This document shows positions 1-64,000 of a stretch of 64,000 nt of DNA, in pieces. Both the position numbers and the translations under genes were made by a program. Position 1 is the first letter of the stretch. Each line of letters begins with the position of its first letter. This DNA comes from Acidobacteriota bacterium (lineage in GTDB: Bacteria; Acidobacteriota; Terriglobia; Terriglobales; Acidobacteriaceae). The notes below the pieces were generated by a model that was not told the DNA's origin, did not search any database, and saw only the letters and a program-made list of their open reading frames with translations. The DNA lies in assembly GCA_013289765.1 (NCBI GenBank), contig JABCZI010000002.1, positions 62,001 to 126,000 of the forward strand, given 5' to 3'.

Positions 1-729
1 TTGCGGATGGGCCGCAAGCGCCGCGCCCGCCGTTTCTCCATAGCCCGGGACAATATTTACGACACCTTCCGGGAAACCTGCCTCCATGATCAGTTCGCCC
101 AAACGAAGCGCCGAAAGCGGCGTTTGCTCCGCCGGTTTCAACACCACGGTGCAGCCCGAAGCCAGCGCCGGACCCAGCTTCCACGCAGCCATCAATAACG
201 GAAAGTTCCAGGGAATAATTTGGCCCGCAACGCCGACCGGCTCCCGCAGCGTGTAGGCAAGATATTTCGCTCCGGGCGTGTATGGGACCGAGATTGGAAT
301 CGTGTTGCCTTCGAGCTTGGTAGTCCAGCCCGCCATATAACGGAACAAGTCGACCGCCAAAGGAACATCGGCGGCGCGTGCAACCGTCAGAGGCTTGCCG
401 TTATCAAGGCTTTCTAAATATGCGAATTCCTCAGTATGCACTTCCAGTAAATCGGCCAGCTTCCAAATCAAGCGTCCGCGTTCGGATGAAGTCAACCGCC
501 GCCAGGGGCCGTGGTCGAAAGCTTTGCGGGCGGCCTTCACCGCCTGCTCGATATCTTCGCGATCGCCCTCCGCCACCTGCGCGAGAACTTCACCAGTAGC
601 AGGATTGTAGGTGGGAAATGTTTTTCCGGAAATAGAATTTACCCACTTGCCGTTGATTAACATCTTGCGCGGCTTTTCAATGAACTCCGCGACCTGCGGA
701 TGAATTTGCGGTGACACTGCGATGCCCAT
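1..729 (-). CDS. Aldehyde dehydrogenase, N-terminal part (runs off left edge)
   Basis: An open frame of 243 codons enters from the left edge and reads to an ATG at 729, preceded by a strong AAGGAGG ribosome site. The protein matches the ALDH superfamily NAD-binding half: INGKWVNS near the start, a DNGKP motif, [16 protein letters not shown] with the conserved Asn, and a [14 protein letters not shown] segment. The catalytic Glu and Cys would lie beyond the edge. It resembles class 1/2 (retinal or betaine type) enzymes that oxidise aldehydes to acids with NAD(P). It lies 176 nt downstream of the ALDH16-type gene on the same strand, so it probably belongs to the deoC-ALDH transcript. A role in acetaldehyde disposal after deoxyribose-phosphate cleavage is inferred. 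Confidence 0.88.
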
Positions 730-904
730 ATAGCCTCCTTAAGTCAGTCACGAAATGGAGCGAGAACCTGCATGATGGGAAGACCAAAATCCCGAGCGGA
801 TAAGAATTACCGGAGTATGCTAGCTCCGAGTCCAAACAAATGCAATCGCAACCAGGTGAATCGGCGGTCAGATTTGAAGTTAGCGATTGAGTGGGACGGC
901 GACG

Positions 905-3283
905 TTATTCTCCGTAGGGAACCCAGATATTTTTAACCTGAGTGGCATGCTCTAGAAACCAGCGCCCTTCAGAGAATTTCGGATTGAACCAGTCGATGGC
1001 GCGGCCCTCATTCGTCCAGACTTGTTTTAGATTCCCAATCGACATTGCTTTTGCGGCTGATGCGTTGGCTTCGTCACCGAAGGACCAGACGGCGTCGACA
1101 TCGTCGTGCTCGGCAAGCACTTTCAACAACTGGGAAACGTAACCGGTGACAATGTTCACCGATCCGGCCGGCACATCGCTGGCGTCAAAGAGCTGATAAA
1201 GATCGGCGGTAATCAGCGGATATGCTTCGGAAGGAACCGCTATCACTGTGTTGCCCATGGCGAGAGCGGGAAGCACCAACGAGAGAAAACCCAGCAGCGG
1301 CGCTTCGTTGGGACAGATAATCCCCATGGTTCCGAGCGGCTCGTTCATGGCAATCGCAATATTTCGAAACGGAGGATTGTGCACGGCGCCATCAAATTTG
1401 TCGGCCCAGGCCGCGTACGAAAAAATGCGCTCGACTCCAAGATCGAATTCGGCTGCGGCCTGCTTCTCTCCGACCGCCGCACTAAGTTGATGGACGATTT
1501 CGTCGCGACGTTGCGAGAGATTTTCGGCACAGTAGTAAAGAACCTGCGCACGATTATGCGCCGTGGCTTTCGCCCATGACTCCGCTTTGCGCGCGGCTTC
1601 AACGGCATTGCGAATGTCTTTTCGGTTGCCGAGCGAAGCTTCGCCTAACAAGCGTCCATCGGGCGAACGAACCTCCATGCTGTAGCCGGAATCAGGACGC
1701 GCCTGCTTGCCGCCGATGTATAGCTTCACCGTCCGGTCAATGGCCGGAAGTCCAGTCTCGGATTCTTCCGTGGCGCGCGCTGGCATTTGCGCGGGGGACA
1801 ACTTAGGAGCGTTCTTGAACCATGTCGGTTGCAGGTATTCAAGCAGGCCTTCCTTGCCGCCTTCGCGTCCGAATCCACTCTCGCGATAACCGCCGAAGCC
1901 ACAGGAAGCGTCGAACAGATTCGTGCAGTTCACCCAGACGACACCGGCCTTCAATTGCGCTGCCACGTGCAACGCCACGTTAACGTTTTCGCTCCACACG
2001 CATGCAGCTAGGCCGTAAACGGTGTTGTTGGCCAATTCCACGGCTTCTTGCGGAGTGCGAAATGTCATCGCGGCGAGTACTGGCCCGAAGATTTCCTGTT
2101 GTGCGACGATTGAAGTCGGATGCACGTTGCTTAGCAAAGTCGGCGGGTAGTAAAACCCACGGGAAGGCAGCACTACTTGGGGTTGCCAGCAGGTTGCACC
2201 GTCCGCAATACCTTGGCTTACGAGGCGGTGGATGCGATCCAGTTGTACGCGAGCAACGATAGCGCCGATGTCAATTGCCTTATCCAACGGAGCTCCAATG
2301 CGAAGCGTGCTCATCCGCTCGCGGATCTTCGCGATCAACACCTCTGCGATACTTTCCTGCATCAACAGGCGGGAACCAGCACAGCAGACCTGTCCCTGGT
2401 TAAACCAGATTCCGTCGACCAGTCCTTCGACAGCGCTGTCGAGATCAGCGTCATCGAAAATGATGAACGGAGACTTGCCTCCCAACTCAAGCGATAGACG
2501 TTTCGGCGTTGCTGCAGTGGCGCTACGAATCGCCCGTCCAACTTCGGTGGAACCGGTAAACGCAATTTTGTCCACACCGGAATGTTTTACCAATGCCTCA
2601 CCGGTCGAGCCGTCTCCAGTAACAATGTTGACGACTCCGGCGGGCAATCCTGCCTCCTGGCATAGTTCAGCGAATGCGAGTGCAGTTAGAGGCGTAAATT
2701 CTGCGGGCTTCAACACTACCGTGTTTCCCGTGGCGAGGGCGGGGGCAATCTTCCAGGCCGCCATGAGCAATGGGAAATTCCATGGAATAATCTGGCCGAT
2801 CACTCCGCAGGGTTCGTACTCAGGAAATTCCTGATCAAGAAGCTGGGCCCATCCCGCATGATAGTAAAAATGGCGGGCGACGAGAGGGATGTCGATGTCA
2901 CGGCTCTCGCGAATGGGCTTGCCATTGTCCATTGTCTCAAGGACGGCCAGCAGGCGCGAATGTTTTTGCACCAGACGCGCGAGCGAATAGAGATAACGCG
3001 CCCGGATATGAGGAGTGAGTGCCCGCCACTTTGGAAACGCTGTTCGCGCCGCCTGCACGGCTGCGTCAACATCTTGCGATGAACCTTGCGCGACCACCGC
3101 CAACTTTTCTCCGTTGGAGGGATCAAGCGTGTCGAAATATTCTCCGCTGGTGGGAGCCTGCCATGCTCCGTTGATGAAATGTTGGAAGCGATGGTGATGG
3201 CGATTTAGCCAGGCTTGCGCTTCTTTCGGATCTTCCGGAGCGGGTCCGTACTCCATCGTGACAAACTTTTCAGCAATGCTCAT
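905..3283 (-). CDS. ALDH16-type double-domain aldehyde dehydrogenase
   Basis: 792 residues carrying two ALDH modules. Module 1 (about 35-500) has the full catalytic set: Asn169 in PWNF, Glu266 in LELGGKS and Cys300 in GQVCCAG. Module 2 (about 515-792) keeps the ALDH Rossmann-type segment (IICPNEAPLLGFLSLVLPALAMGNTV) but has no Glu or Cys motif and is truncated, so it is a pseudo-domain. An active domain plus a non-catalytic ALDH domain is the layout of the ALDH16 family. The gene lies 60 nt downstream of deoC on the same strand, so acetaldehyde from deoxyribose-5-phosphate is the likely substrate (inference). The ATG at 3283 has only a weak ribosome site. The alternative of two fused independent enzymes is unlikely because the second active site is missing. 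Confidence 0.87.
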   Translation of the reverse strand: MSIAEKFVTMEYGPAPEDPKEAQAWLNRHHHRFQHFINGAWQAPTSGEYFDTLDPSNGEKLAVVAQGSSQDVDAAVQAARTAFPKWRALTPHIRARYLYSLARLVQKHSRLLAVLETMDNGKPIRESRDIDIPLVARHFYYHAGWAQLLDQEFPEYEPCGVIGQIIPWNFPLLMAAWKIAPALATGNTVVLKPAEFTPLTALAFAELCQEAGLPAGVVNIVTGDGSTGEALVKHSGVDKIAFTGSTEVGRAIRSATAATPKRLSLELGGKSPFIIFDDADLDSAVEGLVDGIWFNQGQVCCAGSRLLMQESIAEVLIAKIRERMSTLRIGAPLDKAIDIGAIVARVQLDRIHRLVSQGIADGATCWQPQVVLPSRGFYYPPTLLSNVHPTSIVAQQEIFGPVLAAMTFRTPQEAVELANNTVYGLAACVWSENVNVALHVAAQLKAGVVWVNCTNLFDASCGFGGYRESGFGREGGKEGLLEYLQPTWFKNAPKLSPAQMPARATEESETGLPAIDRTVKLYIGGKQARPDSGYSMEVRSPDGRLLGEASLGNRKDIRNAVEAARKAESWAKATAHNRAQVLYYCAENLSQRRDEIVHQLSAAVGEKQAAAEFDLGVERIFSYAAWADKFDGAVHNPPFRNIAIAMNEPLGTMGIICPNEAPLLGFLSLVLPALAMGNTVIAVPSEAYPLITADLYQLFDASDVPAGSVNIVTGYVSQLLKVLAEHDDVDAVWSFGDEANASAAKAMSIGNLKQVWTNEGRAIDWFNPKFSEGRWFLEHATQVKNIWVPYGE

Positions 3284-3343
3284 GGTTTCGGGTCGATCTC
3301 TTACTTCTTGTTACTTCTTGCTTCGTCGCAACAATATTCGTTA

Positions 3344-4378
3344 CTACGCGATCGGATGGCGATACTCCGCCGAATAACGGCCCGTCGCGTAGTGATCCAA
3401 CTGACGCTCGATGTCGCCCAGCAAACCACTGGCACCAAAACGAAAAAGCTGCGCGCGCAGCCACGAATCGCCGAGTTCCTCTTTCATCATGGCCAGCCAG
3501 TCGGTCGACTGTTTTGCAGTACGAATTCCGCCTGCGGCCTTGAAACCGACAGCCATTCCGGTTTGCTGCGCGTATTCGCGTATGCTGCGAGCCATCACCA
3601 AGCCCACGGGAAGCGTGGCGTTGACGGCTTCTTTCCCGGTTGATGTCTTGATGAAGTCGGCTCCGGCCATCATGGCTACCAAACTCGCGCGCGCCACGTT
3701 GCGTTGAGTGAGCAAGTCGCCGGTAGCGAGAATCACTTTCATGTGCGCCGACCCGCAGGCCTGCTTGAAGGCGGCAACCTCGTCATACAGCGCTTGCCAG
3801 CGTCCGCCGAATACGTGAGCCCGTGTAATAACGACGTCGATTTCGTGCGCTCCCGCCTCGACGGAACGGCTAATCTCCGCGACCCGCTCCGCCAGTGGAG
3901 ACAGTCCAGCTGGAAATCCCGTGGAGACCGCCGCCACCCGCACGCCACTTCCTTCCAAGGCATGAAGCGCCGTCTCAACAAAAACGTGGTAGACGCAAAT
4001 GGCAGCCACTTTTATTTGAAGTGCTTCAATGCCGAGTTTCTGTATGAGATCGTGTTGAAGCGGTTGACGACCCTTCGCGCAAAGGCGCCGCACCCGCTCA
4101 TCCGTATCATCGCCGGACAGGGTGGTCAGATCCATGCAGGAAATTGCTCGCAGAAGCCACGCCGCCTGCCATTCTTTTTTAACCGTGCGGCGACCCACCT
4201 GCGACTGGGCGCGGCGCTCAACCGCGCTGGTGTTCACCCGGACTTCCTGTACCCAATTTAGATCGAGCGGAATTCCAGTGTTAGGCAGAAGTGAGCGGTC
4301 GCCAAGCGTGGCGATGGAGGAACCCGCGTTATGGGCAAGTTCGTAGGCTGCTTCGGAATGTTTAGGTTCTACCGACAC
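3344..4378 (-). CDS. deoC: Deoxyribose-phosphate aldolase, long DERA-like form
   Basis: Cleaves 2-deoxyribose 5-phosphate to glyceraldehyde 3-phosphate and acetaldehyde in the cytoplasm. At 344 residues it is much longer than the roughly 250-residue E. coli enzyme. It resembles animal DERA: an N-terminal extension with RRTVKKEWQAAWLL and DLTTLSGDDT, Asp181 in EIDVVI, the Schiff-base Lys244 in DFIKTSTGKE, Lys280 in VGFKAAGGIR, and a KEELGDSWL..LFRFGAS..L.DIERQL tail. The start is a GTG at 4378 with TAAGG seven bases upstream. It is the first gene of the minus-strand arm, divergent from cdd-deoA, and feeds the aldehyde dehydrogenases downstream. Confidence 0.95.
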   Translation of the reverse strand: MSVEPKHSEAAYELAHNAGSSIATLGDRSLLPNTGIPLDLNWVQEVRVNTSAVERRAQSQVGRRTVKKEWQAAWLLRAISCMDLTTLSGDDTDERVRRLCAKGRQPLQHDLIQKLGIEALQIKVAAICVYHVFVETALHALEGSGVRVAAVSTGFPAGLSPLAERVAEISRSVEAGAHEIDVVITRAHVFGGRWQALYDEVAAFKQACGSAHMKVILATGDLLTQRNVARASLVAMMAGADFIKTSTGKEAVNATLPVGLVMARSIREYAQQTGMAVGFKAAGGIRTAKQSTDWLAMMKEELGDSWLRAQLFRFGASGLLGDIERQLDHYATGRYSAEYRHPIA

Positions 4379-4519
4379 AGATTTGCCTTAGCTAAGGCGG
4401 CCTTTAGCGAGCCGCGATCTCTTCTTTAATTCCCGCGCTGTAATTGTACGGCAGGAAATCTCGCAACGCTAATTCTCCCCTGCTGAGCGACTGAGATCCT
4501 CGCACCCAAGAAAAAATCG

Positions 4520-4546
4520 TTGAATCCTTTTGTCAGGGTTTACAAT
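4520..4546 (+). promoter_or_regulatory. Candidate sigma70 promoter for the cdd-deoA-nupC operon
   Basis: TTGAAT at 4520-4525 and TACAAT at 4541-4546, with a short 15-nt spacer. Transcription would start near 4553. That places an upstream TTG at 4530 outside the message and supports a cdd start at 4584 or 4611. The divergent deoC gene begins at 4378, so 4379-4583 is a shared control region. A minus-strand TACAAT lies at 4448-4443 as a possible deoC -10 box, but no good -35 was found for it. Confidence 0.35.
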
Positions 4547-4583
4547 TGCCCTCGCTTTCGCCTTCCGCTCAAGCCTTTTGCTT

Positions 4584-4994
4584 ATGCGCCAAAAGATTCC
4601 GCTCGCAAGTATGCAAGCCAAATTGTTGCGATCCGCCAAGAAAGTTATGGGGAACGCGTATGCGCCCTACTCGAAATTTCGCGTGGGAGCCGCGGTGCTT
4701 CTCTCGAATGGGAAAATTTTCACCGGTTGCAACGTGGAGAACGCTTCCTACGGGATGACGAATTGCGCCGAGCGCACCGCAATATTTTCGGCGGTCGCAC
4801 AGCTTGGGCCGAAAATCGAGGTCCGCGCCGTCTCGGTCGTCAACGATCACGGTGTCCCCTGTTCGCCCTGTGGCGCATGCCGTCAGGTAATTTACGAATT
4901 CGGCCCTGACGCAACCGTTTTCTTTCAAGGGGCGAAAGGTCCCAAACAGGCTCACATCACCGAACTGCTTCCGGAGGGATTCCGTCTCCAGTGA
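4584..4994 (+). CDS. cdd: Cytidine deaminase
   Basis: Zinc hydrolase that converts cytidine or deoxycytidine to uridine or deoxyuridine, feeding the phosphorylase encoded next. Small tetrameric type: AYAPYSKFRVGAA, CNVENASYG, Cys61-Ala-Glu63 (zinc ligand and catalytic Glu) and PCGAC with Cys96 and Cys99 as the other zinc ligands. The ATG at 4584 gives 136 residues; an in-frame ATG at 4611 gives 127, closer to the usual family length. An in-frame TTG at 4530 would add a hydrophobic stretch not found in the family and lies upstream of the candidate transcription start. Its stop overlaps the deoA GTG by four bases, implying translational coupling. Confidence 0.93.
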   Translation: MRQKIPLASMQAKLLRSAKKVMGNAYAPYSKFRVGAAVLLSNGKIFTGCNVENASYGMTNCAERTAIFSAVAQLGPKIEVRAVSVVNDHGVPCSPCGACRQVIYEFGPDATVFFQGAKGPKQAHITELLPEGFRLQ

Positions 4995-6346
4995 GTCCAT
5001 CTTCGGTTCCAGCGCATAATTTTCGAGCTGTTGACGTGATTCGCAAGAAGCGTGATGGCGATGAGCTGTCTCAGAACGAAATCGAATCTTTCATCAACGC
5101 GTACACGGACGACTCAATTCCCGACTACCAGGTCTCCGCATGGCTGATGGCGGTGGTATTGCGCGGCATGACGCGCGGTGAAACTGCCGCTTTAACGGAT
5201 GCGATGCTGCGCTCGGGTGAAGTTCTCGACCTGTCTTACCTTTCACCGAAAAAAGTCGATAAGCATTCAACTGGCGGCGTAGGCGATAAAACTTCGCTGG
5301 TGCTCGCGCCCCTCGCGGCGGCCGCGGGTGTGGCTGTTCCCATGATCAGCGGGCGCGGACTCGGACACACGGGCGGCACGCTCGACAAACTTGAAGCCAT
5401 TCCCGGTTTCAATGTGAATCTTCCAGTGGCGGACTTTCGCCGGGTTCTTGAAACGTGCGGCTGCGCCATGATTGGTCAGACGGCGGAAATCGCTCCGGCC
5501 GATCGCAAGCTCTACGCTTTGCGCGATGTGACGGGGACGGTGGAGAGTCCATATTTGATTTGCGCGTCAATTATGAGCAAGAAGCTTGCGGAAGGGATCG
5601 ATGCGCTTGTGCTCGATGTAAAAACCGGTTCAGGCGCGTTCATGAAGAATGAAAAGGACGCCGCTTTTCTTGCTGAACTCATGGTTGAGACCGGCACGCG
5701 GATGGGAAAGCAGGTCGTGGCGCTGATCACTGATATGGATCAGCCGCTGGGGAATATGATTGGCAACGCGCTGGAGGTTGTGGAAGTGGTGCAGGTTCTG
5801 CGCGGCGAAGGGCCGGAAGACTTGCGGCAACTGTGCATCGAGCTTGCGGGATGGATGCTGCACTTGGGTGGAGTTTCGGATACCGTAGCTGCGGGGAAGA
5901 AACAGAGTGAGAAGTTAATCGCTTCCGGCAAAGCGCTCGACAAGTTTCGACAGATGGTGGAGTTGCAGGGTGGAGATCCGCGGACAATCGACGATCTAAC
6001 GAAGCTGCCCCAGGCGCAAGCCACGATGACCACTGCGAGCGCGAGCGATGGTTATGTCGCGTCTGTGCAATGCGAGCAGATCGGCAGCGCGTGTGTGATT
6101 CTTGGCGGAGGCCGCGAGCGTAAGGAAGATTCCGTCGACCCTGCGGTGGGAATCGTGTTGCGCAAAAAAGTCGGCGACGCTGTTTCGAAGGGCGAGCCTC
6201 TGGCAACCATTCATTACAACGCCGAGACCCGAGCTAGTCGCGCTAAGCAACTGCTGGAAGAGAGTTATCGGATTGCGGATGCGCCGTTGCGCCAGACAAG
6301 GCCATTGATCCACCGTGTGATCGGAAATCCCGGAGAGAAAAACTGA
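4991..6346 (+). CDS. deoA: Thymidine / pyrimidine-nucleoside phosphorylase
   Basis: 451 residues, usual family length. It phosphorolyses thymidine, deoxyuridine or uridine to the free base and (deoxy)ribose 1-phosphate. Visible motifs: DVIRKKRDGDELS at the N-terminus, KHSTGGVGDKTSL and SGRGLGHTGGTLDKLE in the phosphate and base binding region, DVKTGSGAFMK, and a C-terminal domain with ILGGGRERKEDSVDPAVGI. The start is a GTG at 4991 overlapping the cdd stop. The transporter gene starts directly after its stop. Whether it is thymidine-specific (DeoA) or broad pyrimidine (Pdp) cannot be decided from sequence alone. Confidence 0.95.
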   Translation: MSPSSVPAHNFRAVDVIRKKRDGDELSQNEIESFINAYTDDSIPDYQVSAWLMAVVLRGMTRGETAALTDAMLRSGEVLDLSYLSPKKVDKHSTGGVGDKTSLVLAPLAAAAGVAVPMISGRGLGHTGGTLDKLEAIPGFNVNLPVADFRRVLETCGCAMIGQTAEIAPADRKLYALRDVTGTVESPYLICASIMSKKLAEGIDALVLDVKTGSGAFMKNEKDAAFLAELMVETGTRMGKQVVALITDMDQPLGNMIGNALEVVEVVQVLRGEGPEDLRQLCIELAGWMLHLGGVSDTVAAGKKQSEKLIASGKALDKFRQMVELQGGDPRTIDDLTKLPQAQATMTTASASDGYVASVQCEQIGSACVILGGGRERKEDSVDPAVGIVLRKKVGDAVSKGEPLATIHYNAETRASRAKQLLEESYRIADAPLRQTRPLIHRVIGNPGEKN

Positions 6347-7573
6347 ATGGGACGCTTCACTGGAATTCTCGGCTTGTTGACTATGCTGGTGGCGGCCTAT
6401 GCGTTTTCCACCAATCGCCGCGCCATTCGCCTTAAAACTGTGTTGTGGGGTCTGGGCTTGCAATTTGTATTTGCCATATTTGTATTGCGTATTGACGCGG
6501 GCAGGGCCGCTTTTCAAAAGGCTGGGGACGCGGTCACGAAACTTTTGAGTTACGCGCATGCGGGCTCGCACTTCGTGTTTGGCGACCTTGCGAATCCCGG
6601 ATCGCAATTGGGATATTTTGCGTTTGGCGTTCTGCCCACGGTCATTTTTATCGCGGCTTTCTTCGCGGTGCTCTATTACTTCGGCGTAATGCAGATCATC
6701 ATCCGGATCTTCGCCTGGATCATGACGCGGGTGATGGGAGCGAGCGGCGCGGAATCGCTGAACGTTGCGGCCAGCATATTCATGGGGCAGACCGAAGCGC
6801 CGCTCACGATTCGGCCATTTCTGGCTGACCTTACGCGATCGGAATTGATGACCGTGATGACCAGCGGCATGGCGCATGTTTCCGGTGGAATCATGGCCGC
6901 ATATATTTTCTTTGGCATTGACCCCAGACACTTGCTGAGTGCGGTCATCATGACTGCGCCAGGAACTTTGCTGATGGCGAAAATGCTGGTGCCGGAGACT
7001 GAACAACCAAAGACCGCTGGAAGAGTGATCATGAGCGAGGAGGAAGAGAAAGCAGAAAAGGAAGAAAATCTTTTGGGCGCGATTGCCCGCGGAACCACCG
7101 ACGGGCTGCATCTGGCGCTGAACATCGCAGCGATGCTGATCTCCTTTCTGGCGTTGATCGCACTTACCGATGGTATTCTTGGCGGCATTCATCATTGGAT
7201 CAGCTGGTTTCCTGAATCTTTGGAAAAGATTTTCGGCGTGCTGTTCGCACCGGTGGCATGGGTAATCGGAGTGCCGTGGCATGACTGCGGGTTCATCGGA
7301 ACCTTGCTGGGCACTCGAATGGCACTGAATGAGCTCGTCGCGTTTTCCATGCTTGGTCCGGCCAAAGGATCGCTCGACCCTCGATCGTTCACCATTGCAA
7401 CGTTTGCACTTTGCGGGTTCGCGAACCTGAGTTCTATTGGTATTCAGATCGGTGGAATTGGAGCGCTCGCTCCGAATAAGAAAAGCGAACTGGCGCGGCT
7501 GGGAATTCGCGCGATGCTGGCCGGAACCATGGCAAATTTGATGTCGGCATCCATTGCCGGAATGCTGCTTTAA
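6347..7573 (+). CDS. nupC: Concentrative nucleoside transporter (CNT family)
   Basis: 408-residue inner-membrane protein with many hydrophobic segments. It carries the CNT signatures GQTEAPLTIRPFL in the middle and a C-terminal segment reading CGFANLSSIGIQIGG. These proteins import nucleosides with H+ or Na+. The ATG touches the deoA stop (TGAATG), so the two genes are coupled. A Glu/Lys-rich cytoplasmic loop (about residues 225-243) is unusual in being highly charged. In this operon it would import nucleosides for the phosphorylase and deaminase. NupC is used as the family name; base preference is unknown. Confidence 0.92.
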   Translation: MGRFTGILGLLTMLVAAYAFSTNRRAIRLKTVLWGLGLQFVFAIFVLRIDAGRAAFQKAGDAVTKLLSYAHAGSHFVFGDLANPGSQLGYFAFGVLPTVIFIAAFFAVLYYFGVMQIIIRIFAWIMTRVMGASGAESLNVAASIFMGQTEAPLTIRPFLADLTRSELMTVMTSGMAHVSGGIMAAYIFFGIDPRHLLSAVIMTAPGTLLMAKMLVPETEQPKTAGRVIMSEEEEKAEKEENLLGAIARGTTDGLHLALNIAAMLISFLALIALTDGILGGIHHWISWFPESLEKIFGVLFAPVAWVIGVPWHDCGFIGTLLGTRMALNELVAFSMLGPAKGSLDPRSFTIATFALCGFANLSSIGIQIGGIGALAPNKKSELARLGIRAMLAGTMANLMSASIAGMLL

Positions 7574-7603
7574 TCCAAAACCATATTTAAAGAAGGGATT
7601 TCC

Positions 7604-8656
7604 GTGAAACATCGTGGGGTCTTGTTTTTTATTTTTTCATTCTTCATTCTTGTTTGCGCGACGACGGGGTTCGCCCAAACTGCGCCTAAGCGTGTGATTA
7701 TCGATACCGACCCTGGCACGGACGATGCCATGGCGATCATTTTGGCTTTGAATTCTCCTGAACTCAAAGTGGAAGCGCTTACTGTGGTGCCCGGAAATGT
7801 AGACGGGCGGCAGGGCCTGGAGAATGCGCTGAGGATTGTTTCGCTGGCCGGACGCTGCGACGTCATCGTAGCGGGCGGAGCGCAGCATCCGCTGAACCAG
7901 AAACTGATCACGGCGCAGTTTTGGCATGGGAAGAATGGCATCGCCGGCGTCGAGTTGCCGCCGACGAAATGCAAGGCGGACTCGCGCTTCGGGCCGGATC
8001 TCATCATCGAGATGGTTCACAAGTATCCTCGTGAAATCACGCTGATTCCGGTTGGCCCGCTGACTAATATTGCGCTGGCAGTTTCGAAGGATCCTTCGAT
8101 CGTAACTCTCGTCAAAGATATTGTGATCATGGGCGGCTCGATCACGGGCGGGAATGTCAACGGAGCGGCGGAGGCTAACATTTATGGCGATCCAGAAGCG
8201 GCGCAGATTGTGTTCAATGCGGGATGGATGGTCACGATGGTTGGGTCGGACGTGGGCGAACGGACGTTGATCACGAGAAAATATCTGGCCGAGTTGCAGT
8301 CGTCACATGGACTGGAGAGCGATTTTATCGCCAAGATTGCCGATTTTTATTTGACGCGCAGCGAAAAGAGCGGATACAGCGGGGCGGCGATGTACGATCC
8401 GCTGGCCGTGGGGATTGTTATTGACGCCACGCTGGTTACGCTGAAAGAAATGCACGTCGACGTCGAAACCAAAGGCGAGTTCACCCGTGGAGAAACTGTG
8501 GCGAACCGCATGGGATCGAACGAAAACAATGTTCTGCACGGCGATCACTACGAAATCGACGGCGTGGTTCCGCTGACGCCGAACGCGAGAGTTTGTGTCG
8601 CTTCCGATGCGGGCCGTTTTTTGCAGTTGTTCGTGAGCCGGGTTAAAGGGAAATAG
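7604..8656 (+). CDS. Secreted (Sec) inosine-uridine type nucleoside hydrolase
   Basis: 350 residues; signal peptide about 1-25 (hydrophobic FFIFSFFILVCATTGFAQ). It hydrolyses the N-glycosidic bond of nucleosides to base and ribose, here in the periplasm. The calcium loop is intact: IIDTDPGTDDA with Asp34, Asp36, Asp40 and Asp41. Also present are VGPLTNIAL, the sugar-binding EANIYGDPEAA and the C-terminal ligand Asp in YDPLA, where Tyr replaces the His common in the family. The start is a GTG at 7604 after AGAAGGGA. It follows nupC by 30 nt and is probably the fourth gene of the cdd operon. It is one of five nucleoside hydrolases in the window. Confidence 0.94.
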   Translation: MKHRGVLFFIFSFFILVCATTGFAQTAPKRVIIDTDPGTDDAMAIILALNSPELKVEALTVVPGNVDGRQGLENALRIVSLAGRCDVIVAGGAQHPLNQKLITAQFWHGKNGIAGVELPPTKCKADSRFGPDLIIEMVHKYPREITLIPVGPLTNIALAVSKDPSIVTLVKDIVIMGGSITGGNVNGAAEANIYGDPEAAQIVFNAGWMVTMVGSDVGERTLITRKYLAELQSSHGLESDFIAKIADFYLTRSEKSGYSGAAMYDPLAVGIVIDATLVTLKEMHVDVETKGEFTRGETVANRMGSNENNVLHGDHYEIDGVVPLTPNARVCVASDAGRFLQLFVSRVKGK

Positions 8657-8661
8657 TTCGC

Positions 8662-9639
8662 CTAGCCATTCGCCCGCGCCACCAGGAATATCGCCAGCCC
8701 GTAAAAGACAAACATCAGGGCAAGATAGGCTTTCGCGCGAGGTCCGGAGTTGGCAAATTCCTTCCATGCAAGAACGCCCCATAGGGCTGCGACCATGGGA
8801 GCGGATTGCCCGATGGCGTAGGAAATTGCAACGCCCGTAAAGCTCGCGGCCACCAGGTTGAAGACGGTGCCGATGCCCCAGATGAATCCACCGAGAATTC
8901 CCAGCAGGTGTCCCGAGAGAGCTCCGCGGAAAAATCCACTGAAGCTTACCGGTTCTCCGACCAGCGGATGCTTCATGAAATAAATATTCCAGATGAAACA
9001 CGAGAGCAATGCGCCCAAGGTCAAAAAGACCGCGGCACTATACGGACCGAGAGTATTACCGCGAGTCATGGCGTGCGTCATGAACGGAGCCCACAAGCCC
9101 ATCAGAATTCCTGACACCACGCAGGTGATCAAACTTTTTTTTGAGACGGAACGTCCCGCGGCAGCGAGACTGCCGTAGGCTTTGCCATCCAAGAGCACCG
9201 CAACGAACGCGCATGCCACGCCGAGCGCCAGCAGTAGAGCGTTCCCTCTCGGCTGCAGCGCATAGCTCAAGACAGTTCCCACTACGAGCGCGATTCCAAT
9301 GGAAATTGGGAAAGCGACGGCAAGTCCAGCCATGTCAATCGCCGCGACGAGCAATAGATTGGCAAGATTGAACAGCGCTCCTCCGATGAGGGCGTTGATG
9401 ATGTTGGAAGTGTCAGCGGAGTGAACGTTGTTGAGAAAGCTGTGGGAGTCGTTTCCTGTGCTCCCCATCGTGAACGCGAGCACCAAGGAGATTAGAAAGA
9501 TGCCGACCGCGTAATCCCAGTAAAAAAGTTCGAAGCGGTAGTTCTTGACGCCCTTGTAAGTGTTAGCCCAGGAACCCCAGCAAACTGCGCTTGTGATCAT
9601 CATTAACAGCGCGATACTCAGACTCGACGGTGTGAACAA
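8662..9639 (-). CDS. Ureide-permease-like (DMT/GRP superfamily) transporter
   Basis: 325 residues with about ten hydrophobic helices. The pattern WGSW..TYKG, FYWDYAVG....LAFTMGS, GGALFNLANLLL, and GLAVAFPISIGIALVVGTVLSYAL resembles plant ureide permeases (allantoin and uracil carriers) and bacterial sugar/drug-metabolite permeases. It sits between two nucleoside hydrolase genes on the opposite strand and ends 6 nt from the stop of the first. A role in importing free bases, ureides or ribose released by the hydrolases is inferred; the substrate cannot be read from the sequence. The start at 9639 is the first codon of the hydrophobic core region. Confidence 0.72.
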   Translation of the reverse strand: MFTPSSLSIALLMMITSAVCWGSWANTYKGVKNYRFELFYWDYAVGIFLISLVLAFTMGSTGNDSHSFLNNVHSADTSNIINALIGGALFNLANLLLVAAIDMAGLAVAFPISIGIALVVGTVLSYALQPRGNALLLALGVACAFVAVLLDGKAYGSLAAAGRSVSKKSLITCVVSGILMGLWAPFMTHAMTRGNTLGPYSAAVFLTLGALLSCFIWNIYFMKHPLVGEPVSFSGFFRGALSGHLLGILGGFIWGIGTVFNLVAASFTGVAISYAIGQSAPMVAALWGVLAWKEFANSGPRAKAYLALMFVFYGLAIFLVARANG

Positions 9640-9771
9640 TCGTTTCTCCTTGAGACGTTAAAGGAATCGGAATTGTGAACTGTACTCCTGTTTTGATTAC
9701 GCCACAAGTTATCAGGCCCGCACTAAGCCCGCAGAGAGCGTCACCGCGTTATCGTCTGCTATCCTACGCGC

Positions 9772-10737
9772 GTGCCGCGCACTTTTCTGATTGATACCGA
9801 TACCGCGTCTGATGACGCGGTTGCCTTGATCATGGCGCTGCGCGCTCCGGACGTGCGAGTGGCTGCGATCACGACCGTAGCTGGGAACGTCGACGTACAG
9901 CAGGCCACGCGAAACGCGCTGTATACCGCCGAGCTGTGCGGAGCGAATGTAGCGGTTTACTCGGGAGCTGAAAAACCGCTGCTGCGTGCTTATACGAACG
10001 CGACCTGGTTCCATGGCCGAGACGGGCTCGGCGATCACAATTATCCGGCACCCCATCGATCTCACGAAACCTTGCACGCAGTCGATGCGATCATCGAAAC
10101 GGTTGAGGCGAATCGCGGGCTGGTTGTCGTCACGCTGGGACCTCTCACGAATTTGGCGCTTGCATTGGCTAAAAAACCTACAATCGCTGCAAAGGTTGGA
10201 CGCTGCGTGGTTATGGGCGGCGCACCTTGCTGTGAAGGAAACGTTACGCCGGCCGCCGAATACAACATTTGGGTTGACCCGGAAGCTGCCCGCGTCGTGA
10301 TGCTCAGCGGTCTACCCGTGGAGTTGATCGGTTGGCAACTCTCCCGTGGAGACGCCGTTCTGAATGGAGAGGATATCGGGCAGATTCAGGAATTCCAAAC
10401 TCCCCTCGGTCGCTTCGCCGTCGAATGCAATAGTCACGCCCGGCAAGCGTACAAAGTGCAAACGGGAGAGGATGGGATCTCGCTTCCCGATCCGATTGCC
10501 ATGTGTGTCGCTCTCGATCCGTCGGTAGGAACTGAATGGAGTGAGGATTATGTAGACGTGGAGACGCAGAGCGAACTGACGCGAGGCATGACAGTGGTCG
10601 ATCGTCTGAATGTTGCGGAGGATCAGCGAAATCGCGTGGTCTGGGAACCGGTGTTGCGCACCGGCCGCAAAAGCAAAGTATGTTGGAAAATCGACATACA
10701 GCGCTGGAAGGAAACTCTGTTTTCAGCGCTTCGATAG
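9772..10737 (+). CDS. Cytosolic nucleoside hydrolase (IunH/Rih family)
   Basis: 321 residues, the classic length, with no signal peptide. The N-terminal motif FLIDTDTASDDA puts Asp8, Asp10, Asp14 and Asp15 at exactly the positions of the Crithidia and E. coli enzymes. TLGPLTNLAL, AAEYNIWVDPEAA and PDPIA follow; Pro replaces the His of HDPLA. It cleaves imported ribonucleosides to base and ribose, which ribokinase at 15794 can phosphorylate. The start is a GTG at 9772. It is transcribed alone, convergent with the dihydropyrimidinase gene 12 nt away. Purine or pyrimidine preference is not resolved. Confidence 0.93.
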   Translation: MPRTFLIDTDTASDDAVALIMALRAPDVRVAAITTVAGNVDVQQATRNALYTAELCGANVAVYSGAEKPLLRAYTNATWFHGRDGLGDHNYPAPHRSHETLHAVDAIIETVEANRGLVVVTLGPLTNLALALAKKPTIAAKVGRCVVMGGAPCCEGNVTPAAEYNIWVDPEAARVVMLSGLPVELIGWQLSRGDAVLNGEDIGQIQEFQTPLGRFAVECNSHARQAYKVQTGEDGISLPDPIAMCVALDPSVGTEWSEDYVDVETQSELTRGMTVVDRLNVAEDQRNRVVWEPVLRTGRKSKVCWKIDIQRWKETLFSALR

Positions 10738-10748
10738 AAACGCACGAC

Positions 10749-12146
10749 CTAGCCGCTGATTTGCGAGTAGGTTGACCGGCGTAAAAACTCCCCCTGTCCC
10801 GCGCGCCCCAAAAACTTCTCTCCTTCCACCACAACCCGGCCTTTCGAAAGCACGACATCAGGCATGCCTGTGACTTGAATGCCTTCAAACATCGAGTAAT
10901 CCACCCGCATATGGTGCGTCTTGGCGCTGATGGTGTGCTTGCGCTTGGGATCGAAGATCACGAGGTCGGCGTCGCTACCAACGGCAATAGTTCCCTTTCG
11001 CGGATACAGTCCAAAAAGTTTTGCCGGAGTGGTTGAAACCAGCTCAACAAATCGATTCACGTCAAATCGCCCGGCGGCAACACCGCCGGAATAAATGAGA
11101 CTCATGCGATGTTCAACGCCGGGGCCACCATTTGGAATTTTAGTAAAGTCATCACGGCCGAGTTCTTTCTGCTCTTTAAAGCAGAACGGGCAATGGTCAG
11201 TGGAGACAACTTGGAGATGATCGCGTTTCAGGCCGTTCCAAAGCTTTTCCTGATGCCACTTTTCGCGAAGCGGAGGAGTGAATACATATTTCGCTCCTTC
11301 GAAGTCAGGCACGTCGTAGTTTTCAATTGAGAGATACAAATATTGCGGGCAAGTTTCAGCGTAAACGGGGAGTCCGCGATCACGAGCTTCGCGAACTTTT
11401 TCGAGAGCCTCATTGCAACTGAGATGCACAATGTAGATCGGGGCCCCGGCCATCTCCGCCAACGCGATCGCGCGAGACACGGCTTCGGCTTCCGCTGTGG
11501 TGGGGCGAGTGAGCGCGTGATACTTGGGCGCCTTTTTCCCCTCCGCCAGCGCCTGCTGAACGATCACATCGATCGCGCTGCCGTTCTCCGCGTGCATACA
11601 GATGAGGCCACCATTTTTCGAAGTGGTTTGCAGAGCTCGGAAGATGCTGGCGTCATCCAGCATGAAAACGCCGGGATACGCCATGAAAAGTTTGAAGCTG
11701 GTTACACCTTCGCCTACAAGCGCATTCATCTGCTGTAGCTGGCCGTTGCCGATGTCGGTGACGATGCAGTGAAATGCATAATCGCAAACCGCTTTCTTTG
11801 AAGCTTTCTCCATCCAAGTGTCGAACGCCTGGCGCAACGGCTGGCCTTTGTATTGAATGGCGAAGTCGATCAGCGTGGTCGTTCCCCCGAACGCAGCCGC
11901 ACGCGTACCGGTTTCAAAATCATCAGCGCTTGTTGTCCCACCGAAGGGCATGTCGAGATGCGTGTGAACATCAATACCGCCAGGTAAAACATATTTTCCC
12001 GCAGCATCAAGAAACTTCGTGGCGTTCTCGCGCGGGAGATCTTTGCCGATAGCCGCGACTTTGCCATCTGTAATTGCAACGTCCGCCAGGTACTTATCGG
12101 TCGCAGTCACCACGGATCCGTTACCGATAATCGTGTCGAAGCCCAT
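10749..12146 (-). CDS. hydA: Dihydropyrimidinase / hydantoinase
   Basis: 465 residues, full length for the cyclic amidohydrolase family. It opens dihydrouracil or dihydrothymine to N-carbamoyl-beta-amino acids. Binuclear metal site: HTHLDMPFGGT (first His pair), the carboxylated Lys in SFKLFMAYPG, MHAENG, IVHLSC and TDHCPF. The ring-opened product is the substrate of the amidase encoded at 14746. The ATG at 12146 is divergent from the LLM oxidoreductase gene. A D-hydantoinase with other cyclic imides as substrates is possible, but the pyrimidine context favours dihydropyrimidinase. Confidence 0.93.
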   Translation of the reverse strand: MGFDTIIGNGSVVTATDKYLADVAITDGKVAAIGKDLPRENATKFLDAAGKYVLPGGIDVHTHLDMPFGGTTSADDFETGTRAAAFGGTTTLIDFAIQYKGQPLRQAFDTWMEKASKKAVCDYAFHCIVTDIGNGQLQQMNALVGEGVTSFKLFMAYPGVFMLDDASIFRALQTTSKNGGLICMHAENGSAIDVIVQQALAEGKKAPKYHALTRPTTAEAEAVSRAIALAEMAGAPIYIVHLSCNEALEKVREARDRGLPVYAETCPQYLYLSIENYDVPDFEGAKYVFTPPLREKWHQEKLWNGLKRDHLQVVSTDHCPFCFKEQKELGRDDFTKIPNGGPGVEHRMSLIYSGGVAAGRFDVNRFVELVSTTPAKLFGLYPRKGTIAVGSDADLVIFDPKRKHTISAKTHHMRVDYSMFEGIQVTGMPDVVLSKGRVVVEGEKFLGRAGQGEFLRRSTYSQISG

Positions 12147-12281
12147 TCTTGCCCCCGCTGACGTGATTGAGATGAAACAGAAATTCTATGCTAAACTGCC
12201 GCTCCTCAGCCTCTAATATTGATCGATCGGATTGTTGGCCAGGCGGATCGAAGCCTTACGAGGAACGACAAGGAGTTCACC

Positions 12282-13292
12282 ATGCAGTTTGGCATTACCT
12301 TAAAGCCTGACATTTCCGTTGAGCGCATCGTTGGGTTGACACGGCAGGCCGAAGCGGCCGGTTTTCAATATGGATGGCTTTTCGACTCGCATGTTTTGTG
12401 GATGGACCCTTATCCGTTACTTACTCTGATGGCCGCCAACACGCAACGCATGCGGCTTGGGACATTGGTCACGAATCCAGCGGTTCGCGATCTCACCGTT
12501 ACGGCGAGCCTGTTCGCGACACTGAATCTGATTTCAGGCGGCAGGATGGAACTGGGCATTGGTCGCGGCGACAGCTCCAGGCGCGTGATGGGCAAGAAAC
12601 CGGTGAGTTGGTCACAACTGGAAACCGCAGTGAAGATTTTCCGCGATCTCACTGCCAGCCGCGAGATTGAATACGAAGGTCAACCAACCAGGCTTACATG
12701 GGCGGAGATTCCTCCGCACGTTTGGATCGCCGGTTACGGGCCCAAAGTTCTGCATATGGCGGGCCGCGTTGCCGACGGAATCATTCTTCAGTTCGCTGAT
12801 CCCGATTTAATTTCCTGGTGTCTTGGCTTCGTGAAAGAAGGCGCCCGCGCCGCGGGCCGCGATCCAAATCAGATTGAAGTAATGGCAGCGGCTCCGGTTT
12901 GGGTTTCTGACGATCTGACCGTAGCGCGTGAACGGGTGCGCTGGTTTCCAGCTTTGGTTTCCAATCACGTGATGGATTTGATCCGGCAATACAAACCCGA
13001 GGATCTACCGCCTGCGCTCACTTCCTACGTGCAGGACCGTGGTGGATACGACTACTTGCACCACTGCGAGGTTGATAGTAATAACGCGAATTTTGTCTCT
13101 GACGAAGTAGTCGACCGCTTCTGCCTGGTCGGCCCGGTTAGAGCTCATCAAGAAAAATTACGCAAACTGGCGAGCGTTGGGGTTACGCAGTTCAACATAT
13201 ATCTGATGTGCGGAGATGAGGAAGAATCGCTGGATACTTACCAGCGTGAAGTCTTGCCGGCGTTCCAGCAAACCGCGAATACGAAACGCTGA
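12282..13292 (+). CDS. LLM-class flavin/F420-dependent oxidoreductase
   Basis: 336 residues in the luciferase-like monooxygenase TIM barrel: FGITLKPDIS, GTLVTNPAVRD, ISGGRMELGIGRGDSS and a C-terminal FCLVGPVRAHQEKLRKLASVG. Such enzymes use FMN or F420; cofactor choice is not visible. The ATG at 12282 has AAGGAG eight bases upstream and is preferred over an in-frame start at 12219. It sits between dihydropyrimidinase and the NCS1 permease, so a redox step on a pyrimidine or on a hydantoin-like ring is plausible (inference). It is not RutA-like at its N-terminus. Confidence 0.85.
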   Translation: MQFGITLKPDISVERIVGLTRQAEAAGFQYGWLFDSHVLWMDPYPLLTLMAANTQRMRLGTLVTNPAVRDLTVTASLFATLNLISGGRMELGIGRGDSSRRVMGKKPVSWSQLETAVKIFRDLTASREIEYEGQPTRLTWAEIPPHVWIAGYGPKVLHMAGRVADGIILQFADPDLISWCLGFVKEGARAAGRDPNQIEVMAAAPVWVSDDLTVARERVRWFPALVSNHVMDLIRQYKPEDLPPALTSYVQDRGGYDYLHHCEVDSNNANFVSDEVVDRFCLVGPVRAHQEKLRKLASVGVTQFNIYLMCGDEEESLDTYQREVLPAFQQTANTKR

Positions 13293-13297
13293 AGCTA

Positions 13298-14734
13298 TCA
13301 CGAAGCCATTGGCGAAAGCACCGCCGGACGCTGGAATTTCATCAGGCCGTAATAGATCAAGAACGAAACGGCAAAGCCGACGAACCACGAATAATCATAG
13401 AGAACTCGCACTGAGGGAACTGCGAGCCCGATGAGAGCCGTCCCCGATCCGATCGCGAGCGCGGCTATTGCTCGCCAATTGAAACCGCTCGAATATTCGT
13501 ATTCGCCGCCGCGAAGATAAAGATCGTCCAATTGCAGCACGCAGCGCCGCACAAGGAAATAGTCGCAGATCATAATGCCCGCGACGGGGCCCAGAAAAGC
13601 TGCGTAACCTCCGAGCCATCCGAGAATGAAGGTGTTGTAATCTGCGAGCAGTTTCCAGGGCATGAGCACGATACCCATGAAGCAGGTGATCACGCCGCCG
13701 GTTCGGAAACTGATTCGTCGAGGCCAGAGATTGGAGAAATCGTTAGCCGGCGACACCACGTTTGCGCCGATGTTGACGTTCAGAGTGGCCAGCACTATTG
13801 CGACCAGCGAAATCACTACTGCCACGGGTGAATGGAAGCGGCTGAGCAGTTGCACCGGATCCGAGATTGCCGTCCCATAAATCACGACAGTAGCCGAAGT
13901 CACGGCGATTCCAATAAAAGCATAAAGAGTCATCGTCGTGGGCAATGCAAGCGCTTGCCCGATTACCTGTTCGCGCTGGTTGCGCGCGAATCGGGTGAAA
14001 TCCGGGATATTCAGCGACACGGTTGCCCAAAATCCTACGGTTCCGTTCAGAGCGGGAATCAGAAACTTTAAAAAGTCGGAGAAATTCGTAAATCGCGAGG
14101 GCGCGGCCAGCATAGGTCCGAAGCCGCCTGCATTGTGATACGCCCAGGCCAACAGCAACAAGCCCACCGCCAATAGCACTGGCGCGCTGATGCCCTGCAG
14201 AATGCGAATGTATTCAATCCCCATAAGAATGACAGCGAGATTGATCAGCCAGAACAAAAGAAAGCAGACGGCCGTCGCGTGAGGAAAATTTTTCCAGCTA
14301 GGCACAAGTGTCGCCAGTAGAGTGCTGATCGCTTCGCCGCCGATCCAGGTCTGAATGCCGAACCATCCGCAGGCCACCAGCGCTCGCAGGACTGCGGCCA
14401 CGTTCGCTCCCAATACTCCAAACGACGCGCGCGCTAGAACTGGGAACGGAACCCCATACTTGGCACCCGGGTGTGAATTCAGCAGCATCGGCGCCAGCAC
14501 GATTACATTGCCGAGAAAAATTGTGAAGACCGCTTGCTTCCAGTTCATCCCACCCTGAATCAAACTCGCCGCCAGCATGTAGGTGAGAATGTTCACCGAC
14601 ATCGAAATCCAGAGGGCGGCGAAGTTGTATGTTCCCCAGTGCCGCCGCTCAGGCCCGGCAGGAGCAAGGTCGGGATTGTAGAGAGGACTGGATTCGATTC
14701 GAGATTGCAGGGATGAAGGCTCGGTTGGCGTCAT
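13298..14734 (-). CDS. NCS1-family nucleobase / hydantoin permease
   Basis: 478 residues with about twelve membrane helices. NCS1 signatures include an N-terminal NPDLAPAGPERRHWGTYNFAALWISM, PVLARASFGVLGANVAAVLRALVACGWFGIQTWIGGEA and FTRFARNQREQVIGQ. The family imports uracil, cytosine, allantoin or hydantoins with a cation. Its stop is 6 nt from that of the convergent LLM gene, and its start is 12 nt after the amidase stop on the same strand, so amidase-permease form a two-gene operon. With dihydropyrimidinase nearby, uracil or dihydrouracil is the likely cargo (inference). Confidence 0.92.
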   Translation of the reverse strand: MTPTEPSSLQSRIESSPLYNPDLAPAGPERRHWGTYNFAALWISMSVNILTYMLAASLIQGGMNWKQAVFTIFLGNVIVLAPMLLNSHPGAKYGVPFPVLARASFGVLGANVAAVLRALVACGWFGIQTWIGGEAISTLLATLVPSWKNFPHATAVCFLLFWLINLAVILMGIEYIRILQGISAPVLLAVGLLLLAWAYHNAGGFGPMLAAPSRFTNFSDFLKFLIPALNGTVGFWATVSLNIPDFTRFARNQREQVIGQALALPTTMTLYAFIGIAVTSATVVIYGTAISDPVQLLSRFHSPVAVVISLVAIVLATLNVNIGANVVSPANDFSNLWPRRISFRTGGVITCFMGIVLMPWKLLADYNTFILGWLGGYAAFLGPVAGIMICDYFLVRRCVLQLDDLYLRGGEYEYSSGFNWRAIAALAIGSGTALIGLAVPSVRVLYDYSWFVGFAVSFLIYYGLMKFQRPAVLSPMAS

Positions 14735-14745
14735 GTGAAATTAGT

Positions 14746-15639
14746 TCAGTCCGCGGCTGCGGCTTCTCCCGTCTGTGCGGTAAGAGGGCCGTAACTTTCC
14801 GGACGCCGATCGCGGAAAAACTGCCAAACTTTGCGAACTTCCGCAATCATCTCGAGATCGAGATCGGCTATAACAACTTCATCTTTATCCCGGCTGGCCT
14901 GCGCGATAATTTTCCCGCGCGGATTGCAGAAATAGCTCTTTCCATAGAACTCACCAATGTTCCAAGGTTTTTCGATGCCGATACGATTCACGGCGCCCAC
15001 AAAGTAACCGTTCGCAACGGCATGGGCCGGCTGCTCCAGTTCCCACAAATATTCCGAAAGTCCAGCCACTGTCGCCGAAGGATTGAAAACGATCTCCGCG
15101 CCGTTCAATCCTAGAATGCGCGCGCCCTCCGGAAAATGACGGTCATAGCAAATGTAAACTCCCACCCGCGCATACTTTGTTTCAAAAACCGGATATCCGC
15201 CATCGCCCGGGGTAAAGTAAAACTTCTCCCAAAATCCGGGATGGCAGTGTGGAATGTGGTGCTTGCGGTATTTCCCAAGATAGCGTCCATCGGCATCGAT
15301 CACTGCCGCGCTGTTGAAATACACGCCGGGCATTTGCTCTTCGTAGACCGGAACCACGATTACCATGCGATGTTTGGCAGCGAGCTTCTGCATCATGCGG
15401 ACGGTTGGGCCATCTGGCACGCGCTCCGTCAGTTCATACCAGCGCGCATTCTGCTCCGCACAAAAATATGGACCGTAGAAAAGCTCCTGTAAACATAGAA
15501 TCTGAGTCTTCTTTCGCGCCGCCTGCTCAATCAACTTCAAATGCTTGTCGATCATTGCTTTTCTGATCTGGGCAAGCGGACGTTCCGTACTAACAGCATT
15601 ACTGGCTTGAATCAGGGCGCAGCGCACAATGCGAGGCAT
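14746..15639 (-). CDS. Nitrilase-superfamily amidase, beta-ureidopropionase / N-carbamoylputrescine amidase type
   Basis: 297 residues. The catalytic triad is Glu52 (QELFYGPYFC), Lys126 (YRKHHIP) and Cys164 (ICYDRHFPE). The QELFYGPYFC, NSAAVIDADG..GKYRKHHIPH and GFWEKFYFTPG segments resemble eukaryotic beta-ureidopropionase and bacterial carbamoylputrescine amidases. It hydrolyses N-carbamoyl-beta-alanine or -aminoisobutyrate to the amino acid, CO2 and ammonia. It is first in an operon with the NCS1 permease and lies near dihydropyrimidinase, which favours the pyrimidine role over polyamine metabolism. No agmatine deiminase is seen nearby. Confidence 0.9.
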   Translation of the reverse strand: MPRIVRCALIQASNAVSTERPLAQIRKAMIDKHLKLIEQAARKKTQILCLQELFYGPYFCAEQNARWYELTERVPDGPTVRMMQKLAAKHRMVIVVPVYEEQMPGVYFNSAAVIDADGRYLGKYRKHHIPHCHPGFWEKFYFTPGDGGYPVFETKYARVGVYICYDRHFPEGARILGLNGAEIVFNPSATVAGLSEYLWELEQPAHAVANGYFVGAVNRIGIEKPWNIGEFYGKSYFCNPRGKIIAQASRDKDEVVIADLDLEMIAEVRKVWQFFRDRRPESYGPLTAQTGEAAAAD

Positions 15640-15793
15640 GGACCGAGACCTCCGAGGAACGCAACTATAGCAGAAACTTTCACTGGAATAACCTCTCGCA
15701 ATCGCGAATGTGGTTGCGGTAGCCGATCACACGGCGTTGACATAACGGGGAAGCAGTAAATAAACTCGGCGTTCTTAATCATTACAGAAAACT

Positions 15794-16723
15794 ATGGCCA
15801 AGCGCCCTCGCATCGCGGTAGTCGGAAGCGCGAACATCGATCTCACAACTTTCACCGATCAGTTTCCAAAACCCGGGGAAACAATCTTCGGCCAGAAATT
15901 CGATCTGGGGTTCGGCGGCAAAGGCGCGAATCAGGCCGTCGCTGCCCGTCTTTGTGGCGCAGATGTCTTCATGGTGGCGCGAGTGGGAAATGACCTGTTC
16001 GGCCCGGCCACAATCGACAATTTCAAGAAACTCGGTATCGATACAACCCACGTGAAGCAGGTGGAGGGATTATCCAGCGGGGTCGCGCCCATCTTCGTCG
16101 AGCCTAATGGCCAGAACCGAATTCTCGTGGTGAAGGGCGCTAATGACGCGCTGAAGGCCGCAGATGTAGACGCCGCTGCTGAAACGTTGAAAGCCGCGGA
16201 TTGCATTGTCCTCCAGTTTGAGATTCCGCTGGAAACCGTTTACTACACAGTCGCGTTTGCAAGGAAGCACGGGATTCGTTGTATTGTGAACCCGGCTCCG
16301 GCCCAAGCGATTGAAATGCGCGCTCTGACTGATCTCGATTACTTCGTTCCGAATGAGAGCGAGGCGCAAGCCGTTGGTGGCATGCCCGTACGCAATGTTG
16401 ACGAGGCGAAGAAGTGTGCAGAGATGCTGATGGCAGGCGGCATTCGGCGGGTGATCATCACCCTGGGAGCCAATGGTTCGCTTCTCGTTGCGCCCGGCGT
16501 CAGCGAGCATGTACCCGCTTTCGCCGTCAAGAGCGTCGACAGCAGCGGCGCTGGTGACGCATTCATTGGGAGCTTCGCGGTGTTCCTCGCGGAAGGAATA
16601 CCGGAGTTAGAGGCCGTGCGTCGCGCTAATCTGTACGCCGGCCTCTCGACTAGCGGGGTAGGAACGCAGAAGTCTTTTTATGATCGCGCGCGTTTCGATG
16701 CCGAGTGGGCTATCAAAGGGTAG
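15794..16723 (+). CDS. rbsK: Ribokinase
   Basis: 309 residues, PfkB sugar kinase family. It phosphorylates ribose to ribose 5-phosphate with ATP. Visible: the N-terminal substrate motif VVGSANIDLTTF, the GGKGANQAVAAARLCG-like signature (here GFGGKGANQAVAARL), NESEA, and the catalytic SSGAGDAFIGSF near residue 253. It is transcribed alone between the amidase gene and the TonB receptor. It would salvage ribose released by the nucleoside hydrolases. The window has no ribose ABC transporter, so ribose either arises in the cytosol or enters by another carrier. Confidence 0.94.
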   Translation: MAKRPRIAVVGSANIDLTTFTDQFPKPGETIFGQKFDLGFGGKGANQAVAARLCGADVFMVARVGNDLFGPATIDNFKKLGIDTTHVKQVEGLSSGVAPIFVEPNGQNRILVVKGANDALKAADVDAAAETLKAADCIVLQFEIPLETVYYTVAFARKHGIRCIVNPAPAQAIEMRALTDLDYFVPNESEAQAVGGMPVRNVDEAKKCAEMLMAGGIRRVIITLGANGSLLVAPGVSEHVPAFAVKSVDSSGAGDAFIGSFAVFLAEGIPELEAVRRANLYAGLSTSGVGTQKSFYDRARFDAEWAIKG

Positions 16724-16842
16724 CGCTGATCCGACCGTCGACACGCTATTCGAAGCTACTGCGCCCTTGCTGTGAATGCATTCAAAACGTGTGCAAAAAG
16801 GGAAATCAGTGCTAGCGAATATCTCTCTACTACCGAAAAGTC

Positions 16843-16872
16843 TTGACTTAGGCGATGTCTGCCATTTATAAG
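16843..16872 (+). promoter_or_regulatory. Candidate sigma70 promoter of the TonB receptor
   Basis: TTGACT at 16843-16848, an 18-nt spacer and TATAAG at 16867-16872. The predicted message starts near 16879, leaving a leader of about 86 nt before the ATG at 16965. No operator or riboswitch fold was recognised in the leader. Confidence 0.5.
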
Positions 16873-16964
16873 GCCGTTCTACGGTCAAAGACCTCCCAGA
16901 TTTCAATGCGGAACGAAGTTTCCGCTCGTCATTCGGTGTGGGCCGCCGAAAAAAGGGGAATTTA

Positions 16965-19900
16965 ATGCTAAAAAGGGCGCTGCTCGTCGTCGTTTTCTGT
17001 TCCTTCGTGTTCTCGCTCTGTCCGTTCCTGGTCGCTCAGGCAACTAGCAGCTTTTCAGGAACGGTCTCCGACAAGGCTGGTGCGGTGGTTCCGGGCGCGA
17101 GTGTGCGGGCAACCTCGCGAGAAACGGGCGCGACGCGCGAAACCAAGACCGACGATTCTGGCCACTACCTGATTCCGCTGCTGCCCGTTTCTTACTACAC
17201 ACTGCGGGTTGAGTCGCAGGGCTTCCAGACGACGGAACAGAAAGATATTCGGCTGCAAGTGGACGAACATCGTGAAATCGATTTTGCCCTCAATCCTGCC
17301 TCGGTTTCGAGCTCGGTCGAAGTTAGCGCGACTGAAGTAGCGGTGGAGACTTCGAATCCTTCCCTGGGACAAGTAATTACCTCCGAGCAGGTCGCCGATT
17401 TACCACTGAATGGACGCAATTTTGTGCAACTCGCTACGCTGACGCCTGGCACGACATCCTCAACGAGCCCCGTCAGCTTCTTCACCAGCGCTGCCAGCAG
17501 CGAGGCTGCCACGCGGGGATCGTTCTCGCTTTCATCGGGCGGTTCGCGCGAACAGGAAACCGACTGGCTGCTCGATGGCAACGACAACAATCAATTGGAT
17601 GAGGGCGGGATTGCAATTTTCTCGTCCATCGACGACATACAAGAATTCAAAGTTCTAACCTACAACTACTCGGCCGAATACGGCGAGCGCTCCGGGCCCA
17701 CAGTATTGGTGACCACGAAATCGGGAGCGAACCAGTTTCACGGTTCGTTGTTTGAGTTTTTCCGCAACACTGCTCTCGATGCAAAAACTTTCGATTTTGG
17801 GGTCTCGTCTCCCAAGCAGCAATTCAAGCTGAACCAGTTCGGCGGTTCGCTGGGCGGGCCGATTCAAAAAGACAAGACGTTCTTTTTTCTCGACTACCAG
17901 GCCAAAATGCAGCGCAAAGGAGTAACTTTCACTGGGTTTGTTCCGACTGCTGGCATGACCACGCCGGACGCAAGTGGCAACTACGATTTCACTAACGTCC
18001 CGACGGGCGTGCAACTCACGAACCCGTACGCGACGGGAGCGTCCAAGAATTTCCAGTGTTCCAGCGGCACAACGCCTGAGCCGGTCAATCCAGATGGAAG
18101 CCAGCCGGCTGGCATCCCTTGCAATATCATTCCAGCGGCCCTGATCAATCCCATCGGGGCGAAGGTGATTCAACTTTATCCCACGCCTAATGCGACAGCG
18201 ACAGGCTTCAACTACGTCAATGCACCGGTGAGAAAGCTCAACGAAGGAACTTGGGACGTCCGCCTCGATCACAATTTCTCCAGCAAGGATTCCGCGTTTG
18301 CGCGTTTTAGCTACGATCAGGCGACGAACTTCGTTCCCGGCGGCTCGCCGACGTGGTCGGAACAGAACGCCTTCGGCAGCAACCAGCACATCGAAAACCA
18401 TGGGCGCAATTTAGCGCTCTCGGAGACGCACGTCTTTTCCGCGAACATGGTGAATCAGCTCAATGTTGGCTATAACCGGATTTTCAATCACATCCTTTCC
18501 TTTGGCACCGGCACGTGCGAGGCCGCGTTGCTCGGCATTCCCGGCGCAGATCTGGCCAGCAAGTGCAATGGCATAACCGGCTATCCGGCGAGCCTGAACC
18601 AGTCGCCGCAGGAATGCGAAAGTTGCGGCCTGACTTCGTTCGATATGACCGCCTATTTTTCTTTGGGTGATCGCGGATATGCGCCGTACCAGGGCGGAAC
18701 TAACGTCTACTCCGTTTCCGATACGATGGACGTGATTCATGGAAAACACAACATCCGCTTCGGAGCCGTGTTTCGCGCCGAGGAGATGAATGTAAGAAAC
18801 AACGCATTTCAGGACGGGTTTATCGTCAATGTCGGCTCTGCGACCGGCGACAACATGGGCGACCTGCTTTTGGGCAGCCTGGGAGTTTTTGCCGCCCACG
18901 ACCAAACATTTCTGGGGGCTACCACCGGCCGACGCTGGAAACTGTTTCGCCCCTTTGTCCAAGACGACTGGCGCATAACCAACAACTTAACCCTCAACCT
19001 TGGATTCGCCTGGGCTTTGGCGACGCCGGTAACTGAAGAGCAGAACCGGCAGGCGAACTTCGATGTTGCGACTCTCAAGTGGTATGTCCCGAAAGGCAGT
19101 CCCGCATTAGCAGGCTGCACGGTCTGCGTCGCTACCGACGGGCGGGTAGGAATTCAATTCGATAAGAAGGCTCTCGAACCGCGCATTGGATTCGCATGGA
19201 AGCCAATGGGCAGTGACAAAACCGCGGTGCGTGGCGGCTACGGCATCATCCATGATTCCGCGTGGAACCAGGGCGGACAAGGATTGTGGCAGAACCCGCC
19301 GTACTACGCGGAAGTGGATCCCTTCCCCACGGGCGTTTGCACTCCATTCGGCAGCACTGGCTGCGGCCTCTCTAACGGTTTCCTTCTCCCGGCTGGAACT
19401 CCTTCTACCACGCCTGTAACGGGCGGTGCCGTTTACAGTTCTCCAGTAAGCCCACAAGCATATACGGGCACGATTCAATCCGAGAATCGCAACTTCAAAC
19501 AGGGAATCATTCAGCAATTCAATCTGAATGTTGAGCGCCAACTGCCAGGGAACGTAGTACTGACGGTGGGCTACGGTGGCTCACGCAGCGCCCATATTCT
19601 GGTAAGCCAACTGAACGAAAATATCTCATCTCCCAGTGCATGTGGGGTGGTTCCCGGCTACACAGTGGGCTGCGGCTTCCCATCGTTCCCCTACGCGTTC
19701 CCCTTTCAGTCCGTCGACACCAACAACAGCATCGGCACCGCTCGTTATGATTCTCTTCAGGTAAAAGCTGAAACCAAGAGCACGCGGCACGGGCTCTATG
19801 CCTTGATCGGTTACACGTATTCGCGCAATTTCGATTCTGGTCTGACCGATGGCCTGGGCACAAATCCCGGCGCGCTCTATTACCCGCTGCCCGGAACTGC

Positions 19901-20552
19901 GAAGCTGGATTGGGGTTTGTCGCAATTGAATCTCAACAACAGCTTTACCGCGAGCGTGCTCTACAATCTGCCGTTTGGAAAGGGCAAGCGTTACGGCAGC
20001 GACTGGAGCGGAGCTACCAACGCCCTCCTGGGAAATTGGCAACTCACGGTGATCGAGAGAGCAACCTCGGGCTTCCCGCTGTTTGTGGTCGATAGCGGCG
20101 ACGGGTCAGGAGTATTCTTCTCGTATAATGGCAACACCCTTCAGCGCCCCAATGAAGTGGGCGACCCGAATAAGGCGGGACCGGTGGCCGGCAATCCGAC
20201 TTGTAGTGCGCCGTCCAGTGTGCACACACTTCAGAATTGGTTCAATCCCTGCGCCTTCATGAAAGCGCCGACTGGCGAACTTGGCACTGCCCCGCGCGCC
20301 CCCGTATATGGCCCGCGTTTTGTAAACACTGATTTCTCGGTGATCAAGGATTTTCCCTTGGCCTTCCGCGAAGCCATGAACCTGCAATTCCGGGCAGAAT
20401 TCTTCAACCTGTTCAACCATCCGCAGTTCTTCCTTCAAGGATTCGCTGGCACGGGAGAGCAGGACATCAACACTCCTTCCAGTTTCGGCGTTGTGAATAA
20501 CACCGTAAACAACGCGCGATTAGTGCAGTTTGCATTGAGGCTAAATTTCTAA
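16965..20552 (+). CDS. TonB-dependent receptor, Oar-like, with carboxypeptidase-regulatory domain
   Basis: 1195 residues. Order: signal peptide (about 1-30), carboxypeptidase regulatory-like Ig fold (FSGTVSDKAGAVVPGASV... to about 110), plug (LPLNGRNFVQLATLTPG, ALDAKTF), then a long beta-barrel ending in ...ALRLNF with the C-terminal Phe expected for BAM assembly. Family members import large or scarce nutrients through the outer membrane with TonB energy. The ATG at 16965 follows AAAAGGGGA; a GTG at 16938 is also in frame. Its position between ribokinase and a secreted hydrolase suggests it imports nucleosides, oligonucleotides or a related ligand, but Oar-like receptors are numerous in this phylum and the ligand cannot be read. 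Confidence 0.92.
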   Translation: MLKRALLVVVFCSFVFSLCPFLVAQATSSFSGTVSDKAGAVVPGASVRATSRETGATRETKTDDSGHYLIPLLPVSYYTLRVESQGFQTTEQKDIRLQVDEHREIDFALNPASVSSSVEVSATEVAVETSNPSLGQVITSEQVADLPLNGRNFVQLATLTPGTTSSTSPVSFFTSAASSEAATRGSFSLSSGGSREQETDWLLDGNDNNQLDEGGIAIFSSIDDIQEFKVLTYNYSAEYGERSGPTVLVTTKSGANQFHGSLFEFFRNTALDAKTFDFGVSSPKQQFKLNQFGGSLGGPIQKDKTFFFLDYQAKMQRKGVTFTGFVPTAGMTTPDASGNYDFTNVPTGVQLTNPYATGASKNFQCSSGTTPEPVNPDGSQPAGIPCNIIPAALINPIGAKVIQLYPTPNATATGFNYVNAPVRKLNEGTWDVRLDHNFSSKDSAFARFSYDQATNFVPGGSPTWSEQNAFGSNQHIENHGRNLALSETHVFSANMVNQLNVGYNRIFNHILSFGTGTCEAALLGIPGADLASKCNGITGYPASLNQSPQECESCGLTSFDMTAYFSLGDRGYAPYQGGTNVYSVSDTMDVIHGKHNIRFGAVFRAEEMNVRNNAFQDGFIVNVGSATGDNMGDLLLGSLGVFAAHDQTFLGATTGRRWKLFRPFVQDDWRITNNLTLNLGFAWALATPVTEEQNRQANFDVATLKWYVPKGSPALAGCTVCVATDGRVGIQFDKKALEPRIGFAWKPMGSDKTAVRGGYGIIHDSAWNQGGQGLWQNPPYYAEVDPFPTGVCTPFGSTGCGLSNGFLLPAGTPSTTPVTGGAVYSSPVSPQAYTGTIQSENRNFKQGIIQQFNLNVERQLPGNVVLTVGYGGSRSAHILVSQLNENISSPSACGVVPGYTVGCGFPSFPYAFPFQSVDTNNSIGTARYDSLQVKAETKSTRHGLYALIGYTYSRNFDSGLTDGLGTNPGALYYPLPGTAKLDWGLSQLNLNNSFTASVLYNLPFGKGKRYGSDWSGATNALLGNWQLTVIERATSGFPLFVVDSGDGSGVFFSYNGNTLQRPNEVGDPNKAGPVAGNPTCSAPSSVHTLQNWFNPCAFMKAPTGELGTAPRAPVYGPRFVNTDFSVIKDFPLAFREAMNLQFRAEFFNLFNHPQFFLQGFAGTGEQDINTPSSFGVVNNTVNNARLVQFALRLNF

Positions 20553-20639
20553 GACGGGCGCAATCGAATGGTTAAGCTTGGGCAGACTGGTTCGACCCAG
20601 TCTGCCCTTAATTATTTAATTGAAATTGCAGGAGAAATG

Positions 20640-21722
20640 ATGAATCGATACGCGCGAGAATATATCTTTCTGGTCATTATTTTGTTAGGGCATTCTTTCG
20701 CATCTGCTCAACCGCGCCGCAAAGTCATCATCAATGAAGATTGCTCCGGCCCCGGCGGCAGCAACATGCAGACCCTTCTGGTGATGATCCAGTCTCCCGA
20801 AGTGGAAGTGCTTGGGATTACCGTGGTCAGCGGCGACCAGTGGCGCGACGAGGAGGTCGCGCACACGCTTCGCCTGCTTGAGATCATCGGCCGTACCGAC
20901 ATTCCCGTAGTGCCGGGAGCGGTGTTCCCGTTGGTGCGCCGCCGCGAAGAAACTCAGCTATGGCAAGAGCGTTATGGGAAGGTCGCCTACGCGGGCGCAT
21001 GGGACGACCGCTGGTGGCACGAGCCTTTTGTCGTCCCCGAATTGCCCGAGGGTCAGCCGAAGACCAAACCCTCAGAAGAAGATGCCGCGCACTTTCTGAT
21101 TCGGATGGTGCACAAGTTTCCGCACGAAGTCACGATCTACGAGGGTGGGCCTATGACTAATCTTGCGCTCGCGATCTCCATCGACCCTCAGTTTACAGAA
21201 CTGGCGGAGGAACTGATCTTCATGGGGGGAAGCCTGAGCCCGCAGACCGATGAGCCCGAGTTTGTGAACACTCCGCGTCATGAGTTCAATTTCTGGTTCG
21301 ATCCCGAAGCGGCGCAGGTTGTATTGCGCGCGCCATGGAAAAAGATCGTTTGCACTCCGAGCGATATTTCCGTCAAGACGCACGTCACGCCCGCGATGAT
21401 GAAGCAAATTGAAACAAGCCACACCGCGTTGGCTGGCTACGTCGTCCGCTTTGCCATGTTCAATCCGGGAGCCGATATTATGTGGGACGAACTCGCGGCC
21501 GCCGCGTGGATCGATCCGAGCCTGATCACCAAGCGTAAGACTCTCTACATGGACGTCGATCTCGACCACGGAGCAGGCTATGGTAATACCCTGACCTGGA
21601 CCGAAAAAGACAAGCCGAAGCTGGCTCTGCAACCAGTCGAGATCCAAGTCGATTTGGACTTAGAAAGATTTTATAAGATGTTCATCGGCTCGATGAGCGC
21701 TCCGACACCGCCTGCTCACTGA
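20640..21722 (+). CDS. Secreted divergent nucleoside hydrolase-like protein with rebuilt calcium loop
   Basis: 360 residues from the ATG at 20640 (GGAG five bases upstream); signal peptide about 1-23. The fold signatures GGPMTNLALAISIDP, HEFNFWFDPEAA and MWDELAAAAWIDP match nucleoside hydrolases, including the sugar-binding Glu-x-Asn and the last calcium ligand Asp. The N-terminal DxDxxxDD loop is replaced by INEDCSGPGGSN: only Asp34 remains and both of the paired Asp are lost. A close paralogue lies at 25448. It follows the TonB receptor by 87 nt. It may be a hydrolase with altered metal site, or a sugar/nucleoside-binding protein. Function beyond the fold is not established. Confidence 0.82.
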   Translation: MNRYAREYIFLVIILLGHSFASAQPRRKVIINEDCSGPGGSNMQTLLVMIQSPEVEVLGITVVSGDQWRDEEVAHTLRLLEIIGRTDIPVVPGAVFPLVRRREETQLWQERYGKVAYAGAWDDRWWHEPFVVPELPEGQPKTKPSEEDAAHFLIRMVHKFPHEVTIYEGGPMTNLALAISIDPQFTELAEELIFMGGSLSPQTDEPEFVNTPRHEFNFWFDPEAAQVVLRAPWKKIVCTPSDISVKTHVTPAMMKQIETSHTALAGYVVRFAMFNPGADIMWDELAAAAWIDPSLITKRKTLYMDVDLDHGAGYGNTLTWTEKDKPKLALQPVEIQVDLDLERFYKMFIGSMSAPTPPAH

Positions 21723-21746
21723 CTGATCAAACGGGGATCTTAGCCG

Positions 21747-23408
21747 TCAATGCGGCTTTGTGTCGGTTGCCGGTTCCCGCAACTCATATACAAACTGCTG
21801 CACCTCGTGCCGCTGCCCTTCAATTTTCGCCGCTTTCTCTTTTGATATTTGCTCGTAGCGCTGCAACTCTGCTTGAGCTTTCGAGGTTTCTCCTCCCTGG
21901 CGGTAGGCCTGGGCGAGACGATAATGTGCCTCTTCCATGTCGGGAGTAGCTTTGATTGCATTTTGATAAGCTGCAACGGAGTTCGCCAGATCACTTCTCT
22001 CCGAATAGAGAATTCCGAGTTGCAGGTAAGCGGCCCCGAAGGCCGGATCAAGGTGAATGGCCTTTTCAAGCAAGGGCTTTACCTGCGCAAAATTATCGGC
22101 ATCGGCGGGCGATTTGCGCCCCTTCCAGACACTGACTGCGTAGTAGTAATTGGCCATCGCATTCTCAGGCTGAAGCCTGGCAAATCGCTGCAGTCGTTCC
22201 GTAATCGCCGCAGAAGGTGTACTCTCGACGGCTTGTACTTTTCCCAGGAACAAATAGGGATTCGAGTCGCCAGGATTCAGATCTGACGCTTCGCAGAGGC
22301 GCTGTACTGCATTTTCGTAAGATCCAAGCGCATACCATGAGGCGCCCAGTCCCGCCAGGATTCGGGAGGAGCGCGGGAACAACCGATTGCCTTTTGTGAA
22401 AACTTCCACGGCAGGTTCCGCAGCGTGGTGCAGCAGCAGTTCAGCGCCCCAGTCGAACAGATAGGCTTCGCTTGGATTCAATTCGGCTGCACGCTGATAA
22501 TCCCGGACCGCGTCCAGCGGCCGGTTCAGCTTCTCACAGACCTCCGCCAGCAAGTGATGCGGCTCCGCCCTTTTCTGGCCAGTTTTATCCAGAGAATTCA
22601 ATACAGCGAGAATGTCAGCGCGCGCTTGCTGGTAGTCACCTGTATCGGCGCGTGCGAGCGCCAGTTCGTAGCCATCGTCATAGTCATTGGGTTTAAGTTG
22701 CGATGCCCGTTCAAGGTAGACGAGGGCTTCATCCGCTTTTCCTCGATCGACCAACAATTTCCCCAGTTGAAAATTTGCGACGAAATCCTCCGGTTGCTGC
22801 TCAACTGCGACGCGCAGTTGTTTTTCAACCGCAGCATTTCTTGACTCAGGACGCGCGTCAGCAGATGCCGGCGGGGTCAGCGAGGCTGTGGCCTTGGCCA
22901 GTGCCTCACGATTTCTGACGATCGTATCGGACCCATGGCCGCCTAAATTTGTAGTGTCCGTCACTCCCGCGACCGTGAAGTGCGGCTCGTCGAAGAACGC
23001 AGGACGCTTTTCCGAATCCTTCTCCGGTTCCGATGACTTTTCCGATACAAGTGTAAGGTTGATCGTTTTGGATTCGCTTTGTGCGAGAGTGAATGGATCT
23101 GCAGTCGCGTTGGCGTAGCCAACCTTTTCCACGCGTAGAAGATAGTTGCCCCGACGCATCGATGAAAAGCGATAAGCGCCGCCCGGATCCGTAATTATCG
23201 TAAGCGTTTCCGCTCCCTTGGTCTTGAGGCTAACCTTGGCGTCACCAACGGGGTGTCCGCCGGAATCTCGAACAATCCCTTGCACCGTCGCGTCTTGCGC
23301 TGAGGCGGTAAGTGCTTGTCCTTGCAATTCCAGTGAACTAAGGACGCACACCAACGCCAGAGACCAAGGCGCAAGACGAGAATAATTTGCCATGAGAACG
23401 CGACCCAT
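21747..23408 (-). CDS. Secreted TPR protein with carboxypeptidase-regulatory domain
   Basis: 553 residues: signal peptide (about 6-36; the ATG at 23393 is an alternative start), a carboxypeptidase regulatory-like Ig fold (VQGIVRDSGGHPVGDAKVSL... to about 125), a linker, then tandem TPRs from about residue 195 (FQLGKLLVDRGKADEALVYLERA) to the end. No catalytic motif. It is probably a periplasmic scaffold. It is convergent with the divergent nucleoside hydrolase upstream and carries the same Ig-type module as the TonB receptor, but no direct link to nucleoside use is shown. Confidence 0.8.
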   Translation of the reverse strand: MGRVLMANYSRLAPWSLALVCVLSSLELQGQALTASAQDATVQGIVRDSGGHPVGDAKVSLKTKGAETLTIITDPGGAYRFSSMRRGNYLLRVEKVGYANATADPFTLAQSESKTINLTLVSEKSSEPEKDSEKRPAFFDEPHFTVAGVTDTTNLGGHGSDTIVRNREALAKATASLTPPASADARPESRNAAVEKQLRVAVEQQPEDFVANFQLGKLLVDRGKADEALVYLERASQLKPNDYDDGYELALARADTGDYQQARADILAVLNSLDKTGQKRAEPHHLLAEVCEKLNRPLDAVRDYQRAAELNPSEAYLFDWGAELLLHHAAEPAVEVFTKGNRLFPRSSRILAGLGASWYALGSYENAVQRLCEASDLNPGDSNPYLFLGKVQAVESTPSAAITERLQRFARLQPENAMANYYYAVSVWKGRKSPADADNFAQVKPLLEKAIHLDPAFGAAYLQLGILYSERSDLANSVAAYQNAIKATPDMEEAHYRLAQAYRQGGETSKAQAELQRYEQISKEKAAKIEGQRHEVQQFVYELREPATDTKPH

Positions 23409-23518
23409 AAAACGAGCTTAAATCGCGGGAGTCAATCAGGCCAGCCCTGCCCGTTGGTTCGCAATTTTAGCCGTTCGAATCTCTCCACGCAATCGCGCCC
23501 TCTTGCGACAAGAATTCC

Positions 23519-24055
23519 TTAGCGTCCGCGCCGCGCAGGTGTCGCCTGACGGCATAGCAAGTCAACGTAAGCTTCCGCGACTATCTGTTCTTTTTCAATT
23601 CCAAATTCGGCAAGCAGTGCCGCGGCTATTTTTCCCCCTTCCAGGTCGGTCTGACCAGGCTCAAGCAGAACTTCGAGTTCCAGAAATTCGCCGAGCCCCT
23701 CAACCTGGTCGATGTGTATACGAGTCTGCCCCACAAGACAAAGCGTCCGCAATTTTCTGACTACACCGGTTCTGCCCAGAGTTGCTGTCAGTATGTCGAG
23801 CAGAATCGTGGGATCTGCCGTGCGAGCAATTAAGTAGGACGAGCGCCGCGCCTCAGCAAGGTCAGCTCTTTCATATCGGATCAACTCTCCCTGATCCGGT
23901 GCAAGTATTCGCAACTTCAGCCGTGCTCCATCACATTTAAAGAAAACATCTTCCTGAGAAAAAATCTTTGGCGCCGCGCGGCTGAGTCTAGCGGCCACTC
24001 TCTCCGCCGCAGCTCGGTTCCTCAAAACAGCTTTGATCTCGATGTTCGATGCCAT
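23519..24055 (-). CDS. CYTH-domain protein (class IV adenylate cyclase / triphosphatase-like)
   Basis: 178 residues from the second of two adjacent ATGs (24058 and 24055). The N-terminal NIEIKA matches the ExExK signature of CYTH proteins (first Glu replaced by Asn). KLRIL, ELIRYERAD, VRKLRTLC, RIHIDQVEGLGEFLELEVLLEPG follow in the family order and supply the basic and acidic tunnel residues. CYTH proteins act on triphosphorylated substrates such as ATP, thiamine triphosphate or tripolyphosphate. Which reaction applies is unknown. It is divergent from the Tat-exported nucleoside hydrolase. Confidence 0.8.
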   Translation of the reverse strand: MASNIEIKAVLRNRAAAERVAARLSRAAPKIFSQEDVFFKCDGARLKLRILAPDQGELIRYERADLAEARRSSYLIARTADPTILLDILTATLGRTGVVRKLRTLCLVGQTRIHIDQVEGLGEFLELEVLLEPGQTDLEGGKIAAALLAEFGIEKEQIVAEAYVDLLCRQATPARRGR

Positions 24056-24189
24056 CATATGCCCGACAAGATGATCTATCTGCCGTCCGATTGTTAATAG
24101 ACTTGAAAGTTCTACGCTCCATCCGTTACGTTCATCACGCAACTTTATCGCATTTCGCGCCTATGTCAGTGCGCAAGGACTATACATAA

Positions 24190-25371
24190 ATGAACTCACA
24201 TCAACGGCCTTCCATGACGCGCCGGCAGTTTGTAACTTCCTCCGCCGCTGCTTTAGCGGCGGGCGGCTTCATACGGAATGCTCACGCCTCTGACAAGATT
24301 TCCCCTGCTCTCCAACAAACTGCCCGTGGTCCATTTCGAGTAATCATTGACACTGATCCTGGGGTCGACGACGCGCTCGCATTACTGCTCGCCATGCGAT
24401 CGCCAGAGTTGAAAATTGAGGCGATCACGCCAGTCGCGGGGAATGTGCCCTTGGAATGGACCTTACCCAACGCCTTACGCATGGTTGAGATCGCCGGGCG
24501 GACCGATATTCCGGTCGCCGCCGGCGCCAAGTCTCCGTTACTGCGCCGCCTGGTGACAGCCACATACGCGCATGGAGAGAACGGCTTGGGCGGCGCCGTA
24601 TTCCCCGAACCGAAAACCAAGCCAGTCAACCAACCTGCTGCTGAGATGATTCGCCAGATTGTCAGAAAGTTTCCCGGCGAAGTTACCCTCCTTCCCATTG
24701 GACCGCTCACGAATATTGCAACCGCGTTGAACTTGGACTCCGAACTTGCAGGTTTGATTCGAGGCGTCGTGATGATGGGTGGATCTCTCTCTGGAGGAAA
24801 CATTACACCTGCGGCAGAATTCAATATCTACGTGGACCCAGAGGCGGCGAGAATTGTCTTTCAATCGGGAATTCCGATCACCATGGTAGGGCTTGATGTC
24901 ACGCGCAAAACATCTTTGACCGAAGACCATCTTCGCGAACTGCAAGCCGGACAGAATCCCGTAAGCCAGGCTGCGGCAACCATCGCTCGCAATGCGATCC
25001 AGCATAATCGCGAACGTGGTTTTGTAGTTGGTCCGAATATGCACGACTCGCTGGCGATCGCCGGTTTTATCGACCCATCGCTCCTAATGTTGAAGGAATA
25101 CTATGTCGATGTGGAAACTACCGGTGAACTGACGGCAGGCGAGACCCTCGGCTACAGCCCAAGTGCCGGCGATTTGCAGCGGCGCCCTGGAACGGAGAAG
25201 GACACCTCAGCTATGAACATGTCAATCCGCGGCTCGGCGCCAACTCTTGCCGGCACTCGAACGTCTCCGGTAGTCCGCGACAAATTTATCCCCAATGCGA
25301 AAGTGGCGGTGGATGTGGATTCCGCGAGATTTTTCAATCTCCTGATCGGCCGCTTGTCAGGAAAGCAGTGA
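24190..25371 (+). CDS. Tat-exported nucleoside hydrolase
   Basis: 393 residues. The N-terminus carries a twin-arginine signal (TRRQFVTSSAAALAAGG, Arg11-Arg12), so the folded enzyme is expected in the periplasm. The calcium loop IIDTDPGVDDA (Asp54, 56, 60, 61), IGPLTNIAT, AAEFNIYVDPEAA and MHDSLAIAGF are all intact, the last keeping the His seen in classic inosine-uridine hydrolases. About 40 residues (roughly 318-360) form a low-complexity insertion before the last helix. Together with the Sec-exported enzyme at 7604 it gives two periplasmic hydrolases by two export routes. Confidence 0.93.
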   Translation: MNSHQRPSMTRRQFVTSSAAALAAGGFIRNAHASDKISPALQQTARGPFRVIIDTDPGVDDALALLLAMRSPELKIEAITPVAGNVPLEWTLPNALRMVEIAGRTDIPVAAGAKSPLLRRLVTATYAHGENGLGGAVFPEPKTKPVNQPAAEMIRQIVRKFPGEVTLLPIGPLTNIATALNLDSELAGLIRGVVMMGGSLSGGNITPAAEFNIYVDPEAARIVFQSGIPITMVGLDVTRKTSLTEDHLRELQAGQNPVSQAAATIARNAIQHNRERGFVVGPNMHDSLAIAGFIDPSLLMLKEYYVDVETTGELTAGETLGYSPSAGDLQRRPGTEKDTSAMNMSIRGSAPTLAGTRTSPVVRDKFIPNAKVAVDVDSARFFNLLIGRLSGKQ

Positions 25372-25447
25372 ACTGGCCTGTGCATCACGAACTTCCGATC
25401 TTCCAAGACTTCCAAGACTTTTTCCAAGGCTAAGGATAACGATAACG

Positions 25448-26527
25448 ATGAAATTAGTCCGGGTTCGATTCTTCGCAGCAGCGCTATTACTGATCAGCCT
25501 AACTTCCTGGGGACAAGAGAAACGAAAGATCATCATCGATCAGGACGCAGCTGGCCCCGCCGGTACTGATCAACAGTCCATGCTCCTGCTCATTCAGTCG
25601 CCGCAAACGGATGTTCTCGGTATCACTGTGGTGACGGGCGATCAATGGCTGCACGAAGAAGTGGCGCACACTTTGCGCATGCTCGAACTCATTGGACGAA
25701 CCGACATCCCGGTCATGCTGGGCGCTGAGTATCCGCTGGTAAGACGCCAGCAGGAAACTGAGCAATGGGAGCAGCAATACGGCTCCGTGGCATGGCTGGG
25801 CGCATGGACGCCTATGTTCTTTCATCCCTCTGATCAATTGGGAGAAATGCCGGAAGGTAAACCTGCCACCAAGCCTTCCGATGAGGACGCAGCGCACTTT
25901 CTACTGCGTATGGTTCACAAATTCCCGCATCAGATCACGATTTACGCCGGCGGGCCGATGACGAACCTCGCCCTCGCCATCTCCATCGATCCGCAATTTG
26001 CGGATCTGGCAAAAGAACTCGTGTTCATGGGCCTCAGCCTCAACCCGCGTACTGACGATCCTGAATTTGCGAATGCTCCGACCCACGAATTCAATATCTG
26101 GTTCGACCCCGAAGCCGCGCACATTGTGCTTCAGGCTCCCTGGAAGAAAATAGTTTGCACGCCGGTCGACATTTCAGTGAAGACCAGACTTACCTCTGAC
26201 CTGGTCAACCGCATCAAGCAGGCGCACACTCCGTTGGCTCAGTACATCGGCAAGTATGCGCGCCTCCGAGGAAACTATAACTATCTGTGGGACGAATTGT
26301 CAGCGGCGGCATGGCTCGACCCGACCATTATCACGAAAAAACAAACGCTTTTTATGGATGTGGACCTGGACCGCGGCGCCGGCTACGGCAATACGTTGAG
26401 TTGGACCGAGCATGATAAGCCGAAGATCGACGAGCAGCCAGTTGAAGTGCAGGATGATCTGGACCTGGATAAGTTTTACAAGATGTTTGTGGAATTGCTC
26501 ACCGCGCCCACTCCCCAAAAGAATTGA
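25448..26527 (+). CDS. Secreted divergent nucleoside hydrolase-like protein, paralogue
   Basis: 359 residues; signal peptide about 1-22 (FFAAALLLISLTSWGQ). It is closely similar along its length to the protein at 20640. The calcium loop reads IIDQDAAGPAGTDQQ: Asp31 and Asp33 remain, an insertion with GPAG follows and the canonical Asp-Asp pair is reduced to one Asp41. GGPMTNLALAISIDP, HEFNIWFDPEAA and LWDELSAAAWLDP are kept. The start is the ATG at 25448 after AAGGATAACGATAACG. It is 76 nt downstream of the Tat hydrolase, possibly one transcript. Activity is uncertain. Confidence 0.83.
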   Translation: MKLVRVRFFAAALLLISLTSWGQEKRKIIIDQDAAGPAGTDQQSMLLLIQSPQTDVLGITVVTGDQWLHEEVAHTLRMLELIGRTDIPVMLGAEYPLVRRQQETEQWEQQYGSVAWLGAWTPMFFHPSDQLGEMPEGKPATKPSDEDAAHFLLRMVHKFPHQITIYAGGPMTNLALAISIDPQFADLAKELVFMGLSLNPRTDDPEFANAPTHEFNIWFDPEAAHIVLQAPWKKIVCTPVDISVKTRLTSDLVNRIKQAHTPLAQYIGKYARLRGNYNYLWDELSAAAWLDPTIITKKQTLFMDVDLDRGAGYGNTLSWTEHDKPKIDEQPVEVQDDLDLDKFYKMFVELLTAPTPQKN

Positions 26528-26548
26528 CGGCACCGCTTATTTTTCAGG

Positions 26549-29500
26549 TTACTGCGGAAGCTGCGCCAGCATGCTCTTCGCCTGCGCGTGATCCGGGTGC
26601 TGTTTGAGGAGTTTCAGCAGCATCTCTCGGGCTTTGTCCGGCGCGCCTTCCACGCTGTAAACCCGCGCCAGGTTCAAATATGCCTGATCGAAAGAAGGGG
26701 CAACGCGGATGCATTCTTCAAAACTTTCCATTGCCTTATCTTCGCGGTCGGTGCGCAAATAGAGTATGCCGAGATTATTCAAGGCTTCCGGATAATCGGG
26801 GCGAAACTTCAGGGCTCTCTGCAGGTATTCGTAGGCTCGTGCGGAATCGTCCGCTTGCGCGTAGACCATCCCCAAACCGTAGTTCGCTTGGGGATCCGTT
26901 GGGCTGAATTCGAGAGCGCGTTCAAATGTTTTGCGAGCCCCGTCAAAATTCTTTTCCATCCGATACGCGTTGCCAAGATTGTTGAGGCCAATCGGGTGAT
27001 CAGGACTCAGCCGCAAGACCTCTTGAAAGCAACGTATCGCCTCGTCCATGCGGCCATCCCGCGTGGCCAGAAGCCCCAGATTATTCCAGGTGTTCGCTAG
27101 AGTGTCGGGATAACTGGCGCGAAGTTTGGTTGCACGTTCAAAGCTCTCCCGTGCCTCGGTGATTTTCTCCTGACTCAGGTAAGCGCTTCCCAACCCGTAA
27201 AGCGCCTCCGCGCTTGAGGGATCGTCGCGAAGAGCGAGACGGAATGACGACACCGATTGATCGAAATAGCCTCGCTGAAAAAACACGGCGCCATAGGAAA
27301 GATAATTGCGGCGAAACTCAACCGTCTCGGCCACTCCTGGAAAAGGCAATCCTCTTGCCAACTTCTCAGCGTGAGTCTGCGGAATGTGTCGAAAATCGTG
27401 TTCGACGTGTTCAGGATTGATGGTCCCCTGATAGATCTTAACGACGTGTCCCTTGTCATCAAGCAAGAATGACGTTGGCAGCCCGAGGTCACGATGCCGG
27501 TCAAACATGTGGCGATAGAGAAGGTTGTAGATGCCGGCGACGTCATCCGATCCTTCCAGTATCCTGAAGGCAAGTCGCCGCTGGCGTGCCAGGGTTTTCA
27601 GGTTCTCTCGGTCGGAGGGACTGTCAACGTTCACAGTGAGCAGTTGAAGTCCCTGTGCCGCCCACCGAGCATGCACCCGATCGAACACCTTCAAGTCTTC
27701 GAGGCAATTCTCTGACTGTGTGACCCAGAAGTTGAGCAGCACCGGCTTTCCGCGCAGCGCGGTTAGTGTCTGTCCCTGTCCAGCCAAATCGTTAAGCGCA
27801 AAATTCGGCGCGGCCACCGGCGCGAGTAGCCAGGTTTCTGCCGCGCTGGGTAGTGGCTCAGCTTCCTGCCGCGGCGCAGCGGCAAGCCCGCTTCGCGACG
27901 ACGACTGGATTCTGAATGGTTCGAAGCGAAGCGTCTCCGATCCTTCTTCCACCCAGACCCTGTGATTGAGCTTCAGGTCGTGAAGATTCTGCACAATCCC
28001 GCTCGGCCACCGGATAGACGCCCGAACCGGGCCTTTGGCCTCACCAAGACCGAAAAATAGTTGTTTGCTGTGCTGGGAAAGAAATCCTGATCCAACTTGA
28101 AGCATGCGAGTTTGGCGGCCCAATTCCGTTTCCACGGTAACCGCTGCGCCAATGCCGTCACGATTACTCTTGGTACCGCGGAGGCTAAAGGCAATTGAGG
28201 GCGGCAGAGATTCGATCACGTTCTTCAAGAGCCGCAACTGCGGACCGTTGCGGTTTTTCAGGATTACCTCCTGCCTGCCATCCTGATCGAAATCGGCCAG
28301 GGCAAACGCCCTGCCGTCTTCAAGAAAATCCAGTCCCACCACGCCAGACACATCGGAAAACGTTCCATCCCGATTGTTCGCGTAGAACACATTGCGCTCG
28401 AACCCGCTCCAGGTGCCGTCAGCGTGAATGAGTTCGTTGATGGCGCTCCATCCTTGCTCGTAATCATGTGAGAGCTTGGCTTGCTCGGGCGAATTGGCAA
28501 CCACCTGCCTCCAGAAAAAACTGTTCAGATCCTGCCGCGAAGCGCCGGAGATCATTCCATTCACAATGTAGAGGTCCGGAAAACCGTCATGATCGAAGTC
28601 AAATGCATCGCTCGACCATGCCCAGCGCCCCATTCCAACTCCAGCGGATCCGGTTCTATCTTGAAAAACTCCTTTGCCATTTCGGTCGGCGCTATTCCGC
28701 AACAACGAATTCCCCATTGCGTGCTTTCGATAGAGAGCACGAACTTCTTCTGGCGAATCCTTTTTGAAAATTTCCTGCGAGGAAATGCGTTCCCCGGCGG
28801 CGGTCCACATGTTAGCCACATAAAGATCCTGAGCGCCGTCGTTGTCGTAATCCAGCCAGCAGACGCCCATGCCCGCGCCAACGTCCTCAACTCCGGCCTG
28901 CGGAGCGACATCGGTAAAAGTCCCATCGCCCTGATTACGGTAAAGATTCTTCCGTCCGAAATCATTGACCACATAAAGATCAGGCCATCCGTCTCCGTTG
29001 TAATCGCTCCATGCGCAGCAAAAACTGTATCGCGTATTGTTCTGGTTGAGCCCAGCGGCGGCTGTGACGTCCCCGAAAGTTCCATCGCGATTGTTGCGCA
29101 TCAGGAAATTGGGAGGGCCGTTCTCGGCATCGTGATATGGCACCGGATACTTGTATTGATCCGCTCCCTGATAATAGACGTACAAGCAAAAATAGATATC
29201 AAGCCATCCGTCGCGGTCGTAGTCGGCTACGGCGGCCCCGGTAAAGGTTCCCTGCGGAGCGTTGGCGAACTGAAATGCGTTTGCCTTCTGGCGGAACTTT
29301 CCGCCGCCTTCGTTCAAGAATAAGGCCGGTCCATCCGCGCGCACCACGACCACGTCTTGTCGCCCATCGTTACCGAAGTCTGCAAAGAGCGCGCAGGCGG
29401 TATTTTCAAGGATGTCCAAGCCTGAAGATTCCGTAATATCTTCGAACGTTCCATCTCCGCGGTTTCGATAAAGACGATTGGGAAGACCGGCGGGCTGGCA

Positions 29501-30508
29501 AACATAGAGATCGTCGAGGCCGTCATTGTCGATGTCGCCGACTGAAACTCCATTGTGTCCGTACACGTTGATCCCACACGCGCCGTCGAGAACTGTTCGC
29601 CAGTAGTCGGACCCTCGCACCATCTGCTCAGAATACGAAGGATTGCCGCCCAGGGCCGACGCAGTGATCTCCGAAAAAATCGGAGACACCGAACGGCTAC
29701 GCGTCTCATCGACCATCTGCCACCGCCGTAGCTGAAATTCACCCGAATCGGAAGCAAGCGAGATCCATTCGAGATCCCAATTCCCGACCCATTGCTCGCG
29801 ATAGAAATTATCCCCCGTGCCGACTAATTCGTAACGCACGCGAGTTTTAATCAAGAGTGGGGATTGCGCAGTCGATGCCGCACTCTCCGTCGCAATGCTC
29901 GTCACCTGAAATTCCGCGGTCACGATCTTTGAAAACACATTCAATCCCGACCGAAACTCCTGAACAAAAGCATCCCGGCCTATATTCGCTTGAGATGTAA
30001 AGTTGTTGTGATGGACTTCAAGCGTCGAGCCAGCCCGCACAACCCGCGACTCAACAGGACGGGGAGATGTCCCCAGGAAATCAGGAGTGAGCGCTCTTTC
30101 AACCGCGCTCAAGTCTTTCGAAGACTGCAGCAGGCTCGCATTCCATTTGGCCAGCATAGCGGCGATCTGGTCGTGATATTTTTCGGTTACGAACGCGTCT
30201 CTGCCCGCTTCCGTCTTGGCGAGAACGGCGTCGAGCGCCAGCTGCGATCGGTAATGAGGTTGAAGACGGAACTCCCCTGCGGATGAAAATGCGGGGAAAG
30301 AATAGAGACTAGAACTGAAAGGAAACGCGATTCCACGCCAGCCCACCGGAACCAGCGCCGCGGAAGCTCCCTGGCAGCACCGTACAAGAAAATTGCGGCG
30401 GCCCGTATCTATCAACCCAGGATCAAGCGGTCCACGCGGCTTCCCTACCCGACTCAGAGCGATGTCCCCCGGCGATTCATGTGTAGGACGAGAATCTAGC
30501 AGCCGCAC
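26549..30508 (-). CDS. FG-GAP/VCBS - ASPIC/UnbV - thioredoxin-fold - TPR fusion protein
   Basis: 1319 residues. Tat-like N-terminus (RRNFLVRCCQGASAALVPVG, residues 37-56), an NTF2-like or unknown region (about 80-300), FG-GAP repeats with calcium-binding DxDxDG loops (about 319-765, for example DIDNDGLDD, DYDRDGWLD, DYNGDGWPD), an ASPIC/UnbV domain (785-850), an AhpC/TlpA thioredoxin fold (900-1040), then TPRs (1068-1319). The thioredoxin site reads FWVTQSENC, so the first Cys of CxxC is Ser932. A secreted or periplasmic surface protein is likely. Upstream genes do not point to a function. Confidence 0.85.
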   Translation of the reverse strand: MRLLDSRPTHESPGDIALSRVGKPRGPLDPGLIDTGRRNFLVRCCQGASAALVPVGWRGIAFPFSSSLYSFPAFSSAGEFRLQPHYRSQLALDAVLAKTEAGRDAFVTEKYHDQIAAMLAKWNASLLQSSKDLSAVERALTPDFLGTSPRPVESRVVRAGSTLEVHHNNFTSQANIGRDAFVQEFRSGLNVFSKIVTAEFQVTSIATESAASTAQSPLLIKTRVRYELVGTGDNFYREQWVGNWDLEWISLASDSGEFQLRRWQMVDETRSRSVSPIFSEITASALGGNPSYSEQMVRGSDYWRTVLDGACGINVYGHNGVSVGDIDNDGLDDLYVCQPAGLPNRLYRNRGDGTFEDITESSGLDILENTACALFADFGNDGRQDVVVVRADGPALFLNEGGGKFRQKANAFQFANAPQGTFTGAAVADYDRDGWLDIYFCLYVYYQGADQYKYPVPYHDAENGPPNFLMRNNRDGTFGDVTAAAGLNQNNTRYSFCCAWSDYNGDGWPDLYVVNDFGRKNLYRNQGDGTFTDVAPQAGVEDVGAGMGVCWLDYDNDGAQDLYVANMWTAAGERISSQEIFKKDSPEEVRALYRKHAMGNSLLRNSADRNGKGVFQDRTGSAGVGMGRWAWSSDAFDFDHDGFPDLYIVNGMISGASRQDLNSFFWRQVVANSPEQAKLSHDYEQGWSAINELIHADGTWSGFERNVFYANNRDGTFSDVSGVVGLDFLEDGRAFALADFDQDGRQEVILKNRNGPQLRLLKNVIESLPPSIAFSLRGTKSNRDGIGAAVTVETELGRQTRMLQVGSGFLSQHSKQLFFGLGEAKGPVRASIRWPSGIVQNLHDLKLNHRVWVEEGSETLRFEPFRIQSSSRSGLAAAPRQEAEPLPSAAETWLLAPVAAPNFALNDLAGQGQTLTALRGKPVLLNFWVTQSENCLEDLKVFDRVHARWAAQGLQLLTVNVDSPSDRENLKTLARQRRLAFRILEGSDDVAGIYNLLYRHMFDRHRDLGLPTSFLLDDKGHVVKIYQGTINPEHVEHDFRHIPQTHAEKLARGLPFPGVAETVEFRRNYLSYGAVFFQRGYFDQSVSSFRLALRDDPSSAEALYGLGSAYLSQEKITEARESFERATKLRASYPDTLANTWNNLGLLATRDGRMDEAIRCFQEVLRLSPDHPIGLNNLGNAYRMEKNFDGARKTFERALEFSPTDPQANYGLGMVYAQADDSARAYEYLQRALKFRPDYPEALNNLGILYLRTDREDKAMESFEECIRVAPSFDQAYLNLARVYSVEGAPDKAREMLLKLLKQHPDHAQAKSMLAQLPQ

Positions 30509-30560
30509 CGGGACCCGTCAAGATAGAGGAAAATCTGGGTAATGTATCAGTTTGAAATTC

Positions 30561-30719
30561 TCAGAAGTCGGGAGCAAAGAGCACGCGGAGCAGGAACCAA
30601 AAACCCTCGTGGATGATACCGCAGATAAACCCAATCACTACGAGCAAACCTAAAATTCCCTTCGCCCAAGTAGGGAGTGGATCGACGATTTTATCTATTG
30701 CTCTTGAGATCAGTCCCAT
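30561..30719 (-). CDS. Small predicted membrane protein
   Basis: 52 residues from the ATG at 30719, which has AGAAGGG about ten bases upstream. There is one hydrophobic segment (GILGLLVVIGFICGII) and a second aromatic amphipathic stretch (GFWFLLRVLF). An open frame continues upstream to 30923 but that extension has no membrane or family signature. No homologue is recognised. It lies just upstream of the 1319-residue protein on the same strand, 52 nt away, so co-transcription is possible. Confidence 0.35.
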   Translation of the reverse strand: MGLISRAIDKIVDPLPTWAKGILGLLVVIGFICGIIHEGFWFLLRVLFAPDF

Positions 30720-31461
30720 TAAGCGGCGCCCTTCTATCTGTAAGGACCACGCTTCGCGGGCTGTGGCGGGTAATTGTCCGCCATCTGGATAATCTTTCAA
30801 CACTCCAAACGTGATCGCACAGGCCCGCCTCTTGTGCTGGAGTGCAGCGCTACGTCTTGTGAATTGGGCGAAGTTGTATGTAATAGACGGACTGAATCGC
30901 GACCATCGCCGCATGGTTCTCAAAACTGATACATTACCGAAAACTGCCGCGAGCTACACTCCTCTTCTACGCCCGATAAAACAAGCACTCTCCCGGACCC
31001 GATCTTCCTGAGGCAACTCAGCATTTCAGAATGCGCTCTGCGCTTGAGCCAAGGCACAAAAAAATTATTCCGAATCGAATGAAACGATAAGGCCGTCGCG
31101 TTCACTATTCACCATAAGTGGACGATACGCGCCGTTAGGCGATCATGCCACAATTTGCGACCCAACTCGGAACAACTTCCGGCTTGGATCCTGAGAATAC
31201 CGGGGCCGACGGGGGAAGCGGCTCCGGTACTCTTTCGCCTTTGCTTGTTCCACGGCTCAGACGAGCGCGTGCCAGTTCAAGATTTACCGGATTTGACTTC
31301 CACAAGTGCCCACTCCTCTCTCCATTCCGGCGACCGGTGCCAGTCGCAATAGCCGCACGGTACTTCGGCGTCCGGCGTGTCATACCCAATCCTCCAGTAG
31401 CCTTCCTGGTTCGGTTGAAGTGCTATACTGGCTGCCATTTCGGGGGTTGCGGGGCAAATCC
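30720..31461. other. Intergenic region before the ECF sigma gene
   Basis: No convincing gene: the open frames here overlap on both strands and have no family signature or ribosome site. Near the right end TATACT (31424-31429) could be the -10 box of the sigma gene, with only weak -35 matches upstream. Confidence 0.4.
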
Positions 31462-32046
31462 TTGCAATTTGAGTCCTTCGACGACGCTTACGTCGAGCGC
31501 CTGCGGGCGGGCGACTTTCGTACCCAGGAGCATTTTGTCGCTTATTTCAGCGACCTCATCCAGATCAAACTCCGCTCGCGCCTACGGTCGCAAGAAGGGA
31601 TCGACGATCTTCGTCAGGAAACCTTTACGCGTGTCTTAACCGCGCTGCAAAATGGAAATATCCTGCATCCTGATCGGCTCGGACCGTATGTAAATAGCAT
31701 TTGCAACCATGTCTTGCAGGAGCATTATCGCGCCGCTTCCCGCGATGGTTGCGTCAACCCGGAGGATGGCCAGGATCCTCCTGACGAATCCGCCGATGTA
31801 TTCGCCTTGCTTAGCGCCAAACAGACAGGAGAAAAGGTTCGCAACGTATTGGATAAACTCCCCGAACGCGATCGGCGATTGCTGCGTGAAGTCTTTCTCG
31901 AGGAGCGTGATAAGGACGAGGTATGTCGTGACTTTGGTGTGGATCGAGATTATCTGAGAGTGCTCCTGTACCGCGCCAAGCAAGCGTTCAAGTCTTTATA
32001 CTTCAATGGCATAGACAATGATCCTCCCGCGGCGGCACTGGCCTGA
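31462..32046 (+). CDS. ECF-type RNA polymerase sigma factor
   Basis: 194 residues from a TTG at 31462. Region 2 includes LIQIKLRSRLRSQEGIDDLRQETFTRVLTAL, with the DDLRQETF core typical of sigma70 region 2. Region 4 includes LDKLPERDRRLLREVFLEERDKDEVCRDFGVDRDYLRVLLYRAKQAFK, a helix-turn-helix. Upstream in-frame codons reach 31306, but that stretch lacks family sequence and a candidate -10 box (31424-31429) lies inside it, so the shorter form is preferred. It is followed 57 nt later by its likely anti-sigma gene. Confidence 0.88.
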   Translation: MQFESFDDAYVERLRAGDFRTQEHFVAYFSDLIQIKLRSRLRSQEGIDDLRQETFTRVLTALQNGNILHPDRLGPYVNSICNHVLQEHYRAASRDGCVNPEDGQDPPDESADVFALLSAKQTGEKVRNVLDKLPERDRRLLREVFLEERDKDEVCRDFGVDRDYLRVLLYRAKQAFKSLYFNGIDNDPPAAALA

Positions 32047-32103
32047 ATAATTTGAAACGTTTGCCAGCGATAGATCACTACTCTATGAGAGGAAAACGAT
32101 CAA

Positions 32104-32784
32104 ATGGACCACGCTGAGGTGGTTCGGCAGAAACTGACCGAGCAGTACTTGCTTCATGAACTCGACTCCCAACAGCGGGATGAGTTTGAGGAGCACTTTT
32201 TCGACTGCCGCGTATGCGCCCTCGACCTACGCCTGGCTTCCACCTTCATCGAGCAGAGTAAATCGTTGCTGGCGGAACCCACCGATACAACTGCTGTAGC
32301 CGTCCGCATCCCCGTTCCAGTGGAGACAGCGGGAAGGTTCGCCTGGCTGCGACCAGCCTTGGCAGTACCGGCATTGGCGTTCTTGCTAATAATAGTCGCG
32401 TATCAAAATCTTGTTACCTATCCGCGATTGGAGCAGGCACTCAATCGCCCGCAGATTTTGCCCTGGGCATCGCTCAACACGCGCACCCGCGGTGGCAGTT
32501 CTCCCGTAATCACGGTGCCGCGAGGCCGGAGCTTCTTGCTGTTTGTGAATATCCCTCCCGACAATCTCTATGCGCGTTACATTGCGGATTTGTACAACCC
32601 GGCGGGAAAGCTCGAGTGGTCCCTCACTTTCCCGGCGGCGTCCGCGCAAGATCAATGGCCAGTCCAGGTGCCGGGAGCCGATCGGGAAGCAGGCACTTAC
32701 ACCTTGGCAGTACGCGGAGTAACCGCCACTGGCGAAAGTAAGGAAGTCGGTCGTACGTCACTTGAACTACAGATCCAAAAGTGA
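32104..32784 (+). CDS. Membrane-anchored zinc-finger anti-sigma factor-like protein
   Basis: 226 residues. The N-terminus has a His31-x3-Cys35-x2-Cys38 motif in EEHFFDCRVC, the anti-sigma zinc-finger type, preceded by LTEQYLLHELDSQQRDEFE. One transmembrane helix follows at about 83-105 (LAVPALAFLLIIVAY). The C-terminal half is a periplasmic beta-rich domain that looks like a carbohydrate-binding or Ig-type sensor. It would hold the preceding sigma factor at the membrane. The ATG at 32104 has AGAGGAAAACG upstream. Its stop is inside the leader of the next gene. Confidence 0.83.
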   Translation: MDHAEVVRQKLTEQYLLHELDSQQRDEFEEHFFDCRVCALDLRLASTFIEQSKSLLAEPTDTTAVAVRIPVPVETAGRFAWLRPALAVPALAFLLIIVAYQNLVTYPRLEQALNRPQILPWASLNTRTRGGSSPVITVPRGRSFLLFVNIPPDNLYARYIADLYNPAGKLEWSLTFPAASAQDQWPVQVPGADREAGTYTLAVRGVTATGESKEVGRTSLELQIQK

Positions 32785-32819
32785 TTTTCAGACGAGTGAT
32801 TCTCAGACGGAGGAGCGAT

Positions 32820-33692
32820 ATGGCAGCACTAACCAATAAACTCGCGATGGTCAATTCGGTTCACAACTATTGGGCCGAAGCGGATGTATTGAGCGCTGAT
32901 TTCGAGCACCCGGTGGAAGAGAAAATCAGGCGGCGGGCGCATGTAAAGTTGCCCAAGGACGGCCATTACCATTTTAAGAAAGCGGATCCCTTCCGTTTCG
33001 AAGGCCTTATTTCGTACGAATCCGGCTATACCCAAGTCGCGGGACATCCGAGCTCAAAGCAAGACGGCTTCACCACTCTGGCAACTTCGGTAGTCGAGCG
33101 TCTGAACGTTCTCGATGTGGTGACCGCGGACCGCGTGGTGGCGCAGCTTTCCACCGTTCATCCCGTCTATGGTACGGGTCAGGTGCCATCCGTCACCTTC
33201 CTCGGCACTCGCTTTGAAAATCTTAGAATTGGTGGACACAAAGTCGAAGTCGAGCGAAATCTGGAAATCCTTGGCCCCAAGCCCGCCAACGATGAATCGT
33301 ACTTTGATAATCGCGATGTTCTCGATCGGATTTCCAAGCAATACGACAAGATTGCCGCGGCCAACGAACTTCCCGATTGGGCTCGCGAAGAATACCCGAA
33401 GAGCCGCCCCGCGCAGAACGGTGCTGGCAAGCTGGAATGCTCCCTGGTCAACAGCGTTGCGGGCGCTCCTGGAACTTCCTTTGGTCACATGATTGATCTG
33501 CCCCACTTCGGAAGGATATTCCTGGGCGAATTGAAAGTAGAACGGGAGCCCGGCAATTCCAGTAAGGGAATATACGATAAGTACAGGTTCCGCCTGACTA
33601 TGATCCGGTTACAAATGGGTTGTATCGCAACCGGCACAAGCTCCATCGTGGGACTTGATTCAAACGGCACGGGCGGCAAGGGCGATCACTAG
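32820..33692 (+). CDS. Conserved-looking protein of unknown function, third gene of sigma trio
   Basis: 290 residues from the ATG at 32820, which has GGAGGAG seven bases upstream; in-frame codons back to 32781 overlap the anti-sigma stop. No signal peptide or membrane helix. Charged N-terminal half with EEKIRRRAHVKLPKDGHYHFKK, then a C-terminal beta-rich part (SFGHMIDLPHFGRIFLGELKVE, RFRLTMIRLQMGCIATGTSSIVG) and a Gly-rich tail. I do not recognise the family. The position 36 nt after the anti-sigma gene suggests co-expression with, or control by, the sigma system. Confidence 0.72.
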   Translation: MAALTNKLAMVNSVHNYWAEADVLSADFEHPVEEKIRRRAHVKLPKDGHYHFKKADPFRFEGLISYESGYTQVAGHPSSKQDGFTTLATSVVERLNVLDVVTADRVVAQLSTVHPVYGTGQVPSVTFLGTRFENLRIGGHKVEVERNLEILGPKPANDESYFDNRDVLDRISKQYDKIAAANELPDWAREEYPKSRPAQNGAGKLECSLVNSVAGAPGTSFGHMIDLPHFGRIFLGELKVEREPGNSSKGIYDKYRFRLTMIRLQMGCIATGTSSIVGLDSNGTGGKGDH

Positions 33693-33783
33693 AACACCAC
33701 CGCTGATGCCGCCGCTCGCATCAGCCGTTGCCGAGCATGATGAGCAGGACGAGTATGATGAGTGCGCGGCATAAGTTGTCAGC

Positions 33784-33805
33784 AGGGACGGGCGCGCCCG
33801 TCCCT
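33784..33805. terminator. Perfect 22-bp palindrome between convergent genes
   Basis: Two 11-base arms (AGGGACGGGCG and its complement) with no loop, lying between the plus-strand gene ending at 33692 and the minus-strand gene ending at 33813. It could stop transcription from both sides. It lacks a long T run, and similar GACGGAC/GTCCGTC arms occur at 42088-42107, so it may instead be a dispersed repeat. Confidence 0.4.
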
Positions 33806-33812
33806 TTCGCGA

Positions 33813-34100
33813 CTACTTCTTCGTTCCTACGGCACTCAAACACTTCCCGTACAACTCCAGTAAGTGGGCCGCATACTCGTCAGGCTTCGATGCTGAACCG
33901 GTACCTTGAAAACCCACTCCTGACGACGTGGTTCGCCCGTACCCGGTGGTCATTGCGACAAATTTCATCAGATCGAGCGCGATATCCTCATTGCGCCGCG
34001 ACCCCGCGTGCAAAGCTGGACCTTCTTCCATGAGTCCTTCTCCTGAACCGGAAATATAAGGAAGTTGTTCCTCGTCTTCCATCTCTTCCATAACGCTCAC
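33813..34100 (-). CDS. Small acidic protein of unknown function
   Basis: About 95 residues, read from a GTG at 34100 (AGGAG five bases upstream; another GTG at 34103). Very acidic N-terminus (MEEMEDEEQLPYISGSGEGLMEEGP), then LDLMKFVAMTTGYGR and DEYAAHLLELYGKCLSAVG. No signal peptide or membrane helix. The C-terminal half is amphipathic and may be helical. Not recognised as any family. Support rests on the ribosome site and coherent composition. Confidence 0.5.
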   Translation of the reverse strand: MSVMEEMEDEEQLPYISGSGEGLMEEGPALHAGSRRNEDIALDLMKFVAMTTGYGRTTSSGVGFQGTGSASKPDEYAAHLLELYGKCLSAVGTKK

Positions 34101-34181
34101 CACTACTCCTGTTCACGATAATATCAGGCCACGGACAGCACAGCCTGCCGCCACCAGGCCGCTTTCGTTAAAGCTCCCAGG

Positions 34182-34676
34182 TCAATTTCCTGATGGCAAT
34201 TGAAAATCCACCCGCGCCGTGCGTCGCAACCGGATCATCAGCCAGACCGACGCCGCCAGCAAAAACGGCGAAGAATAGAATCCGGGCGCCGGACGTGGAA
34301 ATGTCACGGCAGCAACCGTATGCCCCAGAATCGAGAACAAAATATGCGCCAGGCCATTGCAGAACATGATGAGGGCATAAGCCCATGCCAGCGGCCGCAG
34401 ACCATGCATCCCGCGCGCCGCCACCGGAATCAGGCAGAACAGCAGCACACAGGTCCCAATCAAGAGGATCAGCCACTCGCTAAACTGAAAAGTGGGCATG
34501 GGAAACCAGCTCCAGCGCGCACGCAATGTGGTTACGGTCGGGTTATAAATCGCAAGAAAACCGGTGGAGGCCTCATCGACAATGTGCAGCGCGAATGCTG
34601 TACACAGCGCAAACCATGCACCGCCGAATCCCGACGCTGATAGTGCGGAAGGTGGTGCTCGACGAATGGAAATCAC
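34182..34676 (-). CDS. HXXEE-type integral membrane protein
   Basis: 164 residues with about four hydrophobic helices. ALHIVDEA near residue 30 fits the HxxEE motif (here H-x-x-D-E) and a second His lies in NGLAHILFSI, the arrangement of the HXXEE family of unknown function. The next gene on the same strand is 89 nt upstream and encodes a VOC protein. No substrate or partner is evident. Confidence 0.68.
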   Translation of the reverse strand: MISIRRAPPSALSASGFGGAWFALCTAFALHIVDEASTGFLAIYNPTVTTLRARWSWFPMPTFQFSEWLILLIGTCVLLFCLIPVAARGMHGLRPLAWAYALIMFCNGLAHILFSILGHTVAAVTFPRPAPGFYSSPFLLAASVWLMIRLRRTARVDFQLPSGN

Positions 34677-34765
34677 TCACGGATTCTCAAGCAGCCGTCC
34701 GACAATGGCAACCGAAATCCGCTTCGCGGCTTGCACGAAGTGCCAAAGCAGTCTTCCGAAACCGG

Positions 34766-35158
34766 CTAGTGAGCCACTTCGCTCATCAGGGCGAGCAGGT
34801 TTCCCTCGGAGTCGCGAAAGAACGTCATCCACAAATCGTGCGCCGGCATTTTCGCAATCAGGTGAGGCTCGTCCTCGAAGTCCACCCCGCTCGCTTTCAG
34901 CTTGCCATACGCCGCCTGAATGTCGGGCACATCAAAATACAGCACCGAGCCAGGATGATCGAGTTCGGGCTTCTCCGCCCGCCCCAGCATCAGCCGCACT
35001 CCGCCACAATCAAAGAACGCTAACCCCGGAGGTGCTTTGAAAAGAACTTTCAGCCCCAGCTTCTCTTCATAAAACTTTGCTGCCCGGTCTACATCTTTTG
35101 CGTTGATGGCAATCTGACCCAGGCGAATGATTCCGATTCCAGATGCAATGGCGTTCAT
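34766..35158 (-). CDS. VOC-superfamily (glyoxalase/dioxygenase fold) protein
   Basis: 130 residues, single-domain length. IGIIRLGQIAINAKDVDRAAKFYEEKLGLKVLF begins the first beta-alpha-beta-beta-beta module, and VLYFDVPDIQAAYGKLKASGVDF with FFRDSEGNLLALMSEV forms the second. The second module ends with the usual metal Glu in DSEGNLLALM. VOC proteins include glyoxalases, dioxygenases and antibiotic-binding proteins; the reaction here cannot be assigned. Confidence 0.85.
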   Translation of the reverse strand: MNAIASGIGIIRLGQIAINAKDVDRAAKFYEEKLGLKVLFKAPPGLAFFDCGGVRLMLGRAEKPELDHPGSVLYFDVPDIQAAYGKLKASGVDFEDEPHLIAKMPAHDLWMTFFRDSEGNLLALMSEVAH

Positions 35159-35551
35159 TCCTTCGGCTCCGTGGCTTTGATTCCTACCGTACCTGACTAT
35201 CGGTGGTGACTCAGTTTAATTGATCCTCAATGGGGGACAGCCGCCACCGGCAGTCCGGTCAAGCGAAGCTCGACTGTCCCATGATCACCGCCTTAGAGGT
35301 GACGCCAGCAACGGCGGCTAACTGGCCGTCCGTAGCCCTTGTTCGTTTTTCGTAACAAGCGCAAACTTTCTGTCACAAGTCCTGCTCCCCGTTATATTAT
35401 CCCCGGCGCAGCCTTCCCCGATCGCTGGAGCAACCGCAGGAGGACCAAATAGACTTGAGATGAAATAATCCGAAGTCGGACAAGAACTTCAACTAACCAT
35501 CACAAGGGATAACAAGTCCCTGCCGGGCGCGGAAGGATCTGACACTGACGA
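35159..35551. promoter_or_regulatory. Intergenic region with candidate promoter
   Basis: No gene seen. CTGTCA (35370-35375), a 17-nt spacer and TATATT (35393-35398) form a plausible promoter for the membrane protein at 35552. Just upstream is an inverted repeat CTTGTT (35338-35343) / AACAAG (35354-35359). A 7-base GGGACAG / CTGTCCC pair lies at 35234-35240 and 35274-35280. Confidence 0.4.
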
Positions 35552-36784
35552 ATGGGCGCTTTCAGCATTGCGTTCGATATCATCGTCGTCGGTGCACTGG
35601 CTCTCCCCTGGGTATTTCTCGTCATCCACCTCTTCTTCTCGCACAACGAAAGTACCCTCAAAAATCTTTTCGACTGGGTGAAGGAACAACAACAGCCCGC
35701 CTTGGCGGGCGTTCTATTGTTCGCTATGGCGTTTCCCCTGGGCTCGGTAGTTTCTCGCGTCGCACAGGATTTCTTTGATGACGACGACCTTCACATCCAG
35801 GTCTTTCGCCATTTATTGCGCGTGGGCGTTACCGAAAGCAGTATCCGCACCGATGTTTTTTGTAACACTTTTAAACCCGAGCTGCCGGTTGCAGCTCCCA
35901 GTCACTCACCTGCAGAGAAGTCCGATCAATTCAAAAGCAACGATCTAAAGTCCAATGATCTACAGTCTGACGACCTGTTCGCCAAGAACTGCACATCATC
36001 CTCGCCAGTGAACTCTAGCTTCGTTGATCCCTCGAAGGCAAGGCTTGAAGCGTTCAGGACTGATCCAAGATTTAAAGACTTGCTGCTCGCCAAGGGTGAA
36101 CAACAATTCAGATCCACTGATCCGAACTGCACTTACACCGGCAGATGGGTCATCAAGGCGTGCAATCAGGAGAACCATCAATACATCACCGCTGAATGGA
36201 TCAATGACCAGCAGCACCGGGCCGAAGACGTGTTCCGCGTCCATGAAGCTGCCGTGCTATTGAGGGGAACCGATCCTACCGAAAGAATCCGGCAGTTTCA
36301 CGATCAAATCATGGTGCTTCGAGGCGCCGCCTTCAATGGCATGCTCGCCTTTTCTTTGTGCTGGTTCTGGTGGGCTTCCAAATTTCACTCCGTATGGCGA
36401 TGGATGGCGTTGTCGCCGTATTTATTGTCAGGCGGAGTTGCATCGGTCAATCACGGTCTCGAACATGCGCATGACCCTCCTTACATGGAATTCACTTTCC
36501 TGGTCCTGGCGGTAACGGGCGGATGCCTGCTGTGGCAGCGCAGGCCTAACCGGATTGACGCGCGAGCAGAACCTCGAACTCCGACCGCACGAGGCGAAAT
36601 TCGCTCTATCTATCTGCTTCTCGCGGCCTTTCTCGCCTTCACGGCTTTCCTGGGCTGGTGGGCCACTCAGGTGCTGTATGACCAACAAGTGATCTACTCC
36701 TATAAAGCCTTGGCCGACGCGGCACCGAAGACCGCGCCGGGAACCGGCGATAGCAGTGCACCAAACAGCAATGCACCAAAATGA
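35552..36784 (+). CDS. Membrane protein of unknown function
   Basis: 410 residues. Predicted helices at the N-terminus (about 5-27 and 50-70: ALAGVLLFAMAFPLGSVVSRV), a long soluble stretch (about 80-255) rich in Asp, Ser and Lys with short repeats SNDLKSNDLQSDDL, then four C-terminal helices (about 265-380). The central loop has few Cys (one pair about 107 and 149). The family is not recognised. The layout is that of a membrane-anchored sensor or stress protein, but nothing confirms this. Confidence 0.75.
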   Translation: MGAFSIAFDIIVVGALALPWVFLVIHLFFSHNESTLKNLFDWVKEQQQPALAGVLLFAMAFPLGSVVSRVAQDFFDDDDLHIQVFRHLLRVGVTESSIRTDVFCNTFKPELPVAAPSHSPAEKSDQFKSNDLKSNDLQSDDLFAKNCTSSSPVNSSFVDPSKARLEAFRTDPRFKDLLLAKGEQQFRSTDPNCTYTGRWVIKACNQENHQYITAEWINDQQHRAEDVFRVHEAAVLLRGTDPTERIRQFHDQIMVLRGAAFNGMLAFSLCWFWWASKFHSVWRWMALSPYLLSGGVASVNHGLEHAHDPPYMEFTFLVLAVTGGCLLWQRRPNRIDARAEPRTPTARGEIRSIYLLLAAFLAFTAFLGWWATQVLYDQQVIYSYKALADAAPKTAPGTGDSSAPNSNAPK

Positions 36785-36932
36785 AGCGCGCAAACACTCA
36801 GGTCTTCCGCCGAATGCTCATCGAACGCTCCCGGCATCACTCTATAAAAGAGGGCGGCGCGCAAGGCCTCTCACATCCATCGGTGCACGTTCACTTCATT
36901 CCAGTTTAGAATGTCTAGCCGGAGTAAAATGA

Positions 36933-39177
<2,245 letters not shown>

Positions 39178-39313
39178 GAAAGCCCTTGAGCGGTCAGCCT
39201 TGGAGAGAGGCTCGAACCATGGTAGCGGGAATGACTGGAACAACTCAGGTTGCAGAAGTCACAAAGGAAGAACCCTCCTTTCGTCACATCGAAAGTTCCA
39301 AATTCCCGGTTGG

Positions 39314-40768
39314 TTACTCTAGTTTCTTGGTCACCAGTTCATTTATCAACTGCGGGTTGGCCTGGCCTTTGGAGGCCTTCATGACCTGGCCGACGAAGAA
39401 GCCGAGCATGGTCTTTTTGCCTGCGCGGTATTGTTCGACCTGTTTGGGATTTGCGGCGACCACCTCGTCGATGATCTTTTCCAACGCGGATGTGTCGGAA
39501 GATTGCTGAGGGCGGCCTTCTTCTTCGTAGACTTCGGGAAAGTCTTTGTTACGCGCGAAAGAAAGATCGTAGAGATCCTTGAGCATCTTACCGGAAATGG
39601 CGCCGCTCTCGACCAAGTCGGCGGAGGCCGCGACGCCGTTCATTGAAATTGGCGATTGCTCGATTTCCGCGCCCATGGCCTTGAGACGGCCCATTAGTTC
39701 TCCCTGCACCAAATTTGCGACGCGCTTGGGATTCTTTGCGGCCTTCGCTGCGGCTTCGAACTGATCGGCAAGCGATTTCGAAACCGTCAGCACCTGCGCG
39801 TCGTATTCGGTGATGCCGTAAACCTTTACGAAACGCGCGCGGCGGGCTTCGGGCAATTCCGGCAGAGTCTTCACGATCTCAGCCTTCCATTTCTCGTCGA
39901 CGACCAGAGGAAGCAGATCGGGTTCGGGAAAGTAGCGGTAGTCGTGCGCCTGCTCTTTCGAGCGCATGCTGTAGGTCTTGCCCTCGGTTGAATTGTAGAG
40001 GCGCGTCTCCTGTACGACCTTGCCTCCGCTCTCGATCACTTCCACCTGGCGGGCGATCTCATAGACGAGTGCCTCGCGGATGAAGCGGAAGGAGTTCACG
40101 TTCTTGATTTCAGCTTTCGTTCCTAACTCTTTCTGGCCGCGCGGGCGCACGCTGACGTTGGCGTCGCAGCGCAGCGAACCCTCTTCCATGTTGCAGTCGC
40201 TGACGCCGGTGTAGAGGATGATCTCTTTCAAGCGCGTTAGGTATTCGTAAGCCTCGTCGGGCGTGGCAATGTCAGGCTCGCTGACGATCTCGATCAGCGG
40301 CACGCCGGTGCGGTTGAGGTCGATGGCAGTCTTTTCGTCGGAGTCGGGAAAGCCTTCATGCAGGCTCTTGCCCGCGTCCTCTTCGAGATGCACGCGGGTG
40401 ATGCCGATTCGCTTCTTGTCACTTCCGACATCGATGAATCCATGCTCGGCCAGGGGCTTGTCGTATTGCGAAATCTGGTAGCCCTTGGGCAGGTCGGGAT
40501 AGAAATAATTCTTGCGCGCGAAAATCGAAATCTCGTTGATGCGGCAATTCAGGGCCATCGCCGCCAGCGTGGCGAACTCGACCGCCTTGCGGTTCAGCAC
40601 GGGCAACGCTCCAGGCATCCCAAGGCAGACGGGGCAAACATTGGTGTTAGGCGGAGCGCCGAAGCGCGTGGAGCAGGAGCAGAAAATCTTCGACGCCGTC
40701 AGGAGCTGGACGTGCACTTCGAGTCCGATAACTGGCTCGTAGGTTGTGGGCACGGCGACGGATGGCAT
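39314..40768 (-). CDS. gatB: Asp-tRNA(Asn)/Glu-tRNA(Gln) amidotransferase subunit B
   Basis: 484 residues, usual length. It phosphorylates and transamidates mischarged Glu-tRNA(Gln) or Asp-tRNA(Asn) with the GatA/GatC subunits. Marks: [84 protein letters not shown] and [15 protein letters not shown]-terminal YqeY-like tail ends ...[16 protein letters not shown]. gatA and gatC are not in the window. Confidence 0.97.
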
Positions 40769-41254
40769 ATTGGAAAATTATACGGGGCAGTTGTCAGTGG
40801 CCAGTTGGGATCGGGTAGCGGATCGGATCTGGATTGAAAAATAACACGGATCAAAGTTGTAAAATATCTAGAATCAGTGAGTTGGCGGCTTCGATCTGCG
40901 CCTGATCCAGCTAAAATATTGTAACTAAAGGAGTTGCTTGCAAAATATTACTTCTAAATGACTTAACCCAATGCGCCTTGGTAAAGTGCCCTAAATCGAA
41001 AGCGCCCGGCCGCAAAATATTGCATTTGCTGGAGTTATCTCATCGCTATTCTAATGTCAAAGTGCTAATGCGTATAGAGATAGGATTTCAGGATTGAGGA
41101 TCGAAGTCAAGGGGATTTCTGAAATCCGAGTTGAAGACGTCGCCTGGCTACCCAAACAAGTCTTGGACTGGCCGCTTCTTGCTGCGGTTTTATTGGCGTA
41201 AGGTGCCCAGTCCTCAAGACAATTCCTCAGTAATTTGCCGCGCTGCGCGGTTGC
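40769..41254. repeat. Intergenic region with a cluster of AAAATATT motifs
   Basis: No gene seen. AAAATATT occurs at 40913-40920, 40942-40949 and 41014-41021, and AAAATATC at 40861-40868. The stretch is A/T-richer than its surroundings. It could hold binding sites for a regulator or be decayed sequence. Confidence 0.45.
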
Positions 41255-41299
41255 TTGACCGTACTCTTACTACGTGGTATATACCACTAAGTGGTATAC
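41255..41299 (+). promoter_or_regulatory. Toxin-antitoxin promoter with overlapping palindromic operator
   Basis: TTGACC (41255-41260), an exact 17-nt spacer and TATATA (41278-41283). The -10 box sits in a 14-base perfect palindrome GTGGTATATACCAC (41274-41287), and a third half-site GTGGTATAC follows at 41291-41299, where it includes the toxin GTG start. Autoregulation by the HTH antitoxin is inferred. Transcription would begin at about 41290, so the message would be nearly leaderless. Confidence 0.6.
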
Positions 41300-41646
41300 A
41301 TTGAGTCAAGAGCTTTCACCAAGCGACTGCACCAACTGGCCGGAGCATCAGCTCTCGATGTCCTTGACTCGATTCAAACTGACCTGCGCAAGAACCCGGA
41401 TCGAGGAGACTTAGTGCAGGGATTGGGAGGGATTCGCAAGGCGCGTTGTTCGAATCCGCGACGCGGCAAAGGAAAGCGAGGCGGATTCCGCTACCTGTTC
41501 CTGCGTCTGGAAATCGAGACCACATTCATCTGCTGTATTTGTTGGATAAGGACGAACAGGAAGATCTATCGGCCGATGAACGCAAAGCACTGCGAGCATG
41601 GGTAAGCGAAATTAAAAGATCAGGCGGAGGACAGCGAATTCAATGA
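41291..41646 (+). pseudogene. RelE/HigB-like toxin, frameshifted
   Basis: The first frame reads VYIESRAFTKRL...GLGGIRKARC..RRGKGKRGGFRYLFLRLE, as in RelE/HigB mRNA-interferase toxins, but then leaves the family pattern. From about 41510 the family sequence resumes one base out of register as HLLYLLDKDEQEDLSADERKALRAW, whose stop overlaps the antitoxin ATG (ATGA, 41643-41646). One base appears to be missing near 41505-41525. This may be a true inactivating mutation, programmed slippage or an assembly error. Confidence 0.72.
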
Positions 41647-41963
41647 AAGCCAAGGGAGCAAAAAAGAAGGTTCGGATTTTTAATGACCTGAAGCAGGCCT
41701 TATCGGACGCACTCGATTACGAGCAAGGCAAGAAAATTGCATTGCGGGTAAGCCAGTTGCCGCCTCCGCCAAAGCCGCTGAGCCCGGGACAGATTCGCGC
41801 GATTCGGCAATCGTTCAACGTAAGCCAGGCGGGGTTTGCGCGGATTATTAATGTTAGCGTCAATGCCGTGGAGAGCTGGGAGCAGGGCGTGCGGCGTCCG
41901 CGGGAGGCGACGCTGAAGCTGCTCGCGGTGGCGGAGAAGCATCCGGAGGTTCTGTTGGTTTAG
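41643..41963 (+). CDS. HTH (XRE-type) antitoxin
   Basis: 106 residues. The C-terminal half holds a helix-turn-helix (LSPGQIRAIRQSFNVSQAGFARIINVSVNAVESWEQGVRRP), typical of HigA/MqsA-type antitoxins that also repress their own promoter. The N-terminus is basic (MKAKGAKKKVRIFNDLKQAL). The ATG overlaps the toxin stop by four bases. The toxin-first order is as in higBA operons. Confidence 0.85.
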   Translation: MKAKGAKKKVRIFNDLKQALSDALDYEQGKKIALRVSQLPPPPKPLSPGQIRAIRQSFNVSQAGFARIINVSVNAVESWEQGVRRPREATLKLLAVAEKHPEVLLV

Positions 41964-41979
41964 GACGTAGCGTTCATAG

Positions 41980-42107
41980 GGCTAAAGCCCAGTTGTGTGG
42001 GCGAGGTTTATGGCACGGCTGAAGCCGTGCCCTTCCCGAGCGGTTCTCGCACTTGCCGTGTGAGCCGAGCCAAGTAACTTCAAGGGCGACGGACAGGAGC
42101 GTCCGTC
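41980..42107. repeat. Cluster of three hairpin repeats
   Basis: GGGCTAAAGCCC at 41980-41991; 9-base arms GGCACGGCT / AGCCGTGCC around a GA loop at 42012-42031; GACGGAC / GTCCGTC arms with a six-base loop at 42088-42107. The first two together match the layout at 47997-48054. They sit between convergent genes and may end transcription. Confidence 0.6.
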
Positions 42108-42127
42108 CCACACGTGCAACGGCTAGT

Positions 42128-42766
42128 CTACTTCCCTATCTGAATTTCGAAGTACATCAGCTCGGTGCCTTTGGAGTCGCTGACGCCGGTGATGTCGAGG
42201 TGGGCGCCGGCGAGGGAGATGTCGCCGAGGTCAAAGAAGAGGAATCCGGATTGAGTTGTGTGGGGCTCGACGGCTTTGGCGGCGAATTGGGAGGACTCGA
42301 CTTCGTCGCGTTCTTTCTGAGTGATGGCGCCTTTCACGTTTTTGCGCGGGATGGGAAGCGGGCTGGGACGCGTCGCGGCCTGGGGATTGTTGAGGCGGCG
42401 GTAGATATCGTCGGACGAGGCGGGGGTAAGTTTGGAGCGGTTGGCGGTGATGAGTTTTACTTCCATATTGGCGATGGAGATGGGCTGGTTGCCGTCGTTC
42501 GTGACGACGAAAAAGATGGGAAGGAATCCGTGATCGCGGAAGTCGACGGAGAAAATTTTGGCTTTGTCGGGAGTGTAGTAGGGGTCGGCGGCGATGGCCA
42601 CTTTGTCGTCGGAGTGGTCGTCGTGCGCAGGGTAAGTTTTGGCGGGGCGCGCGGCGGGCTTGACGAAATCTTTGGCGGATAAGGAAATGGTGAGGACTGC
42701 GATGGCGCAGAGTGCGAGCAGGATACGGCCTGGGGCCGTGTTTAATGCTGGCTGCATGGTTCGCAT
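42128..42766 (-). CDS. Secreted protein of unknown function
   Basis: 212 residues from the ATG at 42766; a signal peptide spans about 10-30 (ILLALCAIAVLTISLSAKD). The rest is soluble with DYYTPDKAKIFSVDF-like and FFVVTNDGNQPISIANMEVKLI segments that suggest a beta-sandwich. An open frame extends upstream to 42955, but those codons translate the dispersed repeat at 42841-42943, so that extension is rejected. No family recognised. Confidence 0.65.
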   Translation of the reverse strand: MRTMQPALNTAPGRILLALCAIAVLTISLSAKDFVKPAARPAKTYPAHDDHSDDKVAIAADPYYTPDKAKIFSVDFRDHGFLPIFFVVTNDGNQPISIANMEVKLITANRSKLTPASSDDIYRRLNNPQAATRPSPLPIPRKNVKGAITQKERDEVESSQFAAKAVEPHTTQSGFLFFDLGDISLAGAHLDITGVSDSKGTELMYFEIQIGK

Positions 42767-42840
42767 TATAGAACTTGATCCTGCAAATCTTCGCAGAGGG
42801 CGGGAAATCGTCGAAGGGTCAGGTTTAGGCGGCGCCAGGA

Positions 42841-42943
42841 ACAGCAGGTTCCCTTCGGCTTCGCTCAGGGCAGGCTCTCGACTCCGAAAGATTATCCGCT
42901 CTGCGGATAATCTTTCTGCGCTCGGAATGACAGGGTTGTTGAC
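42841..42943. repeat. Dispersed repeat with 13-bp hairpin
   Basis: Contains TTCGGCTTCGCTCAGG (42855-42870), a perfect hairpin with 13-base arms AAAGATTATCCGC / GCGGATAATCTTT (42887-42899 and 42903-42915, loop TCT) and the end CTCGGAATGACAGGG. A relative with a matching end lies at 45288-45362. Confidence 0.6.
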
Positions 42944-42992
42944 CTGAAATGACAAGGGTTTTGAGGGAGAAGTTTGTTTAGAATGGCTCCAC

Positions 42993-44288
42993 TTGATCTC
43001 TTCTCTCTACAATTTTCTTTATAGCGTGGCGCTGGGCATTGGCATGGTGGTGAGCCTGCCGTACTGGCTCGTCGAGATGGCGCGCCACGGGAAATACCGC
43101 AAGGGGCTGGGCGAGAGGATGGGGCGGGTGCCTGGGCGGCTGCGCTTGCCGGGCCCAGAGGAGCGGGCGATTTGGGTTCACGCCGTTTCCGTGGGCGAGG
43201 TGCTGGCGGTTGCGGGTCTGGTGGAGGGATTGCAGCGGCGGTTTCCGCGGCATCGAATCTTCATTTCTACTACTACGGATACTGGGCAGTCGCTCGCGCG
43301 TAAGCGGTTTGGCGAGGCGAGTGTGTTTTATTTTCCAATGGATTTTACGTTTGCGATCCGGCCATATATGAAGGCGCTGCGTCCGCAGCTGGTGGTGGTT
43401 GCGGAGACCGAGTTCTGGCCGAACTTTCTGCGCTTGGCGCATGCAAGCGGGGCACGGGTTGCGGTGGTGAATGCGCGCATCTCGGACCGCTCGTGGCCGA
43501 GTTACCGGCGATTTCGCGGGCTGCTGCGCAAGGTTCTGGTGAATGTGGACTTGTTTCTCGCGCAGACGGAGCAGGATGCCGAGCGACTGCGGGATATTGG
43601 CGGGAATGCGGAACGGGTGCGAGTTGCGGGAAACTTGAAATTTGATATTCCTGTGCCGACGGCGCCGGCGATGGTTGAGAGTTTGCGAAATTCAATCGCC
43701 GGGAGCGGCACAGGCCCAGTGCTGGTTTGCGGAAGCACCGTGGAAGGAGAAGAATCACTACTGTTGAGGTCGTTTGAGAATTTACTGGTACGGCATCCGA
43801 GGGCAGTAATGATTTTGGCGCCGCGGCATCCGGAGCGTTTTTCGGCGGTGGCGGCGTTGCTCGAGAAGATCTCGATCCGGTTCTGGCGGCGATCGGCGTG
43901 GAATAGCGAAGCATTGAACGGGGGTGTGTTGTTGCTGGATTCGATTGGGGAATTGGCGGCGCTGTATGCGCTGGCTGACATTGCATTTGTGGGCGGAAGC
44001 CTGGTTCCGCGCGGAGGGCATAACATCATCGAACCCGCGCAGTATGGCGTGGCTACAGTGGTGGGCAATCATACGGAAAACTTTCGCGACATTGTGAGTT
44101 TGTTTCAGAGGCGGGATGCGGTGCGGATTGTTGGTCCGGCGGAGCTGCCGCTGGTTTTGATGGAACTGCTGGCCAATGACGCGGAGCGAAGGGCGCTGGG
44201 CCAGCGCGCGGCAGAGACCATGCGATCGCAGTTGGGAGCGACGTCGCGGACAGCGGATGCGCTGCAAGAGTTGCTGGCGCGGGCATGA
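42993..44288 (+). CDS. waaA: 3-deoxy-D-manno-octulosonic acid (Kdo) transferase
   Basis: 431 residues. Transfers Kdo to lipid A precursor at the inner membrane. N-terminal membrane anchor (about 1-25), WVHAVSVGEVLAVAGL with the catalytic Glu, GSTVEGEESLLL, ILAPRHPERF, and the donor-binding ...FVGGSLVPRGGHNIIEPAQYGVATVVG near 330. The start is a TTG at 42993; no strong ribosome site is visible. The lpxK ATG overlaps its stop. It heads an LPS inner-core operon. Confidence 0.95.
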   Translation: MISSLYNFLYSVALGIGMVVSLPYWLVEMARHGKYRKGLGERMGRVPGRLRLPGPEERAIWVHAVSVGEVLAVAGLVEGLQRRFPRHRIFISTTTDTGQSLARKRFGEASVFYFPMDFTFAIRPYMKALRPQLVVVAETEFWPNFLRLAHASGARVAVVNARISDRSWPSYRRFRGLLRKVLVNVDLFLAQTEQDAERLRDIGGNAERVRVAGNLKFDIPVPTAPAMVESLRNSIAGSGTGPVLVCGSTVEGEESLLLRSFENLLVRHPRAVMILAPRHPERFSAVAALLEKISIRFWRRSAWNSEALNGGVLLLDSIGELAALYALADIAFVGGSLVPRGGHNIIEPAQYGVATVVGNHTENFRDIVSLFQRRDAVRIVGPAELPLVLMELLANDAERRALGQRAAETMRSQLGATSRTADALQELLARA

Positions 44289-45235
44289 ACCTGAATCCTT
44301 TGTCGGCTATTTACGGCGGGGTGGTTGGGGCGCGCAATGCGTCTTATGACCGGCGCTTGCGGCGTGCGCGGCGGCTGCAGGGCGCTGTGATCAGCGTAGG
44401 GAATGTTTCGGCGGGAGGGTCGGGAAAAACTCCTTTCGTAATTCTGCTGGGCGAGTTGTTGAAGGCGCGCGGGATTAAATTTGATGTGCTGTCGCGCGGC
44501 TACGGGCGCAAGAGTCGCGGAGTAAAGCTGGTTGAACCCGGAGGGTTGCCGCGGGATTTTGGCGACGAGCCATTATTGATTGCGCGGCGGCTACAGGTTC
44601 CTGTGGTGGTTGGCGAGGACCGGTATGAGGCGGGGCAGTTCGCCGAGTCACGATTTGGTCCGCAGATTCATTTGCTGGATGATGGGTTTCAACATCGCGG
44701 ATTGGCGCGCGATTTCGACATTGTGCTGGTAACGCCTGAAGATGCCCGGGATCGATTGTTGCCTGGGGGACGGTTGCGCGAGCCTTTGGGCAGCTTGCGG
44801 CGCGCGGACGCGGTGGTGCTGGCGAGCGGAGCTGCGCCGGAGGCGTTTCCGCTCACGGGCAAGATGGTGTGGCGAGTGCGGCGAGGGATTGTGCCGCGGA
44901 ATATTCCGGAGCGGCCTGTCGTTTTTTGCGGGATTGCGCGGCCGCAGAATTTTACGCTGCAGTTGCGAGCGGCGGGAATTGTTTCAGTGGCGGAGGCGTT
45001 CTTTCGGGATCATCATGCCTATACGGAAAAAGATATTAGCGATTTACTGCAATTGCGGCAGCGCAGCGAGGGCGGGGGCTTTGTCACTACTGAAAAAGAT
45101 GCGGTGAATCTGGGGGGATATCTAGACGCTCTCGCGCCGCTGGCGGTGGTTCCGGTCAAGATGGAGTTGGCCGATGCAGATAACGCAGTGGATACCATGT
45201 TGCGCGTAGTTGAGGAGCGGCGGCGGCACTCGTGA
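44285..45235 (+). CDS. lpxK: Tetraacyldisaccharide 4'-kinase
   Basis: 316 residues. It phosphorylates the 4' position of the lipid A precursor. Walker-type SVGNVSAGGSGKTPF at 37-51, SRGYGRKSRG, GDEPLLIARR, VVGEDRY and HLLDDGFQHRGLARD are the family marks. ATG at 44285 overlaps the waaA stop by four bases, so the two are translationally coupled. Between its stop and the next gene lies a dispersed repeat. Confidence 0.95.
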   Translation: MNLNPLSAIYGGVVGARNASYDRRLRRARRLQGAVISVGNVSAGGSGKTPFVILLGELLKARGIKFDVLSRGYGRKSRGVKLVEPGGLPRDFGDEPLLIARRLQVPVVVGEDRYEAGQFAESRFGPQIHLLDDGFQHRGLARDFDIVLVTPEDARDRLLPGGRLREPLGSLRRADAVVLASGAAPEAFPLTGKMVWRVRRGIVPRNIPERPVVFCGIARPQNFTLQLRAAGIVSVAEAFFRDHHAYTEKDISDLLQLRQRSEGGGFVTTEKDAVNLGGYLDALAPLAVVPVKMELADADNAVDTMLRVVEERRRHS

Positions 45236-45287
45236 GAAAATGCGTTGACGATAAGGATGCGAGCCGAACGGCGCTATTTATGCGTCG

Positions 45288-45362
45288 CAAAGAGCGCGAG
45301 GCTCCGCGCGGCTCGCTCAGATCCTTCGGCGACGAAAGGACTGTCGCCTCAGGATGACAAGG
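45288..45362. repeat. Dispersed repeat copy between lpxK and rfaE1
   Basis: CGCGGCTCGCTCAGATCC, an inverted pair GGCGAC (45328-45333) / GTCGCC (45343-45348), and the end CTCAGGATGACAAGG. The ends resemble the repeat at 42841-42943 but the central hairpin differs, so the two share flanks rather than a common stem. Confidence 0.5.
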
Positions 45363-45375
45363 CTTTTCACATCTG

Positions 45376-46416
45376 ATGACGAAACATTTGAAGGAAGTCG
45401 AGCGGCTGCGAAACATTGTTGAAGCGTTTCACAAGATCACCATTACGGTTCTCGGGGATCTGGTGGCCGATGAATTTGTTTATGGGGAAATCTCGCGGGT
45501 GTCGCGCGAGGCTCCAGTGCTGATCTTGAAGCATCGGGAACGGACGGTGCTGCCCGGGGGCGGGGCGAACGCGGTAAATAATCTTGCCGATCTTGGCGTG
45601 AACGTGTTGCCGGTGGGCGCGATTGGGGATGACGAGCCGGGACGATTGCTGCTGAAGTTTTTCCGGCACAAACGGATTCCGGTCAGCGGCGTACTCAAGG
45701 ATAAGTCGTATACAACGGTTACGAAGACGCGGATTCTCGCGGGCATGACGCACAACACGCGGCAGCAGGTGGTGCGTGTGGATCGGGAACCGGAGAATCC
45801 TCCCAACCGGCACCTGACGCGCGAATTATTTCTGGCGGCGCGGGAATATTTGCGAGCGTCGGATGCGCTGCTGGTTTCCGATTATGGATATGGGTCGGCG
45901 AGTCCGGCGATTGTGAATGCGTTGCGGCAAGGGTCGCGGCGAAGAGTGGTGAACGTCCCGATGATTCTGGATTCGCGATACCGGTTGCTGGAATACGGGG
46001 GCGTGACTGCTGCGACTCCGAACGAACCGGAGGTGGAAGCGGCGCTGGGCGTTCGCGTTGGGCACGATTGGGAGAAGGTGGCTGAGGCTGGACAGCAGGT
46101 GATGGAGCGAATGAAGCTGCAGTCGTTGCTCATCACGCGAGGACGCGACGGGATGGTCGCGTTCGATCAGAAGCATGCGCCAGTGGATATTCCGATTTTC
46201 GGATCGGACCAGGTTGCGGATGTGACGGGCGCGGGCGATACCGTGATTGCGGCGTTCAGCGCGGCTCTGGCCGCGGGAGCGAGCACGGAAGAGGCGGCGC
46301 AGTTGGCCAACTATGCAGGCGGGATTGTGGTGATGAAGCGGGGAACGGCGACGGTTTCTCGCGAGGAATTACTGCGGGCGCTGGATCAGACTCCGCCATC
46401 GACGCGGCCGCATTGA
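45376..46416 (+). CDS. rfaE1: Heptose-7-phosphate kinase (HldE kinase domain as separate gene)
   Basis: 346 residues, PfkB kinase family. It phosphorylates D-glycero-D-manno-heptose 7-phosphate at C1. Marks: [75 protein letters not shown] and the catalytic [14 protein letters not shown] near 285. It is the N-terminal half of the E. coli HldE fusion; the second half is the next gene, one base downstream. Confidence 0.93.
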
Positions 46417-46417
46417 G

Positions 46418-46897
46418 ATGAGCAAGAGCAAAATTTCAGGACGCGAGGAACTGCGCGGGCGCGTGGAGCAGTGGCGGCGCGCAGGGGATCGCATCGTGCT
46501 GGCCAATGGTAATTTTGATTTGCTGCATGTGGGGCATGTGCGTTATCTGCGGGGGGCGAAAGAGCTAGGCGGCAAACTGGTGGTCGCGATTAATTCTGAC
46601 GAATCGGTGAGAGCGTTGAAGGGCGAGGGACGTCCGGTGATGCCGGCGCAGGAGCGCGCCGAAATTGTTGCAGCGCTGGGCGACGTGGATGCAGTTGTCA
46701 TCTTCCCGGAGCTCGATGTGCGGGCGTTGATTGGGGAGATTCGTCCGGACATTCAGGCGAAGGGCACGGATTATACGGTCGATTCCGTTCCGGAGCGGGA
46801 TGCGGTGGCGGAATATGGCGGCCGCGTCGCGATCGTCGGGGATTCCAAGGATCATTCGACCAGCGAGATTATCCGTTCGCGGCTGGGGCGGGCGTGA
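46418..46897 (+). CDS. rfaE2: Heptose-1-phosphate adenylyltransferase
   Basis: 159 residues, cytidylyltransferase-like fold. [22 protein letters not shown] with the HxGH nucleotide-binding motif, [31 protein letters not shown], and [11 protein letters not shown] are the marks. It makes ADP-heptose. Its stop overlaps the waaC GTG by four bases. The kinase and transferase are split genes here rather than one fused protein. Confidence 0.94.
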
Positions 46898-48003
46898 GTT
46901 TCGATCCGGGTCGTATCAATATCAATATAGGTTCAGAGACAAAGATCGAGCGGATATTGATTGTGCGGCTGAGCGCCATGGGGGATGTAATCCATACGCT
47001 GCCGGCTGCGCAGGCTATCCGAGACGCATTCCCGCAAGCGCACATTGGCTGGCTGATTGAAGAGCGGTGGGCGGAACTTTTGTGCGCACCGGGATCTCCG
47101 GGGCGCGGGGGTCGGTCGTCGCGGCGGCCGCTGGTGGACGAAGTTCATACGGTTAATTTAAAGGAGTGGGGCAAGTCTCTTTTTTCGCTTTCAACTTTGC
47201 AGAGGGTTGCGACGATTTGGAACGACGTGCGGGACGCGCGGTACGACGTTGCGGTGGATCTTCAAGGGGCGATACGATCGGCGGCGCTGGCGCGGTGGTC
47301 GGGAGCGCGGGTGGTGTACGGAGCGGCGGAGCCGCGGGAATCTCCGGCCAGTCTTTTCTATACACGGAAAGTGGTCGCGCATGGGCGGCACGTGATTGAG
47401 CAGAATGTTTCCGTGGCGGCCGGACTGGTAAAACGACAGGTGAAGGTGCCATGCGCGCAGTTTCCCTCGGATGCTGCGGCGGAGGCTCGGATCGAGCAGC
47501 GGCTGGCGGAATTTGGCATCCGACAATATGCCATTTTGAATCCGGGAGCGGGGTGGGGCGCGAAGCGATGGCCGGCGGAGCGGTATGGCGAGGTTGCGCG
47601 CGGGTTGGCGGAACTGGGGCTGCAAGGGATTCTGAATTATGGTCCGGGCGAAGATGAGTTGGCGCGGGCGGCTGAGGCAGCGAGCGGAGGGGCAGCGCGG
47701 GCGATGAAATCCAGTCTCACCGAATTGATTGCTTTGACGCGGCGGGCGCGGCTGTTTGTTGGCGGGGACACGGGGCCACTGCATCTGGCGGCGGCGTTGC
47801 GGGTTCCGGTGGTGGGAATTTATGGGCCGACTGATCCGGCGCGGAACGGGCCTTATGGAACGCGGAGCGTCGTACTGCGGAGTGTGGAGAGTGTTACGTC
47901 GCATGCGCGACGAGCTGCGGCGGACGAAGGGATGTTGGGGATTGGGAGTGGGGCGGTGGTGGCGGCGGCGCAGGAGTTGGTCGAGAGCGACCTCAGGGGC
48001 TAA
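46894..48003 (+). CDS. waaC: Lipopolysaccharide heptosyltransferase I
   Basis: 369 residues, GT9 family. Adds the first heptose to Kdo. [39 protein letters not shown] at the N-terminus resembles WaaC more than Waa[35 protein letters not shown] and [35 protein letters not shown] follow. GTG at 46894. The stop codon (48001-48003) lies inside a GGGCTAAAGCCC repeat. WaaF is the only realistic alternative. Confidence 0.88.
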
Positions 48004-48054
48004 AGCCCTCTTAAATCGAGGAGGCGGCCCTTATCGCAGCGCTGGAAGCGCTGC
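47997..48054. repeat. Bipartite hairpin repeat at the end of waaC
   Basis: GGGCTAAAGCCC at 47997-48008 overlaps the waaC stop; a second hairpin with 8-base arms GCAGCGCT / AGCGCTGC and loop GGA lies at 48036-48054. Layout is the same as at 41980-42031. It could stop transcription of the LPS operon. Confidence 0.6.
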
Positions 48055-48151
48055 GCCACCCAAAGACAAATCTCTATCAAATCCTGAACTGCAACCCCGC
48101 TGAACAGCCAGTCAGGTGCAAACATTTCTGGAGATTTCCCGGAAGAAACGC

Positions 48152-48700
48152 ATGGGTGAGTGGTCACAAATCGCGCGGCGGATTCGGGTGCCGCTGGGAT
48201 TTCTTTTTGCGGTGCTTTATTTCTGGTTGGCGCGGCCTACGTGGCGGTCGTTGATGCTGGGCGCGATTGGGGTGCTGGCGGGGCTTTTCATTCGGGCGCT
48301 GGCTTCGGGGCATGTGCGGAAGAATGAAGCGCTCGCGACTTCCGGTCCTTATGCTTATACGCGCAATCCGCTTTATCTGGGATCGCTGGTGATGGGGTTA
48401 GGATTCTGCGTCGCCGCGCGGAGTTGGTGGGTGGGTGCGGCGCTGGTGTTGATGTTTGCTGCTATTTATTTACCGGTGATTCGGGATGAAGAGGCGTTTC
48501 TGCGGGGGAAGTTTCCCGAGTTCGAGGAATATGCGCGGCGGGTGCCGCGGATGGTGCCGAGACTAACGCGCGGCGCGACTGCTGGTGAAGCGTCGGGAGG
48601 ATTTTCTTTCGAATTGTATTTGAAGCATCGCGAGTACAACGCCCTGCTGGGGGCGATAGGAATGATGGCCGCGCTGATTGTGAAGATGGAATTGTTTTAG
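48152..48700 (+). CDS. Isoprenylcysteine carboxyl methyltransferase / PEMT-like membrane methyltransferase
   Basis: 182 residues from the ATG at 48152 (GGAAG seven bases upstream); a GTG at 48116 is also in frame. Several hydrophobic helices, then SGPYAYTRNPLYLGSLVMGLGF and the C-terminal ...RDEEAFLRGKFPEFEEYARRVPRMVPR, the signature of ICMT/phospholipid methyltransferases that use S-adenosylmethionine. The substrate is unknown. Its end overlaps the convergent gene by four bases. Confidence 0.82.
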   Translation: MGEWSQIARRIRVPLGFLFAVLYFWLARPTWRSLMLGAIGVLAGLFIRALASGHVRKNEALATSGPYAYTRNPLYLGSLVMGLGFCVAARSWWVGAALVLMFAAIYLPVIRDEEAFLRGKFPEFEEYARRVPRMVPRLTRGATAGEASGGFSFELYLKHREYNALLGAIGMMAALIVKMELF

Positions 48701-49344
48701 GGAAACGTGTGTGAAGCGCCCCGTACCGGAAGATCACATCGGTACTTCTCAACGTTCTGCTCTCGCTGCCAAGCTTCTAGCCGGCGCACGCCGAGGAAGA
48801 GAATCGTCATGAAAGTTCCATAGACGCATCCGCCAACGATCCACAACATCCACTTCCAGAATTCTTTTTGACCTTCGGTAAGGGCCGACAGAGCGAACGC
48901 ACCCAGTACAAATAGGGCCACCACAAAAGCAGCCGTGGTCACCAGAAGCAAACGATCCCATCGTGCTTGCCGCTTCCTGGTCCGGATACCTGCCCAACTA
49001 AGTAGCCACGCCATGGGATGCCGATGGAGTTGTAGCACCGCGACGGCAAACTCCCATTCACGTGCGGCGTCAGGACGGCTTTGAAGATCGCGCAGGTGTG
49101 CGTCCTTTGCCAACTTGCAGAGTCTTTCGAATCGGAAGTCCCGAAGAACGGGCGTCGGCCATGAGAACTCATCGGCCGTATTGAATCCCAGCGCTATGGT
49201 TGGGTTGGTCGGCTGCGTGGGTAAATGGTTCAAGAAATGTGTCACGTCGTCATCTAGAGGAGCAGCCGAGCGCTCCGCTTCGTGGCTGATCCGTTCGACC
49301 ACGAATGCAAGGGCGACGTCCAAATCGGCACTCGGTAGTTGCAT
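48697..49344 (-). CDS. Membrane protein of unknown function
   Basis: 215 residues. A soluble N-terminal half (about 1-110) is followed by two membrane helices (about 132-152 and 166-188: WKWMLWIVGGCVYGTFMTILFLGVRRL) and a short basic tail. No family recognised. ATG at 49344; its upstream neighbour on the same strand, the TPR protein gene at 49366, is 21 nt away, so the two are probably co-transcribed. Confidence 0.7.
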   Translation of the reverse strand: MQLPSADLDVALAFVVERISHEAERSAAPLDDDVTHFLNHLPTQPTNPTIALGFNTADEFSWPTPVLRDFRFERLCKLAKDAHLRDLQSRPDAAREWEFAVAVLQLHRHPMAWLLSWAGIRTRKRQARWDRLLLVTTAAFVVALFVLGAFALSALTEGQKEFWKWMLWIVGGCVYGTFMTILFLGVRRLEAWQREQNVEKYRCDLPVRGASHTFP

Positions 49345-49365
49345 GCAGTTTGGCCTCAGGCGACG

Positions 49366-51003
49366 CTATTTCTGTGCCACCAGTTCTCGCGCGCGACTAA
49401 GCTCCGGGCGCGTGGAGTTTGAGCCGTCGCAGACTTTCAGGAGCAGCGCGTAATATTCGGTGGCGTCTTTCTGTTTTCCGGCGGCTTCGGCGGCGCGGGC
49501 GGCGCCGTAGAGGGCGTCGAAGCGGTTGGGGTATAGCCTCAGGTCGGTTTGATATTCGGCCAGCGCTTGCTGCGGACGCTTGGCTTCGAGCAGCATGTCG
49601 GCGATCATTTCGCGCGCCGGAATGCCTTCGGGTTCGTCGCCGACTGAATCTTCTTTGTCGGCTATCGTTCGCAGTGCCGCGACGGCAGCGTCATCTTTGC
49701 CTTCGGCGAAGAGCAGCCAGGCTTGGGCCACTTTGTGATCGGCCTCGACGGCATCGGCAAAATCCGATTTTTCCGCGACGAGTTTCTTATGGACAGTTTC
49801 AATCTCCGCAATATTTTTGCTAACATCCTCGGGCTTATGCAGATGCGCCGAGCCGATGGCCCGCGCCCAATACGTCATGGAATATTCCGCCGTGCCTGCC
49901 ACGTCGGTCGCAGGCAGCGCCGCGGCGCTTGCCCAGTCATGCATTTCGATCGGGTACAGAGCGCTTAGGTGCGCTAGGGTTGCGGCGTGAGGATCGTAGC
50001 CTTTGCCGTACATATCGTCTTTCTTATTAGGCATGGCACGGATTTCTTCGATGAGCGCGCGGGCATCGGCATCGCGTCCGCTTTGCATGTAGGCGTAGAA
50101 GAGGAAATCCATGGCGTGGAACTGGTGGCCTGCGCCGCCCATGTGCATGGCGGCGGTTTTGCGGGTGGCAGCGATGGAGGCGCGGTTGGAATTAATGTCG
50201 TCCTGCCAGAGGCCGACGCGGGCGAAGATGTGCGAGGGCATGTGCAGGGCGTGCGGAGCGGCGGGCGCGACTTGCGCGTAACGGCGGGCCGCGGGCAGTC
50301 CGAGTTGCGCGAGTTGCGGCTTGTCGTAACTGTGGATCAGATAATGCGCGACGCCAGGATGGTCGGGCTCGGTAGCGAATAATTTTTCCAGGATTGCGGC
50401 GGCCTGTTTGCGGTTGGCGAATGTTGTGTCGTCATGCGGTTCGGAGGCCAGCAGGGACAGCGCATAGAAAACGGCGGCTTCATGATCGTCCGGGTAGGAT
50501 TCGTAGACTTTGTTCATTGCGCCGGAATAGGCTTTGGCACGCGCTTCATGGTCGAGCTTTTTGGGATTGCTGTAGAAGGCTGCAATGGCGGCGATGTAGG
50601 CCTTCTCACGATTAGTGGCGGGGCCATCGGTGGTGTTGGCTTCGTGAACTTCATCCAATCCGCGTTGAAGGATTTTGTCATCCGGATGGTTCCAGAGCTG
50701 GTGCCACAGGCTCATGGCGATTCCCCAGTGAGCCATGGCGCAGTGGGGATCGTCGATGGCAATATGCTGGAATTCTTTTTCCGCCTCTTCGTACCAGAAC
50801 GAGTGCAGCAGAGCGACGCCGCGTTCGAAAGGTTTCTGCACCGCCGGAGCGCAGGAGATTGGGAAGGCGACAGTGCCGAGTTGGGCCGCAGTCAGATCTT
50901 CGTGATGATGGGAGTGGTCGTCATCGGCGAGAGCTCTGCCGGTGAAGGCAGTAAATCCAAACAGGAAGGAGAGGAACAGCAGCAGACGAGCAAGAAGTTT
51001 CAT
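49366..51003 (-). CDS. Secreted TPR-like protein, HYLIHSYD/HMPSHIFARVG family
   Basis: 545 residues; signal peptide about 1-26, then a His-rich patch (DDDHSHHHED). TPR-like helices carry the diagnostic segments SFWYEEAEKEFQHIAIDDPHCAMAHWGIAMSLWHQLW, HPGVAHYLIHSYD and HALHMPSHIFARVGLWQDDINSN, typical of a family common in Acidobacteria. The His-rich region might bind metal; this is inferred. ATG at 51003 with GGAG five bases upstream. Transcribed ahead of the gene at 48697. Confidence 0.83.
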   Translation of the reverse strand: MKLLARLLLFLSFLFGFTAFTGRALADDDHSHHHEDLTAAQLGTVAFPISCAPAVQKPFERGVALLHSFWYEEAEKEFQHIAIDDPHCAMAHWGIAMSLWHQLWNHPDDKILQRGLDEVHEANTTDGPATNREKAYIAAIAAFYSNPKKLDHEARAKAYSGAMNKVYESYPDDHEAAVFYALSLLASEPHDDTTFANRKQAAAILEKLFATEPDHPGVAHYLIHSYDKPQLAQLGLPAARRYAQVAPAAPHALHMPSHIFARVGLWQDDINSNRASIAATRKTAAMHMGGAGHQFHAMDFLFYAYMQSGRDADARALIEEIRAMPNKKDDMYGKGYDPHAATLAHLSALYPIEMHDWASAAALPATDVAGTAEYSMTYWARAIGSAHLHKPEDVSKNIAEIETVHKKLVAEKSDFADAVEADHKVAQAWLLFAEGKDDAAVAALRTIADKEDSVGDEPEGIPAREMIADMLLEAKRPQQALAEYQTDLRLYPNRFDALYGAARAAEAAGKQKDATEYYALLLKVCDGSNSTRPELSRARELVAQK

Positions 51004-51071
51004 CGGAACTCCGCTGAGAGACGAGTTTAGCCGCGCGGCTGATTGGGGTCAAACGCAGAACGGAAACAAAC

Positions 51072-51767
51072 TCACGAGGGCCGGCCGGCCATCTCCGCCA
51101 TGGTGGCGCGGTCGGGTGCCCCGACCTTGCGCAACATGCGATGCACATGGTTCTTAACGGTCTGCTCTGAAAGATTCAACTGGGCCGCCAGTTCTTTGTT
51201 GGAGAAGCCCTGGCGAATCAACTGCGCGAGTTGTCGCTGGCGGGGACTGAAGTCCTGGTTCTTTTGCAAACCTAGGCCAGGCAGACGGAATTCGGCATTG
51301 GCGACGAAACGAAACAGCGAGACCGACAGCGAGGGAGGGCAAACCGCTTCTCCGGCTGCTACGCAGCGAATCGCGCGCCAAACTTCGTTGGCGGAGGCAT
51401 CGGTGAGGACGTATCCCAGAACGCCTTCGCGCAGCATGCGCAGAAAAACCGCTTCGTCCGCCTCCATTCCAATCATTACAACTTTAATTTCGGCCTTGGC
51501 GTGACGCAGTTGCCGAATAATTCCACCGTAGGACAGTGCCTTTGAAACAGAATCGAGGACGACCACGTCGGGTTGCGCGGCAAGAATTTGCGATAAGGCT
51601 TGCGAGGAGTTGGATCCGCTGCCGACAAGACGGATGTTTTCCTTCTTCGACAACAGCCGGATGAGAGCCTCGCGCAGCAGGCGATTCTCAGCTAAGAGGA
51701 AAACTGCGACAGCTTCTTCGGGAGGGTGAGTGTGCTCAAAAGACATTTGCAATACGGCCACAGGCAC
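51072..51767 (-). CDS. LuxR/NarL-type regulator with degenerate receiver
   Basis: 231 residues from a GTG at 51767; an ATG at 51746 is an alternative. Receiver domain (about 20-135) has the phospho-acceptor-like Asp72 in VVVLDS, but the usual Asp-Asp pair is Glu27-Asn28 (LLAENR) and the switch Lys is Thr122 (GYVLTD). LuxR helix-turn-helix at 171-228: FSPRQRQLAQLIRQGFSNKELAAQLNLSEQTVKNHVHRM. No histidine kinase is adjacent. It may act without phosphorylation. Divergent from the sigma54 activator gene. Confidence 0.87.
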   Translation of the reverse strand: MPVAVLQMSFEHTHPPEEAVAVFLLAENRLLREALIRLLSKKENIRLVGSGSNSSQALSQILAAQPDVVVLDSVSKALSYGGIIRQLRHAKAEIKVVMIGMEADEAVFLRMLREGVLGYVLTDASANEVWRAIRCVAAGEAVCPPSLSVSLFRFVANAEFRLPGLGLQKNQDFSPRQRQLAQLIRQGFSNKELAAQLNLSEQTVKNHVHRMLRKVGAPDRATMAEMAGRPS

Positions 51768-52230
51768 TCACCGTGGTAGCGACGGCAAAGGCCCAAGGAT
51801 CCACCTTTCCAAACGTCCCGGGTGAAAAACCGGGACACCCTGCTTGCCCCCTCAAACAAGCGATGCAATTGTGTCACATCGGTTGCACCTGCTTCAATCC
51901 AATAACGTAATTCCTTGCATCAGTTTTCCACAGCATCATGATTGGAGTCCGAGGGATGCTGGTTTCACTGCCAGTGGTAACCCGGAAGAACGAGTGAAGT
52001 TTCGTATCGTGCGAAGGAAAAATTCAACGTGCGGAGTAGGGTCGTACTCTCCCGAATTGGGAATAGCGCAAGGTGCGCTAGCGTACAGAGCTGATTTCTG
52101 CTAGACTTCGCCGCGAATGGAATTGGGGCGTCACGGAGCGCTCGACCGCGCGTTTCCTCCTCCGACGAAATCGGCCGGACAGCAGGATCGATCGAGTAGA
52201 TACGGCCGCCAAGTGTGCTAGGGAGTAGCC
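51768..52230. promoter_or_regulatory. Intergenic control region with inverted repeats
   Basis: Between two divergent regulators. Hairpin GTCCCGG / CCGGGAC (51815-51821, 51830-51836, loop GTGAAAAA). Near-palindrome TCCCGAATTGGGA at 52050-52062, followed one base later by a perfect 7-base inverted repeat TAGCGCA / TGCGCTA (52064-52070, 52074-52080). The last two lie about 150-180 nt upstream of the sigma54 activator. No gene seen. Confidence 0.45.
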
Positions 52231-54975
52231 GTGCATTTGCACCCTGGGCCAGAGAAGAGTCGAATTCTAGAAGTAGAGCGGGCCGAAGTTGTGCCTATCC
52301 GGCAAGCTTTCCATGACAACGAAGATTGGTATCAGGATCTTGTAGAGCACAGCCAGGATCTGCTGTGCACACACGATCTTGGAGGGCGGATTCTGTCAGT
52401 GAATCCCGCTCCGGCCAGGGTGCTGGGTTACAGCGTCGAAGAGATGTTGCAGATCCAGATGCAAGACCTGATTGCTCCGGAGTTTCGATCTGAGTTTGAT
52501 GTGTACTTAAAACAAATTGCGCAAGCAGGAAAGGCTGACGGTTTTCTCTTAGTAATGACGCGAGCCGGAGAGCGGCGGATATGGAAATATCGCAACACTC
52601 TGCGAACCGAAGGTGTGGCTTACCCAATCGTGCGAGGAATCGCTCACGATGTGACTGAACAAAAACACGTCGAAAAACTGCTGCGCGAGGCCAATGAGGG
52701 ACTGCTGAGCAGGGTACGGGAAAGCGAGCGCACGATTCGGGAACTTAGGTTGTTCCGCACGCTGGTGGACCGCAGCAACGATTCCATACAAGTAGTGGAC
52801 CCGAGAACTCTTTGCTTTCTCGATGCGAATGAGAAAGCCTGCTCCCAGCTCGGCTACAGTAGGGAAGAACTTCTTTCTCTAGGAGTTTTCGATATTGATC
52901 CGGTAATCACCCAGGCTTCAGCGGCAAAGCTTTCAAAAGAGTTGGATCGGGCCGGCTTTGTAGCGATGGAAAGCTCGCACCGGCGAAAGGATGGATCGAC
53001 TTTCCCGGTCGACCTGAGCCTGACCCGCGTACAACTGGAGCGGAGTTACGTTGTGGCTGTCGCTCGCGACCTTACCGAACAGAAGCGAGCGGAAGTAAGG
53101 TTGCGGGAATACGAGAGAGTAGTGGAGGGCCTGGAAGAGCGGATCGTGGTGGTTGACCGGGAGTACCGCTATGTAATTGCAAACCGTGCCTTCCTGCACC
53201 ACAGAAGGTTATCGAGAGAACAGGTAATTGGCCGTACCGTCGCAGAAATAGTGGACGAAAAGACTTTTGAGACCGTTATCAAACCAAAGATGGACGAATG
53301 TTTCCAGGGAAAAGTGGTCCAGTATGAATTGCGATACAACTATCCCATAGACGGCGAAAGAGACTTGCTCGCCTCTTATTTTCCCATCGAAGGTCCGGCC
53401 GGGGTTGACCGGATCGCATGCATCTTGCAGGACATCACTGAGCAGAAAAAGGCGGCAGAATCGCTGCGCCGCAGTGAAGAAAGTTACCGCATGTTCGTTT
53501 CTCAGAGTTCGGAGGGGATCTTCCGGGAGGATTTGGATGCCCCCATTCCCATCGACCTTCCGGAGAACGAACTGATTCATCGCATCCTCTTCGATCACTA
53601 CATGGCGGAATGCAACGATGCGATGGCGGCGATGTACGGTTTCGCGTCTGGACGGGACCTTCTAGGCAAGCGCTTGACGGAAATGGTAGTACCCGATGAT
53701 CCCCGCAACATCGAGCTTACGCGGGCGTTTATCCGTTCCGGATTTCGAGTGATTGACCGGAAGTCTCACGAAATGGATATCCATGGCAATCCCAAGGTCT
53801 TCCTGAACAGCATGATTGGTACCGTGGAAAACGGCATGCTGGTGCGGACGTGGGGAATCCAGCGGGACATAACCGAAACAATAAAGCTGGAGGAAGCTCG
53901 CCGGAAAGCCGAAGAAGAATTACGGTATACGATCAGCCAACTGTGTGAAGTGACCACGGAACTGGGGCTAGCCAAGGAGAAACTGGCGGAAGAAAAGCTT
54001 TACCTGGAACATGCGATCGATACCGAGCTGGGGTTCGGCGAAATAATAGGCCGCAGTGGCGCGTTAAAAGCAGTTCTGGAAAAAGTGGCGAAGGTCGCTC
54101 CCAGCGACGCTACGGTTCTACTCCTTGGCGAAACCGGTACAGGAAAGGAGCTGGTGGCGCGAGCTCTGCATCACCTGAGTAAGCGGCAGCACAATAGCTT
54201 TATCAAGCTGAACTGTGCGGCTATCCCCTCAGGGCTTCTGGAAAGCGAGTTGTTCGGTCACGAGAAAGGAGCGTTCACCGGCGCGGTAGGCAGGAAGCTT
54301 GGCCGTCTGGAGCTGGCGGACCGGGGCACGCTTTTTCTGGATGAGATTGGGGACATTCCGCTGAGCCTGCAGCCCAAGCTATTGCGGGTGCTACAGGATC
54401 AGGAATTCGAACGGCTGGGCGGCACCCAGACGCTGAAGGTCAATTTTCGTCTATTGGCGGCCACCAACCGGGATCTGCTGCAGGGTGTGAAAGAGCGAGA
54501 GTTCCGGAGCGATTTGTACTATCGCTTGAACGTGTTTCCCATTCTCATACCGCCATTGCGAGAGCGGCGAGAGGACATCCGTCCGCTGATCGAGCACTTC
54601 GTCGACAAGTTTGCCGCGAAAATGAAAAAATCCATTACCAGCATCCCGGCGAAAACCATGGAACTACTGGTGCGCTGGGCGTGGCCGGGTAATATTCGGG
54701 AGCTGGAAAATTTCGTGGAACGGTCTGTGATTCTAACGCCTGGCTCGGTCTTGCAAGCGCCGCTGTCGGAATTGGAGACGATCGTAGATCAGGGCAATGG
54801 CAACAACGGTTCGCTTCGCGAAAGGGAGCGGGAACGCATCGTACGCGCCCTGCGAGATTGCCATGGCCGGCTTGGGGGTCCCGAAGGCGCCGCCGCGCGC
54901 CTGGGATTGAAGCGCACCACACTCCAGTCGAAGCTCGATAATTTAGGCATAAAGCCAGCGGCCTACCGCGGATGA
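52231..54975 (+). CDS. PAS-containing sigma54-dependent transcriptional activator
   Basis: 914 residues. Four PAS domains (about 30-145, 175-290, 295-410, 415-555), a coiled coil (555-600), an AAA+ sigma54-interaction domain with Walker A GETGTGKE (633-640), GAFTGA (680-685) and Walker B LFLDEIGD (701-708), then a Fis-type helix-turn-helix (884-904). There is no receiver or kinase domain, so the signal is probably sensed by the PAS modules. The start is a GTG at 52231 with GGGAG six bases upstream. Targets are unknown; the nearby inverted repeats suggest autoregulation (inference). Confidence 0.93.
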
Positions 54976-55041
54976 GTTACCGCGAATGAATCTGCGCTCC
55001 CTCACCTGACAGGGGATGCGTATTGCAGGTATTCTCTGTGC

Positions 55042-55143
55042 ATGACTCCGAGATTCAAACGAATAATTGAAGCTGCAGTCTGGTTTGTAGTTGGTTTTGT
55101 GACTCACATGCTTCTGATTTACTTCCACCGTCATCCCGGCTAG
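55042..55143 (+). CDS. Candidate 33-residue membrane peptide
   Basis: ATG at 55042, stop at 55141-55143. Basic N-terminus (MTPRFKRIIEA), one hydrophobic helix (AVWFVVGFVTHMLLIYF) and a His/Arg tail. The ribosome site is weak. Support is only the coherent single-helix layout; it could be a chance frame. Confidence 0.3.
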   Translation: MTPRFKRIIEAAVWFVVGFVTHMLLIYFHRHPG

Positions 55144-55232
55144 CCGCTCTTAAGGGGCTGTCGAGCTGAACTGCGCTCGACCAGACAGCCCAGGGCAGCT
55201 GTCTCCACATAGGCTGTCTCCTAACAAACACA

Positions 55233-55264
55233 AAAAAGCCCCTCGCTTGCGCGAAGAGCTTTTT
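55233..55264. terminator. Intrinsic terminator, bidirectional
   Basis: A 14-pair stem with two mismatches: left arm from 55233 (AAAAAGCCCC...), loop TTGC at 55247-55250, right arm ending in TTTTT at 55264. It has A's on one side and T's on the other, so it can serve the OmpA gene (minus) as well as transcripts from the left. Confidence 0.75.
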
Positions 55265-55313
55265 CTGGGGGAGGGACTGGGCGAAGCGCCCGTAGTCCCG
55301 AACTGATTCAGAC

Positions 55314-56192
55314 CTATTTGGGCTGTTGCGACTGGTCCATGTTGGTGGCCGGAGCCGAAGAATTGCTGGAAAGCTGTTCCAGGTCGTTCTTCAGCAAGCT
55401 GATTTCGACGCGGCCGCCGCTGATGTGCTTGGTCTTGCCATTTTCTTCATCGCCAGCGACCGGAGCGTTGCCCATGCCTACGAGATAAATCCGGTAGACC
55501 GGAATCTCGTGGTTGAGCACCATGTAGCGAACCACCGACTCGGCCATCTTCTGCGAATTGGAAATCGCAGTCTGGCCTTTGCCGGAGGAGAAACCCTGCA
55601 CTTCGATGATGTAGCCGCGTTGACCTTTAACCGTGTTAGCCATCTCGTCAAGGGCGTCTTTGGCGTTCTTGCTCAACATGGTTTGGCCGGGCTTGAAACG
55701 GATCTCGGTCTGATTCGAAGCCTTGTATTGGTCAATGTTGCCGACCACGGTTTCGACGGTCTGGATTCGGGTACTGGCCTGCTGCGCGCTTTGCTGCGCC
55801 ATGGTGGCTTTATTTCCGGCGTCGATGGCATGCTGGTCGGCTTCGTTCGCTTTGTCAGAAGCCAACTTGATCCCGGCCTGGGCGCGTGAATCGGTGTCCT
55901 TGATTGCCTTGCCGTTGGCTGCGGTCAAATCGTCGAGTTCGTTGATGCGGTCGCGAATGGGCTCAGTCTGCCGCTTGACGTAGTTCTTACGGGCAAACGG
56001 GTTTACACGGCCCCAGAAACCCTCGCGGGCAGGCGCCTGTAGAGGCTGCTTGCCGGTAGCGGTGTCACCGGACTGAGTCGAGGTAGCCGAGGGGTTGGAC
56101 TGATCCTGTGTTGGGGTAGACGAAGTCTGGGCGAAGGCTGGAAATGCCAGCATGGCGGCCAGGGGCAGAGTAACTAAAATACGGTTGTTCAT
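55314..56192 (-). CDS. OmpA-family outer-membrane/peptidoglycan-binding protein
   Basis: 292 residues from the ATG at 56192, which has GGAGGAAG six bases upstream; signal peptide about 1-22. The middle is helical and Ala/Gln-rich (DKANEADQHAIDAGNKATMAQQSAQQ), with heptads that may form a Lpp/coiled-coil-like stalk. The C-terminal OmpA domain contains IRFKPGQTMLSKNAKDALDEMA, YIIEVQGFSSGKGQTAISNSQKMAESVVRYMV and RIYLVGMGNAPVAGDE. Likely links the outer membrane to peptidoglycan. A hairpin GGCACCG / CGGTGCC lies in its long leader (56301-56323). Confidence 0.87.
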   Translation of the reverse strand: MNNRILVTLPLAAMLAFPAFAQTSSTPTQDQSNPSATSTQSGDTATGKQPLQAPAREGFWGRVNPFARKNYVKRQTEPIRDRINELDDLTAANGKAIKDTDSRAQAGIKLASDKANEADQHAIDAGNKATMAQQSAQQASTRIQTVETVVGNIDQYKASNQTEIRFKPGQTMLSKNAKDALDEMANTVKGQRGYIIEVQGFSSGKGQTAISNSQKMAESVVRYMVLNHEIPVYRIYLVGMGNAPVAGDEENGKTKHISGGRVEISLLKNDLEQLSSNSSAPATNMDQSQQPK

Positions 56193-56779
56193 AAGAAACT
56201 TCCTCCAAGTTTGGGGGAGCGGTTTGGGGGCTCCACTCTTGCGTCCCCTAAAAAACCGGTATGCGCTGACGCTACGCACACCCGAAAAACTCAAAACTTA
56301 GGCACCGCGTTTGTCCCGGTGCCCGCATCTTCTAATACAGGTCAGATGCCAAAACCGGCTTAGGGGTTGAATAGCTAAGGTCTTGATAACCATAGACATT
56401 GTACCTGCGCGTTAGAGAGGAGCATAGGGTTTGGGTGGCGGGGAGGGTAATTTTGGCAAATTCTGATATAAAAACTGCGTGCGCGGGTGAGGGCGCGGAG
56501 AACATTTGCGATCAATCAGTGACAGTGGGGTTGAGTGACGCGGTCAGGTGGTAACCCTGGTCACCGCGACGTTGGTGGCAGCCGATTTCTCAAGTGTGCA
56601 AGCCTTTGCAGGATTCCTTCTTCTGTTTTCCCCGCCTCGGAAGAACCTTGCGGGAAAATGAAGATTGGTAGGGGGTCAGTTTGAAAACGAACCCACTACC
56701 CGAGGATTTTCAAGCTTGACCACGTTACAAATCTTGAGCACAGAGGGCATGGAGGAACACAGGGTAAATGAACCTGTGC
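56193..56779. other. Long leader/intergenic region before ompA-like gene
   Basis: No gene seen. It holds the 5' leader of the minus-strand OmpA gene, with a 7-base hairpin (56301-56307 / 56317-56323, nine-base loop). The rest to 56779 separates it from dgt. No clear promoter or riboswitch was recognised. Confidence 0.4.
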
Positions 56780-57922
56780 TTACCTGTGTCCCCTGTGTTT
56801 AAAACCTTTCCCTCCGCAATATTTTTCGTATTGTTCGATGATGAAATGATCGGTCATGCCGGCGATGTAGTCGCAAACCACGCGCGGCAAAGAATCCTGC
56901 CCGGCTTTCTCCTGATAGTAGTGCGGGAGGGCAGAAGGGGTCGTCATCCAGTAGGTGAACAGTTCGGTGACGATGCGTTCGGCGTCGTCTTTTTCTCCAG
57001 CCAGGGATGGGCTGTAATAAAGATTTTCGTAGAGGAAGTTCTTGATCTGTTTGCGGTCCGCTTCTACTTCGGCACTGAACGCGGCCAGTCGTTCTTTGTG
57101 GAGTCGAATGTCAGCCAGCGTTGCGGTGCCAGCCTGCTGCAAGCGCGCCTGAGTATTCGTAATTAGATCGCCAGCCAGGCGGTTGAATATGCCCTTGAGC
57201 GCTTCATTGAACTTCAGTTTTTCGGCCGCGTCGGGATACGTTTGCTCGGCCTGTCGGAAAAAATATTCGAAAACTGGCACGCCGGCGCGGACTTGATCGA
57301 GAGTCAGGAGATGCGCTTCGTATCCGTCATCCAAGTCGGCGGTGTTGTAGCCGATTTCGTCGGTTAAGTCAATGAGCTGGGCTTCGAGCGGAGGGCGCTG
57401 GTCGAGTAGATACTCGGCCAGTTCCGGATGTTTTGCGGCATCGTAGTCGCGGGAATGCTTGATGATGCCTTCCCGTACTTCGAAGGTCAGGTTCAAGCCG
57501 CGAAAGGCGGCATAGCGCTGTTCGAAGTCTTCCACGATGCGCAGAGCATGGAGGTTATGGTCGAAGAACAGACCATGGGCGCGCATGACGGAGTCCAGCG
57601 CCTTTTCTCCCGCGTGGCCGAAGGGAGGATGGCCGAGGTCGTGGACCAGCGCTAAAGCCTCGGCCAAATCCACGTTGAGGCCGAGCGCGCCGGCGACGGT
57701 GCGCGAAATCTGCGCGACTTCAATGGTGTGAGTGAGGCGGTTGCGAAAGTGATCGGAATAGCGGCGGGTGAAAACCTGGGTCTTATCTTCGAGGCGGCGA
57801 AAGGCGCGCGCATGGATAACGCGATCACGGTCGCGCTGAAAGTCATTGCGATAGGGATGCTGCGGTTCGGGGAAACGGCGTCCGCGGGAATGTTCCACCT
57901 GCACCGCGTAGGCGGCCAGCAT
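56780..57922 (-). CDS. dgt: dGTP triphosphohydrolase-like HD protein
   Basis: 380 residues. HD-domain marks: RRLEDKTQVFTRRYSDHFRNRLTHTIEV with His65, and LVHDLGHPPFGHAGE with His94-Asp95. Members hydrolyse dNTPs to deoxynucleosides and tripolyphosphate. DDGYEAHLLT and the C-terminal region follow the short bacterial class. No dependence on neighbours is visible. The deoxynucleosides it makes could in principle feed the catabolic locus to the left, which is far away. Confidence 0.9.
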   Translation of the reverse strand: MLAAYAVQVEHSRGRRFPEPQHPYRNDFQRDRDRVIHARAFRRLEDKTQVFTRRYSDHFRNRLTHTIEVAQISRTVAGALGLNVDLAEALALVHDLGHPPFGHAGEKALDSVMRAHGLFFDHNLHALRIVEDFEQRYAAFRGLNLTFEVREGIIKHSRDYDAAKHPELAEYLLDQRPPLEAQLIDLTDEIGYNTADLDDGYEAHLLTLDQVRAGVPVFEYFFRQAEQTYPDAAEKLKFNEALKGIFNRLAGDLITNTQARLQQAGTATLADIRLHKERLAAFSAEVEADRKQIKNFLYENLYYSPSLAGEKDDAERIVTELFTYWMTTPSALPHYYQEKAGQDSLPRVVCDYIAGMTDHFIIEQYEKYCGGKGFKHRGHR

Positions 57923-57979
57923 GGTGGAAAGTCTAACAGGGGCTGGGAGGTAGTACCTAGTAGCCAGTAACTACTTGCG

Positions 57980-58531
57980 CTAGTTGGTGGCGTCGGGTTT
58001 TTTCGCAGCGGCCGCCGCTGCGGGAACAGACATAAGAGTCTTCAGGCGGTTTACATCGATGGTCATGGCTCGATCGAAGTTCTTGTCTCGATTCCCCAGC
58101 AATATCGCTCCGCGCACATACTCAGTTAGATTCCAGAGCGTGACGTGGGTCTTGGGATCGATCACCAGCAATCGAAGCTGTCCAAGAACGGGGAGTTTCA
58201 ATCCGGTATCGGTGAGGACCCAACTGATTTCGAGGACTAGGTCGGCATCGGCTGGCGAGGACACCAACTCGCATCGGCCCCAACCCTTCATCGCCGCGTA
58301 GAACTGGTTGTAAGGACGGTCGGGACCACCGCTGAAGACAGTCTCGTCAATGACGGACTCGAAACTTTCTCCACCTGCATTGGAGATGAAAACTTTCTGG
58401 GCGGCTGCGATTTGCGGCGGTACGGGTGCAGGAATAACAGGAGCGGACCCCTTCGATTGCGCGGTCGAGATGGGGAGCAGCCCCGACATCGCCACGATCG
58501 CATAGAAGGCAGTCAGTTTGATCGTCCTCAA
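57980..58531 (-). CDS. Secreted protein of unknown function
   Basis: 183 residues from a TTG at 58531 (AGAGG four bases upstream). Signal peptide about 1-24. The body is soluble: AAMKGWGRCELVSSPADADLVLEISW and LRLLVIDPKTHVTLWNLTEYV resemble the DUF4136-like or lipoprotein-type domain of secreted proteins, not firmly. The C-terminus is Ala/Lys-rich. Co-directional with dgt 57 nt away. Confidence 0.62.
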   Translation of the reverse strand: MRTIKLTAFYAIVAMSGLLPISTAQSKGSAPVIPAPVPPQIAAAQKVFISNAGGESFESVIDETVFSGGPDRPYNQFYAAMKGWGRCELVSSPADADLVLEISWVLTDTGLKLPVLGQLRLLVIDPKTHVTLWNLTEYVRGAILLGNRDKNFDRAMTIDVNRLKTLMSVPAAAAAAKKPDATN

Positions 58532-58610
58532 GTGCCCTCTTGACAGTACCGAGAGTACTACTAGTCCAAAAAAAACAGCATCACCCTGGGAGCCTGGTAG
58601 TAGCTACCGC

Positions 58611-60710
58611 TTACCGCTTGTCCGCGTCTTCCTTGGCCAGGCGTACTTTCGCGGCATCGAGTTTTTTCTGTGTAGAGGCCATCAGATCACCATCTTGTTC
58701 CGCGGGCACCGTCTTGTTCCACTCTTCGACGGCACGCTCCCAGTGGGCGGCGGCCAGCTTCAGCCGTCCGGTCTTCTGGTAGAGATCGCCTAAGTGATCC
58801 TGCACCGTGGGATCGGAACCCATGCGTAAGGAAGCCTTATTCAGCGTTTCTTCCGCGAGTTCATACTTGCCAAGCTTGAAGTAAGCCCATCCCAGAGAGT
58901 CGAGATAGGCGCCGTTCGTGGGCTCGAGCTTTACCGCCTGGCTGATGAAGTTAAACGACTCTTCCAGTTGCACGCCGCGATCGGCGTTCATGTAGCCGAG
59001 ATAGTTCAAGGTCATCGAGTTCTGAGGATTGATCGCGAGTATTTTCCGGAACTCAGCCTCGGACTGGTCATACTTCTTTTCGCGCTCGAAGGTCGATCCG
59101 CGCAGGAAGTAGACGTACTCTTTATCTTCGGCTTTGGTGGAGAGCTGTTCGGCTTTATCGAGAGCTTCCTCGGCCTCGCTCCAGCGCTTCAGCCGCGTGT
59201 TCATGATGGCGAGCCGGAGGTAAACGTCACGATCTTCAGGCTTGCCTTTCAGCATGGAGCGGACATCGGCAAGAGGCTTTTCGGGATCGCCAGTGTCCGC
59301 CAGTTGAGCGTCTAGTACCATGCGCAGTTCGCGATCGTTGGGCAGTTTTTGTGCGGCCTCTTTTGCGGCGGCAGTGGCCTGCGGCCACTGTTTGGCTTCG
59401 CGATAGGTATCGATGACATCCTGATAGCCGGTGCGCGCATTGTCGTCGCCGAGCGGGATCATCTTGCGGAAAGTATCAACCGCAGCCTGGTAGTTTTCCT
59501 GATCGCGGTAAACCATGCCCAAACGCTCAATGAAAATGGCGCGATTGTTGCGGTCTGCCTGGGAGTAGCCGTTTTCGGCTTTCTCGGTTTTCTTCAGCAG
59601 ATCCAGCAGGAGTTTCGTGGCTTCGTCGTATCGACCCTGAGCCTGGTAAACCACTGCGATGTTATATGGCACCTCGAGGGCATCGGGAACCATCGCTTGA
59701 GCTTTCTTCAGGCTGTCGAGCGCGTCGTCGTACTTTCCCTGGCGGCGGTAGATTTCGGAAACGCGGAGATAGGTCTGCGCGTCCTCGGGATTGGCGTCAG
59801 CGATGATTTTGTACTGGTCGAGAGCGGCGTCGACCTGGCCATCGTTCAAGAGGTTTTCCGCCAGGCCACGAATCGCATCCAGATTGTCCCGGTCTAAACG
59901 GATAGCGTGCTTGTAGGCGTCGATGGCGCTCTTGTAATCCTTGCGCTGCTCGTAAGTGGCGCCCAGCGCGGAATAGAGCTTGGCGGAGCGTCCGGTATCG
60001 GGGATCGAGCTAAGGACCTGCAAAGCGTGAGCGCTATCGCCTTCGTCGGTATAAAGCAAAGCTAGAGTAGTGACGGCCTCTTCGGAATCGGGATCGAGTT
60101 TCACGGCAATCTTGAGTTCGTTTTCCGCCTTTTGCAAATCGTTATTCAGGCGGTAAAGGCGGCCGAGCAAAAGATGGTCGTCCACGTTGTCGGGCTCGAT
60201 CTTGACAATCTGTTCGTACTGCTCGATGGCGAGTTTCAGAACGTTGTCAGAGCCGTTGCTACTGCCCGGCATATCGCCGAGCGAGCGCAGGTAAATTCGG
60301 CCGAGCAGCTTGCGGGCTTCAATATTATTGGGATCGCGCTTGATGATGTCTTGCGCTTCGAGGACTGCGTCGCGAATGCGCCCGGTTTTTACATAGAGCT
60401 CGGCAAGGCCCGAGGTGAGGAACTCGGAAGAAGGATCGGCATCAATGGCGAGCCGATACTCTTCGAGAGCCTTATTGGCGAGTTCGCTGCGGCCATAGAC
60501 CGTGACCTGCTCTTCGTACATGTGGGCGACGGTGTAGTGGTAATAAGCGGCGGCGCGGTCCAGTTTGCGCGGGGAAGCCTGCGACGATTTGGACGGAGCG
60601 TTCTTCGCATCCGATGACTTCGGCTCGGCGGGAGAAGGAGAAGCTTGTTGCGCAACTGCGAACGCTGCGAGAAACGATAGGACCAAAATTGAGCGAAAAA
60701 TTCTATTCAT
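58611..60710 (-). CDS. Secreted TPR-repeat protein
   Basis: 699 residues; signal peptide about 1-20, a Ser/Ala/Pro/Lys linker, then tandem TPRs over most of the chain (for example NALEEYRLAIDADPSSEFL, YSALGATYEQRKDYKSAIDAYKHAI, LGYMNADRGVQLEESFNFISQAV). Probably a periplasmic or outer-membrane scaffold for protein interactions. No enzyme motif. Upstream of the unknown secreted protein and dgt on the same strand. Confidence 0.88.
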   Translation of the reverse strand: MNRIFRSILVLSFLAAFAVAQQASPSPAEPKSSDAKNAPSKSSQASPRKLDRAAAYYHYTVAHMYEEQVTVYGRSELANKALEEYRLAIDADPSSEFLTSGLAELYVKTGRIRDAVLEAQDIIKRDPNNIEARKLLGRIYLRSLGDMPGSSNGSDNVLKLAIEQYEQIVKIEPDNVDDHLLLGRLYRLNNDLQKAENELKIAVKLDPDSEEAVTTLALLYTDEGDSAHALQVLSSIPDTGRSAKLYSALGATYEQRKDYKSAIDAYKHAIRLDRDNLDAIRGLAENLLNDGQVDAALDQYKIIADANPEDAQTYLRVSEIYRRQGKYDDALDSLKKAQAMVPDALEVPYNIAVVYQAQGRYDEATKLLLDLLKKTEKAENGYSQADRNNRAIFIERLGMVYRDQENYQAAVDTFRKMIPLGDDNARTGYQDVIDTYREAKQWPQATAAAKEAAQKLPNDRELRMVLDAQLADTGDPEKPLADVRSMLKGKPEDRDVYLRLAIMNTRLKRWSEAEEALDKAEQLSTKAEDKEYVYFLRGSTFEREKKYDQSEAEFRKILAINPQNSMTLNYLGYMNADRGVQLEESFNFISQAVKLEPTNGAYLDSLGWAYFKLGKYELAEETLNKASLRMGSDPTVQDHLGDLYQKTGRLKLAAAHWERAVEEWNKTVPAEQDGDLMASTQKKLDAAKVRLAKEDADKR

Positions 60711-60999
60711 GCTCGACCTGATATGAGTGGAATTATTTCTGTTGAAGCCGTGCGCACTTCCCGAAACATGATCATTGGATGCAAAACCGCCCCGGGAGGG
60801 TCTTTGTTAATTCTAACCCGTTAAGGGCGCGATTGGGGAAAAACACTGCGATCGAAGCCGACTGGGTTTAGGCCCGAAAGTGCAGGGACCGAGGGGACTT
60901 GCGCAGGGGGCATTGTCAAGTTCGGTAAAGTTATTTACCACGAGGGCCGCTAAGGAACAGGAAACGGTTTCTAGTAATCCAGCGCTGAGCATTCCGCCT

Positions 61000-62574
61000 T
61001 TAATGGCGGAAATGGCGCACTCCGGTAAAGAGCATGGCCAGGCCGAGGCGGTCGGCGGCGGCAATAACTTCGGGATCGCGTTGCGATCCGCCGGGTTGGA
61101 TGATGGCGGTCGCGCCAGCTTTCGCGATCTCCTCGACTCCGTCGGGAAACGGGAAAAAGGCGTCGGAGGCGGCGACGGTTCCCCGTAGAGGGAGTTGCGC
61201 TTTCATAGCGCCAATCTTGGCGGAATCGACGCGGCTCATTTGTCCGGCGCCGACGCCGACGGTTTGTCCGTCGCGGGCATAGACGATGGCATTCGACTTC
61301 ACAAGCTTGCAGACCTTCCACGCGAATAGCATGGCACGGGTTTCTTCCGGCGTGGGGGCGCGCTGGGTTACTACTTTCAGGTCGACATCGTGCAAGGGGC
61401 GAGAGTCGTTGTCCTGCAAGAGCATGCCGCCGGAGATGTTTTTTAGAATCCATTTCTGCGGCGCGGCTTTCACTTCGACGAGGCGCAGATTTTTCTTGGT
61501 TGCGAACTTGGCTTTGGCGGCTTCGTCGAAGCCGGGGGCGGCGATGACTTCGAGGAAGAGTTTGTGCATCTCTTCGGCGGCCTCGGCGTCGATGGGACGG
61601 TTCACGCCAATCACGCCGCCGAACGCGGAGACGGGATCACATTCCAGAGCCCGCTTGTAGGCCTCGGCGATTGTCTTACCGGTCGCGGTACCGGCAGGAT
61701 TGGTGTGCTTGATGATGGCGCAGACGGCAGCTTCATTCGGATCGAATTCCTGGGCCAGATCCCAGGCGGCTTGCAGGTCGACGATATTGTTGTAGGAAAG
61801 TTCTTTGCCTTGTAACTGGTGGGCGTTGGCGACGCCTGCGCCGGAGCCGTCGGAATACATGGCGGCCTTCTGGTGCGGGTTCTCGCCGTAGCGCAGGTCG
61901 AGATTTTTCTGGAATGAGAGGCGGAGGGTTTGCGGGAAGGCCTCGCTCGTTGGAAGCACTTGGAAATCTGCTGGGACGCGCTCGAGCGTAGAGGCGATGG
62001 CTGAATCATACGCAGCGGTGGTGGCGAAGGCTTTCTGTGCGAGGCGCCATTTGGTTTCGAGGGAAAGTCCGCCGCCGGAGCGGGCGAGTTCTTCGGCGAT
62101 GGCGGGATAATCGACGGGAGAAGTGACGACGGCAACATCGTGAAAGTTCTTGGCGGCGGAGCGGATCATGGACGGTCCGCCAATGTCGATGTTCTCGATC
62201 AACTCTTCGAAAGCCACGCCCGGCTTGGTGGCGGTTTTTTCGAAGGCGTAGAGATTGACTACGACCATATCGATGGGCTGGATGCCGTGCTCGGCGACGG
62301 CGGCAGTGTGGGAAGGATTTTCGCGGCGGTGCAGAATGCCGCCGTGTACTTTCGGATGAAGAGTCTTGACGCGGCCATCCAGCATTTCCGGAAAGCCGGT
62401 TAGCTCGGAAATGTCTTTGACTGCGATGCGGGAATCGCGCAGTAGCTTGGCGGTGCCTCCCGTGGAGATGAGTTCGATGCCGAGGTCGGCGAGCCGGCGC
62501 GCGAAATCGACGAGGCCGGTCTTGTCGGTGACGCTAAGAATGGCGCGCTGAATCTTGGGGAGAGTACGGGACAT
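61000..62574 (-). CDS. purH: Bifunctional AICAR transformylase / IMP cyclohydrolase
   Basis: 524 residues. Last two steps of purine synthesis. IMP cyclohydrolase domain at 1-150 ([42 protein letters not shown]), AICAR transformylase from about 205 with [14 protein letters not shown] and catalytic Lys289-His290 in [12 protein letters not shown] at 62574 with AGAGG six bases upstream. Usual family length. Confidence 0.97.
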
Positions 62575-62732
62575 GATCGGCCTCTGGTATGAAGGATGAG
62601 AGCGGAGTGACCGAAGATTCTATCAGCAATTGCGTGTTGGTCGTTGATGATCGGCTGCAACTTATCCAGCTCGCGTGTCCGGCTACTGAAATGATGATTT
62701 CACGGCGGAAATCGCTGTGTCCGAGGACAGGG

Positions 62733-63053
62733 CTAGGGTAACGAAGGGATTATCGTGATGTTACGACGGTCGAGTACGATGTAACCTTTTCTGCCGTCCG
62801 CAAGCTCGACATCAATGGTGGCGCAGTTTTTCCAGTAACGAATTCGTCGAATCTGCGTCTTTGTCCCGGGCGCAATGACCGAGAACTGTTCCGTGCCGCA
62901 ACTTGCATTGCCCTTACCGGGATAAACGGACGTGTTTTCATCAACCGTTATCGCGTGCCTGCGGTCGTTCCAAATGTCGTAAGCCCACCACGCCGCAGGG
63001 AACGATGCTAGCGCGGTCACTAGGATAATCGCCAATGCGGTCCACCATTTCAT
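62733..63053 (-). CDS. Small secreted or membrane-anchored protein of unknown function
   Basis: 106 residues. One N-terminal hydrophobic helix (WTALAIILVTALASFPAAWWAYDIW) and a small beta-rich domain with two Cys (NASCGTEQ, YWKNCATIDVELADGRKGYIVLD) that could form a disulfide outside the cytoplasm. The pattern is SH3-like at most. No family recognised. Confidence 0.55.
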   Translation of the reverse strand: MKWWTALAIILVTALASFPAAWWAYDIWNDRRHAITVDENTSVYPGKGNASCGTEQFSVIAPGTKTQIRRIRYWKNCATIDVELADGRKGYIVLDRRNITIIPSLP

Positions 63054-63159
63054 GTTTTTGGCGTGATCTCATCTTCCGCAACGCTCATTTACCCGCCGAT
63101 AATAGGCCGTCCCACTGGAGCGCGGGAAGGATCGCAACGGTCAGCGACCAACGCCGCTT

Positions 63160-63795
63160 TTACGACCTCGCCTTCGCCTTCAGCTTCACCTGCCCGTGGT
63201 TCAGTTCCACGGAAAATTCGACATCCTGGCAGCCGTACTGCTTGCGGATTTCCTCGGTCTTCTTGCGCACGAATGTGGAGAAAGAATCGAGATTGCCAGA
63301 GACGTTTTCTCCCGCCTTCTTTTTCGCCGCGACCAGCGTGTTGAATAAACGCTCGACTTGTTCGCGCTCTTTATCCTTTGCAGTGTGAAGGGTGAAGGGT
63401 GGTGAGGTGACGACGGCATCGCCTTCGGCTGCGCCAGCGGTGGCAGCATGACTGAGGCCATAAACCGGATGCGCGGGCTTGTGCTCCTGCTCGGGGCGGA
63501 CGCCTTGCACGGCGAGGAGCGCGTCCTGGGGCCGGCGGTAGCCTTCTTCGCGGATGCGCGACTTCTTGCGCCAGAGATCGCTGTAGATGGCGTAACGCTG
63601 GGCCATTTCGTTGTAGCGAAAGCGCTGGGAAAAACTCATGCGTCCGCCATCGGAAAATTTGCGCAGCAGGGAGAGCACCTTCCACTCGATGTCAGTGGGC
63701 GGCCGCTTGGTCGGGTTGCTGAAGAAAACTTCGTACTCGATCTTCAGCCGCCGCAGTTGGGTCTCGAGAATATTTAACTCTTCGTCCGTGGTCAC
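63160..63795 (-). CDS. Conserved protein, possibly MXAN_5187-like
   Basis: 211 residues from a GTG at 63795 (GGAG eight bases upstream). Helical and charged: ELNILETQLRRLKIEYEVFFSNPTKRPP, RFRYNEMAQRYAIYSDLWRKK, EQVERLFNTLVAAKKKAGENVSGNLDSFSTFVRKKTEEIRKQYGCQDVEFSVELNHGQVKLKAKARS. The last part resembles the C-terminal domain named after Myxococcus MXAN_5187, of unknown function. No membrane segment. Middle region is low-complexity. Confidence 0.68.
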   Translation of the reverse strand: MTTDEELNILETQLRRLKIEYEVFFSNPTKRPPTDIEWKVLSLLRKFSDGGRMSFSQRFRYNEMAQRYAIYSDLWRKKSRIREEGYRRPQDALLAVQGVRPEQEHKPAHPVYGLSHAATAGAAEGDAVVTSPPFTLHTAKDKEREQVERLFNTLVAAKKKAGENVSGNLDSFSTFVRKKTEEIRKQYGCQDVEFSVELNHGQVKLKAKARS

Positions 63796-63889
63796 TCAGG
63801 GCTCTCCAGGTAACAGTGTAAAGAGAACACCGAGTGGCGGCGAGGTACCGGCTGGTCACCGGAGGTCATGGTACGAAAGTACTCAGCTT

Positions 63890-63915
63890 TTAGCTCTTAG
63901 CCGTTAGCTCTTAGC
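63890..63915. repeat. Short direct repeat
   Basis: TTAGCTCTTAGC at 63890-63901 and again at 63904-63915, 14-base period. From 63796 to the right edge nothing else was seen. Confidence 0.35.
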
Positions 63916-64000
63916 GACCCCAATTTTGTTTGGGCCGCGAGCACGGGCAGGCTGCCAGCTTGGCGCAAGGATGGATCACAGGGTATGAACTAGCTAAAGG

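Follow-up and report, generated by a model that had tools for sequence, protein, structure and literature searches.

A luciferase-like protein of Acidobacteriota as a likely F420H2-dependent uracil/thymine reductase in place of PreTA

Our analysis suggests that proteins of the TIGR03842 family are probably F420H2-dependent uracil/thymine reductases that replace PreTA in the Pyd operon, an assignment based on comparative genomics and fold. It draws on gene content, on the link with F420 genes, on mutual exclusion with PreA, and on a common operon slot, repeated swaps on a gene tree and the fold of the protein. With less conviction, we also lean towards a wider reading. Here, TIGR03842 would be a second, independently evolved dihydropyrimidine dehydrogenase that was repeatedly swapped for PreTA, and uracil/thymine breakdown would be a main reason for F420 in many Acidobacteriota, in some Alphaproteobacteria and probably in actinomycetes, and perhaps the main reason in Leisingera and Paracoccus.

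The DNA under study, hereafter the window, is a stretch of 64,000 nucleotides (G000:C2:62001-126000) from an Acidobacteriota genome of 4.80 Mb that is 97.6% complete. Its first 26 kb hold five nucleoside hydrolases, three carriers, cdd, deoA, deoC, an ALDH16-type aldehyde dehydrogenase, ribokinase, a dihydropyrimidinase (DHPase) and a PydC-like hydrolase. A first-pass annotation had read this stretch as a full route; as listed there, the route was incomplete, with a DHPase that lacked a source of dihydropyrimidine. Three genes were absent from that list, namely the TIGR03842 oxidoreductase, a TPR protein and a CYTH protein. The overlooked TIGR03842 gene probably supplies the missing dihydropyrimidine step. 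The features are as follows:

1-729, minus strand, aldehyde dehydrogenase, first 243 aa (Pfam Aldedh)
905-3283, minus strand, ALDH16-type two-domain aldehyde dehydrogenase (Aldedh, two stretches)
3344-4378, minus strand, deoC, deoxyribose-phosphate aldolase (TIGR00126, 163.9 bits, cut-off 117.3)
4530-4994, plus strand, cdd, cytidine deaminase (Pfam dCMP_cyt_deam_1, E 7e-22)
4991-6346, plus strand, deoA/pdp, pyrimidine-nucleoside phosphorylase (TIGR02644, 566.6 bits, cut-off 409)
6347-7573, plus strand, CNT nucleoside transporter (TIGR00804, 452.7 bits, cut-off 442)
7604-8656, plus strand, NH1, exported nucleoside hydrolase (IU_nuc_hydro, 292 bits; DTDPGTDD loop)
8662-9639, minus strand, ureide-permease/sugar-transport-like carrier (PF07168, E 2e-22; PF06800, E 5e-11)
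9772-10737, plus strand, NH2, cytosolic nucleoside hydrolase (IU_nuc_hydro, 298 bits)
10749-12146, minus strand, dihydropyrimidinase (PydB, DHPase; TIGR02033, 645.6 bits, cut-off 393.25)
12282-13292, plus strand, TIGR03842 luciferase-like oxidoreductase (LLM; TIGR03842, 413 bits, cut-off 295.45)
13298-14734, minus strand, NCS1 permease (TIGR00800, 395 bits, cut-off 353)
14746-15639, minus strand, CN hydrolase (PF00795, 224.5 bits)
15794-16723, plus strand, ribokinase (TIGR02152, 330 bits, cut-off 299.65)
16938-20552, plus strand, outer-membrane beta-barrel protein with CarboxypepD_reg (PF25183, 671 bits; PF13620)
20568-21722, plus strand, NH3, exported nucleoside hydrolase with atypical metal loop (IU_nuc_hydro, 189.5 bits; alignment)
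21747-23408, minus strand, TPR protein with CarboxypepD_reg domain (Pfam; relative in G074, 59%)
23519-24142, minus strand, CYTH-domain protein (PF01928, 59.6 bits)
24190-25371, plus strand, NH4, exported RihA-like nucleoside hydrolase (IU_nuc_hydro, 320.6 bits)
25448-26527, plus strand, NH5, exported nucleoside hydrolase with atypical metal loop (IU_nuc_hydro, 198 bits; alignment)

Profile matches bore out cdd, deoA, deoC, ribokinase and the dihydropyrimidinase as first annotated, the last being the PydB enzyme of the Pyd pathway. The same holds for the three carriers, of which the CNT (nupC family) and NCS1 proteins score over cut-off and the third matches ureide-permease and sugar-transport profiles. 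The NCS1 permease is a probable importer of uracil/thymine, and the ureide-permease-like carrier would serve the uptake of ribose or base. The start of cdd is probably an ATG near 4584 or 4611. Both genes annotated as aldehyde dehydrogenases carry Aldedh domains, with two corrections. The gene at 1-729 extends beyond the window, its entire 501-aa coding region lying at L007:15224-16729, and its neighbor is of the two-domain ALDH16 type, judging from two Aldedh stretches over ~790 aa and from its nearest solved structure (6mvr, residues 2-790, 975.9 bits), which we take to be an ALDH16 entry. This enzyme may oxidize the acetaldehyde released by DeoC.

Four exported and one cytosolic nucleoside hydrolase had been claimed, in agreement with five IU_nuc_hydro proteins, of which NH1, NH3, NH4 and NH5 have a signal peptide at the N terminus and NH2 has none, as judged by eye. 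In an alignment, NH1, NH2 and NH4 retain the DxDxxxDD metal loop, while NH3, NH5 and NH6 (encoded elsewhere in the genome) carry an altered, longer loop from which the canonical motif is gone. The structures nearest to NH4 are 1yoe and 3g5i RihA, and its leader is Tat-like by eye. A whole-genome search returned six nucleoside hydrolases, five of them in this stretch, and thus their clustering is not chance. Of the annotated TonB receptor, the barrel stands (CarboxypepD_reg and OMP_b-brl_4, i.e., PF25183), and a plug is absent among the domains listed; SusC/RagA reached 17.9 bits versus 368. From its sequence, the protein is predicted to be a probable uptake barrel.

The substrate of DHPase is dihydrouracil. 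At E<=1e-60, the PreA profile (NF006183) had no match in the genome, and a search with E. coli PreA returned an open frame of 330 aa that lacks the C-terminal part, plus a very weak second match (E 0.004). The RutA profile (TIGR03612) gave 0 matches at E<=0.001, with one candidate scored. With neither PreA nor RutA found, no known enzyme feeds DHPase in this genome. The TIGR03842 gene sits between the DHPase and NCS1 permease genes; a longer open frame with a TTG start opens upstream of it at 12219. Its product falls outside the PreA/PydA class, which is defined by a DHODH fold and an Fe-S domain, and instead has Bac_luciferase as its sole Pfam domain and a fold nearest to the F420-dependent Mer, within the Mer/Adf/FGD branch. 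In place of Mer Glu6, 20 alignment rows of TIGR03842 carry Thr and the rows from plasmids Val or Cys, and the TIGR03842 substrate is presumably neither pterin, alcohol nor sugar phosphate. The family has an invariant stretch of its own in the alignment, comprising W221, N228, H229, D232, Y256, Y258 and H261. TIGR03842 is an NCBIfam 'hypothetical equivalog'. At E<=1e-40, it has at least 7993 matches, which does not imply one shared function for all of them. A further luciferase-like open frame was noted by eye in the same genome (L106, G000:C1).

With respect to the cofactor, the genome encodes cofG-cofD-cofC-cofE-cofH-npdG consecutively, every one over its curated cut-off. Thus, judging from the genes, F420 synthesis and NADPH-driven reduction of F420 are to be expected. 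To place this in a wider frame, we used a phylum sample of 197 genomes with completeness >=90% and a class sample of 200 genomes, with some genomes common to both; TIGR03842 was counted only over cut-off and PreA at E<=1e-60. In the phylum sample, TIGR03842 occurs in 17/197 genomes, with DHPase in all 17, F420 ligase in 16 (the exception, G116, is 90% complete) and PreA in none, while F420 ligase occurs in 15 of the 180 genomes lacking TIGR03842. In the class sample, all 32 of the 200 genomes with TIGR03842 have F420 ligase and 30 have DHPase. F420 ligase is also present in 28 of the 168 class genomes without TIGR03842, and we therefore conclude that F420 has other uses there.

PreA was found in 42 phylum genomes, of which 32 score over cut-off and 40 also have DHPase, and in 52 class genomes, of which 51 score over cut-off; DHPase accompanies it in 50 of the latter and F420 ligase in 2. 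The 72 DHPase genomes of the phylum sample divide into 17 with TIGR03842 only, 40 with PreA only, 0 with both and 15 with neither, and the 82 of the class sample into 30, 50, 0 and 2, respectively. Among the 15 phylum genomes with neither enzyme, DHPase scored 397-553 bits in 14, a range also reached by the PreA genomes G007, G123 and G131, and 604 bits in G164. Pooling both samples gives 45 distinct TIGR03842 genomes and 81 distinct PreA genomes with an overlap of 0. The same split is seen within genus g134, with TIGR03842 in 14 genomes, all F420-positive, and PreA in 4, none of them F420-positive; 4 further genomes of this genus carry F420 ligase without TIGR03842, PreA and DHPase. Three genomes combine PreA with F420 ligase (G267, G352 and G049, the last with PreA under cut-off), and thus F420 does not force the swap. 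Fisher values for exclusion and linkage go down to 1e-22, with kinship ignored.

RutA and TIGR03842 are alike in a luciferase-like fold and in a link to pyrimidine pathways. TIGR03842 might be read as a RutA-like monooxygenase that uses O2 and reduced flavin to open the uracil ring in an oxidative, Rut-type route. We give this almost no credence: RutA, an FMN- and O2-dependent ring-opening enzyme, has no match in the genome at the threshold given above and is absent among the family matches listed for the TIGR03842 protein (25 of 26 families). The Rut product needs no DHPase, yet TIGR03842 accompanies DHPase and replaces PreA. Moreover, TIGR03842 follows the F420 genes, and its closest folds are F420 hydride-transfer enzymes rather than FMN monooxygenases.

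TIGR03842 shares the operon position of PreA and, if it is the functional equivalent of PreA, it should be repeatedly exchanged for it beside one DHPase lineage. In class genomes, TIGR03842 lies <=6 kb from DHPase in 25 of the 30 that have both, the remaining 5 having it on another contig, and PreA lies <=6 kb from DHPase in 40/50. The six best class-level PreA loci all read PreT-PreA-DHPase, with a CN hydrolase at the edge of one; six phylum-level PreA loci (L091-L096, ~1.5 kb flanks) contain PreT in 2 and DHPase in 0. For a maximum-likelihood tree, 80 DHPase proteins were hand-picked, 60 in the class sample and 20 in the phylum sample; 29 of them come with TIGR03842, 50 with PreA and 1 with neither, and reading frames were set by similarity to the window protein. 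The TIGR03842/PreA label changes 12 times on it. Taken singly, the TIGR03842 label is forced by well-supported branches to change at least 9 times, and the PreA label 10 times. The tree meets much of the kinship objection to the exclusion statistics, within the scope of a gene tree of 80 hand-picked genes.

These data also bear on a later or side step for TIGR03842, e.g. reduction of malonate semialdehyde, with some other enzyme making the dihydropyrimidine. In its favor, PydE, a malonic semialdehyde reductase, occurs in some Pyd clusters according to parts of PMC7332683, and an aldehyde dehydrogenase-like gene (30-41% identity) lies near some loci of our locus set (see below). We consider it unlikely, as both the absent overlap between 45 TIGR03842 and 81 PreA genomes and the 12 changes on the DHPase tree fit an exchange for PreA itself, and the other uracil reductase would have to accompany TIGR03842 everywhere.

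Returning to TIGR03842 as the reductase, we inspected 80 related loci in GTDB genomes, 41 of them with >=6 kb on both sides. At >=40% identity, the available stretches contain DHPase in 66, the NCS1 permease in 63 and the CN hydrolase in 66 of the 80 loci; all three are found in 33 of the 41 well-flanked loci, with variable strand and order. Their frequent co-location thus defines a conserved unit of DHPase, TIGR03842, NCS1 permease and CN hydrolase, which would make it a Pyd operon whose first enzyme is atypical. Neither PreA nor PreT was detected in the 80 loci (tblastn, E<=1e-8). Among the 50 whole genomes behind 50 of these loci, PreA is matched in one (G391, MAG of L038), by a fragment that lies on a small contig.

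The salvage genes behave differently. At least 4 of the 11 occur in 11/80 loci, and among the 41 well-flanked loci 6 hold >=4/11 and 33 hold 0 or 1. The complete genome G074 (same genus, 100% complete) has 16 genes in the same order, NH5-TPR-OMP-RbsK-CNH-NCS1-LLM-DHPase-UPS-NH1-CNT-deoA-cdd-deoC-ALDH16-ALDH; in the 40 kb searched there, NH2, NH3, NH4 and CYTH have no separate match. In contrast, G107 and G065 of the same family have, of these genes, only DHPase and TIGR03842 in the 38-40 kb examined. We therefore regard the nucleoside kit as having been added at clade level, and the Pyd core as more widespread. In G107, one gene separates DHPase from TIGR03842. The joint nucleoside and pyrimidine role that had been claimed is thus backed by gene content and by the order in G074, and the gene-order comparison restricts the large set to a clade.

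Is the 26-kb order, then, a loose pile-up without joint regulation, in which nothing beyond the Pyd core forms a unit? This is compatible with the F420-reductase reading, and we hold it to be possible if rather doubtful. It would agree with the near absence of salvage genes from those 33 loci and from G107 and G065; the order retained in G074, and largely in 11/80 loci, speaks against it, as do five of six genomic nucleoside hydrolases in one place. The window and the RihA/RihB/RihC and Deo-Cdd-NupC salvage sets of E. coli share their enzyme families, the window differing by its exported hydrolase copies and by the Pyd core in the same stretch.

Outside this phylum, 13 plasmid records have a TIGR03842-like match, and we examined 4. 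The gene row cofG-cofH-cofD-cofC-cofE-npdG-TIGR03842, all in one direction, is found on three of these, two from Leisingera and one from Paracoccus, with TIGR03842 as the last gene of the F420 operon. No annotated DHPase lies within ~8 kb on these plasmids. The Leisingera gene after TIGR03842, as examined in L103, has RutR as its top match (198 bits, under the cut-off of 368). A Streptomyces plasmid, whose record is unannotated, encodes a CN hydrolase, a class-III aminotransferase, DHPase and TIGR03842.

The gene first annotated as an amidase does encode a CN hydrolase, which resembles beta-ureidopropionases and N-carbamoylputrescine amidases of known structure to much the same degree. Its closest solved structure is 2vhh (CG3027-PA, 214.1 bits), followed by the beta-ureidopropionases 8pt4 and 6ftq (197.8 and 197.7 bits) and the N-carbamoylputrescine amidohydrolase 5h8i (196.4 bits). 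The top NCBIfam match is N-carbamoylputrescine amidase at 256.6 bits, under its cut-off of 410, and no equivalog passed its cut-off. The sequence alone is thus equivocal; context favors beta-ureidopropionase (PydC), which the protein probably is.

This ambiguity would suit another cyclic ureide, such as hydantoin, allantoin or a purine-derived heterocycle, as the substrate of the core module instead of uracil/thymine. The DHPase and NCS1 families do include hydantoinase and allantoin members, DHPase is not adjacent in Alphaproteobacteria, and for Chloroflexota, parts of PMC12507026 propose a putative yanthine reductase from the F420 luciferase family. We nevertheless rate such a substrate as very unlikely, since TIGR03842 occupies the PreA slot, the Streptomyces cluster combines an aminotransferase with the CN hydrolase, and the window copy is surrounded by nucleoside genes.

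Taking uracil and thymine as substrates, we propose the following route, in which we infer the substrate of the oxidoreductase, the direction and hydride transfer, and the substrates of the CN hydrolase and transporters. The NCS1 permease would import the base, and NpdG, whose gene is present, would reduce F420 with NADPH. The TIGR03842 enzyme, a TIM-barrel unrelated to PreTA/PydA, would then pass a hydride from F420H2 directly to C6 of uracil or thymine and yield the dihydropyrimidine. Dihydropyrimidinase would open the ring to N-carbamoyl-beta-alanine, which the CN hydrolase would convert to beta-alanine, CO2 and ammonia. In the clade of the window, this core would be joined by a nucleoside-feeding kit. 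Here, the exported hydrolases would split nucleosides into base and ribose, the latter going to ribokinase, and CNT, Cdd, DeoA, DeoC and ALDH16 would lead from deoxynucleosides to acetate.

Compared to Pyd systems with PreTA/PydA or the ferredoxin-type PydAc, as described in parts of PMC7332683, the window shares dihydropyrimidinase, a PydC-like hydrolase and a permease. According to the same parts, the known dihydropyrimidine dehydrogenases belong to the DHODH family and take electrons from NADPH, NADH or ferredoxin. TIGR03842 has the operon slot in common with PreTA/PydA and presumably catalyzes the identical reaction, whereas PreTA/PydA are FMN- and Fe-S-containing DHODH-family enzymes and the window encodes a Bac_luciferase protein tied to F420. 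Judging from the portions of the sources consulted, the closest precedents are SSGG-03002/NpsU and the putative F420 luciferase-family reductase of a Chloroflexota uric-acid cluster (PMC12507026). SSGG-03002/NpsU, from the napsamycin and mureidomycin pathways, is described in parts of PMC10714638 as a putative F420/FMN oxidoreductase required for reduction of the uracil C5=C6 bond, for which the authors failed to detect activity in vitro. It resembles TIGR03842 by this description, and its substrate is an antibiotic nucleoside or precursor (same source). Among the matches listed from the open-licence PMC literature (titles and abstracts), none describes a uracil reductase of pyrimidine catabolism that depends on F420.

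If true, our assignment would give the 'hypothetical equivalog' TIGR03842, with its thousands of relatives, a function, and a reaction that the papers examined describe from the DHODH family only would gain a second kind of protein catalyst. It would also provide a concrete enzyme and substrate for F420 outside Actinobacteria, and thereby a clear job for this cofactor in many bacteria. The parts of a 2021 F420 review available to us (PMC8498797) state that, outside Actinobacteria, not one bacterial F420H2-dependent reductase had been tested, and list the purpose of F420 in Proteobacteria and Chloroflexi as unanswered. Since that review, a structure of a Thermomicrobium F420 glucose-6-phosphate dehydrogenase has been released.

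The metal-binding loop of three nucleoside hydrolases is altered and, as judged from their alignment, extended by three residues. Two of these enzymes, NH3 and NH5, are encoded in the window, and NH6, the sixth nucleoside hydrolase of this genome, lies outside it (G000:C9:221500-224500, locus L107) and is of the same atypical type.

Atypical-loop hydrolases
window 20568-21722, NH3
window 25448-26527, NH5
L107:858-2042, NH6

The changed loop may reflect inactivity or a different specificity of NH3, NH5 and NH6. At L107, inspection by eye placed NH6 next to a LacI-like regulator and another OMP-like gene, which suggests that the pairing of an outer-membrane barrel with an exported hydrolase of the atypical type may recur.

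Further genes lie within the nucleoside locus or close to it.

Other genes in and around the window
window 23519-24142, CYTH-domain protein, in a stretch flanked by two nucleoside hydrolase genes
window 26549-30508, 1319-aa protein with FG-GAP, ASPIC/UnbV, AhpC/TSA and TPR domains, immediately past the nucleoside locus
window 31306-32046, ECF-type sigma factor, scoring 49.6 bits against TIGR02937 (cut-off 42.9)
L007:14571-15143, phosphoribosyltransferase-like gene just beyond the window edge, past the second aldehyde dehydrogenase

The phosphoribosyltransferase-like gene possibly serves base salvage. The CYTH-domain protein had no match in the 40 kb searched of the same-genus relative G074, and the proteins at 32104-32784, 32781-33692 and 35552-36784, after the sigma factor gene, had no Pfam match at E<=0.001.

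ORF clustering of the 80 loci encoding the luciferase-like oxidoreductase TIGR03842 revealed a conserved ORF of ~440 aa near this gene in nine of them, which by eye looks like a class-III aminotransferase and is possibly a beta-alanine aminotransferase. Three TIGR03842 loci (65-74% identity) are titled Eremiobacterota (L038), Betaproteobacteria (L071) and Chloroflexales (L089) and may represent transfers or misbinned contigs; the L038 genome is the only one with a PreA match among the 50 TIGR03842-locus genomes checked. One translated TIGR03842 match (L025:10001-11020) contains a stop. Within the phylum sample, eight genomes of genus g67, family f45 (G079, G096, G104, G112, G120, G144, G152 and G168), each have 10-11 matches to the TIGR03842 profile (E<=0.001), one of them over the cut-off, and are thus predicted to encode many F420-type luciferase-like enzymes.
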